From Bactericera cockerelli (Eukaryota > Arthropoda > Insecta > Hemiptera > Triozidae), in NCBI GenBank assembly GCA_024516035.1, contig CM044961.1, positions 18,729,374 to 18,793,373 of the forward strand: a stretch of DNA of 64,000 bases, in the 5' to 3' direction. The translations under genes and the position numbers were made by a program. Shown piece by piece: positions 1 through 64,000 of this stretch; the first letter of the stretch is position 1, and the number at the start of each line of letters is the position of its first letter. Below the pieces are notes generated by a model. That model made no database searches, was not told the DNA's origin, and worked only from the letters and a program-made list of their open reading frames with translations.

Positions 1-214
1 ATCACAAAATTAGTATCACTTCTGAGGCACATTAGCTTCTTGTAGAGCGGTTGCCAAACTTCTAACCTCCGCGGACCATTAACTGACGTTCATAGACTCG
101 CACCGAGACTTCGAATTGGTACAAAATCTTGTATCGTCTCTTATCGAATAATTCGAGAAATTTTTTGTCACCTGTTGCCTGTTCTAGAAACATTTTCCAC
201 TCTCATAATCTCCC

Positions 215-294
215 TTTCAACCGTCACACAACGCACTCTGATTAGTTAATTTGAACGCTTTAACCAATCAGAGTGCGTTGTGTGACGGTTGAAA
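215..294. repeat. Hairpin with 35-bp arms
   Basis: The arms at 215-249 and 260-294 are reverse complements with one mismatch, around a 10-nt loop. A weaker outer pairing extends to about 198 and 320 (CCACTCTC against GAGAGTGG). The shape is that of a foldback MITE core. Nothing here encodes a protein. Confidence 0.8.
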
Positions 295-580
295 CGGACA
301 TCCGGGAATTTTGAGAGTGGACACCCATACAGCACAAAACATTGTAATAGCTCTTTATTAAGCCTGATAAAAAACAATGAACAATTTGAATAGAATTGGA
401 TAAATCCAACGTTTAAATGTATTACAATGTTTATAAACATTTCGATGAAACACAGAAACATTGTTTTAATATTGTAATAATCCAATGCACGCAAAATTCA
501 CTGCAGGGGTTTTTGCGCATGCGCGAGAGTTGTATTTTTCCAACGTGACTCTCGTTGTTATAGTCTTGTTTTTTTAAACA

Positions 581-711
581 TACTGTTTAATCCAAGTGTA
601 ATAGAGTACAGGGAAAAAATCTAAGATGGCGTACCAGAATTTCCAATTAAAATATCAGTTCCGCCATATTGGATTTTTTTTTCCAACCCCATTACACTCG
701 GATTAAACTGT
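581..711. repeat. Foldback repeat, probable MITE
   Basis: The left end (ACTGTTTAATCC, AGTGTAAT, then a run of A and AGATGGCG) pairs with the right end (CGCCATAT, a T run, ATTACACT, GGATTAAACTGT). The arms are about 50 bp with mismatches. It looks like a small non-autonomous foldback element; the family is not identified. Confidence 0.6.
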
Positions 712-1974
712 TAATAAAATATGAAAAAAGTGTAATCCATAATTATAACACACGGTCGTTGACGAAGATTAGTCCATTTGTATTGTGTGTTTAATCTATT
801 TGTTCAATGAAAATGTTGTAATTATCCAACCATAATACAACATTTTTTTAACCTACGTAATGCGTTTTTATCTAAACATTGTTTATACACCATATATAAT
901 ACATCGTGTACTGTCCAGCTCGTAGTTTTCCAACAGTATTACAATTTTCTAAATAAACTGGGTGACAAAATTAGAGGAACCCACGCTGTTTTTCCTTTTT
1001 AACGCCATGTATTTCAATGCGACTGTGGTGTTGTACTCTTGTTGTAGATAACATTTTCAAATGATTTTTGTTTTTGATAAAAGAAAACAGATTAAGGATT
1101 TACACTCAATACAAGAAAAAAAAATCATTGGCACTGATGGAAAGAAAATGAACTTGGAAAGCAAAGGATTTCATAGGTGTTTTAAAGCATTCTCATTTTA
1201 CTGTCCCTATTAATTTTCTTTAGATTTTTCTTTGAAATACAAGTACCTAAAGCTCTTAATCTGTTTTCTCATTCTTTTATGGAAAACAAAAATTATTTAA
1301 AAATGTTATCTACAACAGAAGTTACAACACTAAAGCTGCATAGAAATACATATAGAGCGTGAAAGGGAAAAAAACAGCTTGTGTTTCTCTAATTTTGTCA
1401 AACAGTGTAAATTGATGTAACGTGGTGAACAGATTCATATTGCTGAGATTATTTGTTTCATATAGCCACATGTGGATAGGTAATAGAAAGTAAAAAGATA
1501 AATTATTGTACATGCCACAGCCTGATTTTATTTAAAAGAAACAAAATACAACAATCTTTTTTACATGGGAAACAAACTCACATCTAAATTTACAATAAGC
1601 TTCGGTAAGAAAAGAGTGACTCTGGTTGAAGGAAAGAGTAACTTTCACATTTTTTCCTCTTTTTTCCCTTCCCCAATTATTGTAAATGACAGACAATTAT
1701 AAAGTTAACGTTATGAAAGACAGCTAAATTTTGCAATAAGTGTGGAATATTTTATAGTTGTGGATGTTTTTTTATTATTTTTTATAATTGATCAAAAAGT
1801 AATGGTCGAAAAAATTATTTTGGCTCTCCTGAAAAGTAAATTTTTTACACATTTCTATCAGTGGTGCAATTGCTCGTCACACTTTAACAACCGATTGTTT
1901 TTTTTTCTTCTAAAAAAATGTTTCTGCTAAAACTAAATGATATGATACAACATGTTGTAATCTTTTTACTTCAG

Positions 1975-2117
1975 ACAATCCTCTGCATTTTCGAGGAAAC
2001 TCACAAAACATTCTCACAACAAGATGTGAAGCTGTGACAAGTTCAACAGAATTAGAAGATTTACTGAAAAATTTGCCGTTGAAGACCCCAGTTGAAGTTG
2101 AAATTGCATATAAATAG
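1975..2117 (+). CDS. Candidate terminal exon, unknown protein
   Basis: A T-rich tract and CAG precede position 1975. From there one frame is open for about 47 codons to a TAG at 2115-2117. The encoded segment includes LHFRGNSQNILTTRCEAV and ends LPLKTPVEVEIAYK. The LPLKT stretch resembles the start of DUF4806, a domain often found in insect TNP2-type transposon genes, but this rests on one short motif. The exon faces the TNP2-like gene next door on the other strand. No upstream exon was found, so it is probably a stray or decayed exon. Confidence 0.3.
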
Positions 2118-2346
2118 GTACCATTTAAACATATTCAAATTGTATTTGTATGCAATATTGGAATTACAACACGTTTATCATTTAGTTTTAGCAGAAACAT
2201 TTTTTTAGACACAGAAGTTAATTTTATAGAAGCTAATTTATTTGATATTGTTACTAATTCGTAAATGTGTAGAATGGAAGATGGTATAGGATACTTGAAA
2301 AAGTCTTTCTTTCCCTTAACCATTAAACCAAAAAGAATCTATTAAA

Positions 2347-2381
2347 CGCTTATTGTTACTAGTAACTAGTAACAATAAGCG
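2347..2381. repeat. Perfect 17-bp-arm palindrome
   Basis: The arms at 2347-2363 and 2365-2381 are perfectly complementary around a single central A. The right arm runs directly into the tRNA-like head of the SINE that follows, so it marks or overlaps the insertion point. Confidence 0.85.
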
Positions 2382-2600
2382 CGCGATTAGCTCAGTGGTT
2401 AAGCACTCGCTTGCCATGCGGAAGGTCCCGGGTTCGATCCCCCGTGCCGACAAAAATTTGTATTCTTAATTTGGTTACAATTGTTTGTAAGGGATACCTT
2501 TCGGTGCGCTCGTGTTGACCCAGCACCTAATTGGGAAGTATTGTGTCACTTCTCGCCCATCAGAGGGGAGGCATACTACGGGATGGGCAGGCTACAATCA
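2376..2600 (+). mobile_element. tRNA-derived SINE, family A, copy 1
   Basis: The head has an A box (TTAGCTCAGTGG at about 2387) and a B box (GGTTCGATCCC at about 2433) in tRNA spacing. An anonymous body follows, with the phrases AAGGGATACCTTTC, GTTGACCCAGCACCTAA and GGGCAGGCTACAA. The same head and body recur at 3,752 (+), 11,284 (-) and 23,590 (+), with a body fragment at 23,105 (-). This is a Pol III SINE family, not a functional tRNA gene. Confidence 0.85.
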
Positions 2601-3450
2601 ATTGGTTTAATGATATTATGGATTTCCATTACTTCTCCCGAACTACAAAGAATATAACAATCTTTTTTAGAATAAGAACACGTTTTTAACTTATAGTTTA
2701 CAGTAACATACACCCGGAATTGTTGTGAAACATCAAAATTTTCTAGTACTGGCCCATCATTATGGGGTAGTTGATATTTGTTACTGATTTTATTTGAACC
2801 ATTTGGTTGAAGAATGGAAAGTCCTTCAGATTGTCTTCTGATAATTTGTTCTAAGAGTTTGTCTTTCTTCCTTAATGCTCTTTTAAGTGTGTGTAGAAAA
2901 TTTTCAAAGGGAAAGGTACTATATGAGTCAAGAGGACCAAATGTTTGAAAATCCTGATGGACATGTAACAAACCATGAACATTATGTGAAACTAGGAAAG
3001 ACCCGTACATATTAGAAAATGTTGTAACAAACCGTTCCATCAGTTTATGGGCCATATTGCCATTTACTTGGATAATAATATCTTTCCTCATAAATATGTG
3101 ACAAGCAATACTAAGAAACATAAAATTTTCATATTGTTTTTCTTTCAAGACGCCATGAAATGCACACATACCAAGGTAGATTAAAAATGTACGGAACTCT
3201 GTTGCTTTCTGCAGCTTGACTAAGCTGCAGCTCTGTGTCACAATTAAATGCATTACGAATTGTGTTGCTTGGTTGTCTAATTACATGATGATCATCATCA
3301 TCAAACTGAGACTGCATATTCTCTGTGTTACTTTGTTCTTGGATATGTTCTTCATAAAGAGCTTGAGTATCTGAAATAAACAAAATAATGAACAGAGGAT
3401 AAAGCATATTGTTATACAGTAAACATTAAATTGTTTACTGTGTCCTCTTC

Positions 3451-3478
<28 letters not shown>
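3451..3478. repeat. Poly(A) run, 28 nt
   Basis: An uninterrupted run of 28 A lies in the intron of the TNP2-like gene. It may be the tail of an old retroposon; no body was recognised to its left. Confidence 0.9.
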
Positions 3479-3481
<3 letters not shown>

Positions 3482-3751
3482 ACTATTTTACAGTACCTAT
3501 GGACGTTGCTTGCTCCATTTGCAAGAATTTGAATACCTACATCTGAAAGTGTAACAGTCCGTTCACACTATCTTGGATTCAATATGAATCTTGGGAATGA
3601 GTCATGTCAAGTTATTATATACAATGTGTTAATGGATATGAATTTCCCAATGATTTAATACTGAAATTATCATTTTACAAATTTACACTGATATAGACAC
3701 TTATGACTGTTTGCATTAAATAGTGCAGGCAACTTAACAAAAGTTATAAGA

Positions 3752-4070
3752 GTGTGCAATTGTCTCAATGGTAAGGCACTTGCTTGCCATGTGGAAGTAC
3801 CCGGGTTCAAATCCCCGAGCCAACAAGAAATTTGTATTCAAATTTTTATTACAATTACTTGTAAGGGATACCTTCTGGATCACTTGTGTTGACCCAGCAC
3901 CTAAATGGAAAGTATTGTGTAGCTTCTTGCCCATCAGAAGGGAGACATACTATGGGGCAGGCAGGCTACAACACAGACCATGAGTGTCTAAAATAGGACC
4001 TGTTTCATGGCTAAAAAATAAAAAATGGCTGTGAAACACTCTCCTTAAAATAATAATAATAATAATAAAA
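3752..4070 (+). mobile_element. tRNA-derived SINE, family A, copy 2
   Basis: This diverged but longest copy has a degenerate A box (TTGTCTCAATGG) and a B box variant (GGGTTCAAATCCC). It has the same body as copy 1, then a 3' part containing TTTCATGGCTA and GGCTGTGAAACAC, and ends in an (AAT)n run at about 4,050-4,070. The 3' part also appears in the copies at 11,284 and 23,105, so it belongs to the full-length element. Confidence 0.85.
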
Positions 4071-4575
4071 TCTCTGAGAAAAATGTCAGCCTTGCATGTG
4101 AATAGGCTGTTAGGTTCTCAATAACAGTACCACAAAAAGAATTTACTTAGATAATCATATTTTATATTTTACTTTCCTTAGGTAACTTAAAAATAAGGTA
4201 AAGAAAATTGTGATGAAATAAAAGGGGGGTAACATACCATCATCTGATGGTGAATGTGGTGGAACCTCCAATTGAATATTTTGTTTGGGTGGCCTACTTT
4301 TCTTCAAGGGTCTTGGGTCTTCCAGTTGACTATCTGTAAAGATATGGGAAACAAAATCAACACAGGGGTTAGAGAATATATAGTAGTTGTACAGTAAACT
4401 TTTTTTTGGTTTTATTTTTGCCTCTAACAATTATTGTAGTAATTTGAGATGGGCCAGTAAATTGTTTGTTGCCACCCTTTTTGTTAAATAAGAGTGATTA
4501 TTTATTTTACCTAGCTTATTTTAAGTTGAATATTATTACAATTAAATTTGGCCAACTCATTTTATTACATTATAA

Positions 4576-4664
4576 ACAGGGTGTCCAAGGAACAGATGCA
4601 GATCTAACCTTAACATAATATTATCTTCTTTACCAATTACCAATCTGGTCCTGGGACACCCTGT
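4576..4664. mobile_element. Short MITE with ACAGGGTGTCC termini
   Basis: Both ends carry the inverted sequence ACAGGGTGTCC followed by a similar AGGA-containing stretch. The element is only 89 bp and lies in intron 1 of the TNP2-like gene. CAGGGTG termini are typical of mariner/Tc1-related MITEs. Confidence 0.65.
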
Positions 4665-4837
4665 ATACCTATATACATTTGATCTACCTTCATCTGACTT
4701 TGAATTTTCATATCTAGAGAAATATTTTGCAATCTCCCTTGCTTCAGCATAGGTCTTGTTATTCCCAAGGGACATTGTATACTTAATTTTGTGAAAAAAA
4801 GAAAAAAATCTGCTGTAAACATCACACAACTTTCCTT

Positions 4838-5450
4838 ATCCTATAAATAAAGGTACCATGCACAAAAAAAACACCACTATCTCAACAACGGTAACTTCTA
4901 TCAAAAAAATGATACTATTGATTTTGTTTATTTTTCCATTACAAGCAATTTTCATACCCATGATTTTTTGGTATCTCAAACCAATCTAAAGAAGTGGCCG
5001 TTGCACCACTTTTAGAGGCCGGAACTCTACCACTAGTGACTTAATGGTAATAGTTATTAAGAAATGCTTATCAAATTTGTGTTCAGCACCTCAAAGAACC
5101 TATGAATTGATATGTCACAAGCCCCATCTAGTACCAACAATAAAAAAGTTAGTCCAGGGGGACCCTCCCAAAATACTATTAAATCGGAGTCGGGTACCAA
5201 AAAGTGCAAGATATCGAAAAAAAAAAAAAAAAAAAAAAAAGTTCAGAACAAACCCCAATTATTTTTTCATCCTAGAGAAATGCTATGAAATTTTTTGTAT
5301 CTTTAACCAATCTGAAGATACGACCATTGCAGCCACTTTTTGAGGCCTTGTGGCCAAACGTTGCTGGCTAAGTTATCTAAAAGGTTTGTGGTTTGTGTGG
5401 TATATGAAATCAACTTACATAGCAAATTTCAAGTCTAGCTCTTACGGTTC

Positions 5451-5504
<54 letters not shown>

Positions 5505-5580
5505 CCAATGGCTGAAACTTTTTTGGTGTCCTGAGGCCATCATTTGTCCAGAAATGTTGAACTCTGGGTAGGTCAATATA
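4838..5580 (+). repeat. Interspersed repeat family R, copy 1
   Basis: Phrases here (CATCACACAACTTTCCTTATCC, the GGGGGACCC/AAAATAC stretch near 5,155-5,178, CAAATTTCAAGTCTAGCT, GGACCAATGGCTGAAACTT) recur in the same order at 25,180-25,620. The last part recurs again at 59,500-59,680. A poly(A) run (5,219-5,240) and a CA microsatellite lie inside. No coding sequence was recognised; the element class is unknown. Confidence 0.65.
5454..5501. repeat. (CA)n microsatellite
   Basis: Forty-eight bases of uninterrupted AC dinucleotide repeats lie inside repeat family R. Any apparent open frame across it is an artefact of the repeat. Confidence 0.95.
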
Positions 5581-5589
5581 GAACTTAAG

Positions 5590-5652
5590 TAACTGGAGAG
5601 TTAACTGGCAGAAACAGGTAACTGGAGTTTCTGCCAGTTAACTCTCCAGTTA
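5590..5652. repeat. Perfect hairpin, 26-bp arms
   Basis: The arms at 5590-5615 and 5627-5652 are exact reverse complements around an 11-nt loop (AGGTAACTGGA). The 63-nt stem-loop is about the size of a pre-miRNA. Perfect pairing with no bulges is more typical of a recent inverted duplication or a small foldback element. No second copy was seen in the window. Confidence 0.9.
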
Positions 5653-5659
5653 TAAGTCC

Positions 5660-7255
5660 AATTTTTTCTTGGTGATACTGGACAAAAGAGTTTCATGACA
5701 AAACAATTACCTACCAAACATGCTGAACGCTCATGTCCTAATTGATGGACCTAGTTCATCTAGTTGTTAAAGTATAGAATTTTGTGAACATCAGACCTAC
5801 AGAACTTCACACCACTGTTATTAGTTAATATCATTAATTTCCTGTATGGTATTTTAATATTCCTATGTTTGGATTTACTAGATAAATAATCTATTGATGT
5901 TGAATATTAGGTGGGTAAATTGTCATGAACTATCTTATTTGATATTCACCTGCTGGACCTAAACACCTTCACTACCTTCACTTCAGTAACCTTACTGGGC
6001 CAGCTGTGAATGAGCAATCTGAGAAGGAAATTAAAAGTTACTGGGTAAGGAAATAGTGACTTACTGATTACACCAAGAACACAAACATTCCACAGTTTCA
6101 CATTCAACAAGAGGAACTTGTAAAAGTATAAAAATAATTAATAGCGATAGCACTTACCTACCTCCAAGAATAATTCAAGAATGGAGCTGGGCTGGACAAG
6201 TGACAAGAATGAACAATGAGAGATGGGCCAAAAAGTTAACGGATTGGATCCCAATATCAAACAAGAGGTCAAAAGGCAGACAAAGGAATTGATTGATTGA
6301 TAGATTATTTATAGTAACAGTTTTATCAGAAGGGGTATTTTAATTGTTATCTTTTAGGTACTAACTTTTATTAAATTTATTAAATTAAAGCAGGGAAACT
6401 AAAACTTCAGAAAGCCGTTAAAATGAAAAACAATATGGCAGTTAAAATGAAAAACACAATGACGCTGGCAACTGTTGACTAGGAACATCACCATCACCCA
6501 TCACGCATGAGCAGTAAAATTAAAAACCTCATTGCGCATGTGCAGCGTCGATTTAAAGTAGGTACCTATTCAAATTTGAATAAGACTTGAAAATTAAATA
6601 ATTGAACTTTGCTGAATGTAGTACAGTTGGAAAAAAACAGTACTCATATTTTTCCGAGTGTATTACAATAGGTTATTTCAAAGTTGGTCATTGAACACAT
6701 TTTATGCAACTGGACCTGTATGAGATGTAATTTTCAATTTCAATTACAACCCATTTTATAACAGAGTTGATTTTTAACAACTTAATAAGACTGGTTAAGA
6801 GTGGAATGTAATACAAGTTTGGATTGACAATTGTATTGCAGTCTACATTCTCACATTTTTTATAAATACACAAGTAATATTGATTTATTACCGATGTTAT
6901 GGATTTATCCATACCTAATAAAGCTTGTTTTTTTTACTTCTGTAATACGAAGTCATTTTTGACACATGTATTACGTAGATTTCCAACATTTGTGCTGTAT
7001 GGGCAGTGTTTCTGGAATGGGCTGCTGGATTTCTTTCTCTCACAACATACGACAAGCTAAGTACGAAGTTTCAAGTCGATATAAATATTGTCATTTGTAA
7101 GGATGTGAACCTAGTTAAAGTGCTTCAAGAGAAAAAAAAGGATGTGAAGCTAAACTAATACAGAAATAGACCATCTTAATAATTATTCTATACGTTGCCG
7201 TTGGTGCTGTTGTGCTAGTAATACGAATTCAGTTTCTAAAATAAATCAGGGACAA
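5660..7255. other. Gene-free stretch upstream of the LHFPL gene
   Basis: I see no exon or RNA gene here. The AT-rich sequence from about 6,300 to 7,000 has short motifs (GCGCATG, TGTATTACGTAGATT) that also occur in inverted form near 500-870. This points to another copy of an anonymous foldback element. The LHFPL promoter or an upstream exon may lie here, but no clear core element was recognised. Confidence 0.5.
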
Positions 7256-7300
7256 TAATTTCTTTGGTGGGACCCGCTGGTGCCCCGGGTTCCTCATCAG

Positions 7301-10110
7301 ATGTGCTGCAGACTCGGGTGTCTGAGTGTGCTGTGGACACTTCTCTCCGCTACAGCGGCTGTGGCCTCAACAGCTGGGTTCTTCTCTTCCGATTGGATTC
7401 AGGTAAGGGAAATTTGAAAGATTGATTAATTTAAACGAACTGATCTTTTTTTTTCCATTCTCAGTATCCCTCACAACTGTCGAGACCCATGTGAATCACA
7501 TTATTGTACGAATTGTTTGCATTAGGTATATCACAACTTTATTAATGAGTACAACCAAAGTTGTGTTCGTTACTAAATTATTGGTACCGTAGAATCCGTA
7601 GATACTCATTTTCCCTCACGAAATACGGCTCGATCCCTGGACAGCCAAAAATGAGACTGGAAAATTTCTGTCTTGCTGAAATTCAAACACAGGCCTTTTG
7701 CCTACGAAATAATGTAGTGTGTTACCCACAGACACAAGGATGATAAATTAGAGAAATATACTCAAATAGGCGAGAGATAACCTAATGATCACTTCTCCCA
7801 TCCCACCTTTCACCAGAGGATGAAGCTCCACTCACAGGTCAGTCACTGTACAGTGAGCTAAGATGCACGTGTCAAAATCTCCTCGCAGCCTTACAAGTCT
7901 CATTTCCTCCCCAGGGGATGCTGTATGACCCGATGGAGATGAGAAATGTCACCGCCCATATGAGCAGCTTTCGTCGGTGCAATTATCCGCAGCTGAATGG
8001 GGACGGGCAGAGCTTCATAGTGCACGCGTGCGGCCGATACTCGACGTAAGCTATTTATTCCAAGTCAATTTTTTTTGGGTTCAACGTCGCTTTCAGCTGC
8101 ATGTTTATATCACGACGGGGGATTTTACCCTCCATTCGCTGAAAACTCACAACCAGCTACTCAAATTAACCTCACCCAGCCTGAGGGAATCCGGGAAATA
8201 AAATAAAAGAATACGGGTTTGTCTTCTTTTTGTTGTTGTTGATATTTTGAGTCATTTTCGAGAAACTCAGGCCTGTGCGAGACTTTATGGAAGCCCTGTA
8301 TATAATTATTTACTAGCGTATTACATAGTACATAACACAAACAAGGTACATAATTACTAAATTAGTAATGAACAAAGGCCTCTAGAGCTATAAAGCCTTA
8401 AACTTGTTGTTAGTTTCAGTGACATTCCCACAGTCTGGTGGCAAGTGACCACAGTCCTCTCCGGACTAGGCTGGCTCCTCAGTGTCTATGTAGCAGTGAG
8501 GGCAGTCCTCAGTCTATGTCTGACGCATGTACTCAGCACTCCTGCTCTCACCACACTCGGCAGATGGCAATTTGTTGCGGGTAAGTATGATAACAGTCTT
8601 CTCTTCTTCTTTCACATTGCTTTTCCTAAAGCTACTTGAGGTCGGCATAGTACAACCTCTTCCTGATGGTTGAAGTTGGTTGGTTCTGATACTCCTACTT
8701 TCACATTTCCCGGCTGGATGACCTTCCTATCCCCAACCGTGTTAAGGGCGCCAATGATTTCTGTTGTCTTTCAGCCTGAAAAAGCTGGTACCCTATCTGT
8801 TTAACGTTGCCCAGCGAGACAAGTTTAACAGACTGCAAATACTACGGGCTAAATATCAGGGTGAATTCCGTGGTCTCGACAGACCTAGTAAGTTAATCGC
8901 AATAGAAGCTAGTAAATAAAATAGACATTCTTCTTATTTATATTTCATTTTCTTCTCTTGGCTAGTATTGAAAAGTACATGTGAAAAATCACTCTAACCT
9001 AATATGATTTTAACTCTTATGAAACTAATCGGATTAACGTACCTCACAAGCTCGATGTACAGAACAGCTGATTCGTAACAAGGAGGTCAATGGTTTGAGT
9101 TCCAAGAACATTGAAAGTAACAAGTTCGGGTTTAAGTACACAGTCACTTTTGAGATGAACAAAAATCGACAGCCTAACTAATTTGTTATTTTATCAGCGT
9201 GTTGCATAGGAGCAGGAGTGGCTTTGTTCCCGCTGGGTTGGGATCACTTGGAAGTTCTGGAACTGTGTGGATACAAGAGCTGTCCATTTACATTAGGTAA
9301 GTCGTGTTGGAACAACTCACCCGTGTCACGTTTTTTTTTTTTTTTTTTTTTTTTTTTTCAAGCTTTATTAGGTAGAACAAAAAAAAATATACAGTAGAAA
9401 ACAATGAAATATAAAGAAAAACAAAATTCTAACCAGGCTAGGACTTAGACGGGTGACTCTTCAAATTCTCGTGATAAATATTAGCTATTCCCGGTTCCAA
9501 CTCAGGCTGAGTGAGGTTAATTTGAGTAGCTGGTTTCTGAGTTTCCAGTGAATGGAGGGTAACCCCACGTCGTGATATATCCATGCAGTTGAAAGCGACG
9601 TTGGACTCAAATAAACAAAAACCACTATCTCTCAATTAATTTTTTTTAGTGAATAAACCATTTTCTTCTATCCAAATTGGACGGTTGAAGATATTACATT
9701 AAGTGATTATTATATGTATATTTCAAACGTAAAACATTTCTTCAAATTCACTACCGAGAGGAAGCGTGCCTCTGATAAACCATTTGGGGTTTTTTTTCAA
9801 TATCTGATGTTGAATTCACTTGAAGTAGATTATTTTAATTCCTACCCTACATCCCTACAAGCATTAACCACGCCGCCTGGTGGTAATCTTTTCCACTAAA
9901 ATGTCTTTTATTATTATTATGTCTATAATTTTGTGACAATGCAACCCATAGTGAGAATTATAATAGTAGACATAATCAAATGCATTTCCCACTTTTCCAG
10001 GCTCGTGTCAGCTGGGAATATCAACTTATCTCCTCTGCGTGAGTGTCCCGTGCCTCATTCTATCATCCTGCCTCAGCTTTTGTTCTGATAATGACAAAGA
10101 GCCGCCATGA
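7301..10110 (+). CDS. LHFPL-type tetraspan membrane protein, five exons
   Basis: I assemble exons 7301-7402, 7915-8045, 8420-8580, 9198-9296 and 10001-10110. All have GT-AG borders and matching phases (0, 2, 1, 1). They give 200 residues, the usual size of the lipoma-HMGIC-fusion-partner-like (LHFPL) tetraspan family. Exon 1 holds the first membrane segment (LSVLWTLLSATAAVASTAGFF). Exon 2 carries FRRCNYP and ACGRY in the first extracellular loop, exon 3 IPTVWWQ and membrane segment 2. Exon 4 has CCIGAGVALFPLGWD, a family hallmark, and exon 5 the last segment. Family members act in membrane complexes such as the hair-cell transduction channel. The subfamily cannot be fixed here. The ATG at 7301 is the first in frame after a stop at 7256-7258, but CAG precedes it, so an upstream exon is possible. 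Confidence 0.88.
8067..8205 (-). mobile_element. 5S-derived SINE, tail fragment (intron 2 of LHFPL gene)
   Basis: The phrases TTCAACGTCGCTTTCA, ATCACGACGGGGG, TTTTACCCTCCATTCGC and CCTCACCCAGCCTGAG match the body of the 5S rRNA-derived SINE seen whole at 41,783. The 5S head is missing in this copy, which ends near 8,200. Confidence 0.75.
8775..8887 (+). other. Exon-like island in LHFPL intron 3
   Basis: A pyrimidine tract ending TTTCAG precedes 8775 and GTAAGTT follows 8887. One frame is fully open for 37 codons, containing LKKLVPYLFNVAQRDKFN and KYQGEFRGLDRP. Its phases (2 in, 1 out) do not fit the phase-1 junction between LHFPL exons 3 and 4, and insertion in the LHFPL frame gives an immediate TGA. 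I do not recognise the peptide. It may be an exon displaced from another gene or a chance island. Confidence 0.35.
9436..9640 (+). mobile_element. 5S-derived SINE (intron 4 of LHFPL gene)
   Basis: This copy starts inside the 5S head (AGGACTTAGACGGGTGACTC corresponds to the box C end of 5S rRNA). It continues through the shared body (CAGGCTGAGTGAGGTTAATT, GAATGGAGGGTAA, GTTGAAAGCGACGTT). The 5' part of the 5S head is missing. Confidence 0.8.
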
Positions 10111-11283
10111 CACATAAGAAATATGCCTTCAAAAAATCGTCATTTTATAATGATTTTTAAGGGGAAAGTTACAAACTATTTGTGTATACACTACAGTCTT
10201 TCAAAATGCAAATTAATGATAACCTGGTATCATTCTGTCTTTCTTACGAAAATTGTGCTTTAAAAATGATGTTTTTTTTACTTTTTTATTCAAAAAAAAA
10301 AAACAAACAAAAAAATAATAATACTTCCGAGGAATCAGGTTTCGAAAGAAAAAAAAAAATTACAACCGTTTACAACTTTGGTTTTCGGTCTGTTATAAGA
10401 GCATTATGTTGATGAGCAAGTCTCAGGAACTATAGAATAGATTTTAAAGAAGTCAAAGGTTCATGAATTCATAAACCTCGAACTTGCGTATCTCTAACTT
10501 TTCACATAAATGTTATTCAATCAATATCTTATTTCGTGAACGGTTATTTTTTTTCTTCTTCTTCCAAATCTCCTGACAGACATTATTGTTACATAGAGCT
10601 CATGTAAAATTATTTATTTTCTTTTAAAAATTTATGAGTATGGTAGATTTGAATTTTTAAAATTCTCAATACTCGATCTGCCTGACATATTCAAGCTTTA
10701 TGAGGCCAATTTTAACAATATTTTTTGTAGGAACACTAAGAACTATATAAAATAAATTATTTACAACATAAAATAAAATCATGGTAATCCATGTTCTGCA
10801 GGTTATTCACGGCCCCACTGAGTGAACTTAATTTGACCATGTAGTTGAAAGCAAACAATGTTACTTACAGTAAAAGAAAAACATTAAAATTGTAGGTAAC
10901 ATTTATTTTAAAATATTTAATTATGTTCCATTATTTTCTATTTATTTACAAGGTTTATTTATTTACAAATCAACTAAAAATTTCTTGTTTTAATTGATCT
11001 ATCTTTAAAATTTAATGGTATTTAGATTTTGAACCCAATATTTAACCACTGACCTAAACATGGACTATTTACTTATTCTCATTCAATACTTTTTTATCCT
11101 TCAGCATGGAATTTATATTTTTGTTCCAAGCCCAAGGAAACTCTTAGATTGAAATTCCCTTATTACTTATTATGGGTTGGGTTTAAGAATTTGTTTCATT
11201 TGTCTATACTCTATGAATTAGTGGTGTTCTAACTCAGTCTTTCTCACTGCATGTTCTTCTCTTACTCATTAAAAAAAGATTAG
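10111..11283. other. 3' flank of the LHFPL gene, no gene seen
   Basis: This AT-rich sequence between the LHFPL stop and the SINE at 11,284 has several A-rich polyadenylation-like motifs but no recognisable exon. Two convergent transcripts (LHFPL + and pelota -) must end in or near it. Confidence 0.6.
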
Positions 11284-11558
11284 TGTTTCACAGCCTTCTT
11301 TTATTTCGTAGCCATGAAACATTGTGGTTTGTGTTGTAGCCCGCCCATCCCGTGGTATGCCTTCCCTCTAGAGGGTGAGAAGTGACACAATACTTCCCAT
11401 TATCCTATTGAGGTGCTAGGTCAACACGGATACCAGAAAGTATCCCTTACAAAGAACTGTAATCAACTTTAGAATACTTTTTTTTTTGTCCACGCGGGGG
11501 TTTGAACCCGGGACCTTCCGCATGGCAAGAGAGTATCTTACCACTGAGCTAGTCGTCC
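11284..11558 (-). mobile_element. tRNA-derived SINE, family A, in the pelota 3'UTR
   Basis: On the minus strand the tRNA-like head starts at about 11,558 (GGACGACTAGCTCAGTGG). It has a B box (GGGTTCAAACCCC), the family body, and the 3' part GGCTGTGAAACA ending near 11,284. The insertion is in sense orientation to pelota. The pelota TAG stop (11551-11549) lies at the first bases of the A box. An AATAAA motif in the SINE body (about 11,310) could serve as the polyadenylation signal. Confidence 0.85.
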
Positions 11559-13077
11559 TTATCATCCTCCTCATCCTCACTCAAGTCCTCCAGTTCACTC
11601 ATAGGGAACCTCAGTATGGCCGCCACACCTGTGAGTTGGGTCAGCTGTTCCCCCGACACATGCATGGAAGAGAACACCCTCACTTCTCCTCCGTTCTCCC
11701 GCACACTGTCCACCAGGGCGATGTATCGCTTCCGCTCGGCAATGTTCGGGTTCCGGAAGAGACTGTCGGAGATGAGCAGGGTTTCGATGGCTTGGGATTC
11801 GTTGGCGGCAGACACGTGTCGGAAGCCGTAGAAAGCGCGGGAAGGGTCGGATGAGAGGATGGAGTAGAAAGTGTCCAGGACTTTGACCTCTCCTGTGGAG
11901 TGATAATGGCGATAAATATGATAGTACAGTCGGACTTGGATATCTATGGACACGCCCCAAGGAAGTAGCTCAATTCCTACAACTAACAGTCTCGGAGGTG
12001 TTGGGAAATCACTAGCTGAAAGCCCCTGTCGCTACAACAACATGTTGAATCGCCGGGGACCAACCACATAGCCAGCCAGGTATTCCACTTTGGCCTTCCA
12101 CGGGTTGAGATCGGCACTGTAGTTCTACTATTCCAAGTTCTACTGTAAAATAATTTTAATTTGGTAGCTTTCCGTTGGAGCTTCACAATAATGTTACAAT
12201 CACATAGAGGGTAAGGATGAGGTAGGTTTTGAAACATGTAGATACTAGAACATAATTTCTAGACATCCATCCGATTCTAGAGTTATGTTTTACACCCTGA
12301 CATACTCGATTATTCAGTTCAGATTGCCGCGACCTGGGGTTTCGATTTCTACCCAAGGCAAATATTTGCTTTCCAATTTGGTTTTCTCCTATTTCACGGG
12401 GATGGTTGAAATTGAGAAATAATTTAATAAGGTAATTAATTGCATGTTTACCTAAAGCTTTTGTGTCCTGCATCTTGCTCATGACCACAGGATCAGCCAG
12501 GATCTCTTTGAGAGAATGTTTGAAGCCACTGGATGCATGAACCAGCAGGAATTTACTTTTGTTTTCTATCAGGACTTTATTGTCACTTTTCACTGCTTCC
12601 TGAAAAAAGGAGGAGAGTGAGAGGAGAACTGTAAGTAAGTATATTTATGATAGAGGAATAGGGATATTTTATGGTTTCTCAATAATATCTATTAAAAAAA
12701 AGATATTCTCTTACCTGAAACATATATTCAAAGAACTTGTCTTTGACAAAGCCCGGGCTGGCCAGTAGAATACACTTGACAATGTCAAAGTTGATATGCC
12801 TTAGGATACCTTGCATCACACTATCATAGAATCTCACCAAGGCCTTCTCATGCTGCTTTACATCTCCTGAAAAATAACAAGTTGTGTTTCCATGTATATC
12901 TAAATCTTGGCTTTCATTATCATCTGGACCAAATATGAATGAGGAAATACATGCTACTGTAGTAGTTTGTTTTCCTCTTTTTTGTTGTTTTTTGACACCT
13001 CAATTAAATTGGTCGGTAGACTCTGTTAGAGTGTAGATTGTAGAGTTTGCATAAAAAAGTGAGACATACTCAAGCTG

Positions 13078-13115
<38 letters not shown>

Positions 13116-14990
13116 CAGGTTCGGTATTTCCAAATATTTCCATTTTATTTCAAATATTTCCAGTTAAGCTTCCCCACTATTCATGAAAGAAAAATGCGTT
13201 TTGGTACTTTTAAAGATAAACAATGGACTTAACCTATAAAAGAAATGGAAGCAAGAATTTTATAAATCCATTTTGGTAAACCAAACTGGAAGAAGATTTT
13301 TCCTCTTCCAAAAGACAAATGAATTTCTTCCAGTTCGTCCAGTTGAATCCACTTTGGTATCCACATAGATAATATATCTAACTTTCAGAAATTCTGGGTG
13401 CTCATAGTTTATGACTTGAAGAGACTTTGCATTGTGTACTACATACATCTCTTCATTAGTGACAACATTTCTTCTTTCTTTATAAAAGAAAAAATAAATA
13501 GTCTCACCTCTTCGTTTTCGTGGTATGTTCTGTTCAATCTTAGTCCGCACTAAACTCATACTGGCTGTAATTAACATAATGTTGGCCAGGCCTTCTTGCA
13601 TCATCACTGCAGCTACATCAGCTGTTTTCTCTACATTACAGGCTGTTTCAATACGGTCCAGAGATATTGAGTCCCACTCTGGCTTGCTCAGATCAAACTT
13701 GCGGTTCAGTTCCAAGTCAAGCGTGTGATAGGCACCCATTTTGACATACTGATTTTCTGAAATGTTTCTACCTGAGGACATTAATGACAATCATACTTAT
13801 ATTGGGTCTCTGACAAGTTAGACTGAAATAGGCTGTATCTATCAACCCAAAAAATGACCTCTAGGTCATTATAATACATCATTGCAAAAACATCAAGTCT
13901 TCTTAATTTTTCAAAAACAAATTTGGCTTAATTATTTTGAGCAATTTTAGTGAGTTGAGTTAGATTGCTCAAAGATTTCTTGGGATTTAACATGGATACT
14001 CATAGGCACTCTCACACTTACAACCCAGCCTGGAACCAGGATACCCCAGTGAATCTGTTGCAAGGAAGAAAAATGTAAAATATGAAAGAATTAAAGAGAA
14101 TCATTTGTTTCTTCCTTTTGCAGTAAAGACTCAGAAACTATGGTGCCAGGAGGCTGCACAGTTGTTAAACTTGCTGGGGTTGAATCTGGAGAATCAAACT
14201 CATGTTCTTACCTTTTTTGAATGTTGATCACTTTTCATTTGACAGAGTAATGGCACAAGTGTGATGGGAAGTCAGAGGATATGATATACCCATTTTCAAG
14301 TTAATTAGAAGAGATTATCTATCCCCCAAAAAAATACTATTGAAATAAGGGCCAAATTTTAGAGCTACTATCCAAAAAGTTTTAGTCTATGAAGTTAGTG
14401 ATATCTTGTTTGAGGCCAAGTTACTTTGGTACTATACCCATTTTGTATGTTTTTAAATGCCAACTTTACTATACTCTAACCAGCTATGCACCATGTGGTA
14501 GTCAAATTGACATTTGGTTACATTTTGCTGTCATATTCTAGACAACGGATAGCATGAAACTTGCCAAGTCGGAGGATATGATATACTCATAAACCAGTTC
14601 CAAATAAGTTAGAAAACATTTATAGAATAGATTACTAGTTAGTGGTATGTACTTTCATCTATTTATGCTGTAAGTACCACAAACCTATCTTAAGGTCCTG
14701 AAAAAAAGTACCAGAAAATGTTCAATAATTTTACCTTTTAGCCTAAGAACACAGGCCTGAGTGTCAAAGTCTATTGTTTCCACACTGATGGTCAACATGG
14801 TGCGTATTCGACTGCTAGTTGATGAGCCTGTATTGCTTTCATTCTGCACTTTACGTATTGTAGATGCTCGCACACTATCACCCTCTGCAATGAGATTGTA
14901 TGCATGCCACATGTCTTCTGGCTCTTCAGGTACAAGTACTACAATGCCACTATGATCCTTGTCATTTATGTTTTTATGGACCAGCTTCAT
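11549..14990 (-). CDS. pelo: Pelota (Dom34), ribosome rescue factor
   Basis: Pelota is the eRF1-like partner of Hbs1 that splits stalled ribosomes in no-go and nonstop mRNA decay. Five exons on the minus strand (14990-14735, 13771-13508, 12866-12715, 12599-12452, 11892-11549) join with GT-AG borders and correct phases. They give 387 residues, the expected length. Domain 1 begins MKLVHKNINDKDHSG and includes PEEPEDMWHAYNLI. The central domain has MGAYHTLDLELN and the ASPGF turn that replaces the eRF1 GGQ. The C-terminal domain has GEVRVFSSMHVSGEQL and ends in an acidic tail. A 5'UTR exon probably abuts an acceptor near 15,018. The last two Asp codons and the TAG coincide with the head of a SINE. 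No frame damage is seen. Confidence 0.97.
13081..13110. repeat. Poly(T) run in pelota intron 2
   Basis: An uninterrupted T run of about 30 nt lies between exons 13771-13508 and 12866-12715. Read on the minus strand it is a poly(A) run, probably a retroposon tail; no body was recognised. Confidence 0.85.
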
Positions 14991-15017
14991 ATTTCAAGAT
15001 GGATTTTTAGTATACCT

Positions 15018-18000
15018 GTAAAGAGAGAGTTGAATGATGTTAGGAAGGTGTCAGTTTAGAAATACTCACCATCAAGGACTCCCAAGACCAAGTCAATATA
15101 CATCTGGGTATTCAATTATTATCTTGACATCATTTCACAAAAAAAATTACCAGCTCTTACTTTTTCATCTTTGTGTTTAAAACAAATTATTTTAAACAGG
15201 ATTTTATACAAAGTGTTTTTTTTTTTTTACTTTTTAATTAACATTATTTATTATGATTATTTCTTGAAATTGACCCACCAAAACCACCATCTAAAAACTT
15301 GAAAAAAAAAAAAAATAAATAGAAAAAAGCATGGCAATACACCTGTAAAGCCATGCCTTAGTATTTTCACCTTTAAATCCCTGTGATAGTGGCCAGTGGC
15401 CCAACATCAAATGTTTCTCTCTCTCTTGCCATATTATTTTCATAAATTCACTTAATTTCTGTTAATGACTTTTGAGGTCTGTGTTTGGGTATAATATTAC
15501 AAAGTTTCTGTTAATTTGGTCGAGTTTCATTGTAAAGTTAAGGCAAACAGTTAGTGGTAATATATTTATTAAAGCAGGATTTTTAAAAAACAAAATATTT
15601 TTAACTTACTTGCAGTATTTATTTCCTCGATTTGAAAATTGAAATATTTCAATATAGCAAATTAAAATAAAATTAATGATCATGAAACACCAATGATATC
15701 AACATATTTTTGTTTTAACTTTAATATTTGATCCTTAAATTTCTCATCACTCTTATCAGCTATTATCTTATTTTTTAACAGACATTCGACATTCCATTAT
15801 GTCCATTGAAAATATAAAAATTGACAACAATCAACTTGAAGTGATTTTTAAAAAATTGCGCTTTACGTCAAGGAGGTTACTTTCAAGGAAATCGAAAACA
15901 ATTCCGTAACATTTTCGGAGGGAAGAAATCGCCTCTGATAACACAAAGAGGCGTAAACCACAATTTTTTGAAATCGGTTTTATTGCTTGGATTGAGTCTA
16001 TTTGTGCTATATTTTGTTCTCACAAATAGACGTAATCCAATTACAATCCAAAGAAAAGATACAACAAAAATTGAAATCAGGCGTACCCAAAAATGATCAA
16101 AATAATGACAATATACGAACAGGATTCGATAGTCACAGTTAAATAATCAAATTTGGCAACAGAAAAAGTGCGTATGGTCATTCACGGGTACAGGGAAGAG
16201 AATAGATAATGTTCCTACCGTGAACGGAAAATTTATGCACAAGAAAACTCATTTTGGCTCTCCTGTAAAATTTCGAAAATGTTGTTTACGCCACTTTTAA
16301 AATCTGAAAATAGGACTACCCAGTTATAATTTGAAAAATTGATCAAAATTCTGGATCTAGTGATTTCGTTGGAAGTAGGGTATACGGTATACATGGCTCA
16401 TACATAGCCTTCTTTTCTTGACCTTTCATTGCAGCTTTGCTCTTTTGAATAAGTTTCTTTTCGTACCGTGGGATCTATGATGATGATGGGTTCTTCACTT
16501 ACAAAAAAACACCGTGTTTTTCGAAAAATGTTAGTTCCAAAGGATTCTTCAAGATAGCGCCAGTAGAGTTTTGCTCTCGCGAAACGGAGTTGGCGTATTT
16601 TTTGTGATATACGCCAAAGGTAGCAAAAAAGTAAAAGCGCCAAAATTTAAAAATTAAAGAACATAAACAGAAAGCATAAAAACAAGAAAAGCTAATGTAC
16701 CCGAAGCTACCAACGTCTTGAAATTTTTATCGAAATTTCTACAGGGTACGGCAAAATATTTTAACTCTTATTGCTGAAGTTACCAAAGAGGTACTAATAA
16801 TACATACCTCAGTCACAAGATTTTTTTACTAAGATGTTTTTTTCTTGCAGAGAAAATATAATCCCACTACTAGCAGAAGTCATTTGCGTTCTATTTTTAT
16901 GATATAAATTTTTAAATCAATTTTGTAATTTTTATAAACTTACACGCGCACTAAAACTTTTTTTATTATTGTTGCAAATATAATGACCTGTAATTTAAGG
17001 CAAAATAACTCGATTATAACCTAACGGCACGCAGTCATATCCGACATTGAAGGAACCAAAAGGTCTGTTGTAATCGTCTGTCGTAATGTTAGTTCCTTCA
17101 GTGTCGGATATGACTGCATGCCGCCATCTATAACATTCAATATTATTTGCAACAAGAATATAAAAAGTTTTAGGGCGCGCGTAACTTAGTAATAATTACA
17201 AAAAAATATTTTACAAATAGTATACAATTATATAATAATAATTCCGTGTCCGTGAGATAGGTATTGATACCTAAATCACGGTGGTGAGAGGATTATATGG
17301 ACGCCCAAAACCAATGTCTAGGCTCCTTTTATGTCCATAGTATACAATTGATCACAAGCTAGATTACGACAGACCTTGGCTTCTTGACATTCGTATATAA
17401 TATATATATGACTGCGTCCCGCCAGGTTTAAAGCAATAATCTTTTAGGGCGATCCGAATTTCGTTGAAACAAAATTCGATTTCGACAATTTTAAATTTAT
17501 GCACAAAAATAGACCAAGTGCCATGCGCGATCTCCAAAACATTAATCTCAGCGACTTCACTTTACCTCATCGCCCTCATCGGCAAGTTAACAGATGAAGA
17601 AATATAAAAAAAAATGAAGCTGGGAAGCAATGACTGTAGTATGGTAAAAGAGAAAAAGGGATAGTTTAATGAGAATTAAAAATGAATTATTCTAGAGAAT
17701 TTTTCGTAAATAATGTTTATGGTTGTTTGTTGAACCCTGTTGAATAATCAAATTCGTTGTTTATTTCTATAGAGTAAAGATTATTATATTTAATTATTTG
17801 ACAAATGATCAAACACCAAATACGCCTCAATTTCACATAATGAAGGTTTTTTTTTTTAAATTACCGCCACAATTTTGTTTATATTCTTGCCAATCCCTGA
17901 ATTTGCAAAAAGTAAGCGTATTTCGAGCGAAACGCTGATTTTGAGGTTAGGTGAAGAACCCATCATGAATCTTTTTTTTTTATATTTATCTCGTTTTTAA

Positions 18001-18621
18001 CACCAGATATCAACCCTGCGCTGCGCAGCGCAATTAGAGCCACCGTTGCAGCAACACAATGTAATTCTTCATGACCTGTCCAGCCTTGTAATTTAAGTTC
18101 TTTGGAAATGATAATAATATACTATTGTAATAATTTAAGTCATTGCTAAGCGTCGGTTTTCCCTATCTCATACAGTACGCAATCCGTTGTAATTTATCAC
18201 TTGGGGGGAAAAAAGTTCATTTTGGTTGTGGGAGAAAAAAATTCCCACAACATTCTTTTTCTGCTGCATTTTTTTCTCATCTTTACTCCATAGCAATTTA
18301 CCCCCGGAGTTGATAAAAAGAAAAGTAAACAACACACATCATAACATTTCACAATTTTCAATTTTTTGTCAGTAAAATTTAAAATTTAAATTTTCGTAAT
18401 TTATTTGTCAAACCTACGATCGTTTCTTTACTTTTATCATACCTACCTACTTATGTAAATAATCTTTTAAAAAAAACCAGTCAAACTAGAATGAGTGTGT
18501 GATTTTCATTCTTTAGAACTGATCTATTGTTTACCACCAAGAGAAAATACATGTCTCTACATCACTACAAAGATTTTGGTTGTTTTGTTCATTTAACTCA
18601 CACAGTTTCATTAAATACAAA
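15018..18621. other. Divergent intergenic region, pelota / lunapark
   Basis: This spacer separates two genes transcribed away from each other and must hold both promoters. It is AT-rich apart from a short GC-rich palindromic patch (GCGCTGCGCAGCGC near 18,020). A foldback element lies at 16,910-17,218, a related fragment at about 17,360-17,420. A small repeat (ATTCCGTGTCCGTGAGATAGG near 17,240) recurs inverted at 54,925-54,985. No exon was recognised. Confidence 0.6.
16910..17218. mobile_element. Foldback element of about 300 bp
   Basis: Left-arm motifs (ACACGCGCACTAAAACTTTTT, TATTGTTGCAAATA, CGCAGTCATATCCGACATTGA) return in reverse complement on the right (TCAGTGTCGGATATGACTGC, TATTTGCAACAA, AAAAAGTTTTAGGGCGCGCGT). 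The arms are about 120 bp with mismatches. A partial second copy lies at about 17,360-17,420. Confidence 0.75.
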
Positions 18622-19971
18622 ATGGGACTCCTCATCTCACGATTTCGGAAGAAGAAGAGCAAAGAAGAGCAACTTGAAGATTTAACACAGAAAATTCAGG
18701 AAATAGAAGAGTTTCAGGAGAGTGAAGAAGACAAACTGCGTTTACGTGTGAGGCAGCTGGTCATATACTCTGCAATCATCTATGTGTTCATCCTGTGTAT
18801 ATATTTCATTCTGGACCCAGAATCCGGTAAGAAATATCTCTTGCTAACTATCATCTTGTTACCCATTGTAATATTTCTATTTAGAAAACTAATCATTGTG
18901 TACTATCAAAGAAAAATTGTCAGAAATAAAATGAAAATTGAAGTTTACAAGAAAGAGAAGAAAAAGATACTTGATGATGTAATGGAGACTGAAACATACA
19001 AAGTTGCCAAACGTATACTGGAAAAATATGACATCCAACATAATTCTAAAAAGTTCACTCCACCAAGAGTATCAACCCCTATACCAATTCCCAAACCTAC
19101 TCCTGGTGCTGTCACACCTTATCAATCTTCCTTGATTAACACTGATCTGAGGAGACGTGCTACTCGTGACACATTCTTTAACCAAAATAATCAGTTGGTG
19201 TCTGCCCAGAAGGCACCTCCAACTTTGGTTAGGCCAATAGTCACTCAAAATAAAGGTGTATTTGACAGAATACTTCAGAAAGTTGTTGGTGATGGGCCTA
19301 ATGAAAGATATGCTCTAATATGTAAAAGATGTGGTTCTCATAATGGAATGGCATTAGAAGAAGAATTTGAGTTTCTGTCTTACCGCTGTGCTTTCTGCAG
19401 TTATTTTAATCCTGCAAGAAAACAAAGAGTAGCAATGCAAAACATGCTGAACTTAATGGCTATTAAAAATGAAAGTGATAGTGATTCAAGTTACGAAAAG
19501 AAACCTCTTGAAATCACTGAGCTTGAAGACAGTGAAAGTGAAACTAAAGAAGATATACCTCAAACAACTGTTGGTGATGAAAAGAAAGATTTTATAGACA
19601 AGATAGTTATAGCTGAAAAACCTTCACCACCTATGAATACTGAAAAAGAAAGTGAACCAACTGCTGAAATCCACAATGTTAAAGAAGATACTGAAGTCAT
19701 CACTGAATTAAAACATCAAGAAAAAATAAGAGAAGTTGCTTATGCCATTGAGGAAAATGTTAATAACAATCTCAATAAAATTGATCCTAAACAAAATGAA
19801 ATGGAGATCACAGAAGTTGTTGCAGAGACAAGTAATAAAGGGACTGAGATAAATACCAATGAAGATAGTGAGCAAGCTATTCCAGAATTTTCTCCTATGG
19901 AAGTAGATGAAGATGAAAATGCTGGTGTAGAGTTGAGTAGTAGTGTGAAAAAAATATCATTGGATTCTTGA
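18622..19971 (+). CDS. Lnpk: Lunapark, ER three-way junction protein
   Basis: Lunapark stabilises three-way junctions of the endoplasmic reticulum tubule network. The ATG at 18622 is chosen because it gives MGLLISRFRKKK. Gly2 is then available for the N-myristoylation known in this family, and the upstream in-frame sequence has no ATG. The 449 residues show a coiled coil (13-40), two close membrane segments (46-64 and 72-95), a second helical stretch (96-135) and a proline-rich linker. The C-terminal zinc finger has Cys234, Cys237, Cys256 and Cys259 (ICKRCGSHNG, YRCAFCSYFNP). The acidic tail resembles other lunaparks. The whole CDS lies in one exon. AATAAA at about 20,368 is a possible polyadenylation signal. 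No damage is seen, so this looks functional. Confidence 0.95.
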   Translation: MGLLISRFRKKKSKEEQLEDLTQKIQEIEEFQESEEDKLRLRVRQLVIYSAIIYVFILCIYFILDPESGKKYLLLTIILLPIVIFLFRKLIIVYYQRKIVRNKMKIEVYKKEKKKILDDVMETETYKVAKRILEKYDIQHNSKKFTPPRVSTPIPIPKPTPGAVTPYQSSLINTDLRRRATRDTFFNQNNQLVSAQKAPPTLVRPIVTQNKGVFDRILQKVVGDGPNERYALICKRCGSHNGMALEEEFEFLSYRCAFCSYFNPARKQRVAMQNMLNLMAIKNESDSDSSYEKKPLEITELEDSESETKEDIPQTTVGDEKKDFIDKIVIAEKPSPPMNTEKESEPTAEIHNVKEDTEVITELKHQEKIREVAYAIEENVNNNLNKIDPKQNEMEITEVVAETSNKGTEINTNEDSEQAIPEFSPMEVDEDENAGVELSSSVKKISLDS

Positions 19972-20984
19972 CAGTGATTTGTGCTTAAAATTCTAATTTG
20001 GCTAACTAGGTGTCTTTTAACAAGTATGTTTTAAAAATAACCAAGGACAAAAAAGATTTATAACTTACAACCAAACTATTTTAGTCTATGTCTATACCTA
20101 AATGTGTAAAATTATATTATATAAGGTTCAATAACCCACCAAAAATATAAGCCATTATCTTTACCAACTAAGGCCACCCTTCTAACTCTTTACATATTCA
20201 TGCTGAGGTAAATTAAGACTTGTATGTCCTAAGGATAATTTATTATTAATTATTGTTCAAGCTATTTAATTCAGATATCCTAAAGATAATTAATTATTAC
20301 TTATTGTTCAAGTTATATAATTCAGTTTGTCTGGATTAATCTATATCCTAATAACACCTATAAATATAATAAAATGTTGTATGCTACCACATGAATGCTT
20401 AGCAGGAGTCATTTAATTATTATTATTATTATTATTTGCCTGTGCACACTCACTTAGACCCAGATAAAGTCAACAATCTTTATATTTATTGACATATAAA
20501 GTCTACACTTTCACCATCCTCATTGCTGACTTGAACTTCTGTCTTGTTCTTCTCAACCTCAAGGATACCACTCTCAAAATTGCCAGTTGGATATTGTCTT
20601 TCAACCAACTGAAAATTTAATAATACCTTCTCTTCAATTTTCAGTCAGTGCTTGGGATAATCTTTTTAAAAACTGCTCAAACTATACATGCAGTGCCCCA
20701 TCACATGCACAGACCAATTAATTCTTATGCTAAGGGTGAAATTATCAATTACATTAAAACTGGGTGGTGAATATCAGAAAAGTGCTAATCAACTTACAAT
20801 TGATGGAGGTTTGTTTATCTATGAACAAATTGATCAATGATCTTGGAAGTTAAGCAGCCTCTATACAGTCAATACAGGGTGTCTGATTTTAAGCAAACCA
20901 GTGCGATTACTTGGCTCCTGTTGGAAATTCAAAAAATCTATTCCAAGAACATTTCCATAGCTCAAATAGGGCTAGGACAGGTTC

Positions 20985-21110
20985 CAGCCTCCGTACCTTA
21001 ATGGTTGTGATAACTGCCCGTAGGCTAGAGATCCCGAGTTCGATCCCTGGTTGGAGCAGACTTTTTGAAGAAAATTCTGTTCCCTCCAAACTTGATTCAA
21101 TATATTGATC
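20985..21110 (+). mobile_element. tRNA-derived SINE, family C, copy 1
   Basis: A box-like CTTAATGGTTGTGATAACTG and B box GAGTTCGATCCCTGG are followed by AGCAGACTTTTTGAAGAAAA and TTCTGTTCCCT. The same order occurs in reverse at 29,985-30,112. The flanks from about 20,873 (ACAGGGTGTCTG) may belong to another repeat. Confidence 0.7.
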
Positions 21111-23104
21111 TTCCAAGGGCTGCTTAAACCATTGGAAATGAATCATGTATTAAAATAAAGTGTTGATTAAATGGTATTATAGTTGATAAATACATCCAGA
21201 CTCCTGAGTGTACTAAAATGGGCGAATTATCATACTACCTATTTTAAAGTCATAATACTGGAAGTTATAAAACTATTTTATACACATATAAAATATGTGA
21301 GGCTCTTGTCTTGTTGTGTATGCTTGAACATTATTTTTTATTTTCACAAGATCTATGTATTTAATAATTAGTTAGCATCCAAGATCATTTTTACTCTCTG
21401 GGGCAAAATAAATTTTAAGTGATTGCCATAATGTTTTTTTTTTTTTTCTTTTCTTTTTCTTTTTATTAAATTTCTTTCAAGTATCTACTATCTGCCTTTA
21501 TTTTAAAATTAGGGACCCATCAAATTTTCACAGTATGAAATACTACAGCTACATTATCTTAACATCAATTTAATACCTTCAGGTACAGTTATAGACATTA
21601 AAAAATATTTTCCCAATAAAATTATTCATTAACTTCCTCTTGGAAATGAAATAAATTAGTTTTTCTAATGGTTTGAAATTGCTTAAAATGTGTCACTAAA
21701 ATTACCCTTCTTTTTTGAAAATCAAAGAAGTGAGTATATTTCAATTAGTCAAACTATAAATAGATACCAACTAGCATTTGTGATGTATTAAATAAAAAAA
21801 TATAGTTTCACCTTGCTTTATTTTCTACTACCTATCTATACATAATATTACATTCATCCTGAACTAAAACTCAACTTCAATTGCTAAAAATCATTTAGAA
21901 AAAATCCCCCCCCCCTTGTTTAATTTTTTTTATCTTTTCCTGAGGTTTTATTTTCTTAAGAATATTTATTTAATTTTATACTATGGAAATGTTCACATTG
22001 TTGTTTAAAACCATTTACCAGTCATTAGTTTTTTGTGTTTAATATAAATCATGTTTAAGATATTTTAATATAAAAAAATATTGTTTCTGTTCATATTGTT
22101 ATTCTTACTAGATTTTTTTTGCTGTCACAAAATATGTTTGGTATTTTAGATGTTGCAATTTTGCAAAATTTTCTATCCAGTTTGTCTCAGTTAAGACCCT
22201 TATAAAGCCATCCTGTGCATTTTCTCTTTAGCTCCTTTATTAGAAATCTCAAAGGCAAAATTCAACCAAAGGTTATCAAGTGTCAGATTTTCTTGTCCAA
22301 TGAAAAATGTCTTAATCAAGCATTTTTTAATAGTTTTAAAAATCAAAAATAGCTTTAATGGTCAGAAAATTTTATGTAGGTATATTGTATGGATATCATC
22401 AAATATTAAGTTATGATCACTACATTTTACTAGTCTACAATAATTCTTGGACCGTTATGAACATGAATACTAAATTCTCATGTCAAGTTTGCTTCTCTAC
22501 ATTAGATAAAAAATAAATGTAAAGCTTTTGAAGACTCACATCAGATGAGATTTAGCATTCACAGTGTCGACATTGTCTAGTCAGATGTTTCAGTAATAAG
22601 CGATTTGGAAATGTTCAGAAGATTTTCTAATTTTATTATTTTGATATTTTCTGTTCATCTTGTGTTGAATATATAAGTCTTCTGATTGTGTTGTCTATTT
22701 TGGCAGAATGTCAAAAATATTTTCACATTTTTGCCAATATTATTGTAATTATGATATGATATACTATTTCAATGTTTATCTTTAGGAAGGTTATTTTTGC
22801 CTAGGCTAAGTATTCCCCGATTTTTTCTCATTGGTACCTACTTCCATACTCTTTATTCAATGTTGTCTTTTTCGTCTTCATGTTCAGGTCAGATAATTAT
22901 GTATCGAATCCTTGAACTGTTGGAATTTTATCCGTGACTGCAGCATATAAACAACCAAAGGATATCCGTCCAACATTTTCTAATCGCTTGTACACTAAAG
23001 AAGTCGAATAGATGCTTTTTTCTGGTAACGTCGCGCATGGTTTTTATCTTTAGAACTGCCAAGGATACAGACTTGCATTTTTGTTATATTTATATATTTT
23101 TTAG

Positions 23105-23250
23105 GTGATTGTTTCACAGTCTTTTTTATTTCGTAGCTATGAAACAAGAGCTACTGTAGACGCTTGTGGTCTTTGTTGTAGCCTGCCCATCCTGAAGTAT
23201 TCCTCCTCTCTGATAGGCCAGAAGTGAAACAATACTCCTGAGTCAACACG
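23105..23250 (-). mobile_element. SINE family A, 3' fragment
   Basis: The reverse-strand body and tail of family A are present (GTTTCACAGTC, TTTCGTAGCTATGAAAC, GTAGCCTGCCCATCC, AAACAATACT, GTCAACACGA). The tRNA-like head is missing. Confidence 0.75.
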
Positions 23251-23589
23251 AACATTCGACCATCTCGCCGCGCGACTGCTAAAATATCTCAAATCACGGC
23301 GACTGTGTATGCGTAGCTTTAAGCGTAAACACTCAACCGCAGATCAGGCTTGAACCTATCGAGGCAGAACTCGACCCAAACGGGTAAATGACTATATGCC
23401 GCATGGTGGAATACTTCGAAACTGGGAGGTCGCCAGTTCGCTCCATTTTACCGTTCTCTATACCAGTTTGCTCCCAAAGATCCAAGTAGCAATTCGCTCC
23501 CGATTATGCAAGGGTTCAATGACCAGTTCATTTAAAGAGGAGAAAATGTCGAGTTAAATACAAAAAATGTCATACTTTTATATTATTGT

Positions 23590-23775
23590 TAAAGGTTCAG
23601 TGGTTAAGCACTCGCTTGCCATGTGGAAGGTCCCGGGTTCGATCTCCCGTGTAGACAAAAATTTGTATTCTTAATTTGGTCACTATTGTTTCTAAGGGAT
23701 ACCTTCCGGTGCGCTCGTGTTGACCCAGCACCTAAATAGGAAGAATTGTGTCACTGCGGAATGGGCAAGCTAAAA
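23590..23775 (+). mobile_element. SINE family A, head and body
   Basis: GGTTCAGTGGTTAAGCACTC (A box region), GGTTCGATCTCCC (B box) and the body phrases GTTGACCCAGCACCTAAAT and GAATGGGCAAGC are all present. The first tRNA-like bases and the 3' end are lost. Confidence 0.85.
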
Positions 23776-25179
23776 TTGTTATCATATACTTGATTGCCAT
23801 TTTCGGGAGCGAACTGGCGTGCGTCCTGCGAAACTAGCCAAGCTAAAGAGCAGATTTTCCGCTAAAATACAGCGATTTTTCTTACGAGAAAGCTCTGAGT
23901 TTAAAAAGTAGTCCACAACTTCGGCCATGCCTCCGATGACTTTCGAGTTGTGTGATCGATTTCCGCCGGGCGTCCATCCTAGTTAGCAAAACTCCATGTT
24001 ATGATTAAGATGTATACCGTATTAAAAATAACATCGGAGCTATGTTATCATAATGTTATTTCACATAATGTTTCCTGTAATTTTTTGACATCACTGTTTC
24101 ACATATGTAATTGCCCACAGTGTTGAATTCTAGTGTGTTAAGAAAGCTTCATTTCCATTGTGTTAACACCATGTTATAACCATGTTCTAACATGTTTGAT
24201 GGGCTGGCCAAGCGGCGGCACCCCGCTAGTCGTTCATATATTATAACATAATCCTTCCACCAATGCAATGTGAATGTGAGTTTTCTGCACCTATATTACG
24301 GAAACGGAATTATAATTTATTTTTCGTTAGGTAGGTGTTCAAGGTGATACCTGGTAGTGCTGTACAGGAACCGCTACCTATAAAGATATTTTTAAAATGA
24401 AGTTCAATTTCCCTTTTTACTCTACAATAGAGGCTATAGTCTAGGATCTAACAGACTCTTACATCTATTATAGCGTCTACCCACTACCTAAAAGAACAAA
24501 GAAAAGCATGGACGAAGACGAAAAATAAATAGAATATTTTGTCGTTCTGAAAACCTGTAAATAAATTAATACGCCTTCAAAAATCCGTATATGTAATTTG
24601 CTGTTAATTTGAAAAAAAAAATCAAGGCGTTATTACCAATGGTTTAAAATGGAGGAAAATAAATAGTGATGGGCATTTTCGATTATTTTAAAAAATCGAT
24701 TATGCACAATCCATTAAAAATCGCTTATCACGAAAAATTTGGTAAACTATGACTTACATACATAAATTAAAATGAATTCACACTTGGATCCCCCAGCCTG
24801 CAGTTCCACTTCTGATGTGATTGCTTACATGTCCAGGATTCACATTTAATGTGGCATTATACTTATGTATAAACTTTAATTTTATTTTGCATGCATAAAA
24901 ATATGCATTCGTCAAATGTGGTTCTCCAACACCCAAAATGCAAATGTATACACAAGTAGCTTAATCGTTAAGACACTATAGTGTACTCTATAGAGTCTTA
25001 ACATGGAGATTTGGGATTTGAGTCATAAGTAAGAAGACGTTTATTATTAACATATTGACAACACAAGATGTAGCTTTATTATACAAAAATACAAATAAGA
25101 GTACAATGTTCAAAGAGAGATGAAGAAATTAGAAGTTAAATGCAACAATGCTACACAGTTTGAATAAACTAGTGTGAAC

Positions 25180-25620
25180 ATCACACAACTTTCCTTATCC
25201 CTCCAAAAAAGTCGAATTCCGCCACTTAGTGACTCAACAGTAATCGTAGGCGAAATTTGATAAGTCTATCGTTGAATTTGATAAGTCACAACAACCCCCA
25301 TCTAGAATGAACAATAAAAAAGTTAAGTCAAGCGGGACCCCTTCAAAATACCGGTAAATTGGGGAGTACATTTTTTTTTTTTTTGTTTTAAGGAAAACTT
25401 GTTATTAAATTTTTTTCGTATGTATCTCTTATCGTTTAGCTATAACTGATAAAGACCACACGTAAAAGTTTCTTGTCGCGTCCTCTCCCTACAAGAGGTC
25501 TACATGCGAAATTCCAAGTCTCTATCTTATACTGTTCTTGAGATACTCGTATTTTGTTTACAGACAGACCAATGGCTGAAACTTTGGATATAGGCTCTGA
25601 GGATCCTAAAACGTATATAA
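25180..25620 (+). repeat. Interspersed repeat family R, copy 2
   Basis: This copy shares ordered phrases with 4,838-5,580, including ACATCACACAACTTTCC, CCCCCATCTAGAA, AATAAAAAAGTTA, GGGACCCC and GACAGACCAATGGCTGAAAC. No coding content was recognised. Confidence 0.65.
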
Positions 25621-26861
25621 GAGAGATCTAGTTTATTTGTGTTATTATGTCACAATTTTTAGTGGGTAGCATCGACACTACGAGAACTAATGCAAATGCA
25701 TCATATCTCTTAACAACCATCATAATATGTATCAAATTCAATCTCGTGATGCCGCCACTGGTCGTTGCCAACTTTACAACTACTCCACTTGTCCTCACGA
25801 GGCTAGGGTAATTTTTTTTGTTGTTGTAATTTTGACTTTATTTATTTTTTCAGGTTTGTACAATTTTTCCTTAATGCTAATATAATAATAGACAATTATA
25901 TTTAGTCATAATAATCAATTGAACAAAAAAAATGTATGGGTATGGTAATTTATAACATCAAAAGTCTATTCTATTCTCACTAAGATCTTCCATAAGGAAG
26001 ATCTTGTATTGAGAATAGAACTAGGTTTCATACATATATATCTTTTTCTTTCTTTCGGGGTAGGCCCCGACATCCAAGTACAGAACTTGCTGTTCTTGAT
26101 ATATTATGGTATTTAATAAAAAAGGGATAAAAGAATGAGAACCAATCAAAAGTCAGAACATTTATCCAAAGACGTTGACGAGAGCGGATCGAATGTAGGT
26201 AAGGAAACAGAAAAATGAAACAACAAAAGTGATTTCTTTAAAGTTTCGATTATTTTTCATAATCGATTATCTTATTGATTATTTTTTATAATCGATTACT
26301 AAAAATAAATAAAATTTATAATATAATAACAAAGGAAAACAGGAAATGCAGGAATATTAAAAATTAATATTGAACACATTCAATTTGTCACTGGAAAGTT
26401 TAATTTATGCTTGTAACTAAATTATTACAATTACATATTTGAACGAGATTTGGAAATATAATCGTCTTTTCACTGCAATGATATACTGAAAGGTGGAAAT
26501 CAATATTCCTGAGTCAGAGAGAGAAGCAGCTCACATCATTCCTGGCCTGAAAGCAGACACTTAAAAGGTGAGTCATATACATTTGAGAGCAGCAAAAGCG
26601 AATCAAACTTTTTTCTCCACCAAATATGCGATATCTTCGAAACTACTATTTCTATCGAGTCGTATGATATCTCAAAATGTTGTAAATTTTGTTTTCTACA
26701 ATTTTATAATTTGATTGTTAAAAAAAAACCTACCAGAAGCCCTCAAAATTAAATTTTACTACAGAATGTCAAAAAAGAAGAAAAACCTGATTTTTTTTTA
26801 TTTTTAATAAAAGACATTATTACCTGAGAAATCACTAAGATTCATTCATAACAATGGTGAA

Positions 26862-27222
26862 TCAGTATTTTGTGTTGCCTTCCTGAGCTTTGATCACAGC
26901 ATTCATTCGATTTGGTATTGGCTGGATCAAAATAACCACAATTTCTTGAGGCAACCTCTCCCGTTTTTCGGTGGGGGCGATCTTGAGCTCTGCTACAGTC
27001 TGAGGAGCCGGTATTCTGCCTCGAACACTTCGTTTGAGTTGATCCCACAGATTTTCAATCGGATTGAGGTCGGCACTAAGAGAAGGCTAGTCCAAAGTGT
27101 CAATATTCTCCTCACCCAAGAACTCCCGAACACAGGTTGCCACATGTGGGCGGGCATTTTCGTGCATGAGGAGGAACTGGTCGCCCATAATTTGACCGAA
27201 AAGAACCACATGGGTCTGTAGG
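26862..27222 (-). pseudogene. Tc1-type transposase C-terminal fragment, inverted copy
   Basis: Read on the minus strand from the inner end, this arm encodes the last third of the transposase in interrupted frames. The aspartate-rich and NPIENLWDQLKRS region is present, and the reading ends EGNTKY and a stop at 26,864-26,862. The N-terminal half and the first catalytic Asp are absent, so it cannot be active. Confidence 0.8.
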
Positions 27223-27262
27223 ACTTCAAGAAGCTAGAATTTAACCAAAAAAAACTTTAACT

Positions 27263-27933
27263 GCACCCAAACTCTCCAGAGAGCACAGGGAAAGGAGACT
27301 CAGATTTGCCATAAAACACGTGGATTGGACACCCAAGCAATGGCGCTCTGTTCTCTTCACTGATGAATGCCGGGTGTGTTTGTTTGGTGATGACAGAAGG
27401 AAAAGAGTCTATCGAAGAGGTATGCTGAGTAATGGATCACAGAAACTGTCAGTTTCGGAGGTGGTTCCTGTATGGTGTGGGTTGGGATTTCAACTGAAAG
27501 AAAGACTGAATTGGTTTTCATCACATGCGGTGCGGGAGGTGGCCTGGACAGTCAGCGATACATTGATAACATCCTGCAGACCCATGTGGTTCCTCTCTCT
27601 CAAATTATGGGCCAGGAGTTCCTCCTCATGTGCGACAATGCCCGCCCACATGCGGCTAACTGTGTACGGGAGTTCTTGGGTGAGGAGAATATTGACACTT
27701 TGGACTAGCCCTCTCTTAGTGCCGACCTCAATCCGATTGAAAATCTGTGGGACCAACTCAAACGAAGTGTTCGAGGCAGAATACCGCCTCCCCAGACTGT
27801 AGCAGAGCTCAAGATCGCCCTCACCGAAGAATGGGAGAGGTTGCCCCAAGAAATTGTGGTTATTTTGATCCAGCCAATACCAAATCAAATGAATGCTGTG
27901 ATCAGAGCTCAGGAAGGCAACACAAAATACTGA
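27263..27933 (+). pseudogene. Tc1/mariner DDE transposase, 5'-truncated and broken
   Basis: Tc1-family transposases cut and paste DNA at TA sites. The first segment reads APKLSREHRERRLRFA, then DWTPKQWRSVLFTDECR with the first catalytic Asp. After a frame change near 27,470 come MVWVGIS, LMCDNARPHAA (second Asp), an in-frame TAG near 27,708 where Trp is usual, and NPIENLWDQLKRS with the third acidic residue. It ends EGNTKY. The DNA-binding N-terminus is missing. The frameshift, the stop and the missing half show it is dead. Confidence 0.88.
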
Positions 27934-28332
27934 TTCACCATTGTTATGAATGAATCTTAGTGATTTCTCAGGTTATAATGTCTTTTGTTAAAAATAAAAA
28001 ATCAGGTTTTTCTTCTTTTTTGACATCCTGTAGTAAAATTTAATTTTGACTGCTTCTGGTAAGTGTTTTTTGAACAATCAAATTAAGAAATTGTAGAAAA
28101 CAAAATTTACAACATTTTGAGGTATCATACGACTCGGTAGAAATAGTAATTTTGAAGATATCGCATATTTGGTGGAGGAAAAAGTTTGATTCGCTTTTGC
28201 TGCTCTCAAGTGTATTATGTTGTATGCTTTTTCTCTAACTCAATCCACAATGTCTTGTTCGTTCAGCTACAAAAAATTACCCTCTCGCTAAAGAAAACTG
28301 GAACCCTCAAATTGAAGTGATAAGAAATTATT

Positions 28333-29268
28333 GTGGCTAGTTCAGATGGGGTTGGAAAAATACTTATTACTGCTATCCAGACTGGTAACAATGTTCAGAA
28401 TGATGCTCACTACAACCATGCTACGAAAATAATTCATCAAGAAAGAGATAAAAGAAAAGAACATGAAAAAATCAAATCAGTGGAGATTATAGAAAAATTG
28501 TCTGATAAATCAAAAAGAAGTATCCAAAGAAGCATACAATACAAAACTTCTCAATGGTTAACAATATTACCAACGTATGCGGATAAAACTGATTTAACTG
28601 CAATGCAGTTCAGAGATGCCATTTCCATCAGATATGGACACGAACCTCAGAACATGCCAGAATACTGTGATGGATGTGGTGCTGGTGATTTCAATCTTAA
28701 CCATGCCCTCAACTGTAAGAAGGGAGGACTCATCAAGCAGGGCCACGACCAGCATCAAGATGATGTGAGAGACTGGGCTGAATTAGCATGGGGTCCAGCA
28801 ATCATAGAACCTGTGATGAGAGAAGCCTCATTGAATGAACCAGCCCTGATAGGTGACGTGATGTTGACCGGTGTATGGGAGCCAGCACGAAAGGCGTTCT
28901 TTGATACTCGCATCACCAATGCTGATGCTGTATCGTATGGTTCCCGTCCCTGGTCTTCAATTTCACAGTCACAATCACATGAAAAACATACAAAATATGA
29001 TCGTGCTGCTGAAGATCTGAGGGCTTCTTTTGTGCCTCTAGTTGTGTCATGTGATGGTGCTGTAGGTAGAGAGTATGAAAGTTTCATCAAGAAAACAGCA
29101 GAAAAATTAAGCCACAAGTGGGACAGAACATATGGAAAAATTCTTGAATGGCTCAGAGTCAAAATAGAAATTTCCATTATTAATGCTACGAGTATGAGGA
29201 TCAGAGGAACTCCGAGAAGAATTCGTGGTGTTGGATGTGAAGATGGAGCAGGAGTGTTTGACGTATGA
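28333..29268 (+). CDS. Retroelement-type C-terminal protein, nuclease-like, 5' truncated
   Basis: One frame is open for 312 codons, but it starts with GTG just after a stop at 28,321, and the first in-frame ATG is far inside. The protein has a zinc-knuckle-like CDGCGAGDFNLNHALNCKKGG followed by a His-rich stretch. It then has EPVMREASLNEPALIGDV and a downstream FDTRITNADAVSYGS. The Cys-His motif and a GD..FDTR pattern recur in metazoan retroelement C-termini. I read the second part as a possible PD-(D/E)XK-like nuclease fold, which is inference. No reverse transcriptase motif was found upstream; the palindromic Tc1 element sits there. It is probably a fragment of a non-LTR-type element with its frame still intact. 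Confidence 0.55.
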   Translation: MASSDGVGKILITAIQTGNNVQNDAHYNHATKIIHQERDKRKEHEKIKSVEIIEKLSDKSKRSIQRSIQYKTSQWLTILPTYADKTDLTAMQFRDAISIRYGHEPQNMPEYCDGCGAGDFNLNHALNCKKGGLIKQGHDQHQDDVRDWAELAWGPAIIEPVMREASLNEPALIGDVMLTGVWEPARKAFFDTRITNADAVSYGSRPWSSISQSQSHEKHTKYDRAAEDLRASFVPLVVSCDGAVGREYESFIKKTAEKLSHKWDRTYGKILEWLRVKIEISIINATSMRIRGTPRRIRGVGCEDGAGVFDV

Positions 29269-29269
29269 T

Positions 29270-29940
29270 TGTAAAGAGTATTTTAACGTTTATTGAATAT
29301 ACAGCTATGTCGAATATTAAAAAAGATGGGGTTGGAAATAGATAAACTCACTCTGCCACGGTGACTACTGATATGACATATCTGCCACTGCATGAGGTAA
29401 ACAAAAAATTCAAATAAATTGAACCAATCAGAGGCCGGGATTTGTTGAAAGAGGGACCATCAGCTGTTCAAAGTTGGACGCACAACTTTGTTCAATTCAA
29501 GATAGGTAAGGTTCCCTCTATGTTATATGATTTCAGTGACTTTGGGCCAGAAAAAACACATTTATTTACTTTGTTTCAAAACATTTCCAATCATTTTTAC
29601 TTTTAAATGGGAAGTATTGCAAAGCTATCTAGTCGATGGGATTTGATTTTATGAGCACAGCTTGAAATGTTGTGAAATGCTTCACAAGAATGCGTGACTG
29701 ACAAAATTAATAGACAAAATCAAGATCTTAAGTCATGACTTAGCATTGGTTTTCCCCATCTAAGGGCAAAATTAATAGATGTTTTTGTGATACGTCTGTG
29801 GCACTAAATCTTTGAAATGTAAATATAAATTCAAATATGTGGTTTAAGATAAAGTTATTTTTTTCTTGGTATAATTATTCTTAAATGATGATTTTTTAAT
29901 TCTTCTTTTACTCTGTCTTATCCCGCTAAAGCAGGGTCAA
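29270..29940. other. Gene-free stretch
   Basis: This is AT-rich sequence with no exon recognised. A repeat at about 29,700-29,815 (TTAAGTCATGACTTAGCATTGG, AAAATTAATAGATGTTTTTGTG) has relatives at 18,100-18,195 and 42,083-42,262. It is a dispersed element of unknown type. Confidence 0.5.
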
Positions 29941-29941
29941 C

Positions 29942-29973
29942 GTTGTTTAACCTCATGGTTGAGGTTAAACAAC
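29942..29973. repeat. Perfect 14-bp-arm hairpin
   Basis: The arms GTTGTTTAACCTCA and TGAGGTTAAACAAC surround a 4-nt loop (TGGT). It lies directly beside the family C SINE. It is not followed by a T run and has no clear role. Confidence 0.85.
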
Positions 29974-29984
29974 ACCTGGGTAGG

Positions 29985-30112
29985 GCCAGAAATGCCAGCC
30001 TCATATATACAAAGGGAACAGAATTTTCTGTGTGAAAAATCTGCTCTGACTGGGGATTGAACTCAGTATCTCTGGACTACGGCCAGTAGTCACAACTGTT
30101 ACGCCACGGAGA
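29985..30112 (-). mobile_element. tRNA-derived SINE, family C, copy 2
   Basis: The reverse complement shows CTCCGTGGCGTAACAG, GAGTTCAATCCCCAG (B box), GAGCAGATTTTT and GAAAATTCTGTTCCCTTTG. The order is the same as at 20,985-21,110. It sits about 180 bp before the VPS28 minisatellite. Confidence 0.75.
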
Positions 30113-30293
30113 AAATGATGATCTTTCAATTAAATAATTAAAAAAAGGGTCATTTCATCTTTGAATTTCAAGTTGGCCCTCACCCAGCCTTCCTTGGGTG
30201 CCACATCCAAATTTTGGTTACCAAAAAAAGAATATGTGAGGTCTCCTCTTATGTCTTATGACGTTTGATGAAATTACTATTGCATATTGGGTA

Positions 30294-30805
30294 ATCTTAC
30301 AGTGTAAACTGCTGTCATGTCCCGTCTAATGATTAAGTAATCTTATAGTGTGTAGACTGCTGTCATGTCCCATCTAATGATTGGATAATCTTACAGTGTG
30401 TAAACTGCTGCCATGTCCCATCTAATGATTGGATAATCTTACAGTGTGTAAACTGCTGCCATGTCCCATCTAATGATTGGATAATCTTACAGTGTAAACT
30501 GCTGTCATGTCCCATCTAATAATTGGGTAATCTTACAGTGTAAACTGCTGTCATGTCCCATCTAATGATTAAGTAATCTTATAGTGTGTAAACTGCTGTC
30601 ATGTCCCATCTAATGATTAAGTAATCTTATAGTGTGTAAACTGCTGTCATGTCCCATCTAATGAATGATTAAGTAATCTTCCGTTTGCAACTGCTGCCAT
30701 GTCCCATCTAATGATTAAGTAGTCATACAGTGTGTAAACTGCTGTTATGTCCCATCTAATGATTGGATAATCTTACAGTGTGTAAACTGCTGCCATGTCC
30801 CATCT
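30294..30805 (+). repeat. Minisatellite copying the VPS28 start region
   Basis: There are ten full units of 46-52 bp plus an eleventh partial unit that ends inside the VPS28 coding sequence. A unit begins ATCTTACAG, continues TGTGTAAACTGCTGCC, then ATGTCCCATCT, and closes with AATGATTGGATA. The last unit supplies the VPS28 ATG and the codons for Ser-His-Leu. Each upstream unit therefore repeats the same ATG TCC context, but stops after seven codons in frame. ATCTTACAG with a nearby CTAATGAT could act as a splice acceptor, which is inference. Confidence 0.95.
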
Positions 30806-31415
30806 GGACGAGCTGAAGTTGTTCACCAGCACCAAGGAGAGGGAGAAGTACGACAACCAGGCAGACCTGTACGCCGTCATTAACACACTGCAGAACTTGG
30901 AGAAGGCTTACATCCGAGACTGCGTCACACCCAAGGAGTACACAGCCGCCTGCTCCAAACTGCTGGTCCAGTATAAAGCCGCCTTCAAGCAAGTCCAAGG
31001 AGACGAGTACCAAAGTGTTGAGCAGTTCGTGAAGAAGTTCCGTCTCGACTGTCCCGCAGCTTTGGAGCGAATCAAGGAAGACCGCCCCATCACGATCAAA
31101 GACGACAAGGGCAACACATCCAAGTGCATCGCGGGCATCGTGTCTCTGTTCATCACCATCATGGACAAGTTGAGACTCAACATCAAGGCCATGGATGATT
31201 TGCAACCGGACTTGCTAGAGCTGAATGACACCATGAATCGGCTCAGTATTCTGCCGTCCAATTTCGAAGGCAAGGAGAAAGTGTCGGGCTGGCTGGCTAC
31301 CCTGGGCTCCATGTCGGCCAGTGATGAGCTGACGGAGACGCAGGTCAGGCAACTTATCTTCGACCTGGACTCCTCCTACAATGCTTTCAACCGGATTCTG
31401 CATCAGTCTATTTAA
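30795..31415 (+). CDS. Vps28: VPS28, ESCRT-I subunit
   Basis: VPS28 is the ESCRT-I subunit that links to ESCRT-II during multivesicular body sorting. This single uninterrupted frame of 206 residues covers the family's usual length. The N-terminal part ([49 protein letters not shown]) binds TSG101. Then come [20 protein letters not shown] and [20 protein letters not shown]. The C-terminal four-helix domain follows ([35 protein letters not shown]). The ATG at 30795 lies in the last unit of the upstream minisatellite. The N-terminus looks a few residues short, so either this is the true start or an upstream exon is spliced in. Codon use is GC-rich compared with flanking DNA. AATAAA at 31,774 is a possible polyadenylation signal. 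Confidence 0.96.
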
Positions 31416-33551
31416 CTTCTCCTGGGAGCTCTTGTTCTTTTTCCCGATAAAATGTGACATATATCCAATATATTTTTATTTCTCACTAATATGGTGTGCA
31501 CATCAGTTGTACACTGTGGTGTATTCCGGAGAGTAAAAAGAATTTTATTTGTGTCAGATAGGGAATATAGGGATGTTTGTGACGTTGGGTCATTTTCATT
31601 TATGCTCCTACGTATTGATACTCTTGATAATTTTCGCACAGCCCTCACTCAAACTCCAATATTCTTATACCTCACATAATATCTGAGATTGGTTAATCTA
31701 TACATATTCATATTTATGTACCAGTGTACCTACATATTAATTCTATGAGTCCAAATTATATGATGTGTTTTTAAATAAATTTGTTGATATTATTTTTTGT
31801 CTAGGTGGAAAAGATAAGTTCTCGTACCTATGTGTTGTTTTACGTTCTATAAATTAAATAATTAAAAAAGAAAAGAAATTATTGTGTTTGATCTCCAAGA
31901 CCTTGCTTATATCCTGTCGAAATCATTTCGAAAGTGGTCTAGTTGCATAATAACCCGTAGCTTACATATTCGAGACCCGACCGCAGCGCAAGTTATAGAT
32001 AGAAAAGAATACATACCCTGGAACCAAGTAAGAATTACTTCAGGCTAGGTATTTTGTGTATTTTTGTGTAAGTGAGGTATTTTTGTTTTTCAAATCATAT
32101 TCAATTTTTTGTTAGGTATCGTTTATTTATCTTCATGGTATGTTCTAATACCTTCTGTATGTTCTAATCTATAGCAGAATTATACGCGAGAACTGTGAAT
32201 CACTTCATCTTGTTACTTTCTGTAGGTTCTCCGTTCTATTTTTCATTATATTATTCAATCATATAGTTAGGCATACATGTATTGTTATAATTAGTTTATT
32301 GCTATCCTACCTAAAGTATATACTGTAAAAATAAAACAATTATTTTATATTTTTATGTAATATATAATTTACATCGAAAGCAACCCATATCTGTTTATTT
32401 TGTTTCTAATAACAGGTACATTAAGTTGCACATATTGATACTGTAAATGTTCTAAAGGTTTATTCATCATGTGACCACACTGTAATTTTTAGGGCCGAAT
32501 TAACAGGATTAAATCTAATGTAAGTGGACGAACCTTTACTAGGGCTATAGTGCGCTGTGATTGGGTGAAAACTCGAGGGCGTCTCGGAGTTAGCTAAACG
32601 TTAACCCTGTTTCATAATCATAATGTGGCCTTTAAGCTCCGTAGGGGAAAATGTCAATAGTGTTAATCACTATTACATATTTTGAAGTTTTTCTTAAATG
32701 TTGTTGATACACTCTGCCTTATCTGAATAAAAAAAAAAGATAAAAGAGCTAGTTATTTGTGTTACTATGTCACAATTTTTAGTGGGTAGCATCGAGATTA
32801 CGAGAACTAATGCTTATGCATCATATCTTTAACCTATCTCATCTGACTAGTTCTCTTCTACCTGCTGATTTAGATTGTGGCTTTGGTAGGTACTGTAACT
32901 CTATGGCAGTCAAATTCCAGCAGACCGCTGAAAAACATGCCCATAAGATCTAGCGAAAAAAAAATAAACAACTACATATACCTATTCACCTAATAATGTA
33001 AGGTATTGTATAATTGGAATGGGTGCAATATCCTTTCTGATTTTACTTTTTGTTGTGCTGAGTGACTGTTACTCGTATTTTTTGTAGATATCGACGCTCA
33101 ATTCATCGAGAGATTTTGTATTCAAGTATCAAAGTATTTTTGATCCTCTAATTATGCTTTAATTTCAATTAAAAAAATATTGGTGTGAAATTAATGACCA
33201 TATACCGGGATAATCAATATTAACACTCCGTTTTTCTGCGTTCGTCTTTTTTTAGGGCCAAAACGGACTGTTGGGCGCGATAGCAAATCTTAGTCATCAG
33301 GGAGTCGAGAATAAATCCCAACCCTGAAGCCCCCCACCAGCGAAGAAAAAATTGAAATGCTTGCAGAGCCTCAATTGTCCAAGTCTTGGTGAGAAGAAAA
33401 TATTGCTGTACGTCTTGGAAAGGAGAGAATGTGCCCGACTTCCATCATCAGCTTCTCAACATTCCCAAGTGAGCCCCTTAAGTTGCGGTGGAAGTAAATA
33501 ATCCTCTGCAACAAAGATTTCTTAATATTTACATAACTTCCCTTCCTAATC
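31416..33551. other. 3' flank of VPS28 and 5' flank of RAE1
   Basis: I see no exon. A tRNA-like stretch (GTGGTCTAGTTGC, ATATTCGAGACCCGACC) at 31,935-31,990 may be another SINE head. The repeat at about 32,755-32,830 (TATGTCACAATTTTTAGTGG, ACGAGAACTAATGC) also occurs at 25,640-25,715. The RAE1 promoter and 5'UTR must lie towards the right end, but no core motif stood out. Confidence 0.55.
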
Positions 33552-34629
33552 ATGTTTGGTCAAACCACCCTCAACACCACCACAACCACCACCACCCCCA
33601 ACCCCAACAAAGACTTCGAGGTGGCCTCCCCCCCGGATGAGCCGTCTCCTGCCTCGCCTTCTCCCCCTCCACCCTCCCACAGAACTTCCTCATCGCCGGG
33701 TCCTGGGACAACAACGTGCGCTGCTGGGAGGTGGAGCCCAGCGGGAAGACAGTGCCCAAGTCCATGCAGGGCATGTCGGAGCCCGTGCTGGATGTGGCGT
33801 GGATGGACGACGGAACCAAAGTGTTCATGGCGGGATGTGACAAGACAGTCAAGTGCTGGGATCTGGCAAGTAACCAGAGCATCCAGGTCGCGGCCCATGA
33901 CGCCCCGGTGAAGACCTGTCACTGGGTCAAGGCGCCCAACTACACGTGTCTCATGACCGGCTCCTGGGACAAGACCCTCAAGTTCTGGGACCTGCGCAGT
34001 CCCAACCCCATCATGACCATCGCGCTGCCAGAGCGCTGCTACTGCGCAGACGTTGGACTACCCCCTGGCTGTGTGGGGACCGCCGCGCGGACGATCGTGC
34101 TCTACCAGCTGGAGGGCAAGCCGCAGGAATTCAAGAAGACAGAGTCCCCACTCAAGTATCAGAACCGCTGCATCGCCATCTTCCGTGACAAGAAAAGCAG
34201 CCGGCCGGGTATGGGCTGGGCAGTGTGGAGGGGCGGGTCGCTATCCAGTATGTGAACCCAGCCAACCCGAAGGATAACTTCACGTTCAAGTGTCACCGGT
34301 CCAACGGTGGAGCGGGCGGAGCAGGGGGGGTGCAGGATATCTACGCGGTGAATGGGATCGTGTTCCACCCGGTGCATGGGACGCTGGCGACGGTGGGAAG
34401 CGAAGGGACATTCAGTTTCTGGGACAAGGATGCGAGGACCAAGCTGAAACCTTCAGAAGCGATGGACAACAGCATCAGCACGTGCGCGCTCAACCACAAC
34501 GGACAGATATTTGCGTACGCAGTGAGCTATGATTGGTCGAAAGGTCACGAGCATAATAATCCCAACAAGGGAAACGCCATTTTCTTGCGGCCCTGCTTTG
34601 AAGAGATGAAGCCGCGTAGTGGCACGTAG
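33552..34629 (+). CDS. Rae1: RAE1 mRNA export factor (WD40), two frameshifts
   Basis: RAE1 (Gle2) is a WD40 propeller that binds the GLEBS motif of Nup98 and acts in mRNA export and mitosis. The ATG at 33552 opens MFGQTTLN, and [10 protein letters not shown] follows. After about 33,642 the protein continues one frame over with [38 protein letters not shown] and the WD repeats ([19 protein letters not shown]). Near 34,209 it changes frame again to [18 protein letters not shown], then [20 protein letters not shown] and a stop at 34,627-34,629. Both breaks are single missing bases beside G runs, everything else is well conserved, and there are no other stops. The whole gene lacks introns. It is either a nearly intact gene with two sequence errors or a very young pseudogene. 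Confidence 0.9.
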
Positions 34630-37260
34630 GTTGTTTATTATGGACTACTGATGATTTCCTCGTGTTTCAACAGTCCTAAGATGTTGCGTTTACTGATAAA
34701 CATGCTATGTTTACGGATTACTAGTCCGTTGTGTTTAATGGCGCTAGACTTGTAATGTAACTAATCGAGCGCATAAATGGATAGAACCCACCCAATGCTT
34801 TTTCCTCGTTTATTTGAGTACGTAACCACTGACCATATAATAGCAAGACTGAGTGTTAGGTGGTAGGAAATGCTTTAAGGTAACCTTCCACTGAAGGTAT
34901 TTTTGTATGTATTATGAATGAACATCTGGTTACTAATAATAGATATGTCCGCAAGTTCCATTTACTTGTAATAAAAAAAATAATGATAATTTTCAAGTAA
35001 CAATTACTTGACGGTACCCAGTCGCACTCAAAATCCATTCTGGGTCTTTTATTTTCTTATTTTAATTCAAAATTATTTGCTCCACTGGGTAGGCTCCATT
35101 GCCTTTGTCAGGAATTTATTAATAGTACCTACCATCATAGATATTTTTTCGTTTCATAATTTGTCAACCAAGCATTTATTATTATTCCCACTGTTGTAAT
35201 AATAGATTATTGTTTAGAATTTAGTGAACATTATACTTATTGGAGGTTTCGACGTGTTTAACTTTTCAAGAATTGATGAAAAAAAGAAGGGAACTAAATA
35301 AAAACACATTTCACATAAGTAGGTATAGTCTTCAATTACGGGGAAGTGAATTTTCTTTTTGTAAAAATATCATTGTATTGTTAATAAAATACTCAAGTTT
35401 CTTTTTTATAAAATATTATTTTAAAGAGTTCAATTTTTTTAAGTTTCCTAACACGCAAGTGAGTCCTCATGCTGGTTGTATACCTCAAAAGTTAGTATGA
35501 GTTCATAGGAACTATAGAGGTATTATATTATAATACATTTTATAGATTAAAAAAAAAAAAAAAAACAAACAGTTTTAATCTAGTTTATTAGGTGCATAGC
35601 TAACAGGTTAGGACTTACACCAATTACAAAATCTTTTGAAGACCTGTGATTGGTAATACAAAGTCAATGCCTGAACTAGTAGCCAGCATAAATGTTCATC
35701 TCGACCCAACCATATGGGTGACCCAGGCAGCTGTAAGAACCAGCTTTACATGGCAGTCGACCTCTGGAGTTCTACTTATTCATATTAAGGAGCGCCTTAG
35801 CACCTCACTCCGCAGTCAAAAAGTAAAGAGAATGCGTAATCGCCAAAACATAAATATGCAAGTTGGTAGGTAAAATATTTCGTCACAGGTACTCGACAAA
35901 CTACTGGAGAGAGACACTTCAAGATTCTGACGATTCTGTAATGTAATTTTCGGCGCTATCGACAGTTTAGTCACTTTACAATACAATACTCTGTTTATCC
36001 TATAAGAATGAGACTAAAATGTCCCTTTAATCTTCACAGTCACACTTATTTTTGCTAAAATTTCGACGAGTGGTTGATAAATAAATTAATGGAGGAAAGG
36101 GGTGAAGAGACTATATTTGTGACATCACTTAAATGTAGTGATGTCACCATGTGAACAAAATTCTTATAATTTTATCAAAGCTTACAAAATAGCTGAATAC
36201 TGCATAGAAAAGATTTAAGATCGTACAAATGCTAGGAAAATAGTAAGGACTTATGAATCCCATTTGAATACTCGTAGGTGTTACAAAAAAGGTAAATTCT
36301 ATTGTATTCCAATATGTTACAGCCATGTCATACTGGGTGTGTTAGCAGGATTGACACTTGATGTTCTCTTTAATATTTCCTGTGTCGAAATATTTTGATT
36401 TTGATGACGTCAGAGAAATGTTGGCCATGGTATCTATTGGCTCTACCGGTTGGAATTTCTGAAATAAGAAAGGTGGGAAACTGTTTATCTATATATATAT
36501 AATTATATATATAAAACTCAAATCTATGCTTGTCGTCGGACTATGTCCTTTTAATTTTGTCTGTTTACAATACCACAGACCAAACGGTAAGAGATAGAAA
36601 TATTTTCATGAGAGTTGACCCCCCCTAAACCACCGTCAAACTACCTAAAAAATTATCAAACTTAAAATATCTATTACCATTTTCCAGTTATCGGGATTTG
36701 ATTCAATAGCGAGAACGTGCCGTCACCAATTTACTACCCCATTAATTTCAGTTGTGAATCCTCACGGAATACTTCCCTCTCAGGTCGAAAGTCTCATGGA
36801 GACGATTTCTTTGAGTACAGTTCACAATGTGCAAAATTGGCAGGTAGGAACTATTCCAAAACCCCAAAATGTTTTCCCATCAGATTAATGATCAGAAGAA
36901 CACCAAGGGGAATGGCCTCGGGAGAGAATATGGTGGACTTGATCCAACTAATATCCTCCCCACATTGTGAACAGAGTAACACCAGAGACTTCATCATAGA
37001 TTCACTCTTGGTGTAACACCCTTTCAGTGGTGCTCCATATCTTGAAGAGGAGATACCCATCTCAAAGATACTTATTTATAGTGCCCAAAATTCCTGTCGT
37101 TTTGCTTGTATTATGGGCGACATTAATGTGAGTAACCGAGGGGTTCTTTTATAGAAGGTATAGGTAACTTTCTTAAATATCTGCCAAAGTTTCGCTGCTA
37201 TGATATATCTCAACTAGACGGTTCTCATCATTAATGCAATTTATACCTACTTAGTTATCG
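34630..37260. other. Gene-free stretch between RAE1 and the Rab gene
   Basis: This is AT-rich sequence without a supportable exon. AATAAA at 34,970 may end RAE1. The expected last Rab exon, with a prenylation motif, was searched for on the minus strand and not found. A minus-strand stretch at 36,850-37,060 with LVLLCSQCGED is discussed among rejected items. An interspersed repeat end (TATATATATAATTATATATA near 36,490) is followed by a patch at 36,520-36,700 resembling other dispersed repeats. Confidence 0.5.
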
Positions 37261-37268
37261 CCTTATCT

Positions 37269-37821
37269 ATGAACGCGAGATATCTATTCTTCTCTTTTTG
37301 GATCCGTCTCTCTTTCTCTTTTCTCCCTCCCTCATTCTTTTTCTCCCTACGTCCCACGCGAGATATCTATTCTTCTCTTTTTGCATCCGTCCCTCTTTCT
37401 CTTTTCTCCCTTCCTCATTCTTTTTCTCCTTATCTCCCTTCGTCTCGCCCCTGCCTCTCACCTGCAGTCTTGTCTGTTCTCGTATGAGTCTCGCCAGAGT
37501 GAGGAAAGCCTCCTCAATGTTGATGTTCTGTTTGCAAGACACCCCGTAAAACGGGAGGCTGTAGTTCTCTGCAAGCTGTGGACCTTATCTATGAACGCGA
37601 GATGTCTATTCTTCTCTTTTTGCGTCCGTCCCTCTTTCTCTTTTCTCCCTTCCTCATTCTTTTTCTCCCTGCGTCCCTCTCCCGTCGTCTCCCCCCCTAC
37701 CTCTCACCTGCAGTCTTGTCTGTTCTCGGATAAGTCTCGCCAAAGTGAGGAAAGCCTCCTCAATGTTGATGTTCTGTTTGCAAGACACCTCGTAAAACGG
37801 GAGGCTGTAGTTCTCTGCAAG
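37269..37821 (-). repeat. Tandem duplication of about 246 bp covering a Rab exon
   Basis: Two tandem copies (37,462-37,575 plus CT-rich flank, and 37,708-37,821 plus flank) each contain one 114-nt Rab exon and the CT-rich sequence beside it (CTATTCTTCTCTTTTTG, CTTTCTCTTTTCTCCC). A third, partial copy of the CT-rich part lies at 37,269-37,370. Apparent open frames through the CT-rich parts are artefacts. Confidence 0.9.
37462..37575 (-). CDS. Duplicate Rab exon 5b
   Basis: This is a second copy of the 38-residue Rab exon, with AG before (CCACAG) and GT after (GTGAGAGG). It encodes [16 protein letters not shown] and continues [18 protein letters not shown]. It differs from exon 5a by Gly for Glu just before VSCK. 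It starts and ends in phase 0, so 5a and 5b could be mutually exclusive or both included. Which is used cannot be told from sequence. Confidence 0.8.
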
Positions 37822-40800
37822 CTGTGGAGCACAAGATAATGGTGATGTAATGGGACCAGATGGAGCAGATGTGAAGTGCCAACACAAGCGGTGGAAGAAG
37901 GGTAGGACCCCGATTTTATGAACTAATTGGGACCAAGGGCAGCTCATAAAATGGGGCTTTCCCACATTTTTTACAAACCAATTATTATTATGGTTTAGAA
38001 CACGCTGATTCTATTGGTGACATCCATTTTCAATTTAGGAATCGCAATCATTGAGAAAATTTCATTCGAAAATCGGAAAATTTGAAACACCCTAATTTTC
38101 GCGGGCATCCATTTTTGTTTTGATGACGTCAAGAGTATGTAAACAAAATTTTTGGAGGTTTGAAATACTACAGCTTCCATAGGTTTCTTCCATAGGTATC
38201 ACTTCAATGAAATTGATTTTTTTTAAGCCTTCAGTGAATGAAAAACAATAATTAATTGGTTATAAGTACTATCCTTGATACTATAGCTGACTATTACAAG
38301 AATTGTTTGTGGAACACGTTGTGAAAACAATGTGGAACACGTCCATTGAAAACGCGGTATTCTCTCTAGACTCCTCGAGTCTAGCTTGCCGATACTACAG
38401 TCGCGACCTTGTTAATTTCTATTTTCTGTTCTCGTTCTGTGAGAATTTGTGATTCGCAAAGGGCTCAAGATTCCAGCATATATTATACTGTCTGTCAAAA
38501 CCGGTTGCTACGATCGAGTTAGGATGCTGGGCCTTTGAACACTTTGCAAATTCACGTTTCACTTTCACAGAAGACTGATAATGTTGTTACTTATTGTTAA
38601 CACTCCCAATCTCAAAATAGCCACGTGTATACAATGCGAATCAATCACGAAGAAGCATTGTGTCCGTAATTGTTTTAAAACGAAAAAATGCAATACCCAA
38701 TACGAAGAATATTTACATTAGCGTAATATTCGATAGTCGGACGTAAAAAATCAATATAGAGATTCCTTTAATAAAATCTCTATATATAAATGAGAATATG
38801 TATATAAATGGCACAGAACTCCTCATTTTTACATAACACAATAACCTTGTATAGTTCGCAATCCAATAATGTTCAACTAAAACTAAAAAATTATCCTTCT
38901 CAGATTTACTTCGGTCAGCAAATCGTGGGGCTAATAATTACCAGTGATGAATTTTAAATTAAACCTAAGCGTTCCTAACCACGCTGGACGTTTCTTAACC
39001 AAAGCGAGCGATTGGAAGGCTGTCTGCACTTGAATTTGGTTTGCTAAGTACGTCTGCAGCACGCGTGAGATACACGCGTAAAATGAAGAAATTGGCCATT
39101 GTAAAAGTCCTTACTGCAGGTAAATTTCTACTGACAGCCTTTGTAATACCGTCATCTACTGATATTTTAGACATTGTTAGTTAACATTAAAGTTTAAAAT
39201 ACTGTATTAGAGTTAAAATTCACAAATCTATTACAGTTTTAAATCGACTCTTCACATTCAACTCTAATGTAATTCTACACACAAAATTCGAAGTAGCGTT
39301 TCAAAATTGTTTGTTTACATACTTTTGACGTCACAGCGTAGGCGACCAATCAGATTGCGTTATTTCAAGGAAGACCTTTGGAGAGCCTTTTCATCCCTAA
39401 GGAATGACTTTTTTAATTTTTGGACATCAAAATCGTGTTCCTCGGGTCTTTTTACATTTGAATCAATCATCTGCTGGAAAAAAATTGTCATTTGGGAAAG
39501 CCCCATTGTGGCTCAACTGAAGTAGTAAATGCTCCCTAAGGGCCGAACTATAAAATTGGATTAGAGTTAAAATAAGCCAGACTGTTCCTCAAGTGCGTTG
39601 TGATTGGTTGAACCTCCGACTTGAGGACGTGTCCTGCTCATCTTAATTTTGATCCTGTTACATAATTTGGTCCTAATACAGGGTGAAAGAAGAAGAGTTA
39701 GAAGGTGTTATTATGTTCTAACACAATCTATGCCAGCAACCTTTATGTCTCGCCGGTTCACTGATGCTATTATTAATATTTATTACCGACTAGCGGGCTG
39801 CACCCGCTTCACCGAGCCATCACACACACACCACCCATACATCACACACACACACACACACACCACCCAAACATCACACACACACACACACATACAAACA
39901 CACACACTCCCCCCTACTCACACCCACCCACATACACACACACACCCAAACACCACACACCCACAGCCACAATACACCATACACACAAAACCGTCATCGC
40001 TGTACATTTCAAAATCCCGAGCCAAATCTATCATAGCGGATATTGATAATGTATCAAACTGGCCTATATTTCGAGAACGGATCGTCAGAATATGGCATCA
40101 AAGAGCATGTCAATGCATGTGATGTTCTCAGACAGTTTTTTACAATAAAAAATAAGAAACTTAAAAATAAATTTTAAGTTCCGCGCTGGAATCTGTTAAA
40201 AACCGTGAAAATTTTGAAAAAAAAGGTCGAAATTTCGAACATTCTGGCCTATACGAGTATGTGTCCTAAAATGAATCAAATGAAAGCTAATTTGGTCTAA
40301 TGTGTTATTAAATAGGTAATGAAAAATATAGGTCATCGCGACAGATTTCAAGTTCCAGGGCAAATACTGTCTTAAAATCGGACCCTTCGTCAAGCCAATA
40401 CCTGAGGAAGGTCATAACTCAAGGACGGTTTGGAATTTTGGACTTTTGAAAGTGTTCCTGGTATCGTACGGCAATTTTATTTGAGGTCGTCTCTCATCTC
40501 TTACCGTTTCGCCTAAACAATTCCGGACACACAAAGAAACAAAGATACAAAGCCCAGCCCGTCCATATTTCTCATTTATATATAGGGATAATAATATAAG
40601 TTTTATAACACAGCACCAACAAGGGATTGTGAGAAAATCGTCAAGTCAGTTCAGAGCGGATATTACTAAACTTGTTATTGTTTGGGTAGTCTGCATGAAG
40701 TATTGAAAGCATTGGTGATTGGACTGTTAAATTCTAGTTAAGTGAGTAAGACTATGTTATTGTGGGAAATCTATGAGTTCATCGATTGTATACGTTACAT

Positions 40801-43800
40801 CGTGGATACACTCTTACTAATAGCTCTATTTAGGTACTTGAGGTTCTTGGTATACAGAAGGATAAAATATAAATTCTCTTTAGGAGTCTACAGTTCAAAC
40901 AGATTTTAATATTTTTACGAATTGAAGTTTTCCCAGCTACACACTGATCATTGTGGAGCTGACTATCTGGTCCTGCATGGGTGCTCTTATTTTTTATACA
41001 GGGTCCGCCAAAAAAAAGCCACTCGAAATATCTAGAGAACGAATTAAAATTTTGGGAAAATCTAAAACACTTGTACGTGTGCATTATTTATTTATTTTTA
41101 AATTAATCCATTCTCTAGTTATTTTCAGTGGCTCCTCTTTTTGGCAGACACTATTTAATAAAAGTCTGCACTAAATCTCTGTCTGTGTGTGCTGGCTTAT
41201 TGAAAGAACGAGGACAAATCTCTTACCATCTGTGCGTCCTTGGTCTGGACTGCCCTCTGAGCCTTTACATCACATTTGTTACCCGCCAGAACTTTAACCA
41301 CGTCCGGAGAGGCGTTCTGTTGAAGAAAATGAGAGATAAATTTTATTATAAACCGGAAAACAAATTGGAAAGTTAATAATACAGTCGAATCTAGATATAA
41401 GAGAAACTTGAATATCCTGAAATGTATCAGTTACTTTTATCTACCACCTGGTTTTATTAATGTATTTTTATTTTTATAAATTTTTCAATCATTCATTTAT
41501 ATCATGTACCATTTATATGATATAGCATACATAAAAGAGTGTATACTCAAATGCTTAAAATATAAAAAAGAGAACGATTTCTAGGTCAAATTTATCTATT
41601 TATAAGGAAATACAATAATAAATTATCTTCATTATAAGAGAGAAAAAAATTCGTCCTGGCCTTAAAGTTGCTATTCCCCCAACGCGTCTCGCTACTGCGA
41701 GCGCGCCTGTCTCTTCTACTGATGACCCAGAAAGCATCAGGCAAAGTCACCCCATCGAAAATTCACTGAAGAAGTGTTCTTTTTTCTAAGTGGGGTTTAA
41801 CGTCGCTTTCAACTGCCATGGTCATATCACGACGGGGGTTTTACCCTCCATTCGCAGGAAACTCACAAACCTGCTACTCACATTGACCTCACCCAGCCTG
41901 AGTGGGGCCGGGAAAAGCCAGCGTCACGAGAATTTGAATGGTCACCCATCCAAGTCTTAACCTCGCTGGATGTCGCTTAACTTCGGTGTTCTGAAGGGAA
42001 CCGGTGTATTCAACATGCCATCGACGGACGCTGGCGAAGTGTTCTTTATCTGAACTCAGACGCGGTCGTGAGAGGCTTACGAGCAACTAACACATTTAGA
42101 GCAGAATTAATAGAGGTTTTTGTAATACCTTTGTGGTGTTAAGTCACGGATTGCGTACTGTGTAAGATAGGGAAAACCGACACTTAGTAACGACTTAAGT
42201 TATTGATGTTGTCTATTAATTCCGCCCTTAGAGCGAAATCAATAGACGTTTTTGTTATACCTCTATGTATTAACTCTAGATTTTTCGAGACATACATTGT
42301 TTTAAACGGGGAAACTAATGCTCAAGTTCAAACTTGTGATCACGATTTTGTCTATTTATTTTACCCTCAGTGTAATTTCCACCGAGGCTATATCAGATAA
42401 TTAAAAATAAGGACCCAGACTTGGACGTAGTGCATGCTAGTATTTTCCTGGTTCAGGACTAGTCTGTGTGATGGCGCGCGTTGGTGTAGCGAACGCCTGC
42501 TTATTTCTTTCCGGGTTGACAGCAAATCTCCGCTCGACCTATACCAAATCATATAATAGGTGCCGGTTCCCTTCCGGAAGGACGGTCCCTGGAACAAGTT
42601 TTTATATTTAATAAAACATATCTACATTATTAATTCATCAGAAAAAAATAGGTGTCGAGCTGTGCTTAGGCCCTTATCTTATTTCGGTCTTATACAAATC
42701 ACTGTCGGCCTGGCAAAGTTGGTACTCTCGGCAGTCTTACCTCTTCAATGTTCTTCAGCCAGTAGTTCAAGTGCTGGAAGGACTCCATGTTGGTGACGTC
42801 ATACATGAGGAGAATGCCCATGGCCCCCCGGTAGTAAGCTGTGGTGAGAGTGCGGAATCTCTCCTGGCCCGCTGTGTCCCTGGGGATGGAAGAGGAATCA
42901 TTAACACATTGGCATCCATGTCACCCTTATAAGGGTGACAGTGTCGGTCCGCCGTGTTCCAATCGTTCCATGCTTCTCAGGATGATATTGAGGTGTCATC
43001 CTTCAAAGGGTGACAGGAACATGGAGAATTTATAGGAAAATTTTGACTGGATATCATCGTCTTGAACTTTGATTCCTATTATGAAATATCAATTTACGAT
43101 TTTTTCAACAGATGTGAGACTATAATAAATAATACATATCAATAATGAAATTATTAATAAAAGGAGCAATAACTAATCATTATTAATTATTACTTATTAT
43201 TTATTTTGTGTTTATCCCAATCGTAATATCACATTACTCAAACTTGCTTTACTAAATTTTTGCTTAAATGGGAAATTGAGCCACCGACCTCCAGATTACA
43301 AGAAGTACGCCGCCTGGTCCATCAAGCTTGTGAGCTCGGTGATTTATTATTTAATGAAAAATGTTTGTTTTACGTTAGAATGCTTTCCCAAATTTCCATT
43401 TTTGTGTTTGAACTTACCAGATCTGTAGCTTGGTAGGTATCTCGTCCAAATCTATAATCTTCTGTTTAAAATCTATTCCTGAAAAAAAAAGGATTTGATG
43501 AAAGTCACATTAAAGTAAGTAGAATATATAAATAAAATAATATGATGTAGTGGTGTTATATTTATGCCTTCTGTGTAAAAATAAATAAATGCGAACGCAG
43601 TTTTACAATCTGGTCAAATATCCTAATAAAAGTAGGTACATGCTTTACTCGGAATTTAAACACACGACAACCCCCAGGGAGAATCTCCAGGAGACGAATG
43701 CCTCAGACCACTCCACTACGACCTTCACAATTCTATTCACACTGATTAAAATATAGGGGTAGTTTTTTTGTTGCCCTCGCTTTCAACTGCATGGTCATAT

Positions 43801-44509
43801 ATCAAGACGGAGGTTTTACCCTCCATTCGTTGGAAACTCACAGAGCAGCTACTCAAATAATCTCACCCAACCTGATGAGTGATGGCGCCGGGAATTGTCA
43901 GCATCATGAGGGTTCGAATTTGAATGGTCACTCATACAAGTTATAACCTGGCAGGATGTTGCTTCACTTCATTGAGGAACGAGAACTGTTTGTTGTATTG
44001 AACGTGCCGTCGCGTCGCTCATCGACGCACGCTGTCTAAAAATAGAGTTTAGTTGTTGGTGCTGGCATGAATGTTAAGAACTACTGCCTGCTGATGAAAG
44101 TTAATTAGCCACAAACAGCTGTACGGCAGGTATGTATAATATGTACTGATACCTACGTGTATGGCCTAAATTTTAATAGGTAGGTTACAAAAAATTACTC
44201 GTTGATCTAATAGAACTCATTTTTCTGTTTATACAGATTTTCTGATACAAAAATGAATGTGTGACTTGAAATATACCTACCGGTACCGCCATCGTGACTC
44301 AAATGAAGTGTGTCTATTTTTACTAGATATATGTACTTACCTATGGTTGAAATGTAAGTAATTTTTACTAGATATATGTACTTACCTATGGTTGAAATGT
44401 AAGTATCGTAGTATGTTTCATCGCAAAATCTGTGCACAATACAAGTCTTCCCCACATTGGAGTCTCCTAGAACCAGGATTTTGTAGATCTGATTACAGTC
44501 AGCCGTCAT
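37708..44509 (-). CDS. Rab GTPase, insect RabX4-like, C-terminal exon not found
   Basis: Rab GTPases switch vesicle traffic between GDP and GTP states. The exons are 44509-44386, 43478-43418, 42879-42741, 41316-41227 and 37821-37708. All have GT-AG borders and compatible phases. Seen in order: [25 protein letters not shown] (G1 P-loop), YISTIG with the G2 Thr, [38 protein letters not shown] (G3), VLAGNKCDV (G4) and [16 protein letters not shown] (G5 SCK). The [17 protein letters not shown] stretch is like the insect RabX4 group, which I give as likely, not certain. The hypervariable tail and prenylated Cys are not visible. The exon 1 donor is tandemly duplicated and exon 5 is duplicated. Confidence 0.87.
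37943..39515. mobile_element. Probable 1.6-kb element with diverged inverted ends (Rab intron)
   Basis: AATGGGGCTTTCCCA at 37,943 returns inverted at about 39,515. Matching inner phrases include ATGACGTCAAGAGTATGTAAACA against its complement near 39,310-39,335. The arms are about 220 bp and diverged. The middle has a further inverted pair near 38,450 and 38,560. No transposase was seen, so it is a non-autonomous element. Confidence 0.5.
39789..40590 (+). repeat. Dispersed repeat beginning CTAGCGGGCTGC, with CA-rich insert
   Basis: The start (GACTAGCGGGCTGCACCCGC) resembles the repeat at 55,105 (CACTAGCGGGCTGTCGCCCG). The right end (CACACAAAGAAACAAAG, then ATTTATATATAGGGATA) has the look of a common arthropod interspersed repeat. 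From about 39,828 to 39,990 the sequence is CA-rich microsatellite. No protein was recognised. Confidence 0.5.
40999..41150. mobile_element. Foldback MITE (Rab intron 4)
   Basis: ACAGGGTCCGCCA and GCCACTCGAAATATCTAGAGAA on the left pair, with mismatches, with TTCTCTAGTTATTTTCAGTGGC and TTTTTGGCAGACACT on the right. It lies about 75 bp from the donor end of Rab exon 4. Confidence 0.65.
41783..42030 (-). mobile_element. 5S rRNA-derived SINE, best copy (Rab intron 3)
   Basis: On the minus strand the head reads CATGTTGAATACACCGGTTC, then CACCGAAGTTAAGCGACATC and GACTTGGATGGGTGACCATT. These are recognisable 5S rRNA sequences including the internal promoter end. The body follows (CCGGCCCCACTCAGGCTGGG, AATGGAGGGTAAAACCCCC, GTCGTGATATGACCATGGCA, GTTGAAAGCGACGTTAAACC). 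This is the layout of SINE3-class elements. Confidence 0.9.
42083..42262. repeat. Dispersed repeat with AATTAATAGAGGTTTTTGT motif
   Basis: Two related motifs (GCAGAATTAATAGAGGTTTT and GCGAAATCAATAGACGTTTT) flank a stretch with CGGATTGCGTACTGTG and TTAAGTTATTGATG. Related copies occur at about 18,105-18,195 and 29,700-29,815. The class is unknown. Confidence 0.5.
43768..44033 (-). mobile_element. 5S rRNA-derived SINE (Rab intron 1)
   Basis: This copy has the same body as the 41,783 copy (CTTTCAACTGCATGGTCATA, GGTTTTACCCTCCATTCG, TCACCCAACCTGATGAG). The 5S-derived head is diverged (GTCACTCATACAAG, GCTTCACTTC, AACGTGCCGTCG). Confidence 0.8.
44317..44405 (-). repeat. 45-bp tandem duplication at the Rab exon 1 donor
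   Basis: Two near-identical 45-bp units lie across the exon 1 border. Each holds TACATTTCAACCATAG followed by GTAAGTACATATATC, so the splice donor exists twice (GT at 44,385-44,384 and at 44,340-44,339). Use of the distal donor would add 15 codons in frame without a stop, right after the switch I motif YISTIG. Confidence 0.93.
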
Positions 44510-44590
44510 ATCTGATCCTATACTACGGAAGATCACACTTGATTCAGCACTAGCAATTTCTCTGATGACTAATACCAACAGTGAGGACAC

Positions 44591-46068
44591 AGAACGTATT
44601 ACGAAGATTTTTTCTTTTTACCGGGAATTTTTATTGCACGAAACTTTTTGATTTCACTGTCATGGTGTAGAGAGTAGATCGTTGAAAGTCAAGAGCATGC
44701 ACTGGGATATCTAGGTAGTTCTTAGGTCTGGTAAAAAAGTAGTTAGGTACTTTGGAAAAAGAAGAAAAAATTAGATATCAGTAACAGAGCAGTAGTTGAT
44801 CAGTCGCTTCAAGGTTATGTTAGTAATTTAGTCAATATCTAGGTACCTATTTAGGAAAGTTTAACTTTTAAACATTGCAACTCCATACCTAAGGAAAGTA
44901 GTAATTTGGTAGTAAGTATAATATGTATAAAGTTGGGTAGTAGGTTATGTATCACTTGAAAAATTGGTGAAAAAAATTGGTAAAAGTAGAAAAAATACTT
45001 TTAATTCAGTAAAGATCTTTACACGTTACAATTTCTATAAAATTATCTGTGTTGAAAAAGTTTCTTGAAAAAAAAATAAATCTCACTCTGTACTTATTTG
45101 TTTTCACAATAAAAGTCGGTGTAAAAACTAAAAAGCATTAAGTACTCTAATATTGTTAAAATGGAACAGGAAAACTTCTCGCAGGACCCTCCCTGTTTGA
45201 AAGCAGATGATCGACTGAGAAAGAGCTCTCAGGCTACAGAGAAAGCTCTTGTCTGGAAAGCTCAAAGCTGTCTCAAATTCAGCTGAAGCTGCTCCTAAAA
45301 AGAGAGTGGGTGGTAGAAGAGGGGTGGGGAAGGAGATACATGGAAGAAGGTGATGGGAAATCGAAGAGTGGGGAAAGCTAATTACTCAGAGCCAGATTGT
45401 AAAGTTAGGCCTCTCGTAGATACCAACGTCCTACATACCTACCTACATAATAACAATAAAATGGATGTGATATTGAAAGTAGAGTGTACCTTTTGAAATT
45501 AAACCACCTAACTTAACCAGTAAATCGTGAAAACAAACTTATAGTAGTAGAAAGCGCGAGAGATTTCTACTGAGAGGAAAATTGGAAAAGGAGAGGGAAA
45601 TGTTTACACGGGTAGAGAAAATGTATTACAAATTAGAGGGGACGGGTGCAAAACTGCTAGGAGAGGGAGAGAAGTGGGAATGTAGGGTATCCCCACCATA
45701 ATGTATTCATGTCCAATCGATAATGGATGACTCATTCGCTTTCCCACTTCCCCTCCTTCCTCGGAATTTTCAGCCCTCAAAATCTCCCCTTAACCTCTCT
45801 GCACTACATTAAAATTATTGCTATGAATTATGACTCATTTTCACTTTTCTTATCTTTATCTCTCTACCTATTACTCAGGTACAGAACAGACCTATGAAAC
45901 ACTCAAATACAAAACTTAGACGATACGTATGCTCATCATTGTGACCCATAGCCCATAGCCTACATTTTGGTAATAAAACTCAACATAATTAGGATGCGTT
46001 TACTATAGTAAATTATTATAATGTCACTAATGAGCTGATAAGTGATGTGGTGTTTTTTTTTTTTTTTT
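44591..46068. other. 5' flank of the Rab gene, no gene seen
   Basis: The region holds a purine-rich stretch at 45,170-45,400 and AT-rich DNA. The Rab promoter and 5'UTR probably lie here (an acceptor-like TATAG precedes the start region near 44,515). No exon could be supported. Confidence 0.5.
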
Positions 46069-46305
46069 TAAGTGGGTTTAACGTCGCTTCACTGCCATGT
46101 CATATCACGACGGGGTTTACCCACATTCGCAGGAACTCACAACCTGCTACTCAATTGACTCACCCAGCCTGATGGGCCGGATAGCAGCGTCACGAGAATT
46201 AGAATTGAATGGCACCCATCCAAGTCTTAACCTCGCTGATGTCGCTTAACTTCGTGTTCTGAAGGAACGGTGTATTCAACATCCATCACGCTGGCTGTGA
46301 TGTTG
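46069..46305 (-). mobile_element. 5S rRNA-derived SINE with collapsed homopolymers
   Basis: The copy follows the 41,783 copy phrase by phrase, but doubled bases are repeatedly single: GTGGGTTTAACGTCGCTTCA, GCCATGTCATATCACGACGG, GAACTCACAACCTGC, GAAGGAACGGTG. More than ten such losses occur, nearly all in runs of the same base. This pattern is typical of long-read sequencing error, though old decay is possible. Confidence 0.85.
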
Positions 46306-47266
46306 TGTATGTCAGTGTGTTATTAATGACAATGAAAATCCTATTTTCTGATAAGTCTGAAAGCTGAAATTGGTATGAGTGTGAAATTTGCCATGAAAAA
46401 CCTTAGAATCGCACTAAGAATGTATTTTCTTCAAAATTTCAACAGGACGCCAGCCGCGGGGTAAAAAACTCATAATCTTTTCATCACTGTTTCTACAAAC
46501 CAGTAAATTTTCGGTTTCTAAAATTTGGCGTAGGTTCGTTTTATGTTCTAGATGCGATATTAGACATAATAATTATACTATCCTAAATCGAAGGCCAGAC
46601 GCGGGAAAAAAAACAAGCCGCGGGTGCTCTTGTAATCTTTTGTAACCCAGAATAATTATTTAATATGTGTTGCCATTGGTTGCCGGTCAAATGAATTTTA
46701 TTCATCTTCTCATTTTTCATCAAGAAGAATAAAAGCAGAGCTCCAAACATCTAAAATATAAAGGCTTCGCCGAATCGAACTCATTCCTGGTGCGAATACC
46801 AAACACAGCCTTCAAAATAGTATAACAAGTTTTAATTAGGCTATGTGCCTTAAATTTTCATTTTGAAGGATGTGAAATACCGCGAAATTTCAACATCATT
46901 CACAAAATTCAAATAATATTCAAAACAAAAAAATTGCAAATTTGAATTTTCTCAGCAAATTTTATTTTTAAAGATACAAGTGAAGTGAATTAGGTAGGTA
47001 TTATAAATTTATGTCAAGAGAATTAGGTAAGAAGACAAAGACATAAAGGTAAATTTGGACAATTGAAAGTACCTATTTATAGATTTTTTAATCAAAGGGA
47101 ACAGTAGGTAGTATTATAAAGACTTTATCATTTGTTGCAGTTTGTGTTTTCTGCTTTGTTTGATTAAAACAATGATAGAGTGCTTGGTAAATTAATAATA
47201 GAATCTTTCTAAAAAATGATTTTTCCTTAATTGAACCTGCCAATATAATGCCAAGATTTTCCTAGT
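46306..47266. other. Gene-free stretch upstream of the 47.3-kb gene
   Basis: This is AT-rich DNA with no repeat or exon that I can support. It should contain the promoter of the membrane protein gene that follows. Confidence 0.5.
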
Positions 47267-49461
47267 ATGTACGATTTGTCAACAAATTCTGGAAGGCGTA
47301 GCTGTGGCAAGATGAAAGTCTTGTCCCAGACTATTTTGTCTCTCAGCTATCTACTGCCAGGTCTGCTTCTACCTCTGCACATCTACACACTGTACTACTT
47401 CTGGTTTGACTATGGACGGGAAGTGGACAAACACTTGTGCTCCTGCTCATGCTGGGACACTGTGTTTAAAGGCAAGTATGAATAATTCATCATCCAGTAA
47501 GGTATAGATCCTGACATTGTGGTTGGTGTACAGAGTGCATTTTTTTTACTCTGCATCTTTTGAAAGATTAACAACAGCTAGGGGACTTAAGACTGAAATG
47601 TGTAAAGAAATTTACTTCAATTCTGTATATTGAACACACCATTAATTGTTTAGCAAAAAGAATACATAGCCACTGATTCAATTTTTTGATGAAGAAACAG
47701 CTGTAAATAATTTATTTTAACATTATCATAAATCATTGAATGATTATAATTTATTCAACAATGTAAAATACTAATGATAAAAAATCTTTTTGAAAAAGTT
47801 CTAAATTCAGTTTTACATTTGATATTATATTCCTCTTAATCTCCCAGGTTCCTATGAGTCAGGGGTGGCCACATACAAACATGTTTACTTCAATGCCACT
47901 CAGAATGCATTCAAGATGTGGCTTCTCACCATAGTGTTCATTATTATACTCTATGAGAGCATGAAGCTGCTGATATGGCTTGGCCTTCACTGGAGGTTAA
48001 GAATCTCCATGTGTATTCTATTTTTAGCATCAATTTTTCCACATTACTATACTTGGTAAGTACTGAGTTTGGCTGGAGTTTTATAAATAAGTTATAGAAC
48101 AGCATTCTCACCATGAACTATTAAAGTAGTCAGCGTTGCCGAGTGTGTTAGCATGCTAGACATTGCATGCATGGTGTTTGATCCCCATGGGATTGACCTG
48201 GGTTTGATCCCCATGGGGGCAAGAACTTTTCTGCTTTGTACTTGGATGTTTAAGATCCACTCATACCTTGTGAGGAAAAATGAGTAGCTGTGATGTTAAG
48301 CAGTGACCAGTGATAGAATTATAGGCAAAATAAAAACAAGATATTATGTATAAAAGTGGCAAAGTCCTATGATTCTGCGCTACCCACTAAAATTGTGACA
48401 TAATACAGACAAAACATCATACTATCATACATTACTCTAGAAAACAAAATATGCTGGTATCAAAAATATCCATTATTTTGGTTGATAAGCTAAGCAAAAA
48501 TTTAAGTTAGCCAGGTGCCTGTACGGCTGCAGTTTTCAATTTTCTCTCTCAAAATTCTTCAAATATTTTTAATTTTAAACTACATTAATGTCAATCTTTT
48601 TGATATATTTTAGTGTCATTCAAGTTTTTCACAAAGATATCTACACAACCACTAAGAAAATCAATTTCAATGATCTCAGGATGTATGTTGGACGAGAATG
48701 ATGTATGTACAAAAAAGGAGTGCAGAAAATTGTTTTACATATGTGAAAAAGGCAATAAGATTGCGAAATAAATATCAATAAAATTTAAGTTATAAATAAT
48801 TATATATATTTTATTTTTTCCTTCAGGTGGTGCTACATGAACTACTACAATGATGAGTATTACAAGCAGTGGTACCATCAGTTGTTCTTCAGCTTTACCG
48901 AGATCATATCCACGGGTACCATTCTCTACTTGTGCAACCTGACTCATGAGATCACCCAACCCAAGCTGGGAGTTATCATGGGCATAGCTTTGATACATGT
49001 GGGTGTAGCAGGGGTGGATCAGTTTGTGTCCAATGTATTGCAGGGTGAAGGCTACTCTCATCAGGTAACAAATGACACTATAATGAGACACCCATTATAA
49101 GTTCAACTAACTTACCTCTCTTCTGTCCCTTTTCTCTTTTTCTTAGGTATAAAATAACCTGGGAGGTTAAAATACTAGAGTTCCTTTCATCATACTAAAG
49201 TGTGTTTTACAATTCCAGGTTGTTCGAGATGTGGGCTTCATGGTTCCTGACCTTCTCAACATCATCCTCCCTCTGCTAGAACTCTACAAACAGCACCTCC
49301 TCTCTCCTTCCCTGTTAAAACCCAGTTCTCATTCCAGCTCCTTTCTCAAGCTGGGTCCAGGGAGCGCCACAATGTCTAGCACAGTTGACCCTACCCTGTC
49401 TGTGATATTGAACTCTTCTGTGATGCTTGGCGTAACTGTGCTAGTGTGTGCTCTACTGTAA
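47267..49461 (+). CDS. Multi-pass membrane protein of unknown family, four exons
   Basis: Exons 47267-47471, 47848-48055, 48827-49064 and 49219-49461 join in phase (1, 2, 0) to give 297 residues. Intron 1 starts with GC instead of GT (AAAG then GCAAGT), the standard minor donor type. Hydrophobic segments lie at about 22-47, 92-113, 121-139, 155-173, 185-201 and at the very C-terminus. Notable features are a Cys-rich LCSCSCWD at 58-64, aromatic-rich FPHYYTWWCYMNYYNDEYY at 132-150, and QWYHQLFFSFTE. I do not recognise the family. The dense aromatic and Cys content and lack of stops indicate a real conserved protein. An internal ATG at residue 16 is an alternative start. Confidence 0.85.
48131..48250 (+). 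mobile_element. tRNA-like SINE fragment with doubled B box
   Basis: The stretch has GCCGAGTGTGTTAGCATGCTA (A box-like) and then two B-box-like phrases in a row (GTTTGATCCCCATGGG and GGTTTGATCCCCATGGGGG). It lies in intron 2 of the membrane protein gene. It does not match families A-D. Confidence 0.5.
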
Positions 49462-49469
49462 ATTTGCCC

Positions 49470-51363
49470 ATGTCATCTTTACATAACCAGTTGAGCACAG
49501 TACCTACATGCATTGGCAGTCAAGTGATTAGAGTGATAGTCTGGTTATCAAGCTGCCATGTCTTGGCTGTCTGAAACAGAGGCAGCACAAACACTATTTT
49601 ATTTACTAATCTATTTCTAATATACAACGGAATGTTTTATTTTTAACTTTCAAATTTAGATTATAAGTTTCCCTTGATCCTACCATTCCATTTAGTTCCC
49701 TATTAGAATTCCCTCCATTATGTTTTAATATTTTTTCCATTCTTCTGTGTTTTGAATTTATTTAAGGTACAATTTCTTTTGGTAGACTGCCTTGTGACAA
49801 TGACCAATCAAATACTATCGCCTTTACACTTATCTCTATGCAATATTCTACTAATTAATATTTCCATGACCTGAGTTTATATTTTCTTGTTAGCTTTTTA
49901 CTTTCTACTTAATAATATTTTCCATAAAAAAACGACAATTTTCTATTTTGTTATGAGAGAGTAACATTAACACAAGCTTGACCTAACTCATAGAAATAAT
50001 CAATCCATGAGAACGGTCTTGAACCACTAAATAATTTGTTAGACTAGCTAGGCAAGTTCTGTCGTCTATTTAATATTTCTGGATGTTTCATAACCTCCTG
50101 AGCAACTTTGGTGTAGTGTTGGTCGGTCCGTCTGTTAATAGATGGTCCCATATTAAATTAATTAACTTTGAACTAGTTTATTCTTGAAGATAAGTAGCTC
50201 GCGCCTTACCTGTAATTTTTACTCAAACGCTTATCTCTTACACGATACATTCGATTTTAAAAAAGATATGTATGTGTGTGCTTATGAGCGTTATACATAG
50301 AACATTTGTAATTTTATTATACTCGAGCTCTGATATTTAAGAAGAAGAAAAAAAATTCAATCTTAAATTAATCGAAAAAAGAAGAGGTATTTTGCTATTT
50401 AAAACAAATTCGAACAGAATCGGTTGATAATTTTTGAAGATACTAGTCATTTAGTAAAAAATCTCGGAATGTAGCTATTATGGAAAGTTGAACTTTCATA
50501 CATCCGATAAATTTCTAATATTAGGAATCGGAAGTATTTTCTATGTGTATACGATCTGTACCATTCACAAGAAAGTATTGTGTCCATAATTGGCAGGGTA
50601 TTTTTTTATGTTGGGGCAAGCCATTTTGCAGTTTTTCATTTTCAAAATATTTTTCGCTACCATTTTTTTTTTTACTTTTGTCTTAAAACATCACTTTCAA
50701 CTACTATGGTTATTAGTTTATTACACAACTTAGAAGCTGTTCTAGCTAATCACATCAACCTCACCCAACTTTCATGGAGGCAAGTTGTCAACTCAAAGTT
50801 TTCATTATTTTTTATATCTTTTTTTTTATCCTATGGGGTTCGGTGGAAGAGAAAGCCACAGGCTTTAACCTCGCCCCTTGGTTCACTACGTGTTCTTTTA
50901 TTTTTCATGTCCTATTTGATGAATGTATGTAGTTAACCAATAAAGTGTTATATAATAATAATAATAAAGATTTCATGACCAACCAACGACAGAGATCTTG
51001 CTAGTTTATTATTTGAATTAATGAAAAAATTATCATATTTGTGTTAATCACTTTCGTGATGTCACAATTTCTCAGACTTGCTAAATCTTCGCTGAACCCG
51101 GGACTTGAACCACCGACCTCCAGGCCACCTTATCGATCAAGCTACTGAGGTCGGTTTAGTTTCTTATGTATTTTTTTAAATTTACTTATCTCAACTTATT
51201 TCTGATTTCGTGAACATACCACCACTTCAGTGTGAGCTGAGCTCTATGTGTGAAACCCCTTTACAGGAGACCGGCAGTAATATTTCATCGAGCATGGTTT
51301 ATACTGTGAGTGGAGCGAGTGGACTGTCCTTTTTACAACTGCACTTATATCTACCTCTAAATA
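49470..51363. other. Gene-free stretch
   Basis: No exon was recognised. A degraded 5S-SINE body lies at about 50,690-50,790 (CTTTCAACTACTATGG, CATCAACCTCACCCAACTTTC). A reverse tRNA-like patch lies at 51,090-51,150 (GGGACTTGAACCACCGACCTC). A similar patch is at 43,275-43,345, suggesting one more tRNA-derived repeat type. Confidence 0.55.
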
Positions 51364-53562
51364 CAGGGTGGACCAAAAAAACGTTTACACCCGTTAATGG
51401 TAGATTACTGGCGACATTTCTAGGACGGATCTGCAATCCGTTTTTTCGGATTCGCCTTTATAACTGCACAAAGTGATTTTTTGCAACTTTCTGAAAAAGT
51501 CCGACTTTGGCTTATTCTTCAGGTCAGAACTTTTTTCCTGTTTAAGATGAGTTGATTCTGAACATTTCTGCAGAAAGCCAACAAAATTTCGATGTTTCTA
51601 GCTAAACTACTTTGTTTTTTACGGTTTGGTTTGGCATCTTTTTTGACACCTGAATAGAAAAAAAATTCTCATGTAAATTTTTTACGCTTTGAAACACTCA
51701 AGATTTGCCCGAGCAAATTTTGGCACAGACATGGGCAAGTTTGATAAAAGTTGGCGGCCAACCCAAGGATGCTAAAAAATAATTTTACGATTTTTTATCA
51801 CGTGATCTTCTGGGTAAACAAACCAGGTAAGTCTCAAAAAATGATGTTCAAAATCTTAAAAGTGTTGACCGTGTAGGGTCGTCTTGTACTCAAAGAGTAA
51901 TTAGCTATTTATGTCTGATAATTATTTTCCTTGGAATTAATTAAAGGCCAGTCAAATGAATGATTGTTTGTTTCTCGATGATAGTTTTCAAGCATATTTT
52001 TCTGCATTCTATGAAATATTATCTTTAAACTTCTTGAGTTTTTTTTAGTACAAGTTACATTATTATAATTCGGATGCTGAAATGGCAGATACGCATTTAG
52101 CATATGGAGTTGCCAACAGGAACATTTGAGATCACGTGAAAAACATAGTTTACGAAATCTGGTAGCAAGAATCCTGTTGGCATTCGATGACCTGACAGAA
52201 AAACCTGGAATCTTCCGCAACATTCGACGGAACATGATGAAGAGGTTCAACCTTTGCATCCAGGAAGGTGGACTCCACTTCCAACAGTTCCTCTGAGGGA
52301 ATTGAGAAGGGACTAGCTTACCACTGAGCTAATCGTGCGCGTCTAATCGTTTCTCATTGAACATACTAACACAAAATGTTTTTTTTAAATACCTTTTTGT
52401 TTATATCAAAATAGTATAAAACATAATAAAGACTGCATAAGTTTATTAATTTCACAAAATATTATCTTGTTTTTTTCAAGCCTTCTATTAAGAGTTGGCA
52501 ATCGGTAAATATTTGTTATTTAAATAGTATTGTTTATGATAGAAGAACCTACCTACATATTTACCTGGATTTATTTCATAAACTCTATTTTCGTTTGGAA
52601 AATTCGCTAGTTTTTTTTTTTCTCTCGTAGGGAAGCATAAAAAAACCATCCTTACATTATCAAGGCAGTCTCTCAGGGCTTACATGAATAATAATTATGT
52701 CTATTGTGATACCAATAGTATCTGATATAACTCAATTTACCGATGGTTTTACCCCAAAAAAAAAACCATAAGTTGTTGGTGTTACAACAGGTCAGATACA
52801 GATATGAATAAAATATTCCATCAGATTTTTTTGATAGTTAAAATAATATTGACCGTCGAGCATTGAACCTCGGTCATGCGACTAACACTCTAAGCACTAC
52901 CACATCTAGCTAACACCACTGACAATCTGAGAAGCACGAAATTTATCATTTGAATTTTCCTAAACTGGCTGATGAAGGCATGTGAGACCGCGGTATTCAA
53001 AAAAAGCAATGTAAACAATTTTCGTAAACAATACAAGACGCCCTTACACAGTCTACAGCTAGAAAACTCTTAGGATTTTTGAAGAGTTTTTGGCAAACAT
53101 CTAATAATTTTTCCCAGAAGATCACGTGATAAAAAATCGTAAAATTATTTTTTAGCATCCTCGGGGTGGCCGCCAACTTTTATCAAACTTGCCCATGTCT
53201 GTGCCAAAATTTGTTCGGGCAAATGTCGAGTGTTTTATTTAGTAAAAAAGTTTTTTTGGGTGTTTTTTTCTGTTCAGGTATAAAAAAATATGACAAACCA
53301 AATCGTAAAAACAAAGTAGGGTAGCTAGAAACATCAAAATTTTGTTGGCTTTCTGCAGAAATGTTCAGAATCAACTCATCTTAAACAGGAAAAAAGTTCT
53401 GACCTGAAGAATAAGCCAAAGTCGGACTTTTTCAGAAAGTTGCAAAAAAACACTTTGTGCAGTTATAAAGGCGAATCCGAAAAAACGGATTGCAGATCCG
53501 TCCTAGAAATGTCGTCAGTAATCTACCATTAACGGGTGTAAACGTTTTTTTGGTCCACCCTG
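51364..53562. mobile_element. 2.2-kb mariner-type element with ~450-bp inverted ends
   Basis: The left end (CAGGGTGGACCAAAAAAACG) is repeated inverted at the right (GTTTTTTTGGTCCACCCTG), and both are flanked by TA. The arms extend to about 51,818 and from about 53,114, nearly identical over about 450 bp. They include GATCTGCAATCCG, TCAGAACATTTCTGCAGAAAG complement pairs and the CACGTGATCTTCTGGG motif at the inner ends. The core holds only a transposase remnant. Confidence 0.9.
52129..52296 (+). pseudogene. Mariner-type transposase C-terminal remnant
   Basis: The plus-strand frame reads SREKHSLRNLVARILLAFDD, LTEKPGIFRNIRRNMMKRFN, then CIQEGGLHFQQFL and a TGA. This is the usual end of insect mariner-related transposases (PGIF, RR, GG.HF). 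No DDE motifs remain, so the element cannot move itself. Confidence 0.7.
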
Positions 53563-53574
53563 TATAATAACTTC

Positions 53575-54375
53575 GATTCTACTTTTAGCTTTTATTGTCT
53601 TTTATTTTTGTTATTCTATATTTGATGTTTACTTTTCTGGACTGTTAATATACCCACTTTTTATTTTTGTTAATTATATGGACTGTTTATTTTCAACAAT
53701 TTAAAATGTACTACTCTATTTTAATATGACTAAACACATGAAATGAAACAAAAACGCATGATTACCTCTTTCAGGATATTTATTTTTTAATATGCTATCT
53801 ACTTGAATACATAATTATATTTATGAACCATAGTACCGAATGGTATGTGGTACCAACCAACCTGCGGGTGGCTTTTCATTGAAAGCATTTACATAACAAC
53901 GAAGAACTATAATTTACCATTCAATACCTGAAAGAAATAAATTTAATAGAAGTTGACAGTACTAAATACTACAAGAAAGATACAAATAGAAGTTAAGTTT
54001 TAGTACAAATAAAGTTTTTCTTTATTCAAAAAATAACTAGAAAAGTTTTTATTTTAATTTTGGTTTTAAAGAAACAAACACGTATAAATAGTGTGTAGGT
54101 ACGCGGAGATACTCTTTTATTGTTACCTTATTAAAATTTAGTCTATTTTCAAACTCAAAGGAGACTAAAAAAATATTTAAAAATATACTCTAAAAAGAGT
54201 ATTTTTATTTGCTTTATTTGGTTAGTTTATTTTAAATTATTACTTATTAGCTGGTTCCAGGCGCTTCGCCACACAACCACATACACCACTCACACACCGG
54301 GCTCTGTTCTGCTTACTTTCAATCTCTTGAAATTTCCACCAGATTTGTGATGATTTTGAGAAAGCCAGGCTTGTC
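53575..54375. other. Gene-free stretch
   Basis: AT-rich DNA between the 2.2-kb element and the stop codon of the two-TM gene. It probably contains that gene's 3'UTR on the minus strand. No other feature was recognised. Confidence 0.5.
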
Positions 54376-57300
54376 CTAATACTTGGCACTCTGTGACTCC
54401 CTCCTCTTGTCTGGCTCCCCCCTCTCCTCTTCCAGAGGGTGTATGGGCGTGACGAACATGATCTCGGGGGTGGTGACTCGCACGCTGGGCGCACTCTGCA
54501 GCCTGGGGGGCGTCATGCTGCGTGAGGACTGGATGGGGGACAGGGGGTGGGGGGAGAGGGTCACGTGATAGGAGATGGGCGGGGCGGAGTTCAGGGTAGA
54601 GACGTCCAGGGAGAGGGTGCGAAATCTGGAGCTGAGGAATTGAATTGGAAAGTAAAGTTTCAAATTAGTACGCCATCATTGCAGCCCTCAACTAACGACA
54701 GCTGAAGTCCTCACTTAAGAGAAGAAAATGTTTCCCTGACTTTAATAGTCCAAATAACTTCAGCACTGGAGCTGAGGAATTGAATTGGAAAGTAAAGTTT
54801 CAAATTAGTAATCCATCATTTCAGCCCCTCGACTAACGACAGCTGAAGTCCTCACTTAAGAGAAGAAGATGTATCTGTTCCCTGACTTTGGAGTCCAAAT
54901 TACTTCAGCACCTACTCCATGACGCAATTATCTCACCACCGTGATATTGCTATGTGTCCCTATCTTACGGACACGGAATTATTATTATAATTACCTATGA
55001 ATAGTTCTGTATTTAATGATGAATGGCGCTGAAAGACCGAAAGCACAATGTATATTTTAAATATATTTCATATATTTACGGTTGAAATTCATTTATATTA
55101 AACACTAGCGGGCTGTCGCCCGCTTTGCGGGCCGAGGCATGGCCGTGAAAGCAAAAAATCCTTTTTCGCCAATGGCAGGTGTTGTAGTGGGAGTTTCGAA
55201 AAATCCCGTCTTATTGCACATCTAGACTATAAGACAAAGCTACCTACCAAATTCAGCTTCCTAGGACTTACGTTTGGGCTGTAGAGCGATGATCAGTCAG
55301 TGGTCAGTGGTCAGTGAGTGTCTTTGACATTTATATATTAAGATTAGAAGAAGAAAAAATCGTGTTTAAAATAGAAAATAACCTGGTGAGCAAGGGGGAC
55401 GAGGGCAGGGACTGTCGCTGTAGGGGGGACGCCGCTCTCTCCTTAGGGTCCACAGGAAAGCAGGCCACGTCATGCGAGGCGCAGAGAGACTTGATGGAGC
55501 CATAGGGTTCCAGCACAATGAGGGAGCCTGTACTGCTGGCTTGCATCAAGTGACTCATGCTGAAATTGGGAAGAGTCAAAATGCTTGCAGCCGTATTTAT
55601 GAACAGAAAACGCCGTTTGAGCATGGCCCTGAAGCATGATTTCCTTTAATATTATTGGCCAATACCTTGCTTGAGACAGTGCTCAGACAAAATTCGCTGT
55701 TCATAATACGGGTGTTAATGGCCGGGTGGAGACTCGACTGCTGGGTCCCAGCTCATCCAGATGTAGTGCCACGTGATCAATTTGGAACTCTATGATTGGT
55801 AGAAATTGATCACGTGACGCTAAATCTATTCGACCCGGCCAACTGACCATAAATGACTCGCGGACTCTGCTGAAAATTGTGAAGAGTCAATGCTATAATA
55901 AGAAGTGGACTCTGGCCACAGGCAAGCGCGGTAAAATCTGTTTGACCAAGCCTTTTGTTCAATTTCTTGTTTGTAGTTTTGTCCCTGTATGGTGAGAAAA
56001 ATCTATTCTCCGTATATCTTGTGTCGTAGTTAAGTCCCATTTCTGTGTTAGGTCCGTAGGTCTACCTATTTTGTAAATAAATTACACAAATCCAAATTTA
56101 ATCATTTCCCAAAATCCATGTTACTTCTCGTAATGCCGCCACTGGTCGCTATTCATACAAATAGCTACTGATTTGTCTCATGTGGCATGAGTGGACCCGG
56201 ACATCCAATACAGAGAAGAACTTTTTTGCGCTGCGAGGGATCGAACCAGGTCACCGTGCCAGTGTGCTAGTCACGCGGTCACGGTGACTACTGATCAGTG
56301 ACTTTGTGCCTCTATAAATTCAATTGATCAGATATCCGCATCGTTCTGACACTTGTAAGCATTGTAGACACATTGTCCCGGTAGCTCAGTGGTATAAGGC
56401 GGCACTCTGTGAGTCCAGAGAATCCAGATGTCGTGGGTTCGAAACCCAGCCGGAATAATTATCCTCCCATTTGGGGATTTTTACCACATAATAATATGTC
56501 TTGGGCTTACTGCTGAAATAATGGGAATTTAATAGTCTTAATCGGCAGTATAAATAAGGCGATATTATTATTATTATATTGTACTTACGTAGGAGATGGT
56601 GTAGGGACTAGGAAAGGTACGGGTGTAGGACAAGGGCTACCCTTTGCAGCAGGGACAGTGGCTAGCGAGCTGCGGTTACTTGAATAGCGACTAGTACCTA
56701 TATGGGACAAGACAGTTGAAATCTGTTGAAGATTTTTTCAAGTGACAGTCTGTATAAGTTATAAATTTCTAAATGTAAAACTCAAAGAAAAACATCAGTA
56801 TATTATAGTTTTTTTTTAAATTTATTATTTTAATTCGTGATTTTTAAAGAAAGGATAAAATCAAAAATAAAATTTAGATATTGGAAGTACCAATATTTAA
56901 ATTTTGATTTAATGAAAGTTTTGTTTATCTCATTGACTTTTTTTGTAAAACCCAGCCACGTTAAGGTCCTACATAATTTTTTCCTGGCCCTACTATACAC
57001 CTTACAGTCTATAGACCTAGCTATAGGCATGGCCTTATATAAAAATTATTTTTACTTACCCCATATGCTCTACACCCAAGGTATTGATTGCCCTACATGT
57101 GTTACCCAACGGATTCGCTGGGCAAAAACCCAACTACTCCAATTCACCCCACCCAGCTTGAGTGGGTCCAGGAATAACCACAAAACGTGGATACTTGTAT
57201 GACCATGGGTGGATTTGAAACCAGAACGGTCACCAGAACAAAGCGGACATTCGCGCTATGTCCGCTTCCTGCTCCTAGCCGTATCCAACAATAGCGTTAT

Positions 57301-60300
57301 TCTAGCGTGTCTTTATAAAGACAGTGGCAGAACTGCTTAGTCATTCCTCCACTGTCTGGCTACTATCGTTTACGATGATGACGATTCAGTTTTATTTTAA
57401 AGTGTTGGAGAAAATTTTCATAGTTTTTCCGGGAAAACTCTCTCAAGGTTTTCGAAATTTGTCAGATTGAAGTCAACTTTGGTTTTTCAAAGTTGAGAAA
57501 GACAGCAGAGAGATATGAGTGGAGAGCTGCCAACCAATCCTCGAATTGAGCATGATGATGATTTTTGCACAGCATTACACGAGACTCCACAGGATCATAA
57601 TATACATATTTACATAATTATGTAATATGAGTTGTGGTGCACGTGCGTGCGAGCGGTTTTTGCATCCATCTAGGAAGTTTCAAATCGGATATATAAAAGT
57701 TTCAATATTTTCTCAAATAAAAATAGTCAGATTTTTGATAATTCCATGAAAATGATCTAATTATGTACTCGCCAAATTTATTTCAGTTTTGGTCATCTGC
57801 TTTTTTTTGTCATACCTACCTACTTTCAATTTTATTCAAAAAAATAAACACACCATAAATTTTATCGTAAAAATAAATTTCTCCCTAACTCAGTTGGAAA
57901 CTTGGAATAATGTCTCCAAATTTCGACGCAGTCAGGATAGTCATAAAAAAGTTAAAAGTTGAAAAGGATCAGGCTCTTTGCGAGAACCAAGTATTACAGA
58001 ACGGCTTGAATCAAACGAAAAAAAGTATCCGTCATTTGGAATGTGTCAATGACCAGCTAATTCTGGAATTAGAAACTTCTGATGAGACAGAAAGGAAACT
58101 AAAAAACGAGACTGATCGATTAAAAAGTTGTTTATCTAGTAAAAACAAAGAAATTGTTTGTCTTCAGAAGCTAAATAATGAAATTGAGGAACTTGAAGAG
58201 GCTATTTGTCAATCAAAAAGTAATTTGTGCTGTGTTAATAAAAGAAATGCTAAATTAGAAGAGCACGTTGCCAAATTAGAAATGATCACTAACGAAAAGA
58301 ACAAGTTCATATGCCACCTAGAACAAAGTATGGCTGACTTGGATAGTGAAGTGTGTAAAATGAAGGATGCGATCGAACATTTGCTTGAAGAAAATAGATG
58401 TCTTAAGTTAGATAGTAAGAATTGTGGACACGACGTTCAGACAGCCATTCAATACTTAGAAAGTCTTGGTGCTAAACAAGAAGTATGTGAATGTACGAAA
58501 AGGAAGTTACAGGAACAAATAAAGCTTGTACAGAGAACTCTCGATTGTAATCATGATGCACTTCTAAGAGAAAAAGCTCTCAATAGTGAACTGCACTTAC
58601 AAATCAACATTTTCCAGAATCAGAAGAACAAACTTAACTTGGAAAACTTGGACCTCCATCAGAGGAATCGGAAAGCAATTGTGAAAATAGCGTCCTCCAA
58701 CAAGCGGTTGAAGAGGTGTCAACGCAAGTATTATCAACTTGAACGTGAATATCAAAATTTTAAGAACTTTATTGAAGATTTCAAGACAGAGTTCGTTGCA
58801 AATATTCAAGATGATTGTTTGATATGTACCATAGAGCGTTGCAACACGAATGAATAGTCTCATGATGTATAGATTAAACAATAGGTACTTCGTCTTGATG
58901 ATGACTGCAAAATTAGGTAAAAAACTTATTGTATCATGAGAATTTTCATCAAAAAGTACAATTTCTATCAATGTAATAAATAATAGGGTCTTTATTTATC
59001 CATGTTCTCTTACTGTGTGGACACTGAATAACCTCATCTGGGGACAGTTCCAAGGTCAAGTGATCTTTCTGGTCCTCCGGGCCAGACTTCTTCCAGCATG
59101 GGAAACAGGAGAGGATCTCGCGGTGTGTAGGATGATGCTTGAGGTCCTCCAGTACTAAAAAAAAATTGAATTGGAAAATCAGTTGAATCTACACCTAAAA
59201 TAAAATCACTCATACATAAGCAATGTGGCTCAAAAATTATCACTTTTGGAATCTTGAAATATAGAATATACCTACCTAATATTATTATTTCTCTCGCCAT
59301 GAATTTCTTCCAATGAATTTCTAATATTAGAAATCGGAAGTATTGTGTTCGTTTTTTTACATGGTATGATGGTATGTAAAAAAATATACATGATACTCTC
59401 TTCTTTACTTGAATTTACTACCATAAATATTAAAGTACCTTATCAGTTAATGTTAAGGCTGGAGAAAAAATGTCGGCCAAAAAGCCAACACCGGCGCCAC
59501 CAATTTCAACGAAAAGTTTCGTGTCCCATCCTCCATCTGAATGAAGTCTACATGTCAAATTTCAAGTCTAGCTGACACGGTTCTAGAGATATTTTGGTTT
59601 ACAGAGAGACCGACCGACAGACACACAGACCAAAGACTGAAACTTCGGTTTTCGGTCTGGGAACCCTAAAGAAGAGAAAGACCTCCTCAGTTAACGTGAA
59701 GGCTCAGAAAGGTTATATTTCTCAACGTGAAGAAGAAATGTAAGACTGTCCAGCTGTCCACTCCCCAGCCCCACAGTGTACTTACACGAACTCTTCCTGG
59801 ATCCAAGATGGTTGAGGCTCAGGGGAAAGAAGTCCCCGTGCAAGGGACAATGGAAAGCTATCCTGGCCCCCACATTCTCCCTGGACCTCTTCATCAGATA
59901 CCAGAGCACCACACTGAGCGTCCACATGAGGAGAGCTATCAGGATACAGGCCGGACCCAGGATTTTGGACTGCTCGGTTTTGGACTTGTCAGAGGCAGAA
60001 GTGATGCTGAGAAGTTTGCTGGTGACGGTAGTATCGTTGGTGGTGGTGTCTGTGAACTTCAGTTTGCTCTCGTACATGCCGCGATATGCTGTGACTGTGG
60101 GGAGAATGACGGGTGAGTAGATATGCTGTGACTGTGGAGAGAATGATGGGTGAGTAGATATGCTGTGACTGTGGAGAGAATGACGGGTGAGTAGATATGC
60201 TGTGACTGTGGAGAGAATGACGGGTGAGTAGATATGCTGTGACTGTGGAGAGAATGACGGGTGAGTAGATATGCTGTGACTGTGGAGAGAATGACGGGTG

Positions 60301-61143
60301 AGTAGATATGCTGTGACTGTGGAGAGAATGACGGGTGAGTAGATATGCTGTGACTGTGGAGAGAATGACGGGTGAGTAGATATGCTGTGACTGTGGGGAG
60401 AATGACGGTGAGTAGATATGCTGTGACTGTGGAGAGAATGACGGGTGAGTAGATATGCTGTGACTGTGGAGAGAATGACGGGTGAGTAGATATGCTGTGA
60501 CTGTGGAGAGAATGACGGGTAAGTAGGTATGCTGTGACTGTGGAGAGAATGACGGGTAAGTAGGTATGCTGTGACTGTGGAGAGAATGACGGATAGAGAA
60601 TGACGGAGAGAAGTACCTACTCACTTGATTTGATTTCTGAGGGCAATGACTTTAAGAGAACAAAGAAGCCTTGGCACCTCCTAAACTAACTCAAAATAAA
60701 TGAATTAAACCTTCCATTTACATAAAGTTGTCTTGGTCGTTGTGATCCCAATGTCACCTATTAAGCCACAGGTTCAAAGCCCGTCCGCGGATTATAAATA
60801 TATTTCGGCATTTTTGACTTGATATTTGCTTTCATATTTGGAACTTTTATTCTGTCTTCCATTTTGGGACAATAGGGCATCAGTACCTAGTTAAAAGTCC
60901 CTCTCAGAAGAGAAAGCACGAGCCACCCAACAAAATGATCTCCTCAACTTACTCGTTAGAACAATGCCAATGAGCATGAAGATCAGCCCGAACGCCGACA
61001 GGGTCTTGGAGCAGTTGTGAGAGATGGGAATGCCTGCCATTGTGAAGGCCAGAAGTTCATGTCCCGAGCGTGGCAGAAGAATGGTCTGGGGAGGCGGGCA
61101 GTGAGGGGGATCCGTACCGTCGACGTTGTAGATGCTTTGAGAC
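54376..61143 (-). CDS. Two-TM protein, TMEM200-like layout; first exon missing
   Basis: Six exons chain on the minus strand: 61143-60953, 60094-59786, 59154-59014, 56697-56589, 55559-55383 and 54631-54376. Every junction keeps phase, giving about 393 residues. Two membrane segments flank a Thr-rich loop: TLSAFGLIFMLIGIVLTITA and KILGPACILIALLMWTLSVV. After KRSRENVGARI come Cys-containing HCPLHGDFF and SCFPCWKK, then a long Ser/Pro-rich cytoplasmic tail (SSRFRTLSLDVSTLNSAPP, TPPRLQSAPSVRVTTPEI). Two close membrane segments plus a long disordered tail resemble TMEM200-type proteins. That is inference from layout and the KxLGP motif before TM2. The fifth exon has a weak donor (CAG then GTTATT). 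The exon upstream of 61,143 is not found. Two acceptors are tandemly duplicated. Confidence 0.75.
54628..54908 (-). repeat. 140-bp tandem duplication at a splice acceptor
   Basis: The sequence CTGGAGCTGAGGAATTGAAT and the following 120 bp occur twice, offset by 140 bp (acceptor-adjacent base at 54,631 and at 54,771). On the minus strand each copy ends in AATTCCTCAG then CTCCAG. The acceptor of the last exon of the two-TM gene is therefore present twice. Confidence 0.92.
55100..55345 (+). repeat. Dispersed repeat beginning CTAGCGGGCTG
   Basis: The start CTAGCGGGCTGTCGCCCGC, the middle AAGCTACCTACCAAATTCAG and the end with CAGTGGTCAGTGGTCAGTGAG then ATTTATATATTAAGATTAG form a type common in arthropod genomes. 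A related start lies at 39,789. No coding content. Confidence 0.55.
56100..56300 (-). mobile_element. tRNA-derived SINE, family D
   Basis: On the minus strand GTGACTAGCACACTGGCACG and CTGGTTCGATCCCTCGC (B box) are followed by AAGTTCTTCTCTGTATTGGA and GACCAGTGGCGGCATTACGA. The tail phrase also appears at 25,745-25,800 and AAGTACAGAACTTGCTGTTC at 26,070 is similar. Confidence 0.65.
56376..56578 (+). mobile_element. tRNA-derived SINE, family B, copy 1
   Basis: The head TCCCGGTAGCTCAGTGGTAT carries the A box and GTGGGTTCGAAACCC the B box. The body has CTCCCATTTGGGGATTTTTA, CACATAATAATATGTCTTGG and TATAAATAAGGCGATA, and the end is an (ATT)n tail. The inverted copy at 62,318-62,526 has the same body and tail. 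It ends 11 bp from the exon at 56,589 of the two-TM gene. Confidence 0.88.
57060..57235 (-). mobile_element. Degraded 5S-derived SINE
   Basis: The phrases GGATTCGCTGGGCAAAAACC, TTCACCCCACCCAGCTTGAG and ATGACCATGGGTGGATTTGA follow the family body in order with many changes. The head is barely recognisable. Confidence 0.55.
57910..58857 (+). CDS. Intronless coiled-coil protein, nested in an intron
   Basis: An ATG at 57910 opens 315 codons without interruption. Nearly the whole protein is predicted coiled coil by heptad-like Leu/Ile spacing (VIKKLKVEKDQALCENQVLQ, LKNETDRLKSCLSSKNKEIV, LEEHVAKLEMITNEKNKFIC). It has about 15 Cys, unusual for a coiled coil, and a short non-coiled C-terminus with DDCLICTIERCN. 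The layout resembles centrosome or sperm-tail proteins such as Cep135/TSGA10, but no specific motif proves this. It lies inside the intron between exons 59014 and 56697 of the minus-strand two-TM gene. AATAAA at 58,975 gives a short 3'UTR. It is probably a lineage-specific gene, perhaps testis-biased (inference). Confidence 0.8.
   Translation: MSPNFDAVRIVIKKLKVEKDQALCENQVLQNGLNQTKKSIRHLECVNDQLILELETSDETERKLKNETDRLKSCLSSKNKEIVCLQKLNNEIEELEEAICQSKSNLCCVNKRNAKLEEHVAKLEMITNEKNKFICHLEQSMADLDSEVCKMKDAIEHLLEENRCLKLDSKNCGHDVQTAIQYLESLGAKQEVCECTKRKLQEQIKLVQRTLDCNHDALLREKALNSELHLQINIFQNQKNKLNLENLDLHQRNRKAIVKIASSNKRLKRCQRKYYQLEREYQNFKNFIEDFKTEFVANIQDDCLICTIERCNTNE
59500..59685 (+). repeat. Interspersed repeat family R, 3' fragment
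   Basis: GTCAAATTTCAAGTCTAGCT, GAGATATTTTGGTTTACAGA and AGACTGAAACTTCGG match the right part of the copies at 4,838 and 25,180. Confidence 0.65.
60085..60600 (-). repeat. 37-bp minisatellite copying a splice acceptor, 14 units
   Basis: Fourteen tandem units of 37 bp (one of 36) start at 60,085 and then every 37 bp. On the minus strand a unit reads TCTACTCACCCGTCATTCTC, then TCCACAG, then TCACAGCATA. The first unit is the real border of the two-TM gene exon (exon starts at 60,094), so every unit carries the same pyrimidine tract and AG. The minus strand has no stop in any frame across the units. Confidence 0.95.
60601..60952. other. Rest of the intron beside the minisatellite
   Basis: This contains a tRNA-like patch (GTCGTTGTGATCCC, CACAGGTTCAAAGCCCGTCC at about 60,735-60,790), possibly another SINE head. 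Nothing else was recognised. Confidence 0.45.
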
Positions 61144-62317
61144 CTGAGGGAGATGCAAACATTATACCTAGGTTCAAAAAAAAATGATGCTCATTGAAAA
61201 CGACGAAATAAGTTTTTTTTTATGATTAAACCACTTTTTTAATTTTAGGAAAAATGTTGAGATAGAGAGTGTACGGGGAAGTTAAAACAAACCCTGGACA
61301 ATATGGATGGGTTTCTGTACGCGTTTCTATGATTGGTTTCTGTGTTTCAGTACAAAAATATGATTAGGGGCCGGTTGAAATAATTAAATGATTACGGTTG
61401 AAATAATTAAATGATAAATCTATCATATATGTATAGGTATGTGGTAAAAAATCAAAAGTGCTCAATAAGCAGATTTCCACAAACTAATTTCTTTTAAACT
61501 TAAGTTAGATTTATGTAATTTTTCCTATGACTTGAATACGTAAAAAATTAAGTGCGACAAACGCCGTGAGCTTGTTCTACGTAAGTTCTGTCCGCAATGG
61601 TTCTGCTTATAAACGTAATAACTTACCATTTACGGTAAAGAAACTTTCGGGAAATCAGCTCTGGTCTAAGGAACTTTAGAGCTGCTTTACCAAGGCATAG
61701 GAGCTTTTTGTACCACTCTCCAACTAAAATGCCACCACTTGGGTAAGACTTCATTTTCCCAAGAGGCAGCATTTTCGGCCACTAGTGATTTTCAAATCTC
61801 TGTTTGCTACGTACTGCTTTGGAATATTCTCAAGTTTAGCCCAATTTTTTTAAAAGACCGAGTATAATTCTTCAATCATAAAAACTACTGAACAAAGTTT
61901 TGTAAAGTTTGAAACTGTCTGTCTGCCGTATTTTGAAAGTTAATCTACAAAAAACACTTTACTTGTAACAATAGGAAAATCGGTGAATTCCTGAAATGAA
62001 GTTTCAAAAGAACGAAAAATGACGCAGTCATGCCTATTCTCTGCGTTTGTATAGGAAACGAGCATTTCAATGGGGACATTTTGTACCGGGTACGTATTTG
62101 TCCACGAGAAGTGTGGAGACGCATTTTGTTAAAGGGTGGGTGGAAAAAAATTGGCGTCACTCGAAAGAGTCTCATGTCCTCACGGTCTGCTAGCAGGTTC
62201 TATGGTCTAGGTAGGACAAGTTGATATTTTGTTCCTTTCGTAAGATCGTTGAGGGATCGTCAAGTTCAGCCTTCGCAATGCAACACCGCGTCTAAAATAG
62301 GAAACGCCACGACATAA

Positions 62318-62526
62318 ATAATAATAATAATATCGCCTTATTTATACTGCCCGAGTAGGACAATTAAAGTCCCATTATTCCAGCAATAAGCTCAAGACAC
62401 ATTATTATGTGGTAAAAATCCCAAATGGGAGGATAACTTGTCATGTCCCGGCTGGGTTTCGAACCCACGACTTCTGGAATCTCTGGATTCACAGAGTGCC
62501 GCCTTTACCACTGAGCTACCGGGACA
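62318..62526 (-). mobile_element. tRNA-derived SINE, family B, copy 2
   Basis: This inverted copy of the element at 56,376 has the same head (TGTCCCGGTAGCTCAGTGGT on the minus strand), B box (GTGGGTTCGAAACCC), body and (ATT)n tail. It is close in sequence to copy 1, suggesting fairly recent activity. Confidence 0.88.
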
Positions 62527-62668
62527 GACGATGAGAAATAGGAAGATGAGAGAATTTTTCTAGAGACGCCTCTGGGTCTACGGCCGCGTCAGACGCTGTG
62601 GCTGGGCACCCAGGAAACAAGCGTGTGTCTCGCATCGCATCGGGCAAAGTGAACCTATCAAAAATACA

Positions 62669-62989
62669 TTAACACATTGAGCCCCAGAGCTGGGTTCGGC
62701 GAGTGAGCACGAGGGATCACAAATTTCAGAACCCAACACTCATACATTGTTCCCAAGGACCACTAGAACCTATATTCCCTCTGAGAAACACATAGAAACG
62801 AATACCATAGAGAGTGCCCAATGCCCATGTCTTCAAAATAAAGGAAGGTCGTGAATACGATATAGAGTACTCAACTACTCATGTCCACAGTCAAATTTTG
62901 GGTGAGGGTCATATAATATATGGTACTCATGTCCTTTGTAAAATGTCAGCTGAGAGTCATATATGGTATTCATGGGCTCAAAGTGTTAA
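62669..62989. mobile_element. piggyBac-like MITE
   Basis: The ends TTAACACATTGAGCCC and GGGCTCAAAGTGTTAA are inverted repeats with one mismatch, each including the TTAA that piggyBac elements duplicate. The 321-bp inside has no coding sequence, only loosely repeated CTCATGTCC motifs. A related left end lies at about 42,899 in the Rab gene. Confidence 0.75.
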
Positions 62990-64000
62990 ACAAGTTAGTG
63001 TTCTGCGGCTGGCCGCGTGACTCAGACGCAGTCGTGAGACGCTTCCGGGGGAATAGTACTTCTTAGGTTACAACCTTAAAGTTCCGCGTCGAAGTCTTGC
63101 TGCCAGCAGACCTCTTTTTTACTTTCTTGTCGATATAGACAATATACAGGGTGTAACAGACTAAATGTAAAATCTCTTAAGAGGTGGTAGTATAGATTAT
63201 TTCCAACCATTAATGTTCTATAACACTTTTGATTTAACTCAGTGGTTCTCGAGATAATATTTTTTTGAATTATTTTTACAAGTCCCCTGCCGCTCGACAA
63301 AGAATGGCATCTAACTCCGTAAATACAGTAGATGAAGCAATAGATTTAACTTTTTCCATAAGATAACAATATTTCACTATTATTTAGACTAGATTTATTC
63401 TTAAAAAGTACACACGTACTGAAAAAAATCGGCAGCAGCGGAAAATTTATCGCGAACATGAAATCCACCTGAAACTTCAGCCGCCATTTTCTCAAAATAC
63501 TGCCCTCATAAAGTATTGGTTTCATTTATGTAAAAACTTGCTTGAAGTCTTATCTTTCATAAAGTATGACACACTTGATATAAAACTTTCATTTTTTATT
63601 GAAACCAAGAGAAATAAAAAAAAAGTCAGTCAGTACTACTAACTGTACCTACTAGGCTACCATCCTACTTTTACCTAGGGAACTAATTTTTTTCTTCAAT
63701 TTGACAAATTATGGTTGCCATTTATTTTCCAACGGCCCAAAAAATTAGCCTCAGTCGATTCATTGATAAGGCTGCGGACTCTTAACTTGGAGGTCACTGG
63801 TTCGAGTCTCAAGTATGGCAAATATTTAGTAAGACGAGTTTGAGCTATTGTGACACCACGATCGTGATTAATTGACCTTAATATTTCAGTATGTATGTAT
63901 GGTTTTATTTGTGGTGAAGCACAAGGCCTCTTCACATTTTTTGTGGGTAGCGCAGCATTACTAAGAGCCTCCTTTACTTTTCGAATTATTCTATTACATT

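Follow-up and report, generated by a model that had tools for sequence, protein, structure and literature searches.

Why should tandem duplications lie on the edges of coding sequence in three different genes of one stretch of a psyllid genome? The window, i.e. the whole stretch of DNA that was analysed, comprises 64,000 nucleotides of Bactericera cockerelli (C7:18729374-18793373 of the 565-Mb source assembly G000, which counts 1032 contigs). That the genome is a psyllid's is supported by protein matches of the VPS28, Rab and two-TM proteins encoded in the window. We consider it probable, at roughly three chances in four, that the arrays are minisatellites of the type named 'mirages' in amphioxus, in which a junction was copied locally, the copies were multiplied, and the copy attached to the exon is the one that is spliced. 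This reading starts from the arrays themselves, from units that span junctions, from different copy numbers in near-copies of the same locus and from an excess of array edges in sampled exons, all of which are observed.

The VPS28 coding sequence is a single exon (30795-31415, forward strand), was the only match in a search of the genome, and encodes a protein with 87% full-length identity to the VPS28 of Diaphorina citri, its best named match. A forward-strand minisatellite with a 48-bp unit in 10.8 copies (30286-30805; 30291-30805 according to TRF) ends 11 nt inside this CDS. The ten extra units first noticed at this place are indeed present: the start sequence ATGTCCC occurs eleven times and its last copy, at 30795, is the real start, which we consider sound because two proteins close to this VPS28 begin with MSHLEEL. 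In each of the 10 spare units the copy of the start codon opens an ORF of 7 codons followed by a stop, reading MSHLMIG/K, MSRLMIK, MSHLIIG or MSHLMND. If transcribed as part of the 5'UTR, these spare ATGs would be upstream start codons. The border touched by this array is the start codon, and the coding part of the ORF has no intron; a 5'UTR splice acceptor at the same place is putative.

Two duplications affect the Rab gene (RabX4/Rab8-like, reverse strand), whose product shares 95% identity with a D. citri protein. At the donor of exon 1 (44386-44509), a 45-bp unit is present twice (44316-44405, reverse strand); the copies are 100% identical in TRF and match at 44/45 positions in a second alignment register. 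The unit consists of the last 19-20 nt of the exon, the donor and about 26 nt of intron. Since the two donors, 45 nt apart, are locally identical (ATAG/GTAAGT), the nearby sequence as read here offers the spliceosome no apparent cue to choose between them. Use of the distal donor would add 15 codons in frame and without a stop, as judged by eye. The second duplication, of 246 bp in 1.9 copies with 92% matches, encompasses exon 5 (37356-37828, or 37273-37828 counting the nested duplication of 83 bp, 37273-37429; all on the reverse strand). Both exon copies measure 114 nt and each has an acceptor and a donor: copy a (37708-37821, reverse strand), with FYEVSC, has the stronger acceptor score, and copy b (37462-37575, reverse strand), with FYGVSC, has a weaker acceptor score and the same donor. 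Exon 5 is not the last exon, as it is followed by the C-terminal exon 6 (36345-36458, reverse strand; ending ...NIKCQSC), located by means of P0121, a D. citri protein. In another psyllid, Cyamophila willieti, the protein model of Rab (P0122) repeats the end of exon 5, whereas D. citri has a single copy. From this protein model, we read the P0122 repeat as a likely donor-side repeat, affecting exon 5 in another psyllid as well. The apparent error in this model would be a warning that psyllid gene models may go wrong where an array covers a border.

The third gene, also on the reverse strand, encodes the two-TM protein, which has matches in three proteins, two of them from psyllids. Its last acceptor lies in a duplication of about 140 bp in two copies (54626-54911, reverse strand) that includes 6 nt of exon; this event is missing from the TRF list and was detected by repeat search. 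At an internal acceptor, a 37-bp unit is repeated 13.8 times according to TRF (60083-60592, reverse strand) and 12 nt of exon are included. This corresponds to the 14 copies of the original prediction, and CACAG is kept in 14/14 units found. Use of the exon-side copy at both acceptors fits the D. citri protein P0241, in which LLTSSRFR (...LLTSSRFRTL...) would correspond to the last acceptor and VLTITAYRG to the internal one. With this orthologue fitting for two arrays of the window, we infer that the exon-side copy is generally the spliced copy and that spare splice sites are mostly ignored.

The original prediction of five tandem duplications in three genes therefore describes the window correctly, and all five overlap coding borders, with the exon-side edges of four inside coding sequence at 11 nt (VPS28), 20 nt (Rab donor), and 6 and 12 nt (two-TM gene). 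A later pipeline, using 62 borders in the window, gave 8 exon-facing edges, of which 4 are located 6-20 nt inside exons. It had also been claimed that borders are hit more often than chance would have it. When the 7 clear arrays that are not microsatellites were placed randomly in the window (64 borders, taken from 9 gene models built by hand and including those of the duplicated Rab exon 5b), 1.46 were expected on borders and 5 were seen (P=0.0026), and with 4 weaker arrays added the figures were 5/11 and a mean of 1.70 (P=0.011); these values agree with the claim but are post hoc, the pattern having been first noticed in the same window, and the claim was treated as a hypothesis.

Coincidence has to be weighed here: ordinary minisatellites of a repeat-rich genome could overlap borders now and then, and attract notice since it was genes that the reader examined. 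Tandem arrays are indeed common, with 38 of them in the flanking 200 kb, where they cover 6.9% of non-N bases versus 3.6% of the window. Exons from elsewhere in the genome bear on this explanation. A kinase-domain Pfam search of the whole genome returned 134 rows, from which exons with internal domain ends were chosen by hand, the rows being picked before their sequence was viewed; most of the near-duplicates were skipped, as were most rows containing stops. In this way 57 exons were sampled (2+20+20+15, the last 15 after analysis of the first 42). Leaving out L082 and L083 gave 55 analysed loci, and removal of the near-duplicates L041, L075, L076 and L077 gave 51. Borders in this one protein family were set by a simple splice-site score, and 22 of 94 nominal borders were dropped for a weak score, among them the acceptor of L038 and also the donor of L027, although L027 carries a donor array. 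This left 72 scored borders.

Eleven of the 72 borders (15%), 4 acceptors and 7 donors, lie inside tandem arrays, and the units of these arrays combine intron sequence with the splice site and some bases of the exon. In L037 the exon stands between an acceptor array of 7 copies and a donor array of 6. The longest arrays, measured with flanks added, have at least 31 (L052) and at least 38 (L060) acceptor copies and about 40 donor copies (L055). The proportion of covered borders is no higher than the coverage of the intron within 575 nt of the kinase exons (about 18%, under looser settings), a similarity that agrees with coincidence; the excess lies in the position of the array edges. Because this intron coverage is above the 6.9% of the flanking DNA and the 3.6% of the window, arrays may favour genes generally.

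Uniform placement would put 2.84 of the 28 exon-facing edges 1-64 nt inside the exon and 11 are found there (P=4.9e-5), with 8 versus 1.09 expected within 25 nt inside (P=8e-6), 11 versus 2.19 within 25 nt on either side of the border (P=4e-6) and 1 versus 7.66 at 25-200 nt outside (P=0.0015), all of these P values being optimistic since the zone limits were chosen after a first look at the edges of 42 loci. Both types of border contribute, with 4/11 edges inside the exon at acceptors and 7/17 at donors. In the first look, with hand-pruned borders (60 borders, 42 loci), 10/22 edges were inside the exon; a looser choice of borders for the same 42 loci put 13/80 in arrays, and the 72-border set superseded both. 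The 13 later loci, duplicates removed, supplied 5 edges, one inside the exon and one within 22 nt outside. With near-duplicate loci retained, 12/29 edges were inside.

A motif count covered the whole genome. Three donors matching CAGGTAAGT exactly at a spacing of 20-45 nt gave 205+355 matches over both strands, compared with 6+0 for the reversed pattern, while in 264 kb of this genome the motif taken singly occurs as often as its reverse (3 times each). These 560 matches are overlapping matches and not arrays, and they come from a motif count alone, in which exon position plays no part; the first 100 of the 560 form nine clusters, all of which lie on C1 and three of which share a 48-nt spacing. 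Three T-rich acceptors matching TTTTTCAGG were no more frequent in the whole genome than their control (44 versus 44), in a test that is weak as acceptors are degenerate, and this result counts against a general statement on acceptors. We also considered the 38 flanking arrays as candidate splice arrays and rejected them, as splice motifs were not enriched in their units relative to shuffles. The idea that duplication is concentrated at borders thus finds support in the edges at kinase exons and in the tandem donors of the whole genome, and not in the T-rich acceptor pattern or the units of the flanking arrays. Coincidence fits neither the edge excess at kinase exons (P=5e-5) nor the 560 donor triples against 6, and we regard it as improbable.

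A border-specific pattern might also be produced by what happens to arrays after their birth. Arrays could originate uniformly, be purged from exons and be spared where they cross a border and leave one junction intact, with the conserved exon copy perhaps preventing their loss. Such tolerance accounts for array-free exons and for the presence of border-crossing arrays, which would survive because the exon-attached copy stays intact. However, tolerance without a survival bias predicts the same density of edges in the rim of the exon and in the intron, whereas 11 edges were seen in the rim against 2.8 expected, and a single one at 25-200 nt outside against 7.7 expected. Mere tolerance would give no peak at the border. 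What is left is either a seeding of duplications at that place or a longer persistence of border arrays, owing to the conserved exon copy. We find the tolerance or survival explanation rather unlikely, less so than coincidence. The odds that duplications are seeded at junctions, as opposed to survival bias or selection, are about even. A fuller version, in which junctions in this insect lineage seed duplications via a process tied to transcription or splicing, so that arrays of tens of intact splice sites are a normal and rapidly changing component of gene structure, is put forward as a tentative proposal, with chances somewhat below even. If this is true, such arrays would steadily supply additional exon ends, copies of exons and upstream start codons.

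Are the arrays real DNA? An assembly artefact was initially judged less likely on the ground that the units differ in sequence. This argument fails for the Rab donor copies, which are identical in TRF, and near-duplicate kinase loci in the assembly could also speak for an artefact. A better argument comes from near-copies of three genes, alleles or paralogues, which are separately placed, about 91-96% identical, and carry related arrays with different copy numbers: L037 and L084 have 7 versus 3 acceptor and 6 versus 3 donor units, L027 and L085 have 11 versus 2 close donor units (a further, diverged array in L085 is related, with about 78% similarity), and L043 and L077 have 9 versus at least 7 units. 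The similar repeat in the protein model of C. willieti argues in the same direction. We therefore hold an artefact to be very improbable, the least credible of the explanations considered.

The suggestion that selection favours extra splice signals, either for redundant splice sites or for regulated alternative splicing, fared less well. In 10 splice arrays, AG or GT is kept in 106/106 units (anchor search, used copies included), which is what such selection would produce. As raw counts the conservation of the spare dinucleotides looked strong, with changes at 2/324 positions when the putative VPS28 site is left out and L058 is unscored, or 6/346 with VPS28. It was given up as a claim after permutation: the longer arrays contain 3 changes versus 11.7 expected from random adjacent positions in the same units, a difference that is not significant (P=0.08), and many arrays are too young to be informative. 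Selection for spare sites has no significant support from these data, and we rate it as improbable, on a par with coincidence.

We come back to mirage-type minisatellites. A short stretch across an exon-intron junction, or across the UTR-CDS junction in the case of VPS28, would first be duplicated in tandem. Slippage or unequal exchange would then enlarge the array; minisatellites ordinarily grow to many near-identical copies. The copy attached to the rest of the exon would be used, and the remaining copies would become spare intronic splice sites. In two young two-copy events, the Rab donor and L046, the joints show 1 to 3 bp of extra matching, which would be easier to reconcile with break-and-fill-in end joining than with slippage between repeats already present, though two cases prove little.

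In amphioxus, mirages are tandem repeats across 5' or 3' exon-intron boundaries with a unit of 10-160 bp, known from Adh3, globin and troponin C genes and also PGBD5; many units contain splice signals, haplotypes differ in copy number, splicing seems undisturbed and the origin is called unclear (PMC3087553; PMC3902484). In the psyllid, likewise, the Rab donor, the two acceptors of the two-TM gene and 11 kinase borders have arrays that span the exon-intron boundary, both boundary types are hit (4 acceptor and 7 donor kinase borders), and AG or GT is kept in the units (all 106 by anchor search, with the three changes in the longer arrays). Where amphioxus mirages vary between haplotypes, the psyllid numbers vary between near-copies that are alleles or paralogues. 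The VPS28 array, spanning a start codon, is wider than the definition of a mirage. Amphioxus are cephalochordates in which few genes are concerned and normal splicing was reported; the psyllid is an insect with 11/72 kinase borders concerned, in which a D. citri protein fits use of the exon-side acceptor at two borders. The psyllid arrays reach about 40 copies, and the excess of edges at borders was measured in the psyllid.

Birth of new introns by tandem duplication of a proto-splice site (AG/GT), or by mobile Introners, would be another way of relating repeats to splice sites. Intron birth has been suggested for amphioxus mirages (PMC3087553), and birth by duplication for some Drosophila introns (PMC2891723). 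But intron gain of the AGGT type makes a new intron from exon sequence, whereas the psyllid arrays copy an existing junction with its intron, their units holding intron as well as exon sequence. Moreover, the units of L037 differ between the two ends of one exon, the extended arrays L043 and L055 terminate within flanking DNA, and, against Introners, each inspected border array has a unit of its own. We judge intron birth highly improbable as the origin of these arrays, more so than coincidence or selection. Local tandem duplication at exon ends with splice signals is likewise reported for the potato RdRp gene (PMC4974935) and for near-intron pairs in Drosophila (PMC2891723). Internal tandem repeats in human segmental duplications are similarly reported as a minisatellite expansion altering gene structure, in recent human paralogues (PMC2812944).

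By analogy with the anatomy of amphioxus mirages, the psyllid arrays are not new in kind. Novelty lies in the insect host, in how abundant the arrays are, in the excess of edges that was measured at borders and in the case of a start codon. No insect case of mirage-type arrays was among the matches listed, by title and start of abstract, in searches of literature outside subscription journals. If confirmed, the arrays would offer many natural experiments on spliceosomal choice between identical sites and a tractable insect in which to study what is known from a few amphioxus genes; they might also be material from which new introns and exons arise. As a minor observation, made partly by eye, there is a hint that the length of donor units is often divisible by 3 and that their frames are open (L043, L055 and Rab).

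At L046, a sampled kinase exon locus (C11:8291032-8292423, minus strand) already known for a young two-copy tandem event, a second tandem array with an 87-nt period is located in the intron downstream of the kinase exon (approximately 995-1171 in transcript orientation). This array includes an exon piece together with the donor of that exon. Among the rows of the whole-genome kinase-domain search in the assembly containing the window, a number of kinase exons have a counterpart row whose domain range is identical or almost so. The two rows share a contig at a distance of about 70-530 kb, and the counterpart occurs in either orientation. It is possible that these pairs represent unpurged haplotypes or segmental duplications.

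Other repeats are present in the window. Intron 4 of the minus-strand Rab gene contains a CA-rich microsatellite region (39810-39987). A two-copy tandem repeat of 51 bp is found at 20224-20325, approximately 250 nt past the stop of an ORF named by eye as lunapark-like, and is probably within the 3' UTR of this ORF. An Rfam match to 5S rRNA (56.5 bits) was obtained at 41916-42031 on the minus strand. By eye, this match sits within a dispersed repeat that occurs several times, with similar stretches near 46070, 43770, 8070 and 9430, and the repeat looks like a 5S-derived SINE.

The intronless Rae1-like (WD40) ORF at 33552-34629 (plus strand) presents apparent frame breaks, judged by eye, at about 33640 and 34200; it may be a pseudogene, a retrocopy or the product of assembly indels. 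Two elements with long inverted ends were also recognized by eye. The first (about 26560-28220) carries an ORF resembling a Tc1-like transposase and has one part inverted internally, and the second, of about 2.2 kb (about 51366-53567), has long inverted terminal sequences starting with ACAGGGTGGACCAAAAAAACGTTTACACCC.
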